From Eretmocerus hayati (Eukaryota; Arthropoda; Insecta; Hymenoptera; Aphelinidae): 64,000 bases of DNA. The position numbers were made by a program, and so were the translations under genes. The stretch lies in contig CM056744.1 in NCBI GenBank assembly GCA_029851415.1, positions 61,093,172 through 61,157,171 on the forward strand, written 5' to 3'. The notes beneath the pieces are model-generated. The model worked only from the letters and a program-made list of their open reading frames with translations. It was not told the origin of the DNA and ran no database searches. The number at the start of each line of letters is the position of its first letter. Within the stretch, counting starts at the first letter, position 1. Below are positions 1 to 64,000 of the stretch, one piece after another.

Positions 1-625
1 AAGTATAGACAAAACGATGCCGCTATTGGGGAATCGTTCCCAAGGGCGGGGAGGTAATTAAGGTGTTATGACCGGATACTGACCTATTGCATTCTTTTCT
101 GCAATAGTATTCAATCGACATGAGTAAAATTCGTCCTAATATACTTCAATGGGTTTCAATCGTCGACTAATTTACTTTTCAATGTCATTTAATGATACCT
201 GGGACTATTCATCGCTCGGGATCCGGATAAGTAGAAAAAAAACAATGCCGCTATTGAAGAATCGTTCCCAAGGGTGAAAAGGTTATTTAGAAGGTGTTGA
301 CCGGATACTGACCTATTGCATTCATTTTTGCAATAGTATTCAATCGACATGAGTCAAATTCGTCTTAATATACCTCAATCGGTTTCAATCGTCGACTAAT
401 TTACGTCTCAATGTCATTTCATGATACCTACGGCTATTCATCGCTTGGGATACAAATAAGTATAGACAAAACAATGCCGCTCTTGGGGAAACGTTCCCAA
501 GGGCGGGGAGGTAATTAAGGTGATGACCGGACTCTGACTTATTGCATTTGTTTCTGCAAAAGTATTCAATCGACATGAGTTAAATTCGTCCTAATATACT
601 TCAATGGGTTTCAATCGTCGACTAA
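1..625 (+). repeat. ~230-bp satellite, three partial or complete monomers
   Basis: Three successive monomers are visible by eye: the core GCCGCTATTGGGGAATCG-type motif recurs near 17, 246 and 475, with the CAATCGACATGAG and TTTCAATCGTCGACTAATTT blocks at constant offsets, giving a period of about 226-230 bp. It is the reverse complement of the satellite at about 33.1-35.9 kb inside the large LTR element and the same family, in the same orientation, as 26.5-33.0 kb. The block probably continues left of the window. No coding potential. Confidence 0.9.
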
Positions 626-639
626 TTTGAAACTAATTC

Positions 640-2519
640 GAAATGAGAAGTACCTGTCTAAATATCCAATTTGTCCACATAAACTCCTCATTTCCCCTTG
701 CTGTACTTGGGGATTCGAATGATTCACTGGGTTTTGGGGCTGAATGGAAAGATATAGATAATGAGTGGTGAAATCATCCAACTATAGTCTGCCAATTACA
801 TGTTTTCCAGTATCGATTAAGGTCAAAGGTATCAAGACCTCTATGGCTTCGTCACTTCCATTGTATTACCATACACCAAAAACCTGAAAATGAAGTGGGA
901 TCTTTTCACCAAGAACAGAGTTCTTCTATTTCATTCAGATCATCCTTATTTGAACTTGGTAAATACTCATCTGATGAAAGGAAAAACACATGGAGAACTC
1001 GGTGTTGCCTTTGGGTATCTGGTCTAGCAACTGAGGGACGTGTCTGAGACTCAATTTCACAGTTCTCATAAATTGTTATGATTTCATTTTTGCCACATGT
1101 TGTTATTATCAGATAACATAATGGTACACAACAACACCACAGCTGACTGACTGCTAGTCTAGTGCATGGCTGTGCACAGATGGGGATAGTCGACTTTGGA
1201 CTTTCTTTTGAAACTTTTGCTTGCCCAATGGCTCAAAAGGGGTGTGAGTATTCAAATGATGGAATTGTGGTCCTATTTCCTTATATCAATTGAGTTTAAC
1301 GTGGCTAATGTCCAAAATTAGCTCCAGCTATGTATATAGGTATACTCTAACCTATTTATAACCATACACTCTTCTACAAGATATTTTCTGACTTATATTG
1401 ATAAACCGTATATTATGCTTTGAAGGTCAAAGAGATGAGGTCCTGAACTAACTTATTATCAAGTATTAGAAGGTCTGAGACAAAAATGTTAGATAAAATT
1501 CAAAGTAAACAAAAGTGAAAACTCACAAATTTGAACTTACAATTTGTAACCCCTGGAAGGTTGAAATTATCCGATTTTTGCTATTTTATTATGCTGTAAG
1601 CTATAGGTTATTCAATACCCCCCTTAGTAAGTGATAAGACAGGCTACATGACATCACAAGGTTTATGGGTGTCTCCAGTCGAATGAAGTTGAGCACGCTT
1701 CTGGCAATTCTTTTGATGTTATGGTTGGAAGATGTGTGAAAGCAATAAAGACTGTATGATGGATAGATTGAGAAAATTTTTTAAAGTTATTAAGAATATT
1801 TGGATATCGCTGTACCTTTCAGTTCAGTCATAATTTCCAATTCAGACCTTGAATGAAGAATAGATTTTCCAATAAGAAGAATCTGCCTTGAGTACTTCTT
1901 GGAGTTAGAACTTCAAAAGAATGATGTGAAATTGTGGACACGGTTGATTGGAATGCACTTGATCAATGAATGCTAACATTTTTCATGGATGATATCCTAA
2001 CCCCTCTTTTCTTTCAATAGAATGCCTGCAATAATTTGATTGAAATAAACACTCAAAATGTGATCTAGCTGAAACGAAAGAACTTGAATGGGAACTGGGT
2101 CTAGAATTAGAATCATTGAATAATTGACATTGATTAATCTGAGATAACTTTTCAGATCCTCTCTGAGAGCAGACTTTGACTATCTCCAAAACAGCCACTA
2201 CTGAAGTCACTGATAGCAGACGACACTGGAGAAGAATTTATAGTACACTCGTATACTTGAAAAATGGAAGTTTGGGAACTTGTGATTGAAGATAGACTGA
2301 TCTTTTAGCTTTGAATTGAGGATTCAATTTTAGAAAGTTTCACTTGGAGTTTTGATCTCAAGATCCTTTGGATTTGGGAAATTTGTAGAACTTGGAACTT
2401 AGAACTTGGAGAAATCAGAGATTTAAAAATTGTAATAACTCTATAATTTGTGGTTTTGGTAAATAAGAATTGATAACTTCTCGATTTCAGAATCTTGAAT
2501 AATACAGAGATAACTCCCC
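640..2519. other. non-coding AT-rich stretch, nothing recognised
   Basis: No long open frame, no tRNA-like box pair and no strong tandem or inverted repeat is visible. Short frames here have no recognisable motifs and are best taken as chance. Confidence 0.6.
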
Positions 2520-4425
2520 TCAAGGAGTTTGAAATGAAATAAAGAAAATCTGTCGAGTGATATCTCAATAAATGGAATCTAGTAGAAGAAATGAGAATAA
2601 CATGTTGATTACAATCGAGAAAAATTTAATCTCGTGAAAGAAATGAAATAAAAAACATCTGTCGAGTGATATCTCAAGTTATTTGATCTAGGAAGAGATA
2701 TGAGATCACTATAATTCAGTTCAGTACCATCGTCATCCATCGATATTCAAAAGTATCATAATAATACATGCATATGGGATTATCAAATATCTGGATTTGC
2801 TGTGTTCCACACGCGCAAAATGTGTAATTTAGTCCAGACAACGGAGTGGAATAAGATGAAGATAGTCCAGTATCTCTCTTACATACATTCTTTTTCAAAC
2901 ATTGATGAATGAATTAATTTGAAACAAACGACGGATGTCATGATAGCCCACAGAATGAGACATACGAACGAGTCATGGATTCGTCTGGTTGAAACCGTGA
3001 TACGATACACAGGCTTTCGAGTAAGTGCCTTCATTTGTGGCCACTCATGACAAGAATTTTTTTGCATACATTCTCATTCTTCCTACATACTCGCCGGAAT
3101 CTTGCGAGATGCAGGGTTCAAAGTTGTCCAAGGAAGTCTTACCATTTTCGGACTAAAAAACAACGACTTTCTCACGTGTGTATAAGTACCTATAATTGAC
3201 AGTTAAACAGGTTATCTAAACTAGACAAAGTCCACTTCTCATGACCCGACCTGAATGTATGTACCTCAAGCACTAGGAACGAGATATTAGTATTTCCCAC
3301 GTACAAAAAGTCATTGATTGTATCCTCAGCTATTCGACAATTCGTAAAAAATTCATTAATTGAAGTAATATAGAAGAACGGTGTTCTCGACAACAATGGG
3401 GACATATTTCTCTTTAGAACTGTTGGATTGTGAGTGAATTCATGCTGTGTGACTATATGTGTCGTCTGCCAGAAGCAGTGGCTGATGCGTGGTGCCACCT
3501 GCAGGCTAGAATATGAGTCTACTTATGTGTGTATGTATGAGTGTGGTGCGTGCAGCAGCGAAGCTGGAGAGAGAAGAGAGAGCAACTACTGGAGCTAGAA
3601 GAGCCAAGCCGGCAATATGTAACATACTGTATTGTTGTTAATTGAATATACACATTTATTTGTTATGAAAGTATTTAGTCCCAGTCTTGCGCCCCTCATC
3701 AACCCTTCGACCCTCTCAAGTATTTTCAACAAGAACGCCGTGGGACATGGATATTTGCCACTTCTGAAAGACATGGAACACGACAAAAATGCATACGAAA
3801 CGCACATCACAGGTTGACTGATGGGCTATTAGTTGATTTGCAATGATTCCGGCAAGTTTGTGGAAAAAATGAGAATGTATGCGAAAAAATTCTTGTCATA
3901 AGTGGCCACAGATAAAGGCACTCTTTCGAAAGCCTGTGTATCGTATCACGGTTCCAACCAGACGAATCCATGACTCGTTCGTATGTCTCATTCTGTGGGC
4001 TATCATGACATTCGTCGTTTGTTTCAAATTAATTCATTCATCAATGTTTGAAAAAGAATGTATGTAAAAGAGATACTCGACTATCTTCATCCTATTTCAC
4101 TCCGTTGTTTAGACTAATTTATACATTTTGCGCTTGTGGAACACAGCAAACTCTAGATATTTGATAATCCCATATCCATGTATTATTATGATACTTTCGA
4201 ATATCGATGGATGACGATGGTACTGAACTGAATTATAGTGATCTCATATCTTTTTCTAGATCAAATAACTCAAGATATCACTCGACAGATTTTTGTATTT
4301 CATTTCTTTCACGAGATTAAATTTTTCTCGATTGTAATCAACATGTTATTTTCATTTCTTTTACTAGATTCCATTCATTAAGATATCACTCGACAGATTT
4401 TCTTTATTTTATTTCTTTCACTAGA
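2520..4425. mobile_element. diverged foldback element, arms ~550-580 bp
   Basis: The left arm (about 2,520-3,100) is the reverse complement of the right arm (about 3,845-4,425), with matching positions summing to about 6,946. Arms differ at several percent of sites. Each arm contains two copies of a CTGTCGAGTGATATCTC block about 115 bp apart. A 62-codon frame occurs in mirror image in both arms (2,879-3,067 minus; 3,879-4,067 plus), which explains its apparent conservation; it has no known domain. The ~740-bp centre (3,101-3,844) is not repeated. No clear target-site duplication was found. Confidence 0.8.
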
Positions 4426-5159
4426 TCAAATTTTTTCAGATAGTTTCCAACAAGTTATTCTCATCTCATCTTTCCTTCTTGATTGAATTGTTCAGATATA
4501 GTGCCCAAGAGAGTTGTTATGGTCCTATTTATTCTTCCAGATATGATATTCTGGAACAGTATGTAAGTAACACAAAAGTGTGAGACACATGTATTCCCAA
4601 GAATGTTGAGTTCGGGTATGACTTCAATGATCGAAACTCAATCAGATGAGTCTCTTCAAGAGATGATTTCAACTATTAACAGGAGGGAGGGTACTCTCAT
4701 ACTCGCCTGGTTATACTTCTTGGAGAAGTGAGTGGAGGGGGTGAGATCTCACTACTTGTATATAAAAATCCAGACTACCCTCTCCATTCACAAAATTCAC
4801 CAATTGATGTTTCTGGTCGGGTACGCCTAGTTTTCCAAAAATGTTCGACGCACTGTTTCTAGTTGCGACAGTCTAGCTATCCATACCGTGGACCGATATA
4901 TATGTATATGAGTACCTGAGTGAAAACTCTGGAATAATGCATGCCTTCTTGTACTAACTGTTTAAACGCCCCAGAAAAAGACCTCTAAGATCATTTTTAA
5001 AGTTCTTTGGTTGTGCTCTTTCTGGCGCAATCGTTAGTATTTGATCCAGGGCTACCCAAAAATATTATCATAAGTGTAGACAAGCCGTCACAGCCGAAAT
5101 TATTAAAATCTCCCGTCACTGTCTCGAGCCAGCGAACCAGAAGTATAGGTATTAACCCC
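4426..5159. other. non-coding, nothing recognised
   Basis: AT-rich sequence between the foldback element and a GC-rich island. No motif, repeat or believable reading frame was identified. Confidence 0.5.
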
Positions 5160-5510
5160 AAATACTTCTCCTTTTCGTTGAGGGCTGGCTCGAGAAGACG
5201 ACGAAGGCGAGCGACGAGAGAGTTGGACCAGAGGAGGCAGTGCGGCTATGCCTACACATAGGCAGCCCACTCTACACCCCGGACAGCCGCGGTAGCCGCA
5301 CAAGAGGCTGCCCCGGGTGAGCAGCCAACGGGACGCGGTTTCGGCAGTTGGGTGGCCCGGAGGGCTTCCCCAGGGCCCCGAACCCCCCGACCCCCGGGCC
5401 CTCCTACACCCCACGGACATGCTTCCGCATGACACTATGCCCCGGGGCATGCCTGTGTGTATCGGACGACGGCGATACTTGATCGATTCTCAATGGCTTT
5501 CAAGAGCAAG
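5160..5510. other. GC-rich island
   Basis: A ~350-bp stretch is strongly GC-rich (runs of C and G near 5,380-5,405, purine-rich CGACGAAGG blocks near 5,200) inside AT-rich DNA. Frames are open on both strands (5,103-5,450 minus, 5,007-5,261 plus, 5,317-5,514 plus), as expected from GC content alone, so none is called as a gene. It may be a remnant of a GC-rich mobile element. The identity is unknown. Confidence 0.4.
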
Positions 5511-5801
5511 CTAAAACAACCATTGTTGTTTTTACTGCTTGATCTGGATAATTCTCTAAACAACAACAATAACAATAAATAGGGTCAAACAGATTCTGCT
5601 CTCATAGAAACTGTGGAAGATCCGTTCTCGTCTCTATTTGTTGTAAATTGACTGATTCTAACGTGAAAATTCAACCAATTTAACTCAAACCCCCATGGGA
5701 TGTCTTTGAGCAATCTTTGAACAATCGTTTTTAACAATGAACAAGCAATCCTCATCATTGTTCCCTTCACACTAGATTGCATCGGTTTATTTAACGTGGC
5801 C

Positions 5802-6085
5802 AAAATGGGAATAAAAATTTTTGTTGGAAAAATGGTTTAAACAAATTTTATTAACAAATTGTTTGGACAATAATCTCCAAGCGCGTGGCAAGACTCCAGG
5901 AACAGTCAAAAAATATTTCGGATATATCTGACTTTTTTTGGATTAAAATGGAATTAGAAATTTTTGTTGAAAAAATTGTTTAAACAAATTTTATAAACAA
6001 ATTGTTCAAACAATCATCTTCTAGTGCGAAAAAAGATTCCAAGAACAGACAAAAAATATTTCAGATGTATCTGACTTCTTTTGTA
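5802..6085. repeat. two-copy tandem repeat, ~142 bp
   Basis: Two adjacent diverged copies (about 5,802-5,944 and 5,945-6,085). Each carries AAATTTTTGTTG, GTTTAAACAAATTTTAT, AACAAATTGTT, then CAGACAAAAAATATTTC and a TATCTGACTT end. Non-coding. Confidence 0.75.
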
Positions 6086-6289
6086 TCCTCTAGTATTATT
6101 TCGATCGAACCATAGCAATTTTTCATGCTGTTATTGCTCCCATTATGGATATTGTTATTAGTAACAACGATGAATCGGAGCTGCAATAAATAATTTATGT
6201 TCTACAGGTCTCGAGCTTCAATTTCCGTTTTTGAACGTAAGAAAATATTAAATCTAGCTCGAGTTATTTACTAATCAGACTTTTCATTC

Positions 6290-7590
6290 CATATATCACC
6301 CTGGGTGCGGCGTACGCGCGGTGACGAGCACCTAACGGAGAAGTGAATTAGGAGCCAGGAGCGTGATCGTGCACCTGTTACCCGAGCGCGTGGGACGAGA
6401 GAGCATCGGAGCACAAGCCATTTTGGGTGCTAGCCGTGGCGCGCGCGTTGCGAGAGCCGTTGAGCGGCCATTTTGGACGAGAAAATTTTGGAGCGAATAA
6501 ATTGTGGGAAAAATATCGGAGCAGAGACTGGACAAGCTGCACTCTACGGAGTACAGGTAGGTTTTTGCGAGTGATCGGACAGTGTGATATGGCCTTTCTG
6601 TGAAGTGTTTTTATATTTTTCAGGAATAGAGACATTTTGACAATTTTATGCGATTGATTGATATTCTTTTGGACAGATAGTCGAGTCATTCGGACAAATG
6701 TTGGTTATAAGAGATATGTAAATTTATGTATCGCCGCGTAGTAGTAACGTAAAGAATAGGCCAGATATTTTTGTAATAAATATTCGATTTATCATTTACG
6801 AGCGTGCGCCCTCCCTCCCCCTCTTTATCTTCAGGGTAAAATAACGGTAGGTGTTGCTGAGTAGCAGGGAAGCTGAATTCTTCCGGAGTCGTTTCGCCGT
6901 TCACGCGCGTATTGCCTGCGATTTTAGGATAAGAGTCCCGTTGAATATAAATGAGTTGTGATGGTTCAAATACCACGTCACAATGGCGACCGTGACAGGA
7001 CTCTGCGGCTTCTGGAAAATCCAGATAAAATTTTACGGACTATACGCGAAGCGCTACGAATATTTTGGACGGATCGGAAATTTTCCTGACATATTGGACT
7101 TTGAAATTCCGCGATCTTAGACAGGTCTGCGTGCGTGCGAGGCTCTTCGCGTAATAGTAGTAGTGTAGTGCCCTCTCTCACACCCTGATCATATTGAATG
7201 TGGATATTTCTCCCCGTATGTGAATATTTTGAGCCCCCCTGCAGCCCTGCTCCCTAGAACAAGTGAAGTACTTGCTTAGAATCATTTTTCGCGAGAATTT
7301 CCACTCGCGTAGAATCATTTTTGTAGCATCGCGCCAGGCTTTTAGGACAGCTAGGTGAATTTTTCGGACTTGGAAGAATTCTACAGGCCCCTATGTTTGC
7401 AGATTGATCCTCCCAATGCATGGTGTGATGATTGAATGATTTTTTGATGTATAATTTGGGTATGATAATGATTCTGGACCGTCCCATTTCCACGTAAGTA
7501 CTCCCTCACCCCGGACAGAGAAATTCTTCGGAATTTCATCCTACCCAAATCCCGTTCTTGGACTCTGGCAGGGTGTTAGGTATTTGTGTG
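6290..7590. other. non-coding stretch with recurrent TTTTGGAC/TTTCGGAC motif
   Basis: A short motif of a T-run followed by GGAC or CGGAC appears again and again (for example near 6,472, 7,060 and 7,357), with GGAGC and CGGAG variants between. No gene is recognised. The area resembles a degenerated leader of a retroelement, but that is inference only. Confidence 0.3.
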
Positions 7591-7599
7591 GTGACTTGG

Positions 7600-8260
7600 A
7601 CCTCAGGTGGTTGGGAAATTTCACGGACAAGACTCAGTTACTGAGTATTAGGTTCTCTGAGAGATTTCCCAGGACTTCTAAATAGATTTGGAGGTACTAG
7701 GAAATCGGACAAGACTCAGCTACTGACAAGGAGATTCCGGAGTCTCCGGGTCCTGAAATCTCACCAAAATTTTTTCACAGTTTTGTACCACCTAGAATAT
7801 GAAAAATCCAGAGTAGCTCCGTCAAATGGGCCTTCTGTTCTGAGCTACAGCCAGAAACGTCAACATTGCTAGTATATCTATATATATATATCACTTTTTA
7901 ACATGGGCCTATACGGGCAATGCTAATGTCATAGGCTGTAGCTCTGAACGGGAGGCCCATTTGACAGAGTTGCTTTGGGTTCTTCATATTCTAGGTAGTA
8001 CAAAACTGTAAAAAAATTTTGGTGAGATTTCAGGACCCGGAGACTCCGGCGTCCCCTTGTGAGTATTAGGTTCTCTGGAAATTTTCTGGGACTTTTGAAA
8101 TAAAATTGGAGTTGCTGGGAAATCTGATAAGACTCAATTGCTGAGTATTAAGTTCTCTGATAATTCTTTCTAGGACTTGAAAATAAATTTGAGGTTACTA
8201 GATGATTGGACGAGACTGAATCGTTGAGAGTAGGATCCGTGGAGATTTTTCTGGGCATTT
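7600..8260 (+). repeat. ~88-bp minisatellite, about four diverged units, split by a MITE
   Basis: The block GACAAGACTCAGTTACTGAG followed by TATTAGGTTCTCTG and a TTTCCCAGGACTT-like segment recurs near 7,621, 7,708, 8,128 and 8,210. The second unit is interrupted by the element at 7,727-8,059; removing that insert restores the repeat register. Confidence 0.75.
7727..8059. mobile_element. foldback MITE, 333 bp, TGA target duplication
   Basis: Near-perfect inverted arms begin CAAGGAGATTCCGG and end with the complement (CCGGCGTCCCCTTG). The arms match for over 150 bp around an AT-rich centre near 7,880-7,900. The trinucleotide TGA flanks both sides (7,724-7,726 and 8,060-8,062), and the uninterrupted minisatellite units provide the empty site. 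No transposase. The superfamily is not certain. Confidence 0.85.
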
Positions 8261-8408
8261 TGGAATAGGTTTAGAGGACGGAGTGGACTAATTTGCGGAC
8301 AATAGAGGGCTGAATAGTTGCAGGAGGGGACATTAGAGAACGGAGACGCGTTCTTATTCGTTTCGGTTGGACTGAAAATCGAATTGCTGGATTTCTGGAT
8401 GGAGTAGA

Positions 8409-8801
8409 ATGAAAAGAGGTAGACCTTCAGGCAAAAAGAATGAAGTAGTCGAACAACCAAAACTACCGTTGCCTGGACTGCTCAAGTGTGGGGATCAGGA
8501 CCTCATTCGACTGTTAGTCAGGGACGGACGGTATTTACATTTGGCTAAATTAATTTGGCCACTGGACGGTGACCAGGTCACCACGTGATTGAAAGCTAAA
8601 GGACTGAACGAGCGCGGAACTAGAGAACGGACTCGATCTCGGTTAATTAGATCGGAAATTCGTGACTGTTTTCCGAACGAGGACGTGCCGTGGGACCCTC
8701 AAGTAGACGAGGCTGGTGAAGTAGACCCATTCGCGCGTCCAGACGATTGGCGTCGTCCACCAGTGACCTTGCATAGTGTAAAATACGATGCTCATGTATG
8801 A
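8409..8801 (+). pseudogene. unknown hydrophilic protein frame with one in-frame TGA
   Basis: One frame stays open for 131 codons from ATG 8,409 except for a TGA at 8,586-8,588. The N-terminus (MKRGRPSGKK) contains an AT-hook-like GRP core flanked by basic residues. The part after the TGA is rich in acidic and proline residues with several tryptophans (WDPQVDEAGEVDPF, DDWRRPP). Composition on both sides of the stop looks protein-like, so a decayed gene or the start of a retroelement frame is plausible. The family is not recognised. Confidence 0.35.
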
Positions 8802-9049
8802 TTTCATGTTCACTAAATAGTCTCTAAGTTTTTTTTTCATATACTCATGAGCTTGGTGCTCGAACGATTGTTTGGCCCTCATTGTTCTGTTCGTGCCCTG
8901 GTTGTCGATCGTACGTTTTCACTTGCGCATGGTGTGCTACGTAAAAGTGGAAGATCGATGACCAGGCAGACGGGGGAAAATAACTACAACAACCAGAACT
9001 CGAATTAGCCGAGACGGACTGTGTGTGTCAACGAATGTAACAGTCGCGA

Positions 9050-9190
9050 ATAGTTCTAATAAGACCAGATCGAGTGTATTTTAACAAATAAAGCCCTTTC
9101 ATGTGAATCTGCAAGGTTCATCTTTCTCCCGAAAACACGGTGCCGTGACCAGGATACATTTTTTCGTGCCGAGAGAGTGAGAGAGGTTAG
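9050..9190 (+). other. possible end of an LTR and retroelement leader
   Basis: An AATAAA signal near 9,087 is followed after about 50 bp by ACACGGTGCCGTGACCAGGA, the kind of sequence found where an LTR meets a primer-binding site in some insect BEL/Pao-type elements. A short arginine-rich frame starts at 9,217. No second LTR was found in the window, so this is weak. Confidence 0.25.
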
Positions 9191-9216
9191 AACACGTATT
9201 CCTTTGAGAATTCGTC

Positions 9217-9724
9217 ATGGATGAGCATCGAGGAGGTCGCCCACGTCGTCGCCGTTCCCAAGAAGACGAAATAAACGAGATCTCGACCGAGAACCACGTG
9301 CGTGTTGAATTGCCTGTATGAAGTCGCCGTGGTCGTTGAGCTCGACAGGATACCGAACAAGAACCTCCGCGTGCCGCTCGTGGACATCGAGGTCGTCGAG
9401 CCAACCAATCTGCAACATCGATCTGCAACATCTACGCAAGCTGCTTCTGGTCTTCGAGGACGTCGAGATATCGAAAGAACGTCCCCGAGACGTCGAGGTC
9501 GCCGAAATGAGCCCGAATCGCATGCAACGTCAATACAAGCCGCTCCTTATCGTCAAGGCCATAGAAACGGTCTGCGGGAAACCGAGCCCGTCGAGGCACC
9601 CCCGGGAGCAGCTCTTGTTCGTCGAGGCCGTCAAGGCCAGAGAAACGTAAGTGAATTTTCATCAATACACCAATCGATTGTTTCTATACAAGCTCCTCTC
9701 GTTTGTGATGACCAAATACATTGA
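9217..9724 (+). pseudogene. arginine-rich low-complexity frames, broken
   Basis: ATG 9,217 opens a 34-codon frame with an AT-hook-like GGRPRRRR run and stops at 9,319-9,321. A second frame, open to 9,724, continues with many RRGR, RGR and RRG motifs. The cause is a repeated CGTCGAGG block, which leaves several frames open, so the true frame cannot be decided by eye. It could be a nucleic-acid-binding part of a retroelement gag. No catalytic motif is present. Confidence 0.3.
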
Positions 9725-9804
9725 CGAGGTATCCAGGACAACGTGGTTCTCCCGCAGGCATCGACTGCGGATCGTACGCAAGCCGACTCCGTGGTGCGTC
9801 AACG

Positions 9805-10365
9805 TTGCACAGTGCGGCCAGAAATTGGATTCACGGCACGAATCAGCGCTACGAGAATACTCAACGGATCGATCTGATTCCAACGCGATTTTCTCCGTTT
9901 TTTGGGGCTCTACAAAACTCCTCTGCTACAAATTTGATTAGGAAGATCTCTCGCGGTCCAGGATCAAATGAGAGAGAAGTGGGAACGAGAAGGGGTTGAA
10001 TAGGTAATGTATCGGTGCGTTCGACTGTGTAGTAAACGAGGAAGTGGAACCTCTGATCCACTTCTCATACACCCGTACAGTATAGACCCATCGACCATTA
10101 TGATCTAGGGTGTCAGGAATGCATGAAAAACATTTTTCAGGCGTCTTTGAAGTGTTTTATAGCCCAGAATCATGCTGATCACTACTTTCCAGTTCTCTCT
10201 CATTCCGTCCTGGACCGCGAGAGATGATCCTAATCAAATTTATAGCAAGGGCATCTTGTAGAACTTCAAAAAACGAAGAAAATCGCGTTGGAATCAGATC
10301 GATCCGTTGAGTATTCGCGTGGCACTGATTCGTGCCGTGAATCCAATTATTGGCCGAACTGTGCG
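9805..10365. repeat. inverted repeat, ~180-bp arms
   Basis: The left arm (about 9,805-9,985) matches the reverse complement of the right arm (about 10,188-10,365), positions summing to about 20,171. Shared blocks include GGATTCACGGCACGAATCA, AACGGATCGATCTGATTCCA and CGCGGTCCAGGA. The spacer (9,986-10,187) is not repeated. Coding-like low-complexity sequence lies on both sides (to 9,724 and from 10,307). Confidence 0.85.
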
Positions 10366-10699
10366 TCGGGGGGACACGAATGTGAGACCTCCCGCGCCCT
10401 CCAGAATACCGGAGCGTCCTCGTCGCCGTCAGCACCATCGCCAGAGTACCAACATCGTCACTGTATCTACGCCGCCACCTGATCCACCGTCACGACAAAC
10501 TGCAGTTTGTCGAGGTCGACGAGGTGAAACTACGGCCACTCTTCAGCAAACTACTCCTGCGGCTGTTACACAGCAACAACAACTCCTCGATCAAAAACCT
10601 AGTAGTGATGACCGCGTTGATTCTTCATCTCATTCGTCGAATGAGGCGTTTCTATCCCTATCCAGCGAAGAAGATGAATCGGGTCCCTCAGCGGCGTAA
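10307..10699 (+). CDS. uncharacterised basic/serine-rich frame, 130 codons
   Basis: This open frame begins in the right arm of the inverted repeat. It has a basic, proline-rich first half (PERPRRRQHH, TPPPDPPSR), a glutamine run near residues 90-93, and an acidic serine-rich tail (SSHSSNEAFLSLSSEEDESG) before a stop at 10,697-10,699. The composition suggests a disordered protein end rather than chance, but no family is recognised and the start is arbitrary. It may belong with the arginine-rich frames upstream, separated by the inverted repeat. Confidence 0.3.
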   Translation: MSIRVALIRAVNPIIGRTVRRGDTNVRPPAPSRIPERPRRRQHHRQSTNIVTVSTPPPDPPSRQTAVCRGRRGETTATLQQTTPAAVTQQQQLLDQKPSSDDRVDSSSHSSNEAFLSLSSEEDESGPSAA

Positions 10700-10769
10700 G
10701 ACGAATATGTTCCAATTAGTAAGAAACGAAGATTTCAAATTCACTTATGAACCTGTAAAATATCTATAG

Positions 10770-13098
10770 ATCACCATAGTACCTCAAAGAAAAACCAACA
10801 GTAGAAAAATTTTTAGACCAAAATATACAACCCGAATCTCGTCCAAAAAATTGCCGTCGACACCATAAATGGGTGCGTATTATGTTATAAGTCAAGCAAT
10901 TTTGATAATTTCAACTCAAGAATTGGTATGATTACGCCAGGAGAGGTACTCTATTAGAATCAGACTCAACCGACACTGAAAAATTTAGGAACCACACTAT
11001 TTATGTAAAAATCATAGGAAAATACAGGGTTTTATGCGTAAAAAAACTCACATGGGAATCTAGCATAACTCAGCCAATTTCCATCCGATTATGACGTTTA
11101 AAGGCTCAAATTAAAGAGTTTCCCAAGGGCTACCTACTCATTTCAATGAAAAAGTTCAAAAAAATCGGAAAAGTGAAAATTCTCAAAATAGAAAAGCATG
11201 AATTTCAGTTGTCGAGAGAGCCGTTAGCACACAAATCAGCCGAAATTACATTGATCAATAAGGGTAAAATCATCAACACGGATTCGAATTTGGAATTATA
11301 AGACCATTCGAGATAGGAGAGTATTTCTTATAGCAAAGGGAAATCAATCATACAGCGGCAAGCAATAAAAATTCCTTAGCACTCTATACGACTATAGCTA
11401 TCGAATGAGACGCAGTGAGAGAAACCGACAGAAATAATCGGACTCTCCTCAACTCAATTTTTCTCTTCCAGAATTTGTCAGACGTAGATACGAAGAAAAC
11501 AAAACCGACAATGGATAATTATATTGTTAATATTATTAATTTACCATATAATTTGTTATGAATATTCTGGGAATTATTCATGTAAAAATGAACACCGTTG
11601 GGAATAACGTTTTTCAGCAATTTCAGATTTAGAATTTCAGACAGATAATCATAGAATTAAGAAACACTAGTTATGAACAATTTATCGTTAATAATTTTAT
11701 TCTGAAAATCTCTTGTCAAACATTTTGATAATTCCTTGAAAGACTTTCATAAAGCCGATATATCATTGATGATATTACTGTAAAGAAAAAAAGCCCATTC
11801 TGTACAACTATAAATAAGTGAATGAAATTATTCAAGCCATTAACGATTATAACGAGAGAGAATCCGCGGAGAAAGGAATGTAACGCGACCCACACGGACA
11901 TTGACACTCTCGCTCCCACACGAGTTCACACACACATGGACTCTCTCGTATATAAACACAGCAAAATATACACACACGGAAGACCTTGGCCTTCCAATCA
12001 TATGTAACATATATAGGTCAATTGCATCGGGACATGCAATTTTCCGGCCAGAGACGCATGTGACGTGGTGAGTCTCGGGCTCCCTCACCCGCACCTCACC
12101 CCGTCCCATGACGATCCACCAGCGACGACTCTACCAGCCGTCGCAGGTGCATCGTCAGCATCCTGACGAATAATTGCATACCCCTTATTTGTGTTTCGCG
12201 AGTCACGACCCATCGTTCCGACGACGGGCCGCGCCTCGCTCATTACCGCTCGACCAATCAATTAGTTCAGTCACCACACTCTCTCTCGAGCTTCTCTCTT
12301 CCCGTATATTAAAGTGATATTCTAAGTATTCCTCACTCGTGTTCTTTCTGAAGCTTCCACCCCGTAACAAGGGAATCGAGCCACGATCTATTGATACCAG
12401 AAGCAAGTGAGGCAGTTCTTATGGAAGATTCCCAACTGCATGGCCTGTCTTGAACTAAGTTTTATAACTGCAAAAGTCCGCCTTCCGCTTCAAACTACGC
12501 TCCTCGCCGTGAGCCGTGGTAGTTTGCAGTGGGAGGCACGGAACGCTACCACCAAGTGGCGTTCGGTGACTCCCACAGGTGGAGTACGAGTTCTAAGTGA
12601 ACAGTACTGCCGCGAGAACCTACGTAACTCGATTTCGGTTGATTTGAGAGAATCGACCTCGAACATTTTCGCTCATAACTTTCTCAATCTTGAATATTTG
12701 TACGGGGTCAAAAAGCGAATCTTCTTTCATTTATTTCCTGGGTCTATTTTTCGAATAATATATCAAGTTTTCAGACCAATTTGCCGCGAATATGAAGATA
12801 TGATGATGTAAGGCATCGGTTGTAATATGGAAGAACTTACTATCGACCACGTATCTACCGCGCGACTCTGTCTGGGCCCTCCGCCGGGTGAAAATGGTAC
12901 GCAAGACTCACGTATCTCCAGGCACTTAGTGAATTTCGGCCGAATATGCTCTCCTCAAATATGTCACATACATCAACACTTGAATTTGGTTATTAATTAT
13001 TATCAGAGTGGATGGAATATGAAATAGAGTTCCACGACCAAGTCTTTAATCAAATCACATCCAAGTATTGACGTATGAATAGTTGACTGGATTAAATA
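10770..13098. other. non-coding stretch, nothing recognised
   Basis: AT-rich DNA with a CA-rich patch near 11,890-11,980 that includes a TATATAAAC box at about 11,950. A 134-codon frame at 12,407-12,811 has no motif, no signal peptide and no repeat support, so it is not called. Confidence 0.5.
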
Positions 13099-14500
13099 TG
13101 AGTAATTCCGCGCGACAGCGGACCACGAATTGTAAACATATGTCAGATTGTTTTTCCACTATTCTTAATCGATTCTATGGTCCAAAAAATGAACTCCTCT
13201 CTCTGTGGGGTCCGAAAAAAATTTCTGTTTCCGTGGGGAATATCTCTGTGATAGTGTTTTAAGGAGAAAATACCAATCTTGTAAAGGGCATATTGCCCGT
13301 ATATTGTTTAAAATAAAATAAATAAAATAAATCTTTTTTCAGTAAAATGGGTGTAGTTCCAAATTGAGGTAAGATACGACCACGCAAATAGTGGTATTCG
13401 AAAGGTCTTTCAAAAACCTATCGAAATATGTTTTGAAAAAATTTTCTTGAGGCTACGGACGCCCCCTACAAGCCAAAAGGTGGTTAAAAAATTCAGTTCC
13501 TCAAAAACCTAATTTTTTAAGAATCTGAAAATTCATATTTCGATGTAAATTTGTGTTTTCCGGAGGAAAGTAGTCCATATCTGTGTTTTGGGTTCTACAC
13601 CATTGTTTTCCATTTTATCAATATTCTCAGCCTCTTCGGTTGAAAAATGACTCATTCTGCGCATGCGCAGAAATTTAGCCTGCTGAAACCAATTTCATTG
13701 AGAAGCCAAGGAAATTTTCTTCAAAATGACTACTTGGCAAAGTCAACTCCATGCACTTGGCTCAAAGTTACATCCCATTAATGATGAAGCATCCTCAAGA
13801 GGAGTAAATCCAGATCCTGCACAAATTTCCCATTAGTATCGTGACTTGAGTAGAAGTGCCATCATTTTCTAGACCTTGTAACTTTGGGCCCAGTACATCG
13901 AATTGACTCCGCCAGCTAATCATTCTGAAGGGAATTTCCTCGGTTTTTCAATGGAAATGGTTCCAGCAGTCTAAATTCCTGCGCATGCGCAGAAAAATGC
14001 ATTTTTCAACCGAAAAGGCTGAGAATATTGATGAGACGTACAAAAAACAGCGTAGACACAGATCGGGACCACTTTTCTCTGGAAGAACACGCGATTCTAC
14101 ATCAAAACATGGATTACCAGATTTTTATGAAATTGGGTTTTTGAGGAATCAAATTTCCTCTGTTTTTCATCTTTTGACTCATGAGGGGCGTCCATAATTC
14201 CGAAAAAAAAATTTCGAGGCATATTTCGATAGATTCTCCAAAAACTTTCCGAATGCCATCCTTCGCGCGGTCGTATCTTGCGTCAAATCGGGACTACATC
14301 CATTTTACTGGAAAGAAGATTGAGATTTCCTCATAAAAATACTATCAAAAAAATATTCCCTAGGGAAACAAAGAAAAAATTTTAGACCCCACGGGGAGTG
14401 AAAAGTTCATTTTTTGGACCATGGAATCGATTAAAAATCTCGGAAAGAGAGTTTGAAACATGTTTGCAATTCATGGTCCGCTTTCGCGCGGAATTACTCA
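13099..14500. mobile_element. foldback element, 1.4 kb, TA target site
   Basis: Terminal inverted repeats start TGAGTAATTCCGCGCG and end with the complement, flanked by TA on both sides (13,097-13,098; 14,501-14,502). The arms match imperfectly along almost the whole length, meeting near 13,800-13,830. Both carry a self-complementary CTGCGCATGCGCAG block (13,658 and 13,979). No transposase frame. TA duplication suggests a Tc1/mariner-related non-autonomous element, but the termini alone do not prove this. Confidence 0.8.
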
Positions 14501-14691
14501 TATACCGTGAACAGAGGTAACTTTCACCATTTTGAAGCTGCTAATCGAATTCTCATTGCGATTTCCTGACCAACCGTATATGTTTCTTAGGTCTTCCGAC
14601 GCGCCTTGACTTTTCCTCCGAGATGCCGTGCTTGGAAATTAACTCCACTCATTTGCATTATAAAGAACTGTAAAAAGAAAAAAGAAAAAAG

Positions 14692-14735
14692 GGTGGCCAC
14701 AGCCAGCCTCGGCATCCTGGGTGACTGTGGCCACC
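14692..14735. other. short perfect hairpin
   Basis: An 11-bp perfect stem (GGTGGCCACAG with CTGTGGCCACC) encloses a 22-nt loop that can form a further 4-bp CCAG/CTGG stem. It follows an A-rich tract. It could be an element terminus or a small RNA hairpin, and nothing decides between these. Confidence 0.35.
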
Positions 14736-15147
14736 TTCGTCGAGCACCACGAACTTCATGCCCTTTTAACACACTATCAAACGAATCGATTATTCGATTC
14801 AAGATCGCGGTACGGTGTGGCGTGTGAAAATTTGGGCCGATGGCGCTTACGATATTCGTTCGAGCTTACTCATTTAAAAATAGTACGCGAAACCCACGTG
14901 AATCCATCTGTAGGTTCTTACATGTCACAGCGGTCTCGTGCTGCATTGCTGTAGGATAGCCTGATAGTGCATGCGTAAGCCATCTCCAGACTAGAGGGGA
15001 GAACGAGTCTAGTGCGCGGGGCGGACTGGTGACACCGGCACGAATAACGGATATCAAAGCATGCACGATCAGCGCCAGTAGGGCTAAAAAGGCTTTCTAG
15101 GAGCAAAGTCGTCGCTGGCTGAGATCTTGAGTGGCTGGAGTGATTGA

Positions 15148-15718
15148 AACGCGAAAACCTTCATCTTGAATTGAATTTTATGATGTCAGTGCGCGTTTTT
15201 GGAGCAATCGACTCAAGGTTCTGGGAATAGTGCTGAATGAAGAATTTCAAAAACAATCATCATTTCTTCCTGATGAGACCTTGATATGAGATATGGGAGC
15301 TCTTTCATTCGATCCCGCGCGCCTTAGGATGTCATGGAAGAATGTGGACTATACAATGTGGAGCAGACCTGAACATCTTAGCATATTTTTAAACATTTAT
15401 CTTAAGCCCAGACCCGAACATCCAAAATCAGCCCCATGCCGATTCTGATCTCTAGAGGTTTTCTACTTCCAACAAGTTTCAACTCCATTATGGGCTTCCC
15501 GTTTATCTCTGGACTCAGCCTGAGAACAAAGAGGGCGCGAGGGATAAAATGAAAGAGTTTCCATTTGTCATATCGAGGTCTTATCAGAAAGAAATAATGA
15601 TTGTTCTTGGAACTCCTCATTCAGCACTAGTCCTAGAATCTTGAGTCGATTGCTCCAAAAAACGCCCACTGTCCTCCTGAGGCTCGATTCAAGATGAAGA
15701 TTTTACCGTTTTCAAGTT
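15148..15718. mobile_element. diverged foldback element
   Basis: The left arm (about 15,148-15,340) pairs with the right arm (about 15,520-15,718). The clearest block is TTTTTGGAGCAATCGACTCA near 15,196 and its complement near 15,641. CATCTTGAATTGAA and TTCAAGATGAAG mark the outer ends. The centre is unmatched. No target duplication was resolved. Confidence 0.7.
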
Positions 15719-16048
15719 CAATGTGCTCACTTACGCAACTCTCTCCCTCCATGCTTTTGGCAGCTTTGAAAGATATCGTTATTCCAAAAAGCCTTGGGAG
15801 ATTCCCTGCAAACACAGTCCTCCTGGAAGATTGATGTGGAGAGAAAGCATTACTTCAATCTTTAGGCCCTTCTCAATTAGTGTTTCCCTAATTGTAGATG
15901 GACTATGCATGACTCTTATATCACCAAGCTGAGACAACTGTGATACTTTTTCGGGCCCATGTCTTTTTGTAGGTGGAATTCTCATTTCCTGCATCTCTCT
16001 GTATCCATCTCCTTCGTTCCCATTTCCTCCATCTCTAGTTGGTTCTAC

Positions 16049-16387
16049 TTCAAACACGTTCAGCCAGATGATCTTATAGACGCAGTATTTTCGATGCATT
16101 TTGAAGCAAAAGGTACTGATGATATTCCTCTCAGTTTCATCAAGAATTGCACCCCGTACATATTGCCAGTGTTACTCAACATTTTTGATTTTTTGCTTCA
16201 AACTGGGGTCTTTCCGGCAAGTTGGAGAGAAGCTCTGGTTAAAACTCTCCCAAAATGTAAATCTTTCCCAGAACTTGGGCATCTACGTCCAGTTGGTGTT
16301 TCATGCTCATTGGCGAAGATTTTTGAGGGCGTAGCATTGCGGCAGATTATGGATTTCGTTGATTTACATGAGATCGTTAACCCTCGG
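16049..16387 (+). pseudogene. non-LTR retrotransposon reverse transcriptase fragment
   Basis: About 113 residues match the first part of a CR1/Jockey-type reverse transcriptase. Visible blocks are GTDDIPLSFIKN (substrate-positioning block), a TGVFPASWREALVKTLPK block and LRPVGVSCSLAKIFE, ending at HEIVNPR. The conserved continuation toward the catalytic aspartates is absent; the sequence changes character at about 16,388. The open frame extends upstream to 15,959, but that part lacks family residues. It is a dead fragment, different from the copy at the right edge of the window. Confidence 0.75.
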
Positions 16388-16639
16388 CTGGCACACTTGG
16401 GTGGAGTCCACCCAAGGCCTCCTTCATGAGTACGCCACGCTCGTAATTCAAAGTTTCCCGGGTCCCTGGTGACCTCGGTTGGTAGTGAAGACTTGCCACT
16501 TACCGACCGCGCACAGAGTACCAGCTTTGGCGCGCTCGCTGCTCCGCCACAGCCGAGCCAAAAACCAACTGGGTGTTCGACACCCAGGTGTGCCAGCTAT
16601 GCGCGCTATTGCTTTCTCAAAAGACAAAGCTTTCATTTG

Positions 16640-17570
16640 ATGGTAGTGGATTTGTCCTCAATTTATTTTCAAAAAATTTTCTTCTCAAATAAAGCTCTTG
16701 GATACATGAAAATTGTACTGTCCTCTTCGTTTTCCCTGGTTCCATCGACTGTAGGTAACAGTTTTCCTTGATAACGCCTTGGAAAATTACTATCACCCCA
16801 TCTTTCGAGCTTTCTGACCGTGTCTTTGTGTGTATATGTATTTCATTTTCTATGTCGAAGCAAAACTCCTCACCGTTTCCACCAATCCCCTTCAAATGCA
16901 CACATATTTGGTGTCATCTGTAGATGCAAACGCTACAATTTCAGCACTCCCCGACCATTATTCCCTGGATTATGGAATTTTTTCTGAAAATTTCTGATTT
17001 CTCCATATTTTAAAAACTATTCATGAATTTTCATCCTGCTCTGAAGAATATGATTCGTTCAATATAAAGGTTTTTTGAGGTGCTTAATCGATTGGTTAAT
17101 ACACAATTTTGATTCCTTCCCACTTTATTCTAGCTTCCCTGTATTCTCTTTCACACTGGTGTCTAAGACCACGATAATGACATTTGAACAAAATTTTGTA
17201 TCAACCAATCGATTCAGCACCTCAAGAAACATGAAAAATTACGTCTCTAAAAATTCAGTAGGACTAGGAATTTCAAATCATTTTTGAAATATGCTTTCCC
17301 AATAAAAATTGAAAATTTGTCATTAAAAAGTTCATAAGTCAAAAAATACTCATAGAATAATGCTTAAAATTCACTAGCCTTAGCGTAAGAGTCTTTGTAA
17401 TCCACCCACAGAGTTTAAGAACGATCTATCAGAGCGTTTTTGAGTTTTCGTGTTACCTATGGAGCCATATTATTCCGTTTTTCCTCGAATCATTTTTCAA
17501 AAAAAATTTTTATTCACCAATGAAGCTCTTGGATTCATGGAAATTGTACTGTGCTTTTCGTTTCCCCTAG
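16640..17570 (+). repeat. repeat B, uninterrupted copy (LTR-element empty site)
   Basis: This non-coding repeat recurs split around the LTR element (21,209-21,296 and 45,533-46,065) and in reverse at about 61,800-62,145. Its two ends carry a ~90-bp direct repeat (AAGCTCTTGGATACATGAAA near 16,692 and AAGCTCTTGGATTCATGGAA near 17,522), so it may be a small LTR-like or tandem unit. At 16,800-16,830 it shows the TTGTGTGTATATGTATTTC stretch matching the point where the giant LTR element entered the other copy. Confidence 0.8.
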
Positions 17571-18018
17571 ATCTTGCGACGGAGTCGCACGTAAATTCAT
17601 GGCTCAGTCGCCACTGCTCGCTGCTGCGCTGGACCAACATCTCGGGGGCATGTACTGATGCATTTGTTCTTTTACCGAAGTGAAGATATAGCGTGCGCAG
17701 CGGTAGCAGACGAACAGCTGAACCGTCCGTGAAGCAGATTTCGTGTAACTAAGTGAAGAGGCTGCATGTGTGCGTGTATGTTCAGAGACACATCAAAGTG
17801 GTGCCTGGATGCGGGTCGGTACGGCAGTGTAGGCGACAAATGGACGCACGGTGGCAGCACTTACTGGACGCAGTGAATCGGAAGCAAGAGATTATGCGAT
17901 GGCAACGCGGGCTCGCGCGGGAAGATGGGGAGAGAGAGAGACTAGGCGATTACGGGAGAGCGAGAGAGAGAGAGCAATGGGGTTTGCACACGGCACGCCA
18001 GCATAGCAAGTTCGCTGT

Positions 18019-18020
<2 letters not shown>

Positions 18021-18075
<55 letters not shown>
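18021..18075 (+). repeat. (AG)n microsatellite
   Basis: An uninterrupted run of about 27 AG dinucleotides, preceded by shorter GA runs near 17,931-17,941 and 17,965-17,975. Confidence 0.98.
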
Positions 18076-18076
<1 letters not shown>

Positions 18077-18788
18077 GGAGACAGTGTAGTACCAGTTTAG
18101 GCGAGATTGAGAGAGATAGCAATAGTTCTTGATATTTCAGCACGTGTTCGAGATTGTGGTGGAGTTGCCGCGAGATACGCGATTATTATGCAGGTGCGCA
18201 TGCCCATCGAGTGGAGGCATGACACAGGAACGTATGTAAAATGTGGGTTTCGGGGTGCAGTGTCCGCGCGAGATTTCTTTGATATCTCGTGGCAGCATTT
18301 CATTGCCAATTTGTATTCTCGCGCGCAAGATTCCCGGAAGTGGGTAAATTTTGATGAGTTTATGATCGCGTCAGGTGATCGAGGGAAAGAGAGGAAGACG
18401 ACGAGGTTCGGCATTCTGGGAAGTATCGTTGAACTGAGTGCATCGTGACGAGTGTTTTGTGAATTCGAGGAGCCATTTTGGAATCATATTTCATTGGAAT
18501 ACCATAATTACCAGGAAATAATGGATTATACAAGGGTTTCCCTTCACGAGGAAGGATGGTTGATAATTGACGGTGAGTGAACTAGCCTCAGGTAAATGTG
18601 CTTATTTTCTCTCGCTCTGATCCGCCATATTGCCTCTGTGAACATGACGAAGACTAAGACATCTCGCCTAATTATCAGGCTTGAGATCCAGTGAGACTTT
18701 AATCCCCGAATCCGCGCGACCCGGTGAGCCCAAAAATCAGGATAGTGTTGAGAGTGAATTACAGTGAATTTTGGTGGCAGATATGAGT

Positions 18789-18813
18789 AGCGATCCTCCA
18801 GGTAGTGATCTGC
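18789..18813 (+). repeat. 25-bp inverted repeat, left member
   Basis: A perfect 25-bp match to the reverse complement of 20,633-20,657, containing GATCCTCCAGGTAGTGATC. The pair encloses about 1.8 kb that includes a TTAA-flanked MITE and a foldback unit. Confidence 0.85.
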
Positions 18814-19006
18814 CGATGCGCTTACGTCTTTTAGCTCTACTCGGTTAGAGCAAAACCATGTTCCCGTAGAGTCGGAGCAAAACCAGATTCCGCGTCCCTA
18901 ATACACGCGGCTATGGGCCCTGGCGAACTGGCGAGTATATACAGCTGCCCTCGAAGTACTGTTAGCGTTGGAACGGCCCAATATACAGGGTGTTGGAGCC
19001 TCTTAA

Positions 19007-19440
19007 GGTAGTATTAGCGGTACTCGAATTGACGCTCAGAAAATCACGAAAGTCGGCACAGTTGTATATTAGGGTCTCAAAGTGCTTCAGTTGAAATTTC
19101 AGAAGCCTTCAGAGTGGGGGAAAAAAGTTATGAGCGTTTTTGTAAAAGCCGTTTAACACGGCGTCTTATGGAAAATCACCAGTAGAGTGATACCTGACGC
19201 ACAGATTTCCATGGCAGTGAATACACAGATGTAAGAATGCACAAAAAACACTCAGGAGCGATCAGATTGACGATTCAGAGCCTACAAAAAAAGATGTGAG
19301 CCCAAGTGTCACTCATTTCTGCGGTTTCGGGGTTAGGTCGTCGTCTGCTGCGTGCACTCACTATACCTATATCGCGGGCGAAAGGGAGTCAAGCGCGGGT
19401 ATGTTCTGCACTTGACACATCCAGTACCGCTAATACTACC
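19007..19440. mobile_element. TTAA-flanked MITE, 434 bp
   Basis: It begins GGTAGTATTAGCGGTACT and ends with the exact complement (18-bp terminal inverted repeats), and is flanked by TTAA on both sides (19,003-19,006; 19,441-19,444). No coding capacity. TTAA targets are used by piggyBac and Kolobok transposases. The GG-start termini fit Kolobok at least as well as piggyBac, but this is inference. Confidence 0.85.
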
Positions 19441-19559
19441 TTAACTCATAAGGAATTGATTTTAGTTACTGTATCTTTTTCTGACTCAAAGGCTCGAATA
19501 ATAGGTTGTTCATCTAATAACCAATATTAATAAGAATTGCTGTTTGAAAACGGAAGGGG

Positions 19560-20330
19560 GAAGTGGAATAAATAAACAATAAAAACATAAATTTTTGTCA
19601 TTTTTTCGGTTTTTCCATTATAAGTCGAAGAATATTTTTCGACTTGTAATGGAATTTTATATGATAGTTTCTCGGAGAAATAAGTCGAAAATGTTCCGTA
19701 GACCTTTGGACTATCTACAAGAATGATCAAGATACTTTTTCTCGTGAAATGGATCCCTTTGGAGTTATTCTTGATCAAATTTATAATCGAATTCGTTAAA
19801 ATAGATTCGCAAAAATGTTCATAACGAGTTCTATAACTATTTTTCCGAGATAGTTGAGTCAATTTCGTACAAAAGAGTCTCTTGGTATTCTTTCCTCATT
19901 TCGATTATTTTCGAGTAATGAAAAGAGCTAATTTCGCAACTTACACCCCTAAGTGCGGTGACTGCACTATAAGTTGAACGTTGCGAAATCCACATTTCTC
20001 ATTACTCGAAAAAGATCAAGCTCAGGAAAAAATACCTGGAGACCTTTTTTGTGGAAAATCGACTCAATCATCTTGGTAAAATAGTTTGAACCCCTTATGA
20101 ACAATTTTTGCGAATTTATTCAAACAAATTCGACTTCAACTCTGGATCAAGAACAGCTCCAAAGGAATCCATTTTGCAAGGGAGAGAGTGTGGATTACTC
20201 TTACGGATTGTTCGAAGATCTTTAAATTACTTCTTCATAAGATTTCCCGGAAAACCAATGATTTTCGACTTATAATGGAAAAAACCGAAAAAAGAGGAGA
20301 ATAAGTTGCCCGCGGGTAGTTCCTAACCCA
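19560..20330. mobile_element. foldback element, ~770 bp
   Basis: Outer blocks TTCGGTTTTTCCATTATAAG (about 19,606) and CTTATAATGGAAAAAACCGA (about 20,270) are complementary, as are TTTTCGAGTAATGA and TCATTACTCGAAAA on either side of a centre near 19,960. Arms are imperfect between these. Non-coding. Confidence 0.75.
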
Positions 20331-20632
20331 TATAACGGGCACATTTTTTTTCACAAAAATCTCAAAATATTTCCCAATTGGAGCTAAACGAAGAGTTTCC
20401 CAGGCCAAGTTAGATGATTATAAAGCCTGGTTAACTCGTCGTTTAGCCTTAATCGGAAAAGATGTTGAGATTTTTGTGAACAAAGTTCAGCGTGCACGGC
20501 AACCGCGCAAAATTCAGATATATAATGAGTGATGCAGCGAAGCTGCTGCACTTTCAAACAAGCGCGCGTTCTATGTTCCACTGAACGTGTTCCTCAATAG
20601 TGCCCCCACAATATATATATAGCTGATCATCC

Positions 20633-20657
20633 GCAGATCACTACCTGGAGGATCGCT
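20633..20657 (-). repeat. 25-bp inverted repeat, right member
   Basis: Reverse complement of 18,789-18,813, perfect over 25 bp. Similarity stops beyond a few flanking bases (ATATGAG/CTCATAT-like on both outer sides). Confidence 0.85.
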
Positions 20658-21208
20658 GATATGAGTGATTTAGAGACGAAGACAGCCTTCCTCGTGTTGC
20701 CCGGGGCTCTCGAGGATGGTGTATCTCTACATTCTCGGAGGGCTTGGGAAGGCACCGAGGAGTGCTCGTAAATTCAATTTTGTTTAGAATAGTGTTGTGG
20801 TTGTATGCGGATGAGCCACCGGACCACGAAAGTGTTTGGTTTTATCAGAGAGATTTGAGGTGATTGGGGATACGGAAGCCATTTTGGCTCAAATGCTCCG
20901 GCGGTCAAGTGCTACAAGAAAAGTTATTAAAGACGCTCGATGCGAAGTTGCTTTTAAATTCCGTTTGTAATTTCATTGGTCGCGGTTTGGAGGCTTGTAA
21001 CAATATACGTTAGAGTAGTTCAAAATGAACTGTCATGTAGTCATTATTCCATGAGAATTGATATTCGTTCCCTCCCTCTTTCCTAGAAGTTCGATTGCAG
21101 CGCAGGTAAGATTCCAGGCACTCGTTCCCTCAATTTGGCAGGGGAATTTGGATCTTCGGCGAAAAATATAAATTAGTTGGACGTAGAGTCAAATCTCACG
21201 TTACAATC

Positions 21209-21296
21209 TATCGACTGTAGGTAACAGTTTCCCTTGATCACGCCTTGGAAAATTACTATCGCCACATCTTTCGAGCTCTCTGACCATTCATGTGTG
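21209..21296 (+). repeat. repeat B, left part, cut by the LTR element
   Basis: Matches 16,745-16,812 (ATCGACTGTAGGTAACAGTTT, GCCTTGGAAAATTACTATC, CATCTTTCGAGC) up to the TG-rich insertion point. Its continuation lies 24 kb away at 45,533. Confidence 0.9.
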
Positions 21297-22940
21297 TGTG
21301 ACGTCCGTGACAGTCACGTACGTCTTTCGGGTTTGATTATCTGCTTGCCCTCATGCAAGTCCTCGGAAGTGCGCGGGAGCGAGCAGACGACAACGTGGCT
21401 ACGAGGCGCGACGATTTCCATCTTTCTCGCGATCATAGCTCGATGGTATAAATCCTCCTCTCGGGTAGGAAGGGAGACCGCGTGTTTCTGTGGGATGCCC
21501 CTCTCGCGCTGTAGTGTGCCCCTTTCTTGCTCCGATTCTCCATCAATTTCGAAACAGCGATAGATGACTCGTCATCTGAAGAACATTTGCCTATTTTTCG
21601 AACCAATGTTGCCGCAATATTTGAACAAGAACAATAAGAAAACTAGTTGCTAGGCGGAATTTCGGAGCAAGCAGGAAAATATGTTCAACATTTCGACTCG
21701 ATGTCGAAATTCATCGAGGTCATACTTTGAAAATAGTTAAGGCCTATAGCTCGATTACGAAATTACTGAGTCGTATTGCATTAATTTTAAACAAGACAAA
21801 ACTATTGGAATATTGTTAATGTATAAAAGAGATAATTCAATAGGATTCGAGTCCAAGACTATTGATTTCATTATAATTAATTTGAGAAATCAAATCTAAC
21901 GGTTTCTCGGAACAGTATAAAACCTGAGAATGAACATTTTATCTCACGGCGCAATAAGACAAATCCCAAATAACCAATATTTCCCCGAATAGTTTTAAGA
22001 TGAATATTTAGTATTTATGTTTCATATCATGTATGCAAGTGCACATACTTCTACTTAATTTTTGTATTTCATAGGTTATGGTGCGTGTATAATGTGTGCG
22101 CGCAAGTAGTGATTTTCATCTATATATAACCCATTAATTCATATAGTGCATATAAGCTGAATAACAGAAAAATATCTAAAAACTGAGTACTCGGATGAAA
22201 ACCGTATCTGTCGCGCTATCTAGTTTTGGTATCTGAAACCTTAGAATTGACGATTATTGATCGACTGAACACCTAGATCATGTACTCAAGCGTTTGCGCG
22301 GCTCGATCAACGAGTTAAGCGCGCGTGGACTTGAACTTATCGGCCTGCGGGAGGAGAGTCAGCCACTCAGAGAGCCCAATTTCCCTCCGAAAAGTAGGCC
22401 CATTGTTAACCCTATGCACCGCAGAAGGGGGCATGAAATTCGTTCCCTTAAATTCGACTGCGTGGGCGAGCTCTTCCTCTTCTCTCCCGGATCCCGAAAT
22501 CGGCTACAGCTTCTTCTGAGTGGTTACTATCCTGCGCGGCCGTGCCACGCTGTACCCCCAAGAACTTTGAATATAAAAAGTAAGTCTCAAAAATCATTAT
22601 TCAGTTATTTCATTCCCCAAAAATAATTACCTGAATCTACACTACACATATATAATATTAGTGATAATCGAATACTTAGATAGGGAACCTTGCCTCAGGG
22701 GATTAGCCCCAGAAGGCTGGTGCCAACCCGCTTGGACTCGAGCATAGTGCTCGATAAGTTCAGGTGGGCAATGGGAAGATAGAAAGATCATTTCTCGTAA
22801 GTGTCCAAAAGGATTACACGCACAACTCATCATCAAAGGTGGACATTTTTTTTGCAATACGCGCCCCGAGCTAGTGGACGAAAGTCCAGGCTCAAAAACT
22901 AATTACATATATTTATAGTAGCATCACCACCTACTTCACA
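21297..22940 (+). repeat. 5' LTR of the giant element
   Basis: 1,644 bp, starting TGTGACGTCCGTGACAG and ending CCTACTTCACA, so the termini form a TGTGA/TCACA inverted pair. It differs from the 3' LTR at three positions that I found (22,067, 22,447 and 22,615; partners 44,659, 45,039 and 45,207) with no length change. A strong 5' splice-site-like AAAAGTAAGT lies at 22,576-22,585. Short frames inside occur identically in both LTRs and have no family features. Confidence 0.93.
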
Positions 22941-22941
22941 T

Positions 22942-22962
22942 TGGAGGCCCCGGAGGGATTTG
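22942..22962 (+). promoter_or_regulatory. primer-binding site
   Basis: One base after the LTR, the sequence TGGAGGCCCCGGAGGGATTT is the complement of a well-formed tRNA 3' end: CCA, a U discriminator, a seven-base acceptor strand CGGGGCC, a T-stem half CCCTC and a TTCAAAT T-loop. The U discriminator and GGCC acceptor suit a threonine tRNA, but the exact primer is not confirmed. Confidence 0.75.
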
Positions 22963-24290
22963 CGACAAAAAAGAAATTTTTGATGATGAGCGAACCACAA
23001 CTACACAAAACACGATCATTCCCCCTCGTCCTGATCATGTCATTTTCATAAGCAATATTTGCTGGGGTCCGGGGGAGAGAGCACAGACCGCTTTTGTCAG
23101 ATCAGAACTAGTGAGCCATTTTTCATTCAAAATTCAAAATTACGCATGTTGAACGCCACGTACAACTCATGCGCCGACGCAGTTGCACCAGGCACAGCAT
23201 TTTATCTTTCTAGATGCACTCGCTCTAAAATTCACCCGAGTCGCGAGCCGAGTGTCATCACTTTCTCCAGCAGTATAAACGCACAATGAACGAAGCAAGA
23301 AGCTTCATTCAACCGAGCAAGTCCCGAGCTCTTTTGATGCCCGGCGTATACTGGTGAAAAATCATTCTTGAAAATCCCGTGAGCTCTTTTGATGCCCGGT
23401 GTTTATAATCAAAAATTTCCTTGTATGGAAAATTCTCTTGTGAGAATGAAAAGTTTTAAATTAAAGAAAGAAGGAGACAATGCCATAGGCGCAACGTAGA
23501 CAACACCGTCTCCAAGGCGAAGACGCCGCGTGCGAGAGCGCGTGAGCGAGAGTTTTTGGCTTTATGGCCGCGTGAAAAGAAGTTGGAAGATTGAAGTGTT
23601 TTATCTATTTCTGTTATAAAGATAAACGGTGTTCAGATGATTCTATTTTGTGGAAATGAAGGAAGGTTATTGAATTCCAAACGACATTTATCCACATAAT
23701 CGTTATTCGAAATTGTATGTAATCTGAGACCTTGGTGGTCTGAATACGGTGTACAGGAAGGAGGGATTTTTGATAAAACTACAATCCCATTGTTAAATAC
23801 CAATCGCAGTGAATTCCCCATCTCCAAGTTGAATTTCGAGAATGAGAAGTAAAATAATCTGCCTACCAGACGCAACAACCAGACTTGATAGAAGAATTCA
23901 ATTTTTTCCGTCAATATCTGAAATATTTTCTAGAGCAAAAGGATCTGTTTTGTGAATTAATAATAATTGGGTAGCAAATTATGCCTGATTGGTCACCATA
24001 TATGGCGCTTTACCTCAATTCCCTCAAGTAACTGCAAAATTTCATTCCAATAACAAGAAATGAGTAGCAATTTTACCTTGTAGCTCTTTATTTTTGTTGA
24101 AACCCAGAACTTTTAGTAGAAAATTTCCCACAAAGCTTGAAATGAATATTCAAGAGATACGTTATTGAAGTACTCCAACAATTACAAAGGTTACCCTCTG
24201 TGTATTGCTTCATAGCAATAGTTTTGGAGATACAGTCTCATTTTACAGGAACAGAGAACTATTTTTTCTGGAGTTTCCATTTTTGGAACT
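22963..24290. other. leader part of the giant LTR element, non-coding
   Basis: AT-rich sequence without believable genes. A 19-bp direct repeat, GAGCTCTTTTGATGCCCGG, occurs at 23,329 and 23,380, about 50 bp apart. Confidence 0.6.
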
Positions 24291-24299
24291 TTACTACTG

Positions 24300-25985
24300 G
24301 CAAAGAATGATTTTTCCTCCATCAGCCAAAATTCACCTAATTTCAAAACTATCTCATTTAGAGGGCTGAAAATTTGCCCAGCAATTAGTTTTACAGTATT
24401 TCAAAGGATTATTACCTTGTGAACAATCACAACCATTCAGTTTTGAATTTCAATTCTGGAAACTAAAGTAACTTTTAAGAATTATACTATACGGTAGGGG
24501 GGGCCACCCGCCAATGACATAATAATTTCCTCTTCTGGTAACCTAGTGGATGTCATTATGACAAAGTAATGTATCTTGTCATTTAGTTGAGCCACAGAGT
24601 TATTACCCACATATTTGATCCCTTGCAACATCCCTATAGTAGCTGTTTACGCCATTGAGGTAGCCGCTACAACCAGCTTGTATGAAGTTCATAAGCACCA
24701 GCAATAAACTTCCTGATTTTTTCATCACTAATGAATCTACAGTACCTTGGAGGAGCAGGTATTATCCAGAATAATTGACTACCAGTAATAGTTTGAGAGG
24801 AATTTGAAGATTTGAAGTTCAATTTTGGACAAACTTTTTGTTTAGACACCATTCACTGAAAACTCAACCTAGAGATTTGAAATTTTGTGAAAGATTAGTT
24901 CAAGGCCTATTCTAGAAAGTAATTTCTCAGAATTTTGAAATTCCACTCCTAAACCTTTGAATTACCTGAAGTGCATTTCGTCACCAACTAAATAGGTTAT
25001 ATACCATAAGGACCCCATCTAGGGTGTAGCAGAAGAAAGAACTTGTTCCCTCCTCCAACAATTGACATTACAGAGTAACATATTCACCAGCGAGAAGGTT
25101 AGAACTTTTGGACACGCTATTTAATTACCAAACTCGTTCTTTGACTCATTCCCAACATCAAAGAGTCGATGGCGACATACCCATAATAGGTTCCAGAGTA
25201 CCGCCAACACACTTTTCTACCTTTTAGGTACCAAAAGGACTGTCATAGCCTACAGGTACAGAAAACATCTTACATAATACATTTCTAACAGTTATGCCAG
25301 GAATAATTGAAGTTTTAAAGTCAAGTTTTTGTTAACATCTTAGTTTGGCCACAATTCATCCAGTTTTCCAGTTAGAGGTTTGATACTTGGTTCACAGCTA
25401 GCTTTAAGCCTAAACTTGGAAGTAATTTTCCAGATTCTTGAAATTTTACTCCAAACCCTTGAAATTAGTCTAAGAAACTTGAGTTACTTTTGACAGGTTA
25501 TGCACCATAGTGAAGAGGTGGGGAATGAAATCCGCCTTCCTGACAACCCAATACAGATTAAAAGCACAGAATAGCTAGTCCTGAAATGGTAGAGTTTCAC
25601 CGTCATTGGGTGCACCATTTACAATCCCCAGCTCGTCTCTTACAGCTGTTTTCCATTTCCCAGTACGACGGCACAACATGTTTACACTGGATACATGGAC
25701 CCCACTGGAACATTTCCTTGTCTCACCATCACTAGCAGAACTGTACTAGCACAGAGGGACAGAAAATATTTGAGTTTCACCTTTACTAGTAATAATCTAT
25801 GAGAAAATTATAAAATCAGTTTTCAACTTTGAACAATTTTTAATTTGGCCACAACTTATTCAATTTTTGAGATAGAAGTCTAAAACTTGGTGGACAGGTA
25901 GCTTTAGTCAAGATCTCAAAAGTGATTTTTCAGATTTTCATAACTCCACCCCAGACTCAAAATCTAGCCGTAAGAACCTGCACGC
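24300..25985 (+). repeat. degenerate ~500-bp tandem repeat, about three units
   Basis: A block reading roughly TTTAGTTTGGCCACAATTCA, followed by a CTTGGTTCACAG segment and an AATTTTACTCCAAACCCTTGAAA segment, recurs near 24,830-24,960, 25,330-25,465 and 25,830-25,965. Units are strongly diverged. Non-coding. Confidence 0.6.
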
Positions 25986-27892
25986 CTTATTCGCATTATT
26001 CAACCGTCAAGCAGAATACCGACTACATAGCGACAGTTGTGTACACATAAATAATTTTTCTAAAACTGCCATAAAATATCCTCACTCCGCACAAAGTAAG
26101 AGCATGCTTTGCTCCATCAACTGACTGATTCCTAAAAATTGTTCGCGCAAAAACTCGAAAGTCCTTTGCCAACATACAATGGATAGGTTTCACCGTAAGA
26201 GTTACACTACCAGATGTTGAGTGACTGTCCCATGAGTAACAGGTCATAGGATGGAACTATGATGGAATGTAGAGTTCTCTTCCTGCGAGGAGAATTAGGC
26301 ATCTTTGCCTTGTAGCAAATTTCATTTAATATTCTGAATTTGACTCTAGTGTGTACCGTGAATAATTTAAATTTATAGGTTGAAGATTGAACTCGTGAAC
26401 TTTGAGCCATATATTACCTGTTTATTAGGGTGGGGCTCCCCTGCTAGAAATATTCTATTGAAAACAATTGCTCTATAGTCAATACTCCTGAATGAGATTT
26501 CAATTAGATATCTGAAACGCAACTCTGACCTTGGTGTTCATTGATGAATTTCTAACGTGAAGGGGGCTCAATAGTAATGAAAGGTGGAGGGCCTACTTCA
26601 ACCAAGTACTTCCAATTGCTTCATTGCAATTGAGATGAATGCTACTTCGTGATGTTTCATGCTCCTTGCTATATTGATTAATGCGCTTGAATAGACTTCT
26701 GGGGATTGATGAATACTCATTCAATGCGCTTCAATCACGGAACTGCTATTGGATATTTATCACATTCAAGAGATTAAGGGATCGAGTGATTCTCAATCGG
26801 TTCCGAAGCATTGAGAGAGGAGTTTCAATGTATCTGAAAAGCATGTTTGAAGTTCAATCAATTGGATCTAATTTCGCTCAATCGGTTCCGAATGAAGCTA
26901 TATGATTTAATCGGATCCAAGAGAAATCTAGGAGTTGGTGAATGTCATTTAATACCTTCCAATAGGGCCAATCGACCCTTACACTATTGACTAAGGATTC
27001 CCCAATAGTTTCCAATTGGCTTCAATCTCTCGGGAGAGAAAGACGCCAATCGACTCGGACCAGGTTCAAGTGCGGTCAATGGAATCTAATGTCACTCAAT
27101 CGTATTCGATAGGAGGTGAGTTAACCAATGAGTTGAGAGAGAGAGAGAGATTTCAATAGACCTGAAAAGCGCGTATGAAATTCAGTCAATTGGATCTAAT
27201 TACGCCAATTGACTCTACATATAGCTATAGGAATCAATCGGCCTCAAGCGGAAATTAGGAGTTGTTGAATACTCCTCCAATTGCCTTGAGTGGCCACAAG
27301 TACAATTGCGCTACGGTTCTCAATTGGTTCCAATCGACCGTTAGATTGGGGAATCAGTGTATTTCAATGGCACAAGAGAAGTTCAATTAATTGTATTCAA
27401 TCCTCCTCAATCGGTTTCAATTGTAGAATATAAACCAATCGTTCTCAAAAGGAATTCAGGGATTAGTGAATGGTAATCCAATCGTCTTCAATTGCGAATA
27501 AATACGGCCGGGTCCCTCGCAGATGCATCAATGTCAGTCAATTGGAGCAAACCAATCGTTGCTCTATTAGTGAATAACTGTTGAATGTTTCCCAATGGGT
27601 TTCAATCTACGGTGAGATCTAATTGGATTGAATCGGATGTAAAAACGTCGTACTATTGAATCGAGAAAAAAAATTTCTGTACTTTGTTTTTGATTCTTAT
27701 TTCGGTTAGTATGCTTACGGGTGATCATATTCATATTATATATCTTATTGATCATTATTTGTTTATATACTTCATCAATTTTTTAAGATAGTTTTTAATC
27801 ATCGGATATTCGTGGATATATTTATTCTGAAAGAAATGTTATAATTCAATTTTTATTAATTAATGAAAAAATCGATGAATAATTTTTACCTT

Positions 27893-27964
27893 TGACGGGA
27901 TTTGAACCTGCGACCTCTGGATTACGGGACAGCGACGTTGACCACTCGACCATTCTGCTCATGT
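27893..27964 (-). other. tRNA-derived sequence (threonine-like), degenerate
   Basis: On the minus strand there is a B-box-like GCAGGTTCAAATCCC, an A-box-like TGGTCGAGTGG and an anticodon-loop-like CCCGTAA similar to threonine tRNA (CGU). The acceptor ends do not pair and the anticodon stem has mismatches, so it is not a functional tRNA. It probably descends from a tRNA or a tRNA-headed SINE. Confidence 0.5.
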
Positions 27965-30290
27965 CAGAGTTGGGCAATAACACGCATAAGATCAACGTGG
28001 GCTAGTTGAATGAGATTCAATGGGCTCTGATACAGTTAACTGAATCGGGACGAATCGGCGTTGATCGCCCATGAGACTATTCATCTCTTGCGTCACGGAA
28101 TGTCACGAACGGAATCATCTCACTGTTGGTCAATCGCTTCCAATGGTGCAAACAACCCAAAAATATATTCAACTGACATAAACCATGTTCGATTTAATCG
28201 ATTTCAATTGATTCCAATCGCCAACCCGCTCACTCCGCAATATGATTCGATCGCCTACACTGCTATCCATCTGTTGCAATACGAAGTGTCGCGGAAGGAA
28301 TGAATTTTTGGGCAATCGCTTCCAATGGTCAAACGCGACATTGGAATTTATGTGATGCCAATCAATCCAAATATGTTGAAACGACCAATCATATTCAATC
28401 GACATAAAACAAATACGTTTCAATCGACTTTAGTCGGTTTCAATCGCAAACTCGCTCACTCCTCAATATTATTCAATCGCCTGCTTCACTATTCATTTCA
28501 TGCATTACCGAATGTTGCTAACAGGATGATGTTGATTTATTGGCCAATTGCTTCCAACGGTCGAACGTGACATTGAACCTAATACAGTAGTAATTAATCT
28601 GAATGAGTTCATCCAATCAATCGTAATCATTTGCTAGAACCAATCTCGTTTGAATCGACTTCAATCGGTTTCAATCGCCAACCCGCTCACCCCTCAATAT
28701 TATTCAATCACCTAAACGGCTATTCATCTCTTGCACTACTCGATGATGCAAACGGAATGATTGGGGTATCGGCCAATCTCTTCCAATGGTCAAACGCGAA
28801 ATTGAATTTTATGTGATGCCGATCCATCCAAATATGTTGAAACGACCAATCATATTCAATTGACATAAAACAAATACCTTCCAATCGACTCTAGTCAGTT
28901 TCAATCGCAAACTCACTCACTTCTCAATATTATTCAACCGCCTGCTTCACTATTCATTTCATGCATTACCGAATGTTGCTAACAGAATGATGTTGGTTTA
29001 TTGGCCAATTGCTTCCAATGGTCGAACGTGAGATTGAACTTAATACAGTAGGAATTAATCTGAATGAGTTCATCCGATCAATCGTAATCAATTTCGAGAA
29101 CCAATCCCGTTTGAATCGAATTCAATCGGTTTCAATCGGTTTCAATCGCCAACCCGCTCACCCCGCAATATTATTCAATCACCTAAACGGCTATTCATCT
29201 CTTGCGCTACTCGATGATGCGAACGGAATGATGGGGGTATTGGCCAATCGCTTCCAATGGTCAAACGCGACATTGAATTTTATGTGATGCCGCTCCATCC
29301 AAATATGTTGAAACGACCAATCATATTCGATTACATAAAACAAGTACGTTTCAATCGACTCTAGTCAGTTTCAATCGCAAACTCGCTCACTTCTCAATAT
29401 TATTCAATCGCCTGCTTGACTATTCATTTCATGCATTACCGAATGTTGCTAACAGAATGGTGTTGGTTCATTGGCTAATTGCTTCCAATGTTCGAACGTG
29501 ACATTGAATTTAATACAGTAAGAATCAATCTGAATGAGTTCATCCGATCAATCGTAATCAATTGCATGAACCAAGCCCGTTTGAATCGACTTCAATCGGT
29601 TTCAATCGCCAACCCGCCCACCCCTCGATATAATCCAATCACCTAAACGGCTATTCATCTCTTGCATTACTCGATGATGCGAACGAAATAATGGGGGCAT
29701 TGGCCAATCGCTTCCAATGGTGGAAAATGACATTGTAATTCATGCAACTGAAATTGAGCCATATAAGTGCATATGATGGCCAATCATATCCAATGGACAT
29801 AGTACATGTTCGTTCCAATCGACTTCAATCGGTTCCAATCGCTGATAAGACTCTCACAGTATTATCCAATCATTTATGAGGTTGTCCACTTCCTGGAATG
29901 CGAAATGTCACGAACAGAATCGGACCGCTATTGGCAAATCGATCCCAATAGTCAAAAGTGACATTGAAATTCATGCAATGGGAATCAATCTAAATGAGTT
30001 TATACGACCAATCATAACCATCTGACATGAACCATGTTCGGTTCAGTTGACTTTAATCGGTTCCAATCCCCAAGTCACTTACTCCGCAATATCATTCAAT
30101 CGCCTATATGGCTATTCGTTCCTTCATTACTTGTTGACGCGAACGAAATGATGGTGGTAATGGCCAATCGCATCCAATGGTGAAAAAAGACATTGAACCT
30201 CGTGCAACTGAAATCGACCGAAAAAGTGTATATGATAATCAATCATATCCAATCGACATAGAGCACGTTCATTTCAATCGACTTTAGTCG

Positions 30291-31285
30291 CCCAGCTGAA
30301 AATATATACGTATCCCGATGCGCGGCTTGGTGCGTATTGGGGCACGTATGGCGCAGCGTATTGCAGCGCGCAGTGTAGCGCGGAGAATCCGGGTCGATAA
30401 TCCCGGGCGTCCCAATACGCATCTCCATACGTGCCAACGCTTCAGAGTGAAAGTATATTGGTGACGCCCCTGTGGGCCGTGGGCCGTAGGCGAGCGGGGA
30501 AGCTTTATATATATAATGCATGCCACGTGATATCTCGTTAGCGCGCCCATTGCATGTGCCCATACTACCCATACGCGTCCCAATACACGTTCCAATACGT
30601 GCCTCGACCAGCTATATAAAACCAACTCAGCTAGGCAACTCTTGCCTTTGACCGATAGGTGGCTGCTAGGTTTCTGATCCTGCACGAGAATTTTTCATGA
30701 TTTCCGACATACTCCCATCTGAGATTCTTCAAAAATAGGTCATGAAGTCCTCTTATTACTTTGAAGGTGATAATGTTTGATCTAATAGGATGTCACATTA
30801 CCTGAACAAACGTTATTAACCTCATAGAGATAAGAGGACTTCATGACCTATTTTTGGAGAATCTCAGATGAGAGTATGTCGGAAACCATGAAGAATTTTC
30901 GTGCAGGATCAAAAACGTAGCAGCCACCTATCGGTCAAAGGCATGAGTTGCATAGCTGAGTTGGTTTTATATAGCTGGTCGAGGCACGTATTGGAATGTG
31001 TATTGGAACGCGTATGGGCACATGTATGGGCGCGCGAACGAAATACCACGTGGCATGCACTATATATAAATAAAGCTTCCCGGCTCGACTGCGGCCCACG
31101 GCCCACAGGGGCGTCACCATTACTTCCACTCCGAAGCGCTGGCACGTATGGAGATGCGTATTGGGACGCCCGGGATTATCGACCCGGATCCTCCGCGCTA
31201 CACTGCGCGCTGCAATACGCTGCGCCATACGTGCCCCAATACGCACCAAGCCGCGCATGGGGATACGTATATATTTTCAGCTGGG
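30291..31285. mobile_element. foldback element inserted in the satellite, 995 bp
   Basis: Ends are CCCAGCTGAAAATATATACG and its complement, with CG on both flanks (30,289-30,290; 31,286-31,287). The satellite sequence reads through cleanly when the insert is removed. The arms (~450 bp each) are highly similar and GC-richer than the host array, with repeated ACGTATTGG/CCAATACG strings. They meet near 30,788, where GAAGTCCTCTTATTACTTTG and its near complement form an inner hairpin. Frames on both strands mirror each other and are not genes. Confidence 0.88.
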
Positions 31286-33079
31286 CGGTTTCAATCGCAA
31301 ACTCGCTCACTCCTCAATATTATTCAATCGCCTGCTTGACTATTCCATTCATGCATTACTGAAAGTTGCCAATAAGATGATGTTGGTTTATTGGCCAATT
31401 GCTTCCAATGGTCGAACGTGACATTGAACTTTATACAGTAGGAATCAATCTAAATGAGTTTATACGATCAATCGTAATCAATTGCATGGACCAAGCCTGT
31501 TTGAATCGACTTCAAATCGGTTTCCATTGCCAACTCGCTCACCCCTCAATATTATTCAATCACCTCAACGGCTATTCATCTCTTGCATTGCTCGATGATG
31601 CGAACGGAATGAAGGGGGTATTGGCCAATCGCTTCCAATGGTGAGAAGTGACATTGAAATTCATGCAACCGAAATTTAGGCAAATGAGTGCATATGATGA
31701 CCAATCATATCCGATCGACATAGTACATGTTCGATTCAATCGAGTTCAATCGCTGATAAGACTCTCGCAATATTATCCAATCACCTATGAGGCTGTCCAC
31801 TCCCTGAAATTCGAAATGTCACAAACAGAATCAAACCGCTATTGGCAAATCGATCCCAATAGTCAAAAGTGACATTGAAATTCATGCAATGGGAATCAAT
31901 CTAAATGAGTTTATACGACCAATCATAACCATCTGACATGAACCATGTTCGGTTTAATTGACTTTAATCGGTTCCAATCCCTAAGTCGCTTACTCCGCAA
32001 TATCATTCGATCGCCTATACGGCTATTTGTTTCTTGCATTACTCAATGACGGGAACAGAATGATGGTGGTAATGGCCAATCGCTTCCAATGGTGAAAAGT
32101 GACTTTGGACTCTATGCAATAATTTGAATCAAGGAGTTCATACGACCAACCATATCAAATTGATATGGACCAACTCCGGTTTAATCGACTCCAATTGGTT
32201 TCAATCCCCAAGTCACTCGCTCTTTAATATTATTCAATCGCCTGCGCGACTATTCACTTCGTGCATAACCAAATGTCGCAAACTGAATGGTGGCGCTATA
32301 TTGGCCAACCGCTTCCAAAGGAAAGAAATGTACACTGTACTGTGTGCGACGTGGAGTGATGTGATTGCATTCAACTATATTCGGAACAAGTGGAAGATGT
32401 ACCAATCGACTTTTCTTAATATTATCCAAACATCTATACCGCTTTTTCAACATTTGATTCACAAATTACCACGAATAGAATGATGCCACTACCGGTCCAT
32501 CGTTCTCAGCTTCAAAGATAACATTAACCATCGTGCAATAGAAATCAAACCTAATGATTTAATGTGACCGATAATATCCAATTGACATAAATCAAGTTCG
32601 GCCCAATCGCCCTCAATCGCCTTCAATCAGTTCCAGTCGCCAATTTGTTCACACCTTAGTATTATCAAATCTCCTACACGACCATTTATCTCTTGCATTA
32701 CTGAATGTGGAGAATGCAATAATGGCACCATTGGCAAATTGCTCCCAATGGTAAGAAGTGATATCAGACTGTGTGTAACGGGTATGAGCTTAATTGCACT
32801 CAACCAATCACATTTCTATCCAATTGTCATGAGTCAAATTCGGTTTAATTGATTCGAATGGCTTCAATCGACAACTTGCTCACTTTCAAGTATCATTTAC
32901 CGCCTATACGGGTAATCATGCAACTCTATAGTCTTTCTGCAACAGAAGTCAACCTAATGGAGTTGATCCGATGAAACATCATCAAAAAACATGAATCAAA
33001 TCCGAACACTTCAATATCTTCCAATTCCCAACTCGACCACTCCTTAATATCATTCAATCGGCTATGTGGGTGTTCCCCG

Positions 33080-36000
33080 AAGAAAGTGAACTAGTCAGCG
33101 ATTGACGCCGATTGGAGTCGATTGGAACGATTTTGATTCATGTCGATTAAATATTATTGGGAGAATGAACGCGATAGGTCAGTACCCGTCAAATACTGTC
33201 TAATATCATGAGCACTTTTAGAAACAATCAACCAATAGCGACATCGTATCATCAATAACCATTCGTAATCAGAGACATAGAAAGCCGTGCGTACCATTCA
33301 ATGGCATTGAAGAGTGAACTAGTCAGCAATCGACGCCGATTGAAGGCAATTGGATCGATTTTGTTTCATGTCGATTGAATATTATTGGGAAAATGAACGC
33401 AATCAGGTCGACAAGCGTCGAAACTGTTCAATATCATGAACACCCTTGGGAACGATTGACCAATAGCGGCTCATAGCCATGTTTGATCAGCGCCATGAAT
33501 GGCCGTACATGCCATTGAACGACATTGAAGAGTCACCTAGTCAGTCATTGGAACCGATTGAAGTCGATTGGTACGAATTTGATCCATGTCGATTAGATAT
33601 TATTGAAAAAATAAACGTGATCAGGTCAGTACACGTCAGCACAGTCTAATATCATGAATACCTTTGGGGACGATTGACCAATAGCGGCGTCGTTGAGTTC
33701 ATAGCCTAAAGATGGTGCCATGAATGGCCGTACGTACCATTGATCGACATTGGAGAGTCACCTAGTCAGTCATTGGAACCGATTGAAGTCGATTGGTGCT
33801 ACCTTGACTCATGTCGATTGAAAACTATTGCAGAAACAAATGCAATGAGTCAGTATCCGCTCAACATCTAAATTAGCTCCCCGTCCTTTTGAACGATTCC
33901 CCAATAGCGGCATTGTTTTGTCTATACTTATTCGTATCCCGAGCGATGAATAGTCGTAGGTATCATTGAATGACATTGAGAAGTAAATTAGTCAGCGATT
34001 GAAATCAATTGAAGTATATTGGGACGAATTTGACTCAAGACGATTGAATACTATTGCAGAAGTGAACGCAATAAGCCAGTATACGGTCAACACCTTCTGA
34101 ATAACCTTTCCACCCTGGGGAACGATTCTTCAAAAGCGGCATTGTTTTGTCTTTACTTATTCGGATCCCGAGCGATGAATAGTCGTAGGTATCATTGAAT
34201 GACATTGAGAAGTAAATTAGTCAGCGATTGAAATCAATTGAAGTATATTGGGACGAATTTGACTCATGTCGATTGGATACTATTGCAGGAATGAATGCAT
34301 GGGGTCAGTATCCGGTCAACACCTCCTCAATTACCTTCCCGCCCTTGGGAACGATTCCCCAATAGCGGCGTTGTTTTGTCTATACTAATTAATATCCCGA
34401 GCGATGGATAGCCGTAGGTATCATTGAATGACATTGAGAAGTAAACTAGTCGACGATTGAAACCGATTGAAGTATATTAGGACGAATTTGACTCATGTCA
34501 ATGAAACACTATTGCAGAAGTGAACGCAATAGGCCAGTATACGGTCGACACCTTCTAAATAACCTTTCCACCCTTGGAAACGATTCTTCAATAGCGGCAT
34601 GGTTTTGTCTTTACTTATTCGGATCCCGAGCGATGAATAGTCGTAGGTATCATTAAATGACATTGAGAAGTAAATTAGTCGACGATTGAAACCCATTGGA
34701 GTATATTGGGACGAATTTGACTCATGTCGATTGAATACTTTTGCAGAAACAAATGCAATAAGTCAGAGTCCGGTCAACACCTTGATTACCTCCCCGCCCT
34801 TGGGAACGATTCCCCAAGAGCGGCATTGTTTTGTCTATACTTATTCGTATCCCAAGCGATGAATAGCCGTAGGTATCATTAAATGACATTGAGACGTAAA
34901 TTAGTCGACGATTGAAACCGATTGAGGTATATTATTAAGACGAATTTGACTCATGTCGATTGAATACTATTGCAAAAATTAATGCAATAGGTCAGTATCC
35001 GGTCAACACCTTCTAAATAACCTTTCCACCCTTGGGAACGATTCTTCAATAGCGTCATTGTTTTGTCTTCACTCATCCGGATCCCGAGCGGTGAATAGTC
35101 GTAGGTATCATTAAATGACATTGAGAAGTAAATTAGTCAGCGATTGAAATCAATTGAAGTATATTGGGATCCCACGACGAATTTGACTCAAGACGATTGA
35201 ATACTATTGCAGAAGTGAACGCAATAAGCCAGTATACGGTCAACACCTTCTAAATAACCTTTCCACCCTTGGGAACGATTCTTCAATAGCGTCATTGTTT
35301 TGTCTTCACTCATCCGGATCCCGAGCGATGAATAGTCGTAGGTATCATTGAATGACATTGAGAAGTAAATTAGTCGACGATTGAAACCCATTGAAGTATA
35401 TTAGGACGAATTTGACTCATGTCGATTGAGTACTATTGCAGAAAAGAATGCAATGAGTCAGTATCCGGTCATAACACTTTAATTACCTCCCCGCCCTTGG
35501 GAACGATTCCCCAATAGCGGCATTGTTTTGTCTATACTTATTCGTATCCCAAGCGATGAATGGCCGCAGGTATCATTAAATAACATTGAGACGTAAATTA
35601 GTCGACGATTGAAACCGATTGAGGTATATTAGGACGAATTTGACTCATGTCGATTGAATACTATTGCAGAAGTGAATGCAATAGGTCAGTATCCGGTCAA
35701 CACCTCCTCAATTACCTTCCCGCCCTTGGGAACGATTCCCCAATAGCGGCATCGTTTTGTCTTTACTTATTTGTATCCCGAGCGATGAATAGCCATAGGT
35801 ATCATTAGATGACATTGAGAAGTAAATTAGTCAGCGATTAGAGCCGACTAAATGATATTGGATTGAATTTGATCCATGTCCGTTGATCATGATTGGATGG
35901 TCGAATGTCATTCTTCATCCTTAGAAACGATTCGGCAATCCTGGCATCAATGTTGTTCGCGGGGGTCCCTCGATTGAATCAATAGACGATTCCGCATTGA

Positions 36001-36350
36001 AAAACATTACCGTCGATGCCTTTCTTGAGTAGCATTGGATCGTCTCTAAATCTAATTAAATCATCTCGAATTGAGTAGGATTGGTGAATACCTATTATTG
36101 TCATACATTACTTGAAAGATTCCATCAGCCACACGTCGCATTGAAACCTTTAGAACACTATTCAAGCAATATCTCTGCGTCATATTCGGAACAGTTCGAG
36201 ATACTTTGAAATAGAGTCCGATTCATTCTGATTGGATGTACCATTGGCCCAATCGCATCGATCTATTGGAGCGATAGGATTCCGTTCGATCCAATTCAAT
36301 CCAATAGGATTTCAATTGTTTCCAATGAACTGTTTCTAGCAGGGATCTGA
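33080..36350 (-). repeat. ~230-bp satellite array, minus orientation, inside the LTR element
   Basis: CCCCAATAGCGGCATTGTTTTG-type cores (in full or degenerate form) recur about every 230 bp (near 33,898, 34,130, 34,360, 34,592, 34,818, 35,045, 35,283, 35,511 and 35,741). The units are the reverse complement of those at 1-625 and of the 26.5-33.0 kb array, so orientation switches at about 33,075. Units from 35,880 to 36,350 are degenerate. Confidence 0.88.
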
Positions 36351-36757
36351 CTTATTTACTAGGATTTCGATTCCTAACCAACAAAAATAGGGCAGATGAT
36401 CAGTATAATGGTATAATTTTAAATTTTTAAAGTCTGTGAGTACTGTTTTACCTAACCCACAGGATTTTATTCATGAATTGGTTTCCAAGACCGAAAACTG
36501 TTCCATAAGCAAAGAAAACTGAAGGCTGGACAAAATTAACTCTGTTTATAACAATTGTTCACCATTTTATCGGAAGATAGGGGAGGAAATTTTCTGTTCT
36601 CCTCTCATTCATTTCTCTAATTTTCAAACTTTGACGAAACCCCAAGCAGAAAAATACGATAACATTTTTTTTTTATCCAGAGGCGACAAATTTCCATTAG
36701 AACTCTTACTTTTGCTAGGTTTGTAAAGATCCAATCAGTTGATATTACGATTCTAAG

Positions 36758-37924
36758 ATGAGTGAGAATAAGGAGTTAAGACATACGTTACAAGTTGCTA
36801 TTTCTATTATCCCAGAATTCGATGGAGGCAATAATTTGAGTGTCGACGAATTTTTCGACGAATGCGATGAAGCTATTTCGATAGCGGAGTCGATCCCCGA
36901 AGAAACCCTTGTAAAAATTATAAAAACAAAACTGAGAGGCGAAGCGCGTCGATGTTATATATCTCAACATTTTACCACATACCAAGAGTTCAAAATTTCC
37001 TTGTACAATACTTTTAGAAGTTGCAAATCAATATCAGAATTGATTGGAGAACTGGGACAGCTTTACCAACGAGAAGAAGAGAGCATAATTTCTTTTTCCA
37101 ATAAAATTCGAAAAATTGGACGTCAATTGACGAACGTATCACAGTGCGAAAATATTTTTAACGAGCATTTCCAAAGTTTGGTCGAAAATGTAATGCTAGA
37201 CTCCTTTCTCAACGGACTTTTGCCTAGTATATCAATTTATTTCAAAGTTAAACCAAAAAGCTTTAATGAATCTGTTTCCACAGCTCTTAGATTTGTTCGA
37301 GGTTATAGATCTCCTGTGACCCCACAGCGAAGTGAAATAGTAACTCCCAAAGAATCACGGGACTCAGATCAAGAACTAGATCTAGATACATGCATCGCAC
37401 CTTTGATGTGTGGATCAAAATCAGAGCACATTCATTCATTTTCTACAGAGATAACTCAAGCGGAAGAATTAGAACAAGTGGATGGAAAGGTTCCAATAAA
37501 AATGGATCATTCAAACCTCACACTAGATTCACTACCCCAGGCTAATAAGGCGCACGCCAATTTTTTGCCAACCACTCCCATTGCAGTTCTTGCTACTCAC
37601 GTGAATCATGATTTGATGAAGAGATCAAATCTCTATCCCAGTCCCGCTTTGAGCATGTTGCTATATCGGTTTGAAACCAGTCCATCATTGCAGTTTTTCG
37701 ATCCACAAAACCTTACAATTGTCTACGGTATTACAAGATCCCAATCTCCCAAAACTTATTTGTCTCGAGTTTACCGAAGCTCCCGAACCCGATTTAAGAG
37801 ACTGCTCACCAAACACTTAAGCCTAACGAACGCCTTGACAGGCCTTGACAGATCAGCAACCCTACTGAAAGAGGCCGAGTCGGTGACCGAGACGGTTGAC
37901 CGAGTCGGGGTACGGAGTCGGTGA
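36758..37924 (+). CDS. gag: gag-type protein 1, C-terminus replaced by a foldback insertion
   Basis: From ATG 36,758, residues about 8-185 form a retrotransposon gag domain of the Ty3/gypsy kind. It opens with an IPEFDGGNNLSVDEFFDECD block, then GEARRCYIS, then a long helical stretch QLYQREEESIISFSNKIRK and a conserved LNGLLPSIS segment. Such proteins assemble the capsid-like particle and package element RNA in the cytoplasm. Residues from about 368 on (after 37,860) are encoded by the inserted foldback element, so the natural end is lost. No zinc knuckle is present in what remains. The family is clear; function is doubtful. Confidence 0.75.
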   Translation: MSENKELRHTLQVAISIIPEFDGGNNLSVDEFFDECDEAISIAESIPEETLVKIIKTKLRGEARRCYISQHFTTYQEFKISLYNTFRSCKSISELIGELGQLYQREEESIISFSNKIRKIGRQLTNVSQCENIFNEHFQSLVENVMLDSFLNGLLPSISIYFKVKPKSFNESVSTALRFVRGYRSPVTPQRSEIVTPKESRDSDQELDLDTCIAPLMCGSKSEHIHSFSTEITQAEELEQVDGKVPIKMDHSNLTLDSLPQANKAHANFLPTTPIAVLATHVNHDLMKRSNLYPSPALSMLLYRFETSPSLQFFDPQNLTIVYGITRSQSPKTYLSRVYRSSRTRFKRLLTKHLSLTNALTGLDRSATLLKEAESVTETVDRVGVRSR

Positions 37925-38079
37925 CTGTTTCGGTTTACCGACTCGGTCACTTCGCATGGAATGGTCCCAGATGCCACGAAACGAACAATAAATGATAAAT
38001 TATCGTCAGAGGTTAATAGAAAAATTGAAAAAAAATAGAAAAAAACATGCCCGGCTATTTTCACAATTTTGACGCGCGT

Positions 38080-38155
38080 GGGATTCGAACCTGCAATCTC
38101 TTGCTTACGAGTCCAAGCACATGTGCCCGGGGCCAGCGGGACATGTTACGAGAGA
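38080..38155 (-). other. tRNA-derived segment, left arm
   Basis: The minus strand shows ATTGCAGGTTCGAATCCCAC, a good Pol III B box with T-arm context, preceded by CTCGTAA, the anticodon loop of threonine tRNA (CGU). D-arm and acceptor pairing are missing. The mirror copy is at 38,734-38,809 on the plus strand. Confidence 0.55.
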
Positions 38156-38733
38156 GAGCTTAGTGAGCGTACTTGGAGTGTGACTCATAGGGAGTACCTA
38201 AGATCTGTTCATCATCAGTTTTATCATGAGTTGATCATAAACTCTGGCGCCAGAGCACTGAGTCAAGCCGTAGCTAGGATGGGACTTGGAATATTTCTAG
38301 ATCTGGCTGCTTGACCGAGTCGGTTGACCGAGTCGGTCAACCGAATTCAAATTTTCACGGGGAAGCAACACGCATAGGACTTGGGAATTTCCGAGATTTG
38401 GCTGGTTAACTACCGACACGGTACACCGACTCGGTCAACCGAATCCAAATTTTCACGGGAAAAGTAACACCGAGTCGGTTAACCAGTCAAATTTTGAAAA
38501 TTTTCCTAGTTTTATGCGTGTTGCTTTCCCGCGAAAATTTGAATTCGGTTGACCGACTCGGTCAACCGACTCGGTCAAGCAGCCAGATCTAGAAATATTC
38601 CAAGTCCCATCCTAGCTACGGCTTGACTCAGTGCTCTGGCGCCAGAGTTTATGATCAACTCATGATAAAACTGATGATGAACAGATCTTAGGTACTCCCT
38701 ATGAGTCACACTCCAAGTACGCTCACTAAGCTC

Positions 38734-38809
38734 TCTCTCGTAACATGTCCCGCTGGCCCCGGGCACATGTGCTTGGACTCGTAAGCAAGAGATTGCAGGT
38801 TCGAATCCC
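38734..38809 (+). other. tRNA-derived segment, right arm
   Basis: Mirror image of the left-arm segment, with the same B box and anticodon-loop-like string. The two are divergent, both reading outward from the element centre. Confidence 0.55.
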
Positions 38810-39029
38810 ACGCGCGTCAAAATTGTGAAAATAGCCGGGCATGTTTTTTTCTATTCTTTTTCAATTTTTCTATTAACCTCTGACGATAATTTATCATTTA
38901 TTGTTCGTTTCGTGGCATTTGGGACCATTCCATGCGAAGTGACCGAGTCGGTAAACCGAAACAGTCACCGACTCCGTACACCGACTCGGTCAACCGTCTC
39001 GGTCACCGACTCGGCCTCTTTCAGTAGGG

Positions 39030-39946
39030 AAAGAAGAAGAAAAATTGTTTGAAAAGGAAAAAAAAAAATCTAGGAATACCAAGTATACTATAGTTACTAA
39101 TTATAATTAAATCTTCATTTCCTGAGTGATTCAACCAGATAATTGATAATCGAGCATAGCTAGTAGTTAATGTGTGAATATACTCAAATATACGTGAAAA
39201 TTGAGTCAAAGTGTTATCACTGCTTTGATCATAACTTGTAGAGTGAGTAAGCAAAAGTTTGAAACAAAAAAAAAATGATAATAGTACGTACATAAAACCC
39301 CTTTTAGTGATCGAAACTTGAACACGATTCCACGAAGTATACGAGTGTGATGTTGAAATGACGCTCAGCAACTGAATGGAACCTGCACGAAGAGCTTTCG
39401 ACACTTACGGAATATATAAGATCAAGATAGATACTGGCCCAACCACCAAATATCTGACTGGTGGAATAGCGTTAGAATTCTTGGAATGATTAGATTCGTG
39501 AAAACCCCAACTCGCATTCTATCTGAAACCACGTGGTCACCAGCTTGGTGGATGTGCTCTTTCTCCTGGGGTCTTTATATCATTCCCCCGCCTTGTTAAA
39601 CCACGAAATTAATCATCATTCATGATTAAGACATTTCCCATCCATCTTTCATAACCTAAGAATCGCCGAATTCACCTGATACATTTGCAATATGACAGTG
39701 AACTCATATCACCACATTGAAAACTAGGCACCGGCAGAACTCAACGCACGCCTAGTCATCTGACTCATCTAGACCGCCTGGAATGACTCCTCATAAAAAA
39801 GGAAAGAGAGCACTACCTGACCTCACTCTCTTCCATTTCCAGATTTCGAGACATTTCTAGTTGAGAAACAATAGAAGAGTCATTCCAGTCCCTGCGGTCC
39901 AGACTTCAATCACCGAACACTCAAAAGAATAAGTTAAAAAGAAAAT
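39030..39946. other. non-coding between the two gag-type genes
   Basis: Begins with a purine-rich AAGAAGAAGAAAAA tract after the foldback element, then AT-rich DNA. No believable frame was found on either strand. Confidence 0.5.
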
Positions 39947-40906
39947 ATGGCACATCAAGTTCTCATATTACAAGAGATACTCAAAGAAGTACCGGACTTC
40001 ACGGGGTCGAATATACCTTTGAGTCAATTCATTCATGACTGGGATAAAGCAGAGGAAATATGGATCGACGCCTGTAAAGCTATCTTTGCTCAATCACTGC
40101 TGTCAAAAATTTCTGGAGAAGCCAGAACATCGATCAGTGGTCAGAGATTTGAGTCTGCAAAAGCCATCAAAGAACATTTAAAGAGTCTTTATGCTCTCAA
40201 TAAAACCACGCAACAACTTATGGCCGAAGTCGAACATGAATTTCAACGAGATGAAGAGAGTGCGGCCTCGTTCATCTACAGGATGAGAAAACTAAACAAC
40301 CAGATCAAAGAAGCGAGAAAGATCGAAGTTGGAGAAGATGAGGCTTTCGATGTTGACACTGAGGCCAAAGTATTGGAGTACACGAAGCGAGGTTTGAATT
40401 CTGCAATCACGCAGAAAATATTCCAAGCAAAAACCATGGACGATCTTATTACCAGAACTCGGCGATCAAGGCAACGACGTGCCCCAAGGAACAGTGACTG
40501 CCCTGAAGAAGAACAAGATCGGACCACCGAAAGCTGCAGGGAGACTAGTCATTCAATTGACCTTTGTCTCGGAAGCGCAGAGACCGAAGCTGAAGGCCAC
40601 ATATCATGCCAGCCATGTAAGGAACCGATCCTGGACGTGAAGAATCGAATTATGGCAACATCGGCCAAAATTCCAACCTCAACGATGGGTCCGAGACATG
40701 CCGTGTACCTGGATCCAGGACAGTGTCCCAATGTTTTTCCAGCCGAGACCTGTTTCTACTGCAAGAAACCTGGACATCGCATCGCGGAATGCTGGAAACG
40801 CATTTACAAGAATGCGAAAGCGCAAAGAGATGCTCGAAATATTTCAACATCGAACGGGTCAGAGGCAGTTAGGATCTTATCCTTCCGCACCTCTGCCACC
40901 AATTAA
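39947..40906 (+). CDS. gag: gag-type protein 2 with CCHC zinc knuckle
   Basis: 319 residues from ATG 39,947. Residues about 8-170 repeat the gag domain layout of gag 1 (VPDFTGSNIPLSQFIHDWDKAE, ISGEARTSISG, EFQRDEESAASFIYRMRKL, YTKRGLNSAI) with low but clear similarity. A basic linker (RTRRSRQRRAPR, near residue 170-180) leads to a zinc knuckle, CFYCKKPGHRIAEC, with C269, C272, H277 and C282 (CX2CX4HX4C), which binds element RNA. The frame is intact and ends 21 residues after the last of several basic residues that follow the knuckle. No protease or polymerase follows in any frame. It could be the working gag of this element or a captured second gag. Confidence 0.82.
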   Translation: MAHQVLILQEILKEVPDFTGSNIPLSQFIHDWDKAEEIWIDACKAIFAQSLLSKISGEARTSISGQRFESAKAIKEHLKSLYALNKTTQQLMAEVEHEFQRDEESAASFIYRMRKLNNQIKEARKIEVGEDEAFDVDTEAKVLEYTKRGLNSAITQKIFQAKTMDDLITRTRRSRQRRAPRNSDCPEEEQDRTTESCRETSHSIDLCLGSAETEAEGHISCQPCKEPILDVKNRIMATSAKIPTSTMGPRHAVYLDPGQCPNVFPAETCFYCKKPGHRIAECWKRIYKNAKAQRDARNISTSNGSEAVRILSFRTSATN

Positions 40907-41850
40907 AACACTCATCCACACCATTAAGTTCTCGTCCCATCATTACACAACACACAGTCGATAGGTATTGAACAGCCAGTGACGGACCAAAATTCAATTT
41001 TAACTTACAAAGGAATGACGTCCACAAAGGCGTAGAAATACTCCCATTGTACACAATCCAGTCATTCATCAGCCAAAAGATTGGAAAAAAAATTCACGAA
41101 TAACATAGATTAAGAAATCATAGAACTATCAAAATTAATCTTGATATTCCCCCTATTTTCAGGTACGTGCAGCCCCTTAAATTGAATTGATCTTTTGGTT
41201 AGTCGTGACTCAGTTTAGAACCCAAGACCTCATATGGCTTCGGAAAGGGTTGTGTATTTTTCATGCAGTAAACATGTTGGCACAGAAAGACTTAGTATAC
41301 TAAATAAATATTCGAACCAATTGCTACAACCACGTCCTTGCCGATCTTTGGAAATACAAAAAAAACTCTTGATTTTCCTTACAAGTTTTTTTTTCAACTA
41401 CCATGTTGAAAACCTGAAGCGAATTTCTTAAAAAAACATTTCAAAATCACTACGAGTCACGACTAACCCTGTAAGGTATAGTAATTGACAGCTCAGGGAC
41501 AATGCCCAATGCACCCCAATCGTTTTGAGCAAGTAAACTAGAAACTACCCATAACTCCAGTAACCACGTTCGACCTCATTTTAACCATATAACTTTTGAA
41601 AAAAAAAAGGGTTAAAGCTCGTAAAGAAAAAAATTTTCCTCTATCTATCCCTTGAAGAAGGGTTATGGAAATAGATAAAATTATTCATACTGCCACCATA
41701 TCATCTAAATCGTATTCGTTTCATTTCATTGTGACAAATATGAATGAATATGAACTAAAGTCCTTTGAACAGTCTGTTACAGAAACATGGAATGATTAAT
41801 CATTTATCACGAGCTCTCCTATTCCCCAAGAAAAAAAAAAAACATTGGCG
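40907..41850. other. non-coding, nothing recognised
   Basis: AT-rich sequence downstream of gag 2. No protease, polymerase or integrase motif was found in the six frames. Confidence 0.5.
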
Positions 41851-42560
41851 ATGATAGTTACCCTGGCTACGATGTTGGCTGTTGGTCCCAATTTCTACCA
41901 TGAGGTTAATCGAGTACGTTTGGCGCCCCTGCTTTTCGAATGTACTAAATTTATCCCGATCGAACGTGAACGAGCCTGATATTGCCAACGATGACAACAA
42001 AACCAGCGACGTCTAGTTACAACTACCCAATTCCACGAATTTTTTTCGAAATCGTAGCTGTGCAATACAAGGCAGAAAATACCCTTAATATATCCAGCTG
42101 CGGTACGTCCAATAGCATCTCAGCCGTATACACTGCAGCAGTAACAAACACGGATTGAATTGGATCCACAAAATATGTTATAATGTGCGCCGTACTGGAA
42201 TTTCAGTGTTTTCTGGCCCTTGAATCATCAGCGGACTAAAATTGATAAAAATCCGACCGAACAGGTTGTTTGATTGCGGAACGTGATTATGACTATCGCT
42301 CTAACGGTATTAAACGCAAATTTTTGAATGATAAAAACCAGATTATACTAGAGTCCGGAACAGCACACCCTTCAACTGATGGAAATTGCCTGAACATGAC
42401 GGGAGGGTGTTCGATTTGGAAACCCCTTTCTCACGATTCGTGCGATTTCAATCATTATAGTGTAGTTAATATTAAGATAATGGTAGATATTAGAATAGAA
42501 GAAGATTTATATTTCATATCCCGAGTGTCTGGCTTTTGGCCCCGTCCCGGCTTATATTGA
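41851..42560 (+). pseudogene. possible glycoprotein (envelope-like) remnant, broken
   Basis: ATG 41,851 opens a 42-codon frame with a hydrophobic start resembling a signal peptide and stops at 41,977. Further open segments follow in other frames (to about 42,160, and about 42,246-42,560). The last contains cysteines and potential N-glycosylation sites (GNCLNMTGGC, SIWKPLSHDSC), a look typical of secreted or viral-type surface proteins. Its position downstream of gag and just before the 3' LTR is where env genes of insect LTR elements sit. At least two frame breaks are present. Identification is tentative. Confidence 0.35.
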
Positions 42561-43880
42561 AATGGGAAATGCGGAAACTATTCACCAAGTGACTCCTTCA
42601 TTGATAATGTACCCCACTTAATGGCTGAGGCATCTATACCACCTGAGCACACCGCCGCGCGAACGGAGCATCCCCGAATAATTATCTCTAAACGCGAAAG
42701 AGATGTGAGGTTCCGCGAATACACTCTGAGAGATGGATAGAGTCGCAATTCAGGCTATGGAGAGACAACGTGCCGACCAGTCGACGCAACTTCCAACGGT
42801 TGATACTTAAAAACGCTCTTTCGATCGTTACGTCATCCCCAGATGAACTCCCCAACAACTTGATAAAAAGACTAGTTTCCAGAACAATTTCCCATATTAT
42901 AGAATGCACTCTCCAAAACCAAACATAGTGCTATATGCTACGCCGAACTTCAGGTGACCGTTAACAATCAAACTTCGTTTCACCATTCAAAAATACATGG
43001 CATTTGTGAGAATAGATGGATTGAAACATCACGTAACACACTTCCATGTGCTACTTCGTGGAAGTCGAGTGGTATGAGATCACGCCACCGCTCAATGAAG
43101 CCAATATCCTGAAGGTTATCGTTCACTCACAATACCAAAGTGTGTGAGTCCGAGAGCCCTCGCAAATCCGGAGTTGAAACTACTGGAGACCCAAACCACC
43201 TCGGAAAAGGCTCACGTTCCCACCCAAAAAGCCCCCTAATTGATCTGGACAGAGAAATGCACAAACAACAATAATTTAACTCTCGGTGTAGGGTTTTCAA
43301 GCTACTCAATGAAAATACTATCTCGGATCGACACCTCAATGCAAACTTGTATCGTTTTTGAACTTTGACACTGCTGAGATCCAGTTCACTGCGATCTATC
43401 ACGCTAAGCACCTCCAATGGAGTGATAAGAACTTTTCCTTGATGGAATACTCTCCAGTCGGTTGTCGGCCAGTCACTCCACTTGTCAAGAACCGTTTCGA
43501 GTTCCTCGGCTTGTTATCTACCAGTACCTTGCCGAAAACCGCCAGGACCTATAAGAACCAATCTTAACTCCAACCTCGGGCCAACCCTCTGCCCGTAACC
43601 AAATCTACCGAACTCTGTTCATTCCACCCGACCATAAGGTCGGCAGAGTATCTACTTGCAGCTCCGAGCATACGAACATTTCTCCCAAATTTCCCCAACG
43701 CTATTCGTACTTCTGTGGTCCCAAACACATATTTTGACGCTCCATTTCCCGCTCGATGACACATCCCAGATCAGTAATTCTTCCCTAACAACCTCATCCC
43801 GGGGATCGGTAACCTCGTTAGGAGCCGAGGTAGACGTTTTCGCTTGTTTAATTACATTAACCAGACGAAAACGTTTTAAG
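42561..43880. other. 3' internal region of the LTR element, unassigned
   Basis: Several frames of 66-96 codons lie on both strands without recognisable domains. No polymerase or integrase motif was seen. Confidence 0.5.
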
Positions 43881-43888
43881 TCGTGGGG
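43881..43888 (+). promoter_or_regulatory. weak polypurine tract
   Basis: The bases directly before the 3' LTR read TCGTGGGG, ending in four G. This is a short plus-strand primer candidate, weaker than the usual long purine run. Confidence 0.4.
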
Positions 43889-45532
43889 TGTGACGTCCGT
43901 GACAGTCACGTACGTCTTTCGGGTTTGATTATCTGCTTGCCCTCATGCAAGTCCTCGGAAGTGCGCGGGAGCGAGCAGACGACAACGTGGCTACGAGGCG
44001 CGACGATTTCCATCTTTCTCGCGATCATAGCTCGATGGTATAAATCCTCCTCTCGGGTAGGAAGGGAGACCGCGTGTTTCTGTGGGATGCCCCTCTCGCG
44101 CTGTAGTGTGCCCCTTTCTTGCTCCGATTCTCCATCAATTTCGAAACAGCGATAGATGACTCGTCATCTGAAGAACATTTGCCTATTTTTCGAACCAATG
44201 TTGCCGCAATATTTGAACAAGAACAATAAGAAAACTAGTTGCTAGGCGGAATTTCGGAGCAAGCAGGAAAATATGTTCAACATTTCGACTCGATGTCGAA
44301 ATTCATCGAGGTCATACTTTGAAAATAGTTAAGGCCTATAGCTCGATTACGAAATTACTGAGTCGTATTGCATTAATTTTAAACAAGACAAAACTATTGG
44401 AATATTGTTAATGTATAAAAGAGATAATTCAATAGGATTCGAGTCCAAGACTATTGATTTCATTATAATTAATTTGAGAAATCAAATCTAACGGTTTCTC
44501 GGAACAGTATAAAACCTGAGAATGAACATTTTATCTCACGGCGCAATAAGACAAATCCCAAATAACCAATATTTCCCCGAATAGTTTTAAGATGAATATT
44601 TAGTATTTATGTTTCATATCATGTATGCAAGTGCACATACTTCTACTTAATTTTTGTACTTCATAGGTTATGGTGCGTGTATAATGTGTGCGCGCAAGTA
44701 GTGATTTTCATCTATATATAACCCATTAATTCATATAGTGCATATAAGCTGAATAACAGAAAAATATCTAAAAACTGAGTACTCGGATGAAAACCGTATC
44801 TGTCGCGCTATCTAGTTTTGGTATCTGAAACCTTAGAATTGACGATTATTGATCGACTGAACACCTAGATCATGTACTCAAGCGTTTGCGCGGCTCGATC
44901 AACGAGTTAAGCGCGCGTGGACTTGAACTTATCGGCCTGCGGGAGGAGAGTCAGCCACTCAGAGAGCCCAATTTCCCTCCGAAAAGTAGGCCCATTGTTA
45001 ACCCTATGCACCGCAGAAGGGGGCATGAAATTCGTTCCTTTAAATTCGACTGCGTGGGCGAGCTCTTCCTCTTCTCTCCCGGATCCCGAAATCGGCTACA
45101 GCTTCTTCTGAGTGGTTACTATCCTGCGCGGCCGTGCCACGCTGTACCCCCAAGAACTTTGAATATAAAAAGTAAGTCTCAAAAATCATTATTCAGTTAT
45201 TTCATTACCCAAAAATAATTACCTGAATCTACACTACACATATATAATATTAGTGATAATCGAATACTTAGATAGGGAACCTTGCCTCAGGGGATTAGCC
45301 CCAGAAGGCTGGTGCCAACCCGCTTGGACTCGAGCATAGTGCTCGATAAGTTCAGGTGGGCAATGGGAAGATAGAAAGATCATTTCTCGTAAGTGTCCAA
45401 AAGGATTACACGCACAACTCATCATCAAAGGTGGACATTTTTTTTGCAATACGCGCCCCGAGCTAGTGGACGAAAGTCCAGGCTCAAAAACTAATTACAT
45501 ATATTTATAGTAGCATCACCACCTACTTCACA
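43889..45532 (+). repeat. 3' LTR of the giant element
   Basis: Same length as the 5' LTR (1,644 bp), differing at 44,659, 45,039 and 45,207 as far as I can see by eye. It is followed by TGTG and then by the right part of repeat B. Confidence 0.93.
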
Positions 45533-46065
45533 TGTGTATGTATTTTGTTTTCTATGTCTCAGCACAACTCCTCACCGTTTCCACCAATCCCCTTCAAATT
45601 CTACACACATATTTGGTGTCATCTGTAGATGGGAACGGTACAATTTTAGCACCCCACGACCATTATTCCCTGGATTATGAAATTTTCCCTGAAAATTTCT
45701 GATTTCTCCATATCTTAAAAACTATTCATAAATTTTCCTCCTGCTCTGAAAAAATGAGTCCTTCTCTATAAAGTTTCTTTGAGGTGCTGAATCAGTTGGT
45801 TGATACACAATTTTGATTTCTTCCCACTTTATTCTAGCTCCCCTGTACTCCTTCTTACACTGGTCTCTAAGACCATGATGATGACATTTTAACAAAATTT
45901 CGTATCAACCAATCGATTCAGCTTCTCAAAAAACATAAAAAATTACTTCTCTGGAAAATTCTTCAAGTAGGACGAAGAATTTCAAATCATTTTTGAAATA
46001 TGCTTTCCCAATAAAAATTGAAAATTTGTCATAAAAAAGTTTATAAGTCAAAAGATACGCTGCTA
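45533..46065 (+). repeat. repeat B, right part, cut by the LTR element
   Basis: Matches 16,830-17,350 (for example CTCCTCACCGTTTCCACCAA, TTTGGTGTCATCTGTAGATG, CGACCATTATTCCCTGGATT). Similarity is lost after TCATAAGTC-AAAA-TAC near 46,065. Confidence 0.9.
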
Positions 46066-46988
46066 AAAGATAAGCAGAATGCTTTCTCAAATCAAGTTTA
46101 TGAAATCAACTATTCATCTATCGATTATCTGAAATTCGAAATATTATAATTATTATTATTATTTACAATAATTAAGCCCCGGGCAGGATCCCGTCCGTCT
46201 GGATCCCCCCGAGCAGGGCTGCCAACGTAAAATCGTGAGCAGGGTTGCCAACTTGACGGGAAAAAATATGAGTTGATATTATGAGAGCGACAATAGACCT
46301 TATGTGTCGCGAGTATCTAAGTACTTATCATCTAAAATCATCTAAGATCATCTAAGATCATCTAGGATCATCTTAAAGTTATCTTTTGATTACCTTTTCA
46401 TCTTCTGGTTATCTCATGGTTATCTTTGAGTTATTTCATCGTTCTTTGATTATCTCTACTTTGCTTGTTCGGTTGTTTTTATTTTCTCGAGTAATTTTTC
46501 GATACATTTTCATTTTTCAAGTATATTAAGTGGGAGTAATTCATTTTCTATGTACTGTGCAATTTTTTAGGGATGGTATTATTCAATCGTGAGAAACTGA
46601 TCTTTTTGAAATTTTTGAATGAGTTAGTCGTTTTTTGATGATCTTTCTTCCATTATTCAGTTAAACATTTATTATCATATTTTTCAATGTTTAGCTAATA
46701 TTTCAATAAAATCCTTTTCTCCGTCTATCATGCAAATTTCCAGAGTTGTTATTGTTCGGCTAAGAGAAACTGACGATTTTTGAATGGAAATTTTAGTGAT
46801 TCTACTATGAAAATAGTTGATTATTGAATATTTTTTCAACTATGTATTGAATACTGATTAAAGAATTCGTTAATTATCTGGAACGATTTTATTAATGAAT
46901 TTGAATAAAACTTCTATTGTTGCAAAATGGAAATTGTTAGATTTTTTGTTATACTGATTTGATTGTGTTATCATGTTGCGTGTGAAGT
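46066..46988. repeat. AT-rich flank with ATCATCTAAG-type short repeats
   Basis: ATCATCTAAG-like decamers are tandem at about 46,328-46,375, followed by TTATCTTT/CATCTTTT variants to about 46,445. A related block preceded by GTCGCG(A/T)GTATCT lies at 60,300-60,480, so the ~14 kb between them has direct repeats at both ends. Non-coding. Two near-identical GCAGGG(C/T)TGCCAAC strings lie at 46,212 and 46,242. Confidence 0.6.
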
Positions 46989-47086
46989 GTTGATGAATTT
47001 GTTTTGGATTCTTCGCTTCGGTCGCTCTCAGCGAAGTTAATTACTCTTGAGCCATGGCCTGGGCGAGTCAGCGCAACGTCATCAAC
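46989..47086 (+). ncRNA. candidate structured RNA, copy 1
   Basis: A 98-nt unit can close with an 8-bp outer stem (GTTGATGA with TCATCAAC). Inside lie a 7-bp hairpin CTTCGCT/AGCGAAG (47,011-47,036) with a 12-nt loop and a second short stem ACTC/GAGT (47,043-47,068), giving a three-way layout. A second copy lies 175 bp downstream with compensatory change in hairpin 1. Strand is chosen by convention. The family is not recognised. Confidence 0.4.
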
Positions 47087-47165
47087 AGTGTAAAGTGAGT
47101 TTCTTAGTAGTAACAGTTGTAATCAGATGTTTGTATCATGATCTATTTATGTGATGAGTGTAGGG

Positions 47166-47264
47166 TTGATGAGTTTGTTTTGGATTTTCCGCTCCGGTCG
47201 CTCTCAGCGGAGTTAGTCACTCTTGATCCATGGCCTAGGCGAGTCACCGCAAGGTTCTCATCAG
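47166..47264 (+). ncRNA. candidate structured RNA, copy 2
   Basis: Aligned with copy 1, it keeps the outer stem (TGATGAG with CTCATCA) and the ACTC/GAGT stem. Hairpin 1 becomes TTCCGCT/AGCGGAG, so a U-A pair is replaced by C-G and a C-G pair by U-G. Loop GGTCGCTCTC and the CCATGGCCT segment are unchanged. The pattern fits selection on structure, though two copies are few. Confidence 0.4.
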
Positions 47265-47961
47265 TGTAGAATTGAAGTGTCTCAATTGTGATTGATGTGA
47301 TTTCTTATTTGTCTTAAATCATCAATGTTGTTGTATTAGGAACTGTTACTGGTGTTTAGTGTAAAGTTCATTTTGCAACAATAGTTGTTAGAAAGTTTAT
47401 CATCATTTGTTATTCCATTTTGGTGAGTATAATGAAAAAAAAGAAAACTCTGATCTCTAACGACGACTTTAATTGATTGCAAAATCATCTCAAAGTTATT
47501 ATTGGGAGAATTTCCCTTCTATTTTGTTCAGTTTATTGATTTATGAACGATGCAGTCAGAGTATGTGCGTTCGTAGCCCAGAGTTTCACGATTCCAGAAG
47601 AGTATACAAATCCATGGATGAGTCATTCACTAACAGGGGACCTTCCAGGGTTCTGTGTAGAATGACTCAGAAATGGAGGGATTCAAATGGGCGGGAATTC
47701 TTTGATGGGATCCGTCAGTCAGCTAATAAGAACACCGAATCCTTGACATTACCTCAGCACTTTTATGAGGCATCCTACCGCAGGCGATAGTCAAGTATTG
47801 GATTCTTCGTATGTGGAAGTCACGTCGATTTATTAATAGGATAAATTCTATTATGATGTTAAATTTATTTATCCTTGAAAACTCTGTCTTATTGTCATGG
47901 TCGTGATTCTAAATTCATTATGATTTTGCAATCCATTAAAATCATCGGAATTGAAACGTAA
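47265..47961. other. non-coding left flank of the tRNA-like array
   Basis: AT-rich. A 105-codon frame at 47,473-47,790 has no motif and is not called. Confidence 0.4.
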
Positions 47962-47975
47962 ATGATTTGAATTTT
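47962..47975 (+). repeat. 14-bp direct repeat, left border of the array
   Basis: ATGATTTGAATTTT, repeated exactly at 58,817-58,830 on the other side of the whole array. It is a possible target-site duplication. Confidence 0.7.
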
Positions 47976-48169
47976 ATTTAATGAATGAATTTATCGTCCT
48001 TTCGAGCCACTTATAATCGTCGCGCTCAGGCGACGATCACAGTTTGACAAATGTCAAACTGCGACCTTCGAGGCTCCACTTTTATAGTGGCTGCATCACG
48101 AAGGGATTTTTTATTTTTTTGGATTTTTCAATTTTTTATTGAAAGATTGGCCAAGAGATGAAAAAATTC

Positions 48170-48244
48170 TTCCTCGGGCGGGACTTGAACCTCGCAATCT
48201 CCGGTACTCCGGACCGGCGCCTTAACCAATTAGACCACCGAGGC
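48170..48244 (-). tRNA. tRNA-like gene, minus arm copy 1 (arginine-tRNA related, anticodon uncertain)
   Basis: 75 nt. A box TGGTCTAATTGG and B box GGTTCAAGTCC are good Pol III promoters and a T6 terminator follows. The D-arm (GTCT/AGGC) and anticodon stem (CCGGT/ACCGG) pair perfectly. The loop is CCGGAGT, which by position gives GGA with C instead of U at 33; read after the only U it would be CCG. The T-stem has a bulged A (GCGAGG against CCCGC), and pair 1-72 is G-A. AAGGCG and AGATTGC around the stem match arginine tRNAs (UCG/CCG). Probably a tRNA-derived, transcribable gene of doubtful decoding function. Confidence 0.7.
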
Positions 48245-48597
48245 GATTGCGTATTCACTCGCTCGGGGAAGCCTTCTCTCATCTCTTGTGCCAATCTTTC
48301 GATGCGGTCAATCAAGGAACCATGACCATTCAAATATGCAAATTATACCGATAAGGTAGATCTCATCGATATTTCGACTCTATCGCTCGATTTGATGAAA
48401 TACATTTAATGAATGAATTTATCGTCCTTTCGAGCCACTTATAATCGTCGCGCTCAGGCGACGATCACAGTTTGACAAATGTCAAACTGCGACCTTCGAG
48501 GCTCCACTTTTATAGTGGCTGCATCACGAAGGGATTTTTTATTTTTTTGGATTTTTCAATTTTTTATTGAAAGATTGGCCAAGAGATGAAAAAATTC

Positions 48598-48672
48598 TTC
48601 CTCGGGCGGGACTTGAACCTCGCAATCTCCGGTACTCCGGACCGGCGCCTTAACCAATTAGACCACCGAGGC
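48598..48672 (-). tRNA. tRNA-like gene, minus arm copy 2
   Basis: Same tRNA sequence as copy 1. This unit carries a private TATTCCGAC variant (others TATTTCGAC) near 48,800. Confidence 0.7.
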
Positions 48673-49025
48673 GATTGCGTATTCACTCGCTCGGGGAAGC
48701 CTTCTCTCATCTCTTGTGCCAATCTTTCGATGCGGTCAATCAAGGAACCATGACCATTCAAATATGCAAATTATACCGATAAGGTAGATCTCATCGATAT
48801 TCCGACTCTATCGCTCGATTTGATGAAATACATTTAATGAATGAATTTATCGTCCTTTCGAGCCACTTATAATCGTCGCGCTCAGGCGACGATCACAGTT
48901 TGACAAATGTCAAACTGCGACCTTCGAGGCTCCACTTTTATAGTGGCTGCATCACGAAGGGATTTTTTATTTTTTTGGATTTTTCAATTTTTTATTGAAA
49001 GATTGGCCAAGAGATGAAAAAATTC

Positions 49026-49100
49026 TTCCTCGGGCGGGACTTGAACCTCGCAATCTCCGGTACTCCGGACCGGCGCCTTAACCAATTAGACCACCGAGGC
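49026..49100 (-). tRNA. tRNA-like gene, minus arm copy 3
   Basis: Sequence as copy 1. Confidence 0.7.
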
Positions 49101-49453
49101 GATTGCGTATTCACTCGCTCGGGGAAGCCTTCTCTCATCTCTTGTGCCAATCTTTCGATGCGGTCAATCAAGGAACCATGACCATTCAAATATGCAAATT
49201 ATACCGATAAGGTAGATCTCATCGATATTTCGACTCTATCGCTCGATTTGATGAAATACATTTAATGAATGAATTTATCGTCCTTTCGAGCCACTTATAA
49301 TCGTCGCGCTCAGGCGACGATCACAGTTTGACAAATGTCAAACTGTGACCTTCGAGGCTCCACTTTTATAGTGGCTGCATCACGAAGGGATTTTTTATTT
49401 TTTTGGATTTTTCAATTTTTTATTGAAAGATTGGCCAAGAGATGAAAAAATTC

Positions 49454-49528
49454 TTCCTCGGGCGGGACTTGAACCTCGCAATCTCCGGTACTCCGGACCG
49501 GCGCCTTAACCAATTAGACCACCGAGGC
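49454..49528 (-). tRNA. tRNA-like gene, minus arm copy 4
   Basis: Sequence as copy 1; its downstream spacer is the GTGACC type. Confidence 0.7.
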
Positions 49529-49883
49529 GATTGCGTATTCACTCGCTCGGGGAAGCCTTCTCTCATCTCTTGTGCCAATCTTTCGATGCGGTCAATCAAG
49601 GAACCATGACCATTCAAATATGCAAATTATACCGATAAGGTAGATCTCATCGATATTTCGACTCTATCGCTCGATTTGATGAAATACATTTAATGAATGA
49701 ATTTATCGTCCTTTCGAGCCACTTATAATCGTCGCGCTCAGGCGACGATCACAGTTTGACAAATGTCAAACTGCGACCTTCGAGGCTCCACTTTTATAGT
49801 GGCTGCATCACGAAGGGATTTTTTATTTTTTTGGATTTTTCAATTTTTTTTATTGAAAGATTGGCCAAGAGATGAAAAAATTC

Positions 49884-49958
49884 TTCCTCGGGCGGGACTT
49901 GAACCTCGCAATCTCCGGTACTCCGGACCGGCGCCTTAACCAATTAGACCACCGAGGC
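49884..49958 (-). tRNA. tRNA-like gene, minus arm copy 5
   Basis: Sequence as copy 1; the unit has two extra T in the run downstream (430 bp). Confidence 0.7.
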
Positions 49959-50311
49959 GATTGCGTATTCACTCGCTCGGGGAAGCCTTCTCTCATCTCT
50001 TGTGCCAATCTTTCGATGCGGTCAATCAAGGAACCATGACCATTCAAATATGCAAATTATACCGATAAGGTAGATCTCATCGATATTTCGACTCTATCGC
50101 TCGATTTGATGAAATACATTTAATGAATGAATTTATCGTCCTTTCGAGCCACTTATAATCGTCGCGCTCAGGCGACGATCACAGTTTGACAAATGTCAAA
50201 CTGCGACCTTCGAGGCTCCACTTTTATAGTGGCTGCATCACGAAGGGATTTTTTATTTTTTTGGATTTTTCAATTTTTTATTGAAAGATTGGCCAAGAGA
50301 TGAAAAAATTC

Positions 50312-50386
50312 TTCCTCGGGCGGGACTTGAACCTCGCAATCTCCGGTACTCCGGACCGGCGCCTTAACCAATTAGACCACCGAGGC
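50312..50386 (-). tRNA. tRNA-like gene, minus arm copy 6
   Basis: Sequence as copy 1. Confidence 0.7.
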
Positions 50387-50740
50387 GATTGCGTATTCAC
50401 TCGCTCGGGGAAGCCTTCTCTCATCTCTTGTGCCAATCTTTCGATGCGGTCAATCAAGGAACCATGACCATTCAAATATGCAAATTATACCGATAAGGTA
50501 GATCTCATCGATATTTCGACTCTATCGCTCGATTTGATGAAATACATTTAATGAATGAATTTATCGTCCTTTCGAGCCACTTATAATCGTCGCGCTCAGG
50601 CGACGATCACAGTTTGACAAATGTCAAACTGCGACCTTCGAGGCTCCACTTTTATAGTGGCTGCATCACGAAGGGATTTTTTATTTTTTTGGATTTTTCA
50701 ATTTTTTATTGAAAGATTGGCCAAGAGATGAAAAAAATTC

Positions 50741-50815
50741 TTCCTCGGGCGGGACTTGAACCTCGCAATCTCCGGTACTCCGGACCGGCGCCTTAACCAA
50801 TTAGACCACCGAGGC
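50741..50815 (-). tRNA. tRNA-like gene, minus arm copy 7
   Basis: Sequence as copy 1; the terminator is T7 instead of T6 (429-bp unit). Confidence 0.7.
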
Positions 50816-51168
50816 GATTGCGTATTCACTCGCTCGGGGAAGCCTTCTCTCATCTCTTGTGCCAATCTTTCGATGCGGTCAATCAAGGAACCATGACCAT
50901 TCAAATATGCAAATTATACCGATAAGGTAGATCTCATCGATATTTCGACTCTATCGCTCGATTTGATGAAATACATTTAATGAATGAATTTATCGTCCTT
51001 TCGAGCCACTTATAATCGTCGCGCTCAGGCGACGATCACAGTTTGACAAATGTCAAACTGCGACCTTCGAGGCTCCACTTTTATAGTGGCTGCATCACGA
51101 AGGGATTTTTTATTTTTTTGGATTTTTCAATTTTTTATTGAAAGATTGGCCAAGAGATGAAAAAATTC

Positions 51169-51243
51169 TTCCTCGGGCGGGACTTGAACCTCGCAATCTC
51201 CGGTACTCCGGACCGGCGCCTTAACCAATTAGACCACCGAGGC
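51169..51243 (-). tRNA. tRNA-like gene, minus arm copy 8
   Basis: Sequence as copy 1. Confidence 0.7.
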
Positions 51244-51596
51244 GATTGCGTATTCACTCGCTCGGGGAAGCCTTCTCTCATCTCTTGTGCCAATCTTTCG
51301 ATGCGGTCAATCAAGGAACCATGACCATTCAAATATGCAAATTATACCGATAAGGTAGATCTCATCGATATTTCGACTCTATCGCTCGATTTGATGAAAT
51401 ACATTTAATGAATGAATTTATCGTCCTTTCGAGCCACTTATAATCGTCGCGCTCAGGCGACGATCACAGTTTGACAAATGTCAAACTGTGACCTTCGAGG
51501 CTCCACTTTTATAGTGGCTGCATCACGAAGGGATTTTTTATTTTTTTGGATTTTTCAATTTTTTATTGAAAGATTGGCCAAGAGATGAAAAAATTC

Positions 51597-51671
51597 TTCC
51601 TCGGGCGGGACTTGAACCTCGCAATCTCCGGTACTCCGGACCGGCGCCTTAACCAATTAGACCACCGAGGC
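51597..51671 (-). tRNA. tRNA-like gene, minus arm copy 9
   Basis: Sequence as copy 1; its downstream spacer is the GTGACC type. Confidence 0.7.
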
Positions 51672-52026
51672 GATTGCGTATTCACTCGCTCGGGGAAGCC
51701 TTCTCTCATCTCTTGTGCCAATCTTTCGATGCGGTCAATCAAGGAACCATGACCATTCAAATATGCAAATTATACCGATAAGGTAGATCTCATCGATATT
51801 TCGACTCTATCGCTCGATTTGATGAAATACATTTAATGAATGAATTTATCGTCCTTTCGAGCCACTTATAATCGTCGCGCTCAGGCGACGATCACAGTTT
51901 GACAAATGTCAAACTGCGACCTTCGAGGCTCCACTTTTATAGTGGCTGCATCACGAAGGGATTTTTTATTTTTTTGGATTTTTCAATTTTTTTTATTGAA
52001 AGATTGGCCAAGAGATGAAAAAATTC

Positions 52027-52101
52027 TTCCTCGGGCGGGACTTGAACCTCGCAATCTCCGGTACTCCGGACCGGCGCCTTAACCAATTAGACCACCGAGG
52101 C
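52027..52101 (-). tRNA. tRNA-like gene, minus arm copy 10
   Basis: Sequence as copy 1; 430-bp unit with two extra T downstream. Confidence 0.7.
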
Positions 52102-52455
52102 GATTGCGTATTCACTCGCTCGGGGAAGCCTTCTCTCATCTCTTGTGCCAATCTTTCGATGCGGTCAATCAAGGAACCATGACCATTCAAATATGCAAAT
52201 TATACCGATAAGGTAGATCTCATCGATATTTCGACTCTATCGCTCGATTTGATGAAATACATTTAATGAATGAATTTATCGTCCTTTCGAGCCACTTATA
52301 ATCGTCGCGCTCAGGCGACGATCACAGTTTGACAAATGTCAAACTGCGACCTTCGAGGCTCCACTTTTATAGTGGCTGCATCACGAAGGGATTTTTTATT
52401 TTTTTGGATTTTTCAATTTTTTATTGAAAGATTGGCCAAGAGATGAAAAAAATTC

Positions 52456-52530
52456 TTCCTCGGGCGGGACTTGAACCTCGCAATCTCCGGTACTCCGGAC
52501 CGGCGCCTTAACCAATTAGACCACCGAGGC
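52456..52530 (-). tRNA. tRNA-like gene, minus arm copy 11
   Basis: Sequence as copy 1; T7 terminator. It follows a 430-bp unit directly, so one 428-bp unit of the higher-order block is missing here. Confidence 0.7.
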
Positions 52531-52883
52531 GATTGCGTATTCACTCGCTCGGGGAAGCCTTCTCTCATCTCTTGTGCCAATCTTTCGATGCGGTCAATCA
52601 AGGAACCATGACCATTCAAATATGCAAATTATACCGATAAGGTAGATCTCATCGATATTTCGACTCTATCGCTCGATTTGATGAAATACATTTAATGAAT
52701 GAATTTATCGTCCTTTCGAGCCACTTATAATCGTCGCGCTCAGGCGACGATCACAGTTTGACAAATGTCAAACTGCGACCTTCGAGGCTCCACTTTTATA
52801 GTGGCTGCATCACGAAGGGATTTTTTATTTTTTTGGATTTTTCAATTTTTTATTGAAAGATTGGCCAAGAGATGAAAAAATTC

Positions 52884-52958
52884 TTCCTCGGGCGGGACTT
52901 GAACCTCGCAATCTCCGGTACTCCGGACCGGCGCCTTAACCAATTAGACCACCGAGGC
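52884..52958 (-). tRNA. tRNA-like gene, minus arm copy 12
   Basis: Sequence as copy 1. Confidence 0.7.
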
Positions 52959-53311
52959 GATTGCGTATTCACTCGCTCGGGGAAGCCTTCTCTCATCTCT
53001 TGTGCCAATCTTTCGATGCGGTCAATCAAGGAACCATGACCATTCAAATATGCAAATTATACCGATAAGGTAGATCTCATCGATATTTCGACTCTATCGC
53101 TCGATTTGATGAAATACATTTAATGAATGAATTTATCGTCCTTTCGAGCCACTTATAATCGTCGCGCTCAGGCGACGATCACAGTTTGACAAATGTCAAA
53201 CTGTGACCTTCGAGGCTCCACTTTTATAGTGGCTGCATCACGAAGGGATTTTTTATTTTTTTGGATTTTTCAATTTTTTATTGAAAGATTGGCCAAGAGA
53301 TGAAAAAATTC

Positions 53312-53386
53312 TTCCTCGGGCGGGACTTGAACCTCGCAATCTCCGGTACTCCGGACCGGCGCCTTAACCAATTAGACCACCGAGGC
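53312..53386 (-). tRNA. tRNA-like gene, minus arm copy 13
   Basis: Sequence as copy 1; its downstream spacer is the GTGACC type. Confidence 0.7.
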
Positions 53387-53741
53387 GATTGCGTATTCAC
53401 TCGCTCGGGGAAGCCTTCTCTCATCTCTTGTGCCAATCTTTCGATGCGGTCAATCAAGGAACCATGACCATTCAAATATGCAAATTATACCGATAAGGTA
53501 GATCTCATCGATATTTCGACTCTATCGCTCGATTTGATGAAATACATTTAATGAATGAATTTATCGTCCTTTCGAGCCACTTATAATCGTCGCGCTCAGG
53601 CGACGATCACAGTTTGACAAATGTCAAACTGCGACCTTCGAGGCTCCACTTTTATAGTGGCTGCATCACGAAGGGATTTTTTATTTTTTTGGATTTTTCA
53701 ATTTTTTTTATTGAAAGATTGGCCAAGAGATGAAAAAATTC

Positions 53742-53816
53742 TTCCTCGGGCGGGACTTGAACCTCGCAATCTCCGGTACTCCGGACCGGCGCCTTAACCA
53801 ATTAGACCACCGAGGC
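53742..53816 (-). tRNA. tRNA-like gene, minus arm copy 14
   Basis: Sequence as copy 1; 430-bp unit. Confidence 0.7.
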
Positions 53817-54169
53817 GATTGCGTATTCACTCGCTCGGGGAAGCCTTCTCTCATCTCTTGTGCCAATCTTTCGATGCGGTCAATCAAGGAACCATGACCA
53901 TTCAAATATGCAAATTATACCGATAAGGTAGATCTCATCGATATTTCGACTCTATCGCTCGATTTGATGAAATACATTTAATGAATGAATTTATCGTCCT
54001 TTCGAGCCACTTATAATCGTCGCGCTCAGGCGACGATCACAGTTTGACAAATGTCAAACTGCGACCTTCGAGGCTCCACTTTTATAGTGGCTGCATCACG
54101 AAGGGATTTTTTATTTTTTTGGATTTTTCAATTTTTTATTGAAAGATTGGCCAAGAGATGAAAAAATTC

Positions 54170-54244
54170 TTCCTCGGGCGGGACTTGAACCTCGCAATCT
54201 CCGGTACTCCGGACCGGCGCCTTAACCAATTAGACCACCGAGGC
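54170..54244 (-). tRNA. tRNA-like gene, minus arm copy 15
   Basis: Sequence as copy 1. Confidence 0.7.
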
Positions 54245-54598
54245 GATTGCGTATTCACTCGCTCGGGGAAGCCTTCTCTCATCTCTTGTGCCAATCTTTC
54301 GATGCGGTCAATCAAGGAACCATGACCATTCAAATATGCAAATTATACCGATAAGGTAGATCTCATCGATATTTCGACTCTATCGCTCGATTTGATGAAA
54401 TACATTTAATGAATGAATTTATCGTCCTTTCGAGCCACTTATAATCGTCGCGCTCAGGCGACGATCACAGTTTGACAAATGTCAAACTGCGACCTTCGAG
54501 GCTCCACTTTTATAGTGGCTGCATCACGAAGGGATTTTTTATTTTTTTGGATTTTTCAATTTTTTATTGAAAGATTGGCCAAGAGATGAAAAAAATTC

Positions 54599-54673
54599 TT
54601 CCTCGGGCGGGACTTGAACCTCGCAATCTCCGGTACTCCGGACCGGCGCCTTAACCAATTAGACCACCGAGGC
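54599..54673 (-). tRNA. tRNA-like gene, minus arm copy 16
   Basis: Sequence as copy 1; T7 terminator. Confidence 0.7.
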
Positions 54674-55026
54674 GATTGCGTATTCACTCGCTCGGGGAAG
54701 CCTTCTCTCATCTCTTGTGCCAATCTTTCGATGCGGTCAATCAAGGAACCATGACCATTCAAATATGCAAATTATACCGATAAGGTAGATCTCATCGATA
54801 TTTCGACTCTATCGCTCGATTTGATGAAATACATTTAATGAATGAATTTATCGTCCTTTCGAGCCACTTATAATCGTCGCGCTCAGGCGACGATCACAGT
54901 TTGACAAATGTCAAACTGCGACCTTCGAGGCTCCACTTTTATAGTGGCTGCATCACGAAGGGATTTTTTATTTTTTTGGATTTTTCAATTTTTTATTGAA
55001 AGATTGGCCAAGAGATGAAAAAATTC

Positions 55027-55101
55027 TTCCTCGGGCGGGACTTGAACCTCGCAATCTCCGGTACTCCGGACCGGCGCCTTAACCAATTAGACCACCGAGG
55101 C
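55027..55101 (-). tRNA. tRNA-like gene, minus arm copy 17
   Basis: Sequence as copy 1; the last complete minus-strand copy before the turning point. Confidence 0.7.
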
Positions 55102-55454
55102 GATTGCGTATTCACTCGCTCGGGGAAGCCTTCTCTCATCTCTTGTGCCAATCTTTCGATGCGGTCAATCAAGGAACCATGACCATTCAAATATGCAAAT
55201 TATACCGATAAGGTAGATCTCATCGATATTTCGACTCTATCGCTCGATTTGATGAAATACATTTAATGAATGAATTTATCGTCCTTTCGAGCCACTTATA
55301 ATCGTCGCGCTCAGGCGACGATCACAGTTTGACAAATGTCAAACTGCGACCTTCGAGGCTCCACTTTTATAGTGGCTGCATCACGAAGGGATTTTTTATT
55401 TTTTTGGATTTTTCAATTTTTTATTGAAAGATTGGCCAAGAGATGAAAAAATTC

Positions 55455-55494
55455 TTCCTCGGGCGGGACTTGAACCTCGCAATCTCCGGTACTC
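55455..55494 (-). pseudogene. tRNA-like 3' half at the palindrome centre, minus
   Basis: Keeps the acceptor 3' strand, T-arm and 3' anticodon stem, then breaks off inside the anticodon loop. The D-arm and 5' half are missing, so there is no A box. Confidence 0.9.
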
Positions 55495-55509
55495 AAACGG
55501 TACTCGCAA
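55495..55509. other. palindrome turning point, 15-bp junction
   Basis: AAACGGTACTCGCAA joins the two arms. It repeats CGGTACTC from the neighbouring tRNA half, suggesting local template reuse during the join. Mirror positions sum to 111,015. Confidence 0.85.
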
Positions 55510-55560
55510 GCGCCGGTCCGGAGTACCGGAGATTGCGAGGTTCAAGTCCCGCCCGAGGAA
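55510..55560 (+). pseudogene. tRNA-like 3' half at the palindrome centre, plus
   Basis: Starts at GCGCCGG, just before the anticodon stem, and is complete to the discriminator base. The acceptor 5' strand and D-arm with the A box are missing. Confidence 0.9.
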
Positions 55561-55913
55561 GAATTTTTTCATCTCTTGGCCAATCTTTCAATAAAAAATT
55601 GAAAAATCCAAAAAAATAAAAAATCCCTTCGTGATGCAGCCACTATAAAAGTGGAGCCTCGAAGGTCGCAGTTTGACATTTGTCAAACTGTGATCGTCGC
55701 CTGAGCGCGACGATTATAAGTGGCTCGAAAGGACGATAAATTCATTCATTAAATGTATTTCATCAAATCGAGCGATAGAGTCGAAATATCGATGAGATCT
55801 ACCTTATCGGTATAATTTGCATATTTGAATGGTCATGGTTCCTTGATTGACCGCATCGAAAGATTGGCACAAGAGATGAGAGAAGGCTTCCCCGAGCGAG
55901 TGAATACGCAATC

Positions 55914-55988
55914 GCCTCGGTGGTCTAATTGGTTAAGGCGCCGGTCCGGAGTACCGGAGATTGCGAGGTTCAAGTCCCGCCCGAGGAA
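55914..55988 (+). tRNA. tRNA-like gene, plus arm copy 1
   Basis: Same 75-nt sequence as the minus-arm copies, with a T6 terminator at 55,992-55,997. Confidence 0.7.
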
Positions 55989-56341
55989 GAATTTTTTCAT
56001 CTCTTGGCCAATCTTTCAATAAAAAATTGAAAAATCCAAAAAAATAAAAAATCCCTTCGTGATGCAGCCACTATAAAAGTGGAGCCTCGAAGGTCGCAGT
56101 TTGACATTTGTCAAACTGTGATCGTCGCCTGAGCGCGACGATTATAAGTGGCTCGAAAGGACGATAAATTCATTCATTAAATGTATTTCATCAAATCGAG
56201 CGATAGAGTCGAAATATCGATGAGATCTACCTTATCGGTATAATTTGCATATTTGAATGGTCATGGTTCCTTGATTGACCGCATCGAAAGATTGGCACAA
56301 GAGATGAGAGAAGGCTTCCCCGAGCGAGTGAATACGCAATC

Positions 56342-56416
56342 GCCTCGGTGGTCTAATTGGTTAAGGCGCCGGTCCGGAGTACCGGAGATTGCGAGGTTCA
56401 AGTCCCGCCCGAGGAA
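56342..56416 (+). tRNA. tRNA-like gene, plus arm copy 2
   Basis: Sequence as plus arm copy 1. Confidence 0.7.
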
Positions 56417-56769
56417 GAATTTTTTCATCTCTTGGCCAATCTTTCAATAAAAAATTGAAAAATCCAAAAAAATAAAAAATCCCTTCGTGATGCAGCCACT
56501 ATAAAAGTGGAGCCTCGAAGGTCGCAGTTTGACATTTGTCAAACTGTGATCGTCGCCTGAGCGCGACGATTATAAGTGGCTCGAAAGGACGATAAATTCA
56601 TTCATTAAATGTATTTCATCAAATCGAGCGATAGAGTCGAAATATCGATGAGATCTACCTTATCGGTATAATTTGCATATTTGAATGGTCATGGTTCCTT
56701 GATTGACCGCATCGAAAGATTGGCACAAGAGATGAGAGAAGGCTTCCCCGAGCGAGTGAATACGCAATC

Positions 56770-56844
56770 GCCTCGGTGGTCTAATTGGTTAAGGCGCCGG
56801 TCCGGAGTACCGGAGATTGCGAGGTTCAAGTCCCGCCCGAGGAA
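56770..56844 (+). tRNA. tRNA-like gene, plus arm copy 3
   Basis: Sequence as plus arm copy 1. Confidence 0.7.
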
Positions 56845-57197
56845 GAATTTTTTCATCTCTTGGCCAATCTTTCAATAAAAAATTGAAAAATCCAAAAAAA
56901 TAAAAAATCCCTTCGTGATGCAGCCACTATAAAAGTGGAGCCTCGAAGGTCGCAGTTTGACATTTGTCAAACTGTGATCGTCGCCTGAGCGCGACGATTA
57001 TAAGTGGCTCGAAAGGACGATAAATTCATTCATTAAATGTATTTCATCAAATCGAGCGATAGAGTCGAAATATCGATGAGATCTACCTTATCGGTATAAT
57101 TTGCATATTTGAATGGTCATGGTTCCTTGATTGACCGCATCGAAAGATTGGCACAAGAGATGAGAGAAGGCTTCCCCGAGCGAGTGAATACGCAATC

Positions 57198-57272
57198 GCC
57201 TCGGTGGTCTAATTGGTTAAGGCGCCGGTCCGGAGTACCGGAGATTGCGAGGTTCAAGTCCCGCCCGAGGAA
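57198..57272 (+). tRNA. tRNA-like gene, plus arm copy 4
   Basis: Sequence as plus arm copy 1. Confidence 0.7.
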
Positions 57273-57625
57273 GAATTTTTTCATCTCTTGGCCAATCTTT
57301 CAATAAAAAATTGAAAAATCCAAAAAAATAAAAAATCCCTTCGTGATGCAGCCACTATAAAAGTGGAGCCTCGAAGGTCGCAGTTTGACATTTGTCAAAC
57401 TGTGATCGTCGCCTGAGCGCGACGATTATAAGTGGCTCGAAAGGACGATAAATTCATTCATTAAATGTATTTCATCAAATCGAGCGATAGAGTCGAAATA
57501 TCGATGAGATCTACCTTATCGGTATAATTTGCATATTTGAATGGTCATGGTTCCTTGATTGACCGCATCGAAAGATTGGCACAAGAGATGAGAGAAGGCT
57601 TCCCCGAGCGAGTGAATACGCAATC

Positions 57626-57700
57626 GCCTCGGTGGTCTAATTGGTTAAGGCGCCGGTCCGGAGTACCGGAGATTGCGAGGTTCAAGTCCCGCCCGAGGAA
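57626..57700 (+). tRNA. tRNA-like gene, plus arm copy 5
   Basis: Sequence as plus arm copy 1. Confidence 0.7.
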
Positions 57701-58053
57701 GAATTTTTTCATCTCTTGGCCAATCTTTCAATAAAAAATTGAAAAATCCAAAAAAATAAAAAATCCCTTCGTGATGCAGCCACTATAAAAGTGGAGCCTC
57801 GAAGGTCGCAGTTTGACATTTGTCAAACTGTGATCGTCGCCTGAGCGCGACGATTATAAGTGGCTCGAAAGGACGATAAATTCATTCATTAAATGTATTT
57901 CATCAAATCGAGCGATAGAGTCGAAATATCGATGAGATCTACCTTATCGGTATAATTTGCATATTTGAATGGTCATGGTTCCTTGATTGACCGCATCGAA
58001 AGATTGGCACAAGAGATGAGAGAAGGCTTCCCCGAGCGAGTGAATACGCAATC

Positions 58054-58128
58054 GCCTCGGTGGTCTAATTGGTTAAGGCGCCGGTCCGGAGTACCGGAGA
58101 TTGCGAGGTTCAAGTCCCGCCCGAGGAA
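58054..58128 (+). tRNA. tRNA-like gene, plus arm copy 6
   Basis: Sequence as plus arm copy 1; the downstream hairpin has the private T-to-C change at about 58,160. Confidence 0.7.
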
Positions 58129-58481
58129 GAATTTTTTCATCTCTTGGCCAATCTTTCAACAAAAAATTGAAAAATCCAAAAAAATAAAAAATCCCTTCGT
58201 GATGCAGCCACTATAAAAGTGGAGCCTCGAAGGTCGCAGTTTGACATTTGTCAAACTGTGATCGTCGCCTGAGCGCGACGATTATAAGTGGCTCGAAAGG
58301 ACGATAAATTCATTCATTAAATGTATTTCATCAAATCGAGCGATAGAGTCGAAATATCGATGAGATCTACCTTATCGGTATAATTTGCATATTTGAATGG
58401 TCATGGTTCCTTGATTGACCGCATCGAAAGATTGGCACAAGAGATGAGAGAAGGCTTCCCCGAGCGAGTGAATACGCAATC

Positions 58482-58556
58482 GCCTCGGTGGTCTAATTGG
58501 TTAAGGCGCCGGTCCGGAGTACCGGAGATTGCGAGGTTCAAGTCCCGCCCGAGGAA
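58482..58556 (+). tRNA. tRNA-like gene, plus arm copy 7
   Basis: Sequence as plus arm copy 1; the last copy. The next unit stops before its tRNA. Confidence 0.7.
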
Positions 58557-58816
58557 GAATTTTTTCATCTCTTGGCCAATCTTTCAATAAAAAATTGAAA
58601 AATCCAAAAAAATAAAAAATCCCTTCGTGATGCAGCCACTATAAAAGTGGAGCCTCGAAGGTCGCAGTTTGACATTTGTCAAACTGTGATCGTCGCCTGA
58701 GCGCGACGATTATAAGTGGCTCGAAAGGACGATAAATTCATTCATTAAATGTATTTCATCAAATCGAGCGATAGAGTCGAAATATCGATGAGATCTACCT
58801 TATCGGTATAATTTGC

Positions 58817-58830
58817 ATGATTTGAATTTT
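58817..58830 (+). repeat. 14-bp direct repeat, right border of the array
   Basis: ATGATTTGAATTTT, identical to 47,962-47,975. The unit itself has a similar but shorter GCATATTTGAAT at this point, so part of the match could be ancestral. Confidence 0.65.
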
Positions 58831-60730
58831 GTTGAACCACATTGAAAAGTACCATATCATCGTTTCCAAGTCATTTTAAAATTCTGTAGAACTTATTCTA
58901 ACTAAACCTATGAAATGGAAGGAGACGAGAGGGGAGAGTTAGGCAGATGTCCCGTCTCTGTTGAATTTTATTAAGTTATCCAATACACATATTCTTATTT
59001 TACAATTTTTGGAAAATTCTATAATTTTTTACAAACAACATAAAATCAAATATGATATCACCTAAATTGAATATTTTTAAATCATTCAAAATCACCCGCA
59101 GTACGTCTTCTCATCGACAATGATGGCATCCCAATTTTGCTTCTTGATTCGCTGTTGAGTTAGTTATCCAATGGACTATGGGGATACAGTTCTTTCCGTC
59201 CTCAATGGTGCTGCGGGATGGAAAAATCAATATTGCGGATTATTTTTCTATCACAAAATAATTGGATTCATTTGTGTGAATATGTGCATATATGAATATG
59301 TGTGGGAGTGTGTGGTTGTGTGTATTTATGTGTGTGTCTGATGAAATTATGAGGAAAGTTGTGTGTATAGTTTCTGGATATTGAAAATGTTCGTGTATGT
59401 GCATGTATGGGTGGGTGAGTGAGTGAGTATGTATTGGAACAATTATTGCGTGTCTGTTGATTGATATATAAATTATATCAATGTTCATCAATTATTTGAA
59501 AGAATATATAAATAACTTACCAGTGCAGCTTTCCAATATGATTCTTGACCAGTTCCAGGGGCTAAGTTATTCTCTTCCATCCTCTGATTAATCAACTGTT
59601 GGCAGGATGTACACTGAGTTATATGCTGCAATCAAGTCAAATGAAAGTTATATTATTGTTCAGGGGATGATTCAACCTGTTGGTGTGTTAGTGAATTGTG
59701 AAGTAGTTATATTTGTATGTTCATGAATGAGCGTGAATAATTGTGAGTGTATGTGTGTGTGTGTGTGTGTGTCTGTAACTGTGTGTGTTCGTATGATTTA
59801 ATACAAGTGAGTGTGCTAGATTGAATTTCTCATGTTGAGTGATTTATATTAATCAATCATTCTGTTATTATTGGAGTAATCAATAAAAAAATGACTTTTT
59901 AAAATAGTTGATTTATTCACTTACCAATGTAATATCCTTTGATGATCCTTGAATCTCTTGTGTTAAAATGTTAATCTCCTCTGCGGTCTTCTAATGTCTC
60001 TTCTGTACAGTTTTTCAAGACTGTTGGATACTAAAACGATATATCATTATTTAAATTATTTGTTTGAATATTCATATATATTAAATGTTTTTTGAGTAAT
60101 TACTCACGTATGAACCTTTTTGTGATATACCTCGATCGAACTCATAGCTCCTGGGGGTTGGCTCTCGAAGTGACTTCTCGATCACCAGGAGCGGCATCGA
60201 CTTCACCCTTCGATGGGTTGAGACAGACTGGCCTTGCTCGACGCTTTAACTTCATATATATATCTTCAGCTTCCTCTAGTGACTTTTATGATAAATGTTG
60301 TCGCGTGTATCTGAATACTTACTGTATCTCCAACTATCTTATCATCTAAGATTATCTTGAAGGTATCTTTAGATCATCTTTTCATCTAAACGTCATCTTT
60401 GGGTTATCTTTTCATCTTTTTGTTATCTTTGAGTTATCTCATCATTTTCTTCATTTTTCTTCACTAGAATTTCATTTGATGATTCTTTCTTCAGATGATT
60501 GATTGAATTGAATTGATTGAGTTAACATTGTTTGAAAACTTCACTTTTGAATACAAAAATGAGCAAATTGTTTTCAAAAGATGTAAAAACAACAGTTTTA
60601 TCGAACGTTATAAAGTTTTTTTTTAACAGAGGTCAGAAATCATTCACAATTTCTTTGCGGATGCTTTCATTAATCAATTTTTTGATGATTTTACAAAATC
60701 AAAGATTTGGTATTAAATGATTTCGAGTGA
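58831..60730. other. non-coding right flank with TG-rich tracts and ATCATCTAAG-type repeats
   Basis: TG-rich stretches lie at 59,270-59,430 and a (TG)n run at about 59,751-59,771. TATCTTT/CATCTTTT repeats related to those at 46.3-46.45 kb lie at 60,335-60,480. No believable gene. Confidence 0.6.
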
Positions 60731-61540
60731 CACCTTTAGAGCTTCCGTACAAATCCATCCAACATTTGCGGTATTGGTAGAGTTGGTACTCCAACCAATC
60801 AACTTCTACCGAAGAATTGACGAGAGCTGAAATAATTAGAAGTCAATCAAAACTTCGTATTCCCGGATCCTGCATACCGGGTCACTCACGTGGGGTGAGT
60901 AGAATATCATGGGTGTCATGAGTGGGCGCGTGCATGGATTGGTGGATGGACGAATATACGGAAGGGTGGTCTGGTCCGGCCTGAACCGGTCGAGTACGGA
61001 CTGAGAGTTTTTTTACGGTATTGTTCGGTCTGTTGCAATCTTGCAAGGTTTTGTACGGTCCGATTCGGTCTGGTACAAGATCACTGAATTCAAAAGCCAA
61101 ATGTTCAATTCCACAAACGAACATACTTACATACCTTATACAGATAGCAAGATGAGTACCGAATCTGCGATGCCACTCAGAGACAGCTCTGAACAATCGT
61201 GCCAGACCGTACGAAACTGTACAAGATCGTAACAGACCGGACTAGATCGAAAGAAACAATAGTAGACCTCTTACACCGTACTCGACCGGATTAGTTCAGA
61301 CCAGACCATTCATCCATATACTCATTCATCCACTAAGATTCATGCGCCCACCCAAGACACCCGTTATATTTTACCACTTTCACATAAGCAACTCAGTATG
61401 CGAGATCCGGGAATACAGAGTTTTGATTGGCTTCGAATTATTCCAACGTTGTGACTTTCTCATCAAGTCAAGAGGGTGTTGTAGTACCTACTTCATTGAT
61501 TCCGCAAATGTTGGAAAGATTTGTACGGAAGCTTCGAGGG
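60730..61540. mobile_element. diverged foldback element, ~810 bp
   Basis: Outer pairs include CAATCAAAACTTCGTATTCCCGG (near 60,844) against CCGGGAATACAGAGTTTTGATTG (near 61,408), and GTGGGCGCGTGCATG against CATGCGCCCAC further in, around a centre near 61,135. Many TACGGTC/GACCGTA and CCGGTCGAG strings lie between. Arms are imperfect; no target duplication was resolved. Confidence 0.7.
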
Positions 61541-61799
61541 ATCCAATTGAATGGAATCGATGGTATTCTTTGGATTGAGATGAAGAGGAAACATGATATT
61601 CTCCTATCAAATCGATCGTACTGAATAGAAAGAAGCCGAGCGAGCGTTAGCAAGCAAGGCAATACCGCTAGTTTTTCATGATATAATGAAAATAATTTCA
61701 TACGTTTATTCAAATTTTGTTATGAAATCCATCCACATATACTATTCTATTGTATCCCTGAATGATATCGAATAATAATATATTGATTACCGTAAAATA

Positions 61800-62145
61800 A
61801 TACCCGAGAAAAATTTTTTGAAGAAAATTTCGAGGGAAAACGGAATAATATGGTTTCATAGGTAACACGAAAACTCAAAAACGCTCTGATAGATTATTCT
61901 CAAACTCTGTGGGTTGATTACAAAGTCTCTTACGCTGAGGCCAGTAAGTTTTGAGCATCATTTGATGAGTATTCTTCGACTTATGAACTTTTTTATGACA
62001 AATTTTTAATTTTCATTGGAAAAACATATTTTAAGAATGATTTGGAATTCCTAGTCCTACTTAAAAAAATTTTCAGAGACGTAATCTTTCATGTTTTTGA
62101 GGTGCTGAATAGATTGGTTGGAACGAAATTTTGATGAAATGTCAT
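61800..62145 (-). repeat. repeat B, minus-strand copy, truncated by a non-LTR element
   Basis: Reverse complement of about 17,160-17,500 (GGTAACACGAAAACTCAAAAACGCTCTGATAG and TTTTTGAGGTGCTGAAT blocks). It ends where the 3' tail of the non-LTR retrotransposon begins. Confidence 0.85.
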
Positions 62146-62442
62146 AGAATAGAATAGAATAGATAAACTTTTTATTCGCCAATTGGCAGAAAACATCAAT
62201 CGATCCAGTAGACATATACAAACATATCGTTAAACTTTCATTTTGGTCAAGGAGTATCACAGTAGTGACTAGTCATTCATGAGAAAACATAATATACATA
62301 ATATTCAAAATGAGAGAAAATGGAACATTTTACGTAAAATGCAACGTGAACACGGGCTACATTTATTACTTCGATATTTAAAAATCATAGTTGTGTTGCT
62401 GAACATCAGTCTGAAGGAAATCTCTCAATTTTCGAAAAGCCC
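62146..62442 (-). other. 3' untranslated end and tail of a non-LTR retrotransposon
   Basis: On the minus strand the element runs on after its last stop to AATAAA (62,171-62,176) and then a tail of TATTC repeats (62,146-62,165), as seen in CR1-like and related elements that end in short tandem repeats rather than poly(A). Confidence 0.8.
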
Positions 62443-64000
62443 TTAAAGATTGAAAAATTGCCCGTCGTCCACATTGATCCGCGTAGGAGGAAGGGTCATT
62501 AAGAAATCTCTTACTGCCCCTTTGAACAGAGGAAGTTCCTTAACTTGCCGGAGGCCAAGAGGCAGAGAATTCCAGAAACGAGCGCATTGACTTTGAAAAG
62601 ATCTCATGCCGTAATTGAGGCGCATTCTTGGAACCTCAAACTCTTGAGCTCCTGCCTCACCTCGCTGAGGGTGCCCAGATTAGTACCTGGTGAACATCGC
62701 AGCTAGGTAGCCAGGTTCACCCATATGCACGATCTTGTGCATCAACAGAGCTGCGAAGTACATTCTCCGCGAATCAGTACGTAACCAATCAAGGCGCTCC
62801 CTGTACGAGGTGATATGTTCACTCTTCTTAATTCCAAAGATGTATCGCATACATGAGTTACTCAGTCTTTGCACCCGCGCTCTCATCTCGTCAGTGGCGT
62901 CTAGATACACGACTGTGCAGTGGTCCAGGTGTGGTTAGACAAGAGTCTTGACCAGTCGAATCCGGAGAGCCTCAGTGGTGCATGCCCTCATGAACCGCAA
63001 ACCGTGGAGGGCTTTGTTCACTTTCTTTGTGACTTGATTGATGTGCGGTTTCCATGATAATTCACTGTCCAATGTCACACCGAGGCTCACGACAGGGTCA
63101 CTGAAAGGGACAAAAACTCCTTCCTATATCTCAACCTCCGGCAGAGCCATCCTCTTGAGACCTGCGATATTCCTATCAGAGGCGAAAAAGATTGCTTTAG
63201 TTTTACCGGCGTTGAGACGCAGACCGGAGTGCTGAGCCCACGCAGCAACAAGTCTCCCGATTTCTCCCAGCCGAGCTATTCCCTCTATGATGTTCTCTTT
63301 CTCAACTTGGAGATAGATTTGGAGGTCGTCCGCGTAGAAAAGATAATTCACCGATTTCCCGTTTAGCAGCTCAGGAAGATCGTTGACATATAAGCTAAAA
63401 AGTAGAGGCCCGAGTACTGAACCTCGTGGAACGCCCAGATTGGTTGTGTGCCAGCCAAAATTTCCCTTTTTCGAAGTTACTATTTGGGTGCGGTCCTGCA
63501 GGTATGATTTAATCCACAGTAGGGCTGATCTCGAAAAACCAAGGTGTCGAAGTTTACTCAGTAGCTTTAATGGTGAAATTGTGTCAAAAGCCTTGCTGAA
63601 GTCAAAGAGAAAGAGTAAAGTGATCTTTTTCCTATCGATTCCGATTCTAATGTCGTCGGTCAGCTTCAGCAGGGCGGTCTGAGTGCTGTGGTGTTCCTTG
63701 AAACCAGTCTGGAAGCTACCTAACAAATTTCTTCTCTTCAGGTACTCCGTGATCTGGTCGTGTGCAATTCTTTTCAGAACCTTCGAGAGGAAGCACAGCA
63801 GTGCAATGGGACGAAAGTCCGTGACCGCTGCTGGAGCTGCAGTCTCTTTCAACGCAATCAGCTGCGCTTGCTTCCAAGCCTTAGGAAAAGTGGAGTGAGC
63901 GAAAGAGGAGTTGAAGATATGTATTATAAGATCACCTAATGCCGCGAGAGCCTTTGCGATTACCCTTTGAGGGATCCCATCAACCCCACGGGCCTGCGAG
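62443..64000 (-). pseudogene. non-LTR retrotransposon reverse transcriptase (CR1/Jockey-like), three premature stops, 5' end outside the window
   Basis: A single frame enters from the right edge. It shows a GVDGIP block (about 63,975), FPKAWKQAQLIALKE, DFRPIALL, GFKEHHSTQTALL, the catalytic LFDFSKAFDTI block, GVPRGSVLGPLLFSLYVNDLP and the catalytic FYADD motif, then a LGVTLDSELSWKPHI thumb block and a C-terminal CARFWNSLP segment typical of these clades. Stops interrupt it in frame at 63,124-63,126 (TAG), 62,935-62,937 (TAA) and 62,680-62,682 (TAA). No frameshift was seen, so decay is limited. The enzyme would copy element RNA at a nicked target. Confidence 0.9.

Follow-up and report, generated by a model that had tools for sequence, protein, structure and literature searches.

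The structure found in the window, the whole 64-kb stretch of DNA analysed here, is best explained, with a probability that we put at about 0.7, as one copy of a non-autonomous LTR family of about 13.2 kb, which belongs to a two-gag, envelope-bearing, gypsy-type lineage of endogenous retroviruses and is devoid of pol; the copy appears to have integrated recently into a dispersed repeat. The reverse transcriptase (RT) and integrase are probably borrowed from other elements. As a giant the element is unremarkable; what makes it interesting is that a two-gag element has here been dissected by nature. The features of the window copy are summarized in Table 1.

Table 1. Features of the element and its surroundings (positions in the window; a point marks a feature given no strand)
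Feature	Position	Strand	Remarks
Uninterrupted paralogue of the repeat hit by the insertion	16741..17349	.	88-89% to both flanks
Target-site duplication TGTG, left copy	21293..21296	.
5' LTR	21297..22940	+	1,644 bp; 3 mismatches to the 3' LTR
Long 5' leader	22941..26438	+	no frame >98 aa; colinear in 5/5 sibling interiors read
PBS-like sequence TGGAGGCCCCGGAGGGATTTG	22942..22962	+	placed by sequence, directly 3' of the 5' LTR
Nested insertion 1, ~9.9 kb	26439..36344	.	ends CCCTGCTAGAAA...TTTCTAGCAGGG; absent from 5/5 siblings read
Satellite arrays inside insertion 1	28189-32318 and 33082-35880
gag1	36758..37858	+	367 codons up to insertion 2, which interrupts the frame close to its 3' end
Nested insertion 2, ~1.17-kb palindrome	37860..39029	.	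ends CCCTACTGAAAGAGG; AA on either side; absent from 5/5 siblings read
gag2	39947..40906	+	319 aa; one CCHC-type zinc knuckle
Decayed envelope, Monjiviricetes_fusion type	42330..43544	+	colinear with residues 192-613 of the open frame in a relative; many stops
GTTTTAAGTCGTGGGG, PPT position	43873..43888	+	adjoins the 3' LTR on its 5' side
3' LTR	43889..45532	+	1,644 bp
Target-site duplication TGTG, right copy	45533..45536	.

The ends of the element were found as originally predicted: alignment of the two equal LTRs gave exactly three differences, at LTR positions 771, 1151 and 1319, the LTR termini read TGTGA...TCACA between the TGTG flanks, and the PBS-like sequence follows the 5' LTR. A chance origin of the LTRs was ruled out by this alignment and by the many near-identical copies in the genome. 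If up to three mismatches are allowed, the genome contains 11 instances of the PBS-like pattern, that of the window copy included, and six of these belong to family copies. The sequence at the PPT position contains purines only at its last bases, and is near-identical in a relative located at C3:153.36 Mb. An Rfam scan of window positions 16000-60000 gave 24 tRNAs and nothing else.

A genome search for the same LTR, as proposed with the original prediction, gave at least 21 full-length matches at 99-100%, both window LTRs counted and 40 of the 76 candidates scored, so that this number is a lower bound. At least eight sibling LTR pairs were recognized, with a start-to-start spacing of 11.7-12.1 kb as against 22.6 kb in the window copy, and the five sibling interiors that were read were all related to, and colinear with, the window element minus two inserted blocks, apart from small length differences in the 5' leader near 23.3 and 24.7 kb and, in one sibling (L018), the lack of a match to 22941-23324. 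In the two siblings compared, the LTR pairs showed no mismatch in 1,643 bp and no mismatch plus a single 1-base gap, respectively, and the target duplications were CCAT and GCGT. Both the predicted youth of the element and its 4-bp duplication at integration are supported, and TG...CA LTRs with 4-bp duplications are features of Ty3/gypsy-type elements. Solo LTRs carry 4-bp duplications, GTTT and GTAC, in two of three cases, while that of the third (L019) reads 5 bp, ATGTC.

The predicted size of 24.2 kb did not survive the comparison with siblings. The apparent 24.2 kb arises because two nested insertions sit in an element of about 13.2 kb; together they account for about 11.1 kb of the interior, leaving an element of about 13.16 kb in all, well short of a giant LTR element with an internal part of more than 20 kb as the mobile unit. 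The right boundary of insertion 1 was set by reading the junctions against the empty site in siblings. The first kb of this insertion occurs at 40 places in the genome including the window, and 39 of 41 alignments begin at query base 1; as judged from these alignments, this end of the insertion is the terminus of a dispersed repeat. The duplication flanking it is imperfect, CTC versus ATC. Insertion 2 is 94% self-complementary. That a single element of 24.2 kb moved as one unit would agree with the near-identical LTRs enclosing this length, but it is hardly credible, given that both blocks are missing from all five sibling interiors read, that siblings carry the empty sites of both, that the first block begins with a repeat dispersed over 40 places, and that none of the other LTR pairs (at least eight) shows the 22.6-kb spacing. 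The window copy illustrates that nested insertions, if read in one window alone, can be mistaken for a giant element.

The two gag-type frames noticed at the outset were both confirmed, the gag1 frame of the window running on to 37924 (36758-37924) because of insertion 2. Both frames are open in all nine family copies, and the two products, 27% identical, are paralogues by sequence comparison. Pfam matches to Ty3_capsid, Retrotrans_gag and zf-CCHC were obtained for the two gags, all below the curated cut-offs, and homologous gag frames stand upstream of a Ty3-like RT in relatives, as expected for Gag of the gypsy type. No zinc knuckle was found in gag1. A protein search with gag2 gave 777 candidates, none at E 0.001; against solved structures gag1 gave no match up to E 1 and gag2 gave nine weak matches (best E 0.027). 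AlphaFold2 single-sequence models of the two gags reached a mean pLDDT of 31 and 37, too low for use.

Polymerase sequences were searched for with queries for RT-RNase H, derived from a relative in this genome, and for protease. The RT-RNase H query matched nothing in the 64-kb window at a threshold as loose as E 1, and nothing in the sibling pieces, and the protease query gave no match at E 1e-3 in the window and none in three sibling pieces, in agreement with the predicted lack of protease, RT and RNase H. None of the nine family loci has an RT among the 91 RT candidates scored out of 4,912. Apart from the gag1 frame, about 4-8% of the codons in the interior frames are stops; a degraded polymerase was ruled out by this stop density and by the RT and protease searches. 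By the RT-RNase H and protease queries, the element does not possess the protease, RT, RNase H and integrase set of its own that marks Ty3/gypsy-type elements, and is therefore classified as a non-autonomous derivative and not as an autonomous member. A gypsy-type RT (35% identical) lies just outside the 3' LTR of the sibling at C1:94.30 Mb (L007), and is read as part of a neighbouring element.

Pairing of the gag1, gag2, RT and env hits in the genome revealed at least seven loci with the order gag1-gag2-RT-env2, for a chance expectation of 0.1 gag1-gag2 neighbours (a rough value, uniform placement assumed). Pol-bearing elements related to the window family thus exist in the same genome, as the predicted dependence on foreign enzymes supposes. 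The pairing covered 88 of 113 gag1, 61 of 128 gag2 and 51 of 63 env2 matches, those omitted being mostly weaker, and 15 of 92 RT matches; the gag1 set was reduced to 84 after dropping four better matched by gag2. A partner was found for 32 of these 84, including eight that represent four older, broken loci with two matches each, and 52 were without a partner among the matches compared. The gag1 matches outside the family that pair with gag2, RT or env2 are 31-45% identical to the window gag1 over part of its length only. In the relatives gag1 is located upstream of gag2, at a distance of either about 5 kb or some 19-26 kb, and gag2 and env2 are 7.1-7.5 kb apart in 18 of the 34 paired relatives, as against about 1.8 kb, by extrapolation, in the window element. 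Because the relatives show the order gag1-gag2-RT-env, the window family looks like a pol-deleted and env-decayed derivative of the two-gag gypsy-type lineage.

The envelope remnant, which was absent from the original prediction, has between 10 and 25 stops in each frame in all six copies compared, so that the family is without the intact env of envelope-bearing gypsy elements. The two envelope types seen in one relative, Baculo_F and Monjiviricetes fusion, make it likely that the host is an arthropod. Decay of the envelope would predate the separation of these copies.

A search for a partner with matching LTR and PBS pointed to the relative at C3:153.36 Mb, which has the LTR tip, the PBS and the PPT region in common with the window family. 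No RT was found in this relative, and the similarity of its 3' LTR to the end of its own 5' LTR extends over 194 bases and is then lost. A pol-bearing partner with the same LTR tips is putative, the tip-sharing relative itself showing no RT. Among other LTR relatives, that at C2:87.33 Mb (L055, 8 kb) contains no frame longer than 179 aa, and L056 none longer than 149 aa.

The changes among copies suggest purifying selection on the gags. For gag1, 26 non-synonymous and 20 synonymous changes were counted in nine copies (omega 0.44, p 0.005), and for gag2, four and five in seven distinct copies (omega 0.26, p 0.045), the latter test resting on nine changes with kappa assumed to be 2. In six copies, variable sites are fewer in gag2 (9 of 957) than downstream (89 of 2,883; p 1e-4). 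In all these statistics the copies share ancestry, which makes the sites partly dependent on one another, and gene conversion is a further process that could reduce the variation of the gags. The family might instead be a passive parasite, its gags leftovers awaiting decay and its Gag, too, supplied by the partner. The youth of the family, with LTR pairs differing at 0-3 positions, and the C-terminal half of gag1, without significant constraint (14 to 7, p 0.30), agree with such passivity, but we consider it unlikely in view of the low omega of both gags and of frames open in 9/9 copies next to an envelope riddled with stops. Of the original prediction, the dependence on foreign enzymes is retained; the element is probably more than a passive parasite, the gags being open throughout and showing fewer amino-acid changes than expected.

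We infer that the family is expressed and packaged, that its enzymes are supplied in trans and that both Gags are needed. The LTR would drive an RNA that would supply Gag1, capsid-like, and Gag2, capsid-like with a zinc knuckle, and that would itself be packaged. Reverse transcription and integration would be performed by enzymes of pol-bearing relatives recognizing the common PBS, PPT region and LTR tips, and after its recent integration the window copy would have taken up the two unrelated insertions. Two separate paralogous gags, an RT and a Monjiviricetes-type envelope would define the lineage in this genome, of which the window family drops or borrows pol and env and keeps both gags; we tentatively take this to suggest a two-Gag particle with divided roles. 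If so, the need for two capsid-type proteins per particle becomes directly testable in a two-gag lineage with pol-less descendants, and the functions that an LTR element must bring are separated from those that can be borrowed. The gags could also have been kept because an element with Gag alone holds back the relatives that carry pol by forming mixed particles with them. Many related RT-bearing elements are present in the genome, and in known systems a truncated or extra Gag can have a dominant effect on related particles, but selection for spreading alone accounts for the open gags, and such restraint is very improbable.

TR-GAG elements of plants consist of LTRs and gag without pol. The window element is alike in this organization, the term itself belonging to plant elements, and differs in its two paralogous gags, decayed envelope, animal-type genome and RT-bearing two-gag relatives. 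LARD elements depend on the enzymes of other elements, and neither LARD nor TRIM elements are known to contain coding frames. The same reliance, proposed here for the window element, is described for TRIM elements (PMC10886601); the window element differs from both classes in retaining two open gags, and its coding capacity sets it outside LARD elements. Burro of planarians and Ogre of plants are described as gypsy-type elements of large size that have additional coding capacity (PMC6431247); in contrast, the window element measures about 13 kb once the nested insertions are subtracted, and has no pol and two separate gag frames. For gypsy elements, type III fusion glycoproteins (PMC13172572) are described, as is an F-type Envelope in a further account (PMC12992720). 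Relatives in the window lineage resemble envelope-bearing Ty3/gypsy elements, the insect endogenous retroviruses, in the order gag, RT, env, and differ from them in the second, upstream gag and, in one relative, in the presence of both Baculo_F (F-type) and Monjiviricetes fusion envelope frames.

The coordinates, 1,644-bp length, three mismatches, TGTGA...TCACA termini and TGTG flanks originally predicted for the two LTRs were all confirmed by LTR alignment. The element inserted into a dispersed repeat, and the same window contains a paralogue of this repeat that is uninterrupted. In the genome (692 Mb, 17 contigs), the LTR gave at least 49 matches (40 of 76 candidates scored), and the proposed search for further copies identified, among the matches listed, eight more full-length LTR pairs, with spacings of 11.7-12.1 kb start to start against 22.6 kb in the window. 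A related LTR type (genome pieces L024 and L055 and five more; at least seven places among the matches listed) resembles the window LTR in its first 239 bases (74%) and its last 687 (86-92%) but nowhere else.

Features of the window and related loci elsewhere in the genome (C1-C4, contigs)
Feature	Position	Strand	Remarks
LTR retroelement	21297-45532		
LTRs	21297-22940; 43889-45532		
Insertion 1	26439-36344		about 9.9 kb
Satellite arrays in insertion 1	28189-32318; 33082-35880		
gag1	36758-37858	+	
Insertion 2	37860-39029		about 1.17 kb
gag2	39947-40906	+	
Envelope remnant	42330-43544	+	
Uninterrupted paralogue of target repeat	16741-17349		88-89% to flanks
Array of about 227-bp units	1-628		reversed
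tRNA-Ser(GGA) array	47968-58818		24 copies of about 428-bp unit, each with the gene
Reverse transcriptase (RT) frame	63127-63999	-	RVT_1, E 2.7e-33; outside the element
gag1-gag2-RT-env2 loci	C4:56.89, C2:130.05, C1:104.72, C3:114.73, C2:176.34, C4:54.43, C1:115.69 Mb		
gag1-gag2-RT locus	C3:84.04 Mb		
gag1 and gag2 19-26 kb apart	C4:56886174, C1:104724262, C2:130050720, C3:84043944		both on one strand
Two-envelope element	C3:153355500-153368400		pieces L057, L064

The interiors of five of the eight sibling pairs were read, and all five were colinear with the window at 22.3-26.4, 36.3-37.9 and 39.0-44.4 kb (sibling L018 only from 23.3 kb in the first block). Pieces longer than 650 bases were 96-99.5% identical; short ones at the AT-rich end that follows insertion 2 went as low as 86%. 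Both insertions were absent from all five siblings, and the empty sites of both were observed in the two siblings inspected. The predicted giant element of 24.2 kb is therefore not upheld; its size is accounted for by nested insertions, without which the element measures about 13,163 bp. Carrying 11 kb of inserts, the window copy is probably no longer mobile. The first kb of insertion 1 was detected at 40 places genome-wide, the window included, and 39 of 41 alignments begin at query base 1 (the other two at bases 2 and 77), which marks this point as the terminus of a dispersed repeat. The ends of insertion 1, CCCTGCTAGAAA/TTTCTAGCAGGG, are inverted, and the duplication that flanks it is imperfect (CTC vs ATC). 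Insertion 2, with AA at either side, forms a palindrome whose self-complementarity along the whole length is 94%. Satellite arrays lie within insertion 1, and the array of about 227-bp units recurs in reverse at the window start.

Nine copies carry stop-free gag1 and gag2, with identities of 96-100% and 98-100%, respectively. The LTR pairs of two siblings, flanked by target duplications CCAT and GCGT, differ at 0 of 1,643 bases in one sibling and by a single 1-base gap in the other; three solo LTRs are flanked by duplications GTTT, GTAC and the 5-bp ATGTC. Movement of the family is recent, in agreement with the original prediction and with the near-identical LTR pairs of the window and these two siblings.

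Gag1 and Gag2 are mutually homologous (27% over 149 residues, E 2e-13). In Pfam, Gag1 matched Ty3_capsid and Retrotrans_gag, and Gag2 matched zf-CCHC, in each case below the curated cut-off. Both genes showed signs of selection in a substitution test (neutral non-synonymous share 0.747, kappa 2), with 26 non-synonymous and 20 synonymous changes for gag1 in nine copies (p 0.005; capsid half, 12 and 13, p 0.003; C-terminal half, 14 and 7, p 0.30) and 4 and 5 for gag2 in seven distinct copies (p 0.045). Variable sites in six copies numbered 9/957 in gag2, compared with 89/2,883 downstream and 42/1,101 in gag1 (Fisher p 1e-4 and 2e-5). The window gag1 is interrupted by the palindrome after codon 367; in the five read siblings the frame continues for 13-28 residues, depending on the copy.

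The predicted lack of protease, RT and RNase H was borne out: a relative's RT-RNase H gave no window match at E 1 and, within sibling pieces, nothing better than E 0.1, and queries with protease and F-type envelope were negative at E 1e-3 for the window as well as for three sibling pieces. A degraded polymerase in the interior was ruled out for RT-RNase H and protease by these searches. Except for the gag1 frame, interior frames contain stops at about 4-8% of codons. The RT frame near the window end likewise had no match to the gypsy-type RT query used. One interior frame reached PF24664 (Monjiviricetes_fusion) above cut-off (E 2.8e-7), and the envelope remnant is colinear with residues 192-613 of an open frame from a related element. 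The remnant is equally long in the window copy and in five siblings, always with 10-25 stops per frame, which indicates that decay preceded the separation of these copies.

Outside the family, the nearest Gag2 of full length and without breaks among the matches listed was at C3:64.08 Mb (53% over residues 1-171). An open RT-RNase H comes after it (RVT_1 E 5e-36; Ty3 Gag-Pol is among the solved relatives, E 5e-82), and then an envelope. Loci were paired using parts of the match lists of gag1 (84 rows), gag2 and the Monjiviricetes-type envelope env2. Gag2 and/or env2 followed on the same strand for 32 of the 84 gag1 rows (9 from the family, 8 from four older broken loci and 15 others). With 15 RT rows, the order gag1-gag2-RT-env2 was found at at least seven loci, four stop-free in all matched stretches and three with one or two stops; as a rough estimate, about 0.1 gag1-gag2 neighbours were expected under uniform placement. 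Since 52 of the 84 rows had no partner among the matches listed, the two-gag layout may not extend to all gag1-like frames. Among 34 paired loci the gag2-to-env2 distance ranged over 4.3-11.3 kb and was 7.1-7.5 kb at 18 of them; for the window element, extrapolation gives about 1.8 kb. At the four wide-spaced loci, RT follows gag2 in all and env2 also in three; these may be very large two-gag elements or conceal nested insertions.

The giant reading thus gives way to a young family that lacks pol and has two gags, and whose relatives in this genome include two-gag elements with RT. Its pol was most likely taken out of a two-gag ancestor by an internal deletion. The pol-less RNA would still encode both Gags and be packaged, with RT and integrase supplied by pol-bearing relatives via common terminal sites. 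The anatomy, including the missing pol, the relatives and the signs of selection are observed, and the predicted parasitism on enzymes of other elements agrees with them; expression, packaging and supply in trans we infer. Plant TR-GAG elements are already known. So are the giant gypsy elements Burro and Ogre (PMC6431247), gypsy elements with type III fusion envelopes (PMC13172572) and F-type Envelope (PMC12992720). In Hymenoptera and further orders, gypsy fragments are reported to lie in large numbers close to Jingchuvirales-type glycoproteins, though that study found capture by gypsy to lack clear evidence (PMC10084718). The terms used retrieved nothing on point for two-gag LTR elements in open-access literature.

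An element at C3:153.36 Mb has the PBS, PPT region and first 11 LTR bases in common with the window family. One of its frames resembles Gag2 and has zinc knuckles (three zf-CCHC stretches), two more (467 and 269 aa) are without Pfam match above cut-off, and two are different envelope frames, Baculo_F (E 9e-18) and Monjiviricetes-type (Monjiviricetes_fusion, E 8e-213). There is also a weak match to protease; frame reading and the RT query detected no RT. No RT match was found likewise at a second place, C3:153.50 Mb. At two C3:153-Mb loci without RT match, gag2-to-env2 distances were 4.3 and 5.2 kb. Elsewhere in the window, the tRNA-Ser(GGA) array consists of 17 minus-strand and then 7 plus-strand copies, with the turnover near 55500 and a 300-nt core identical across the 17 direct copies.
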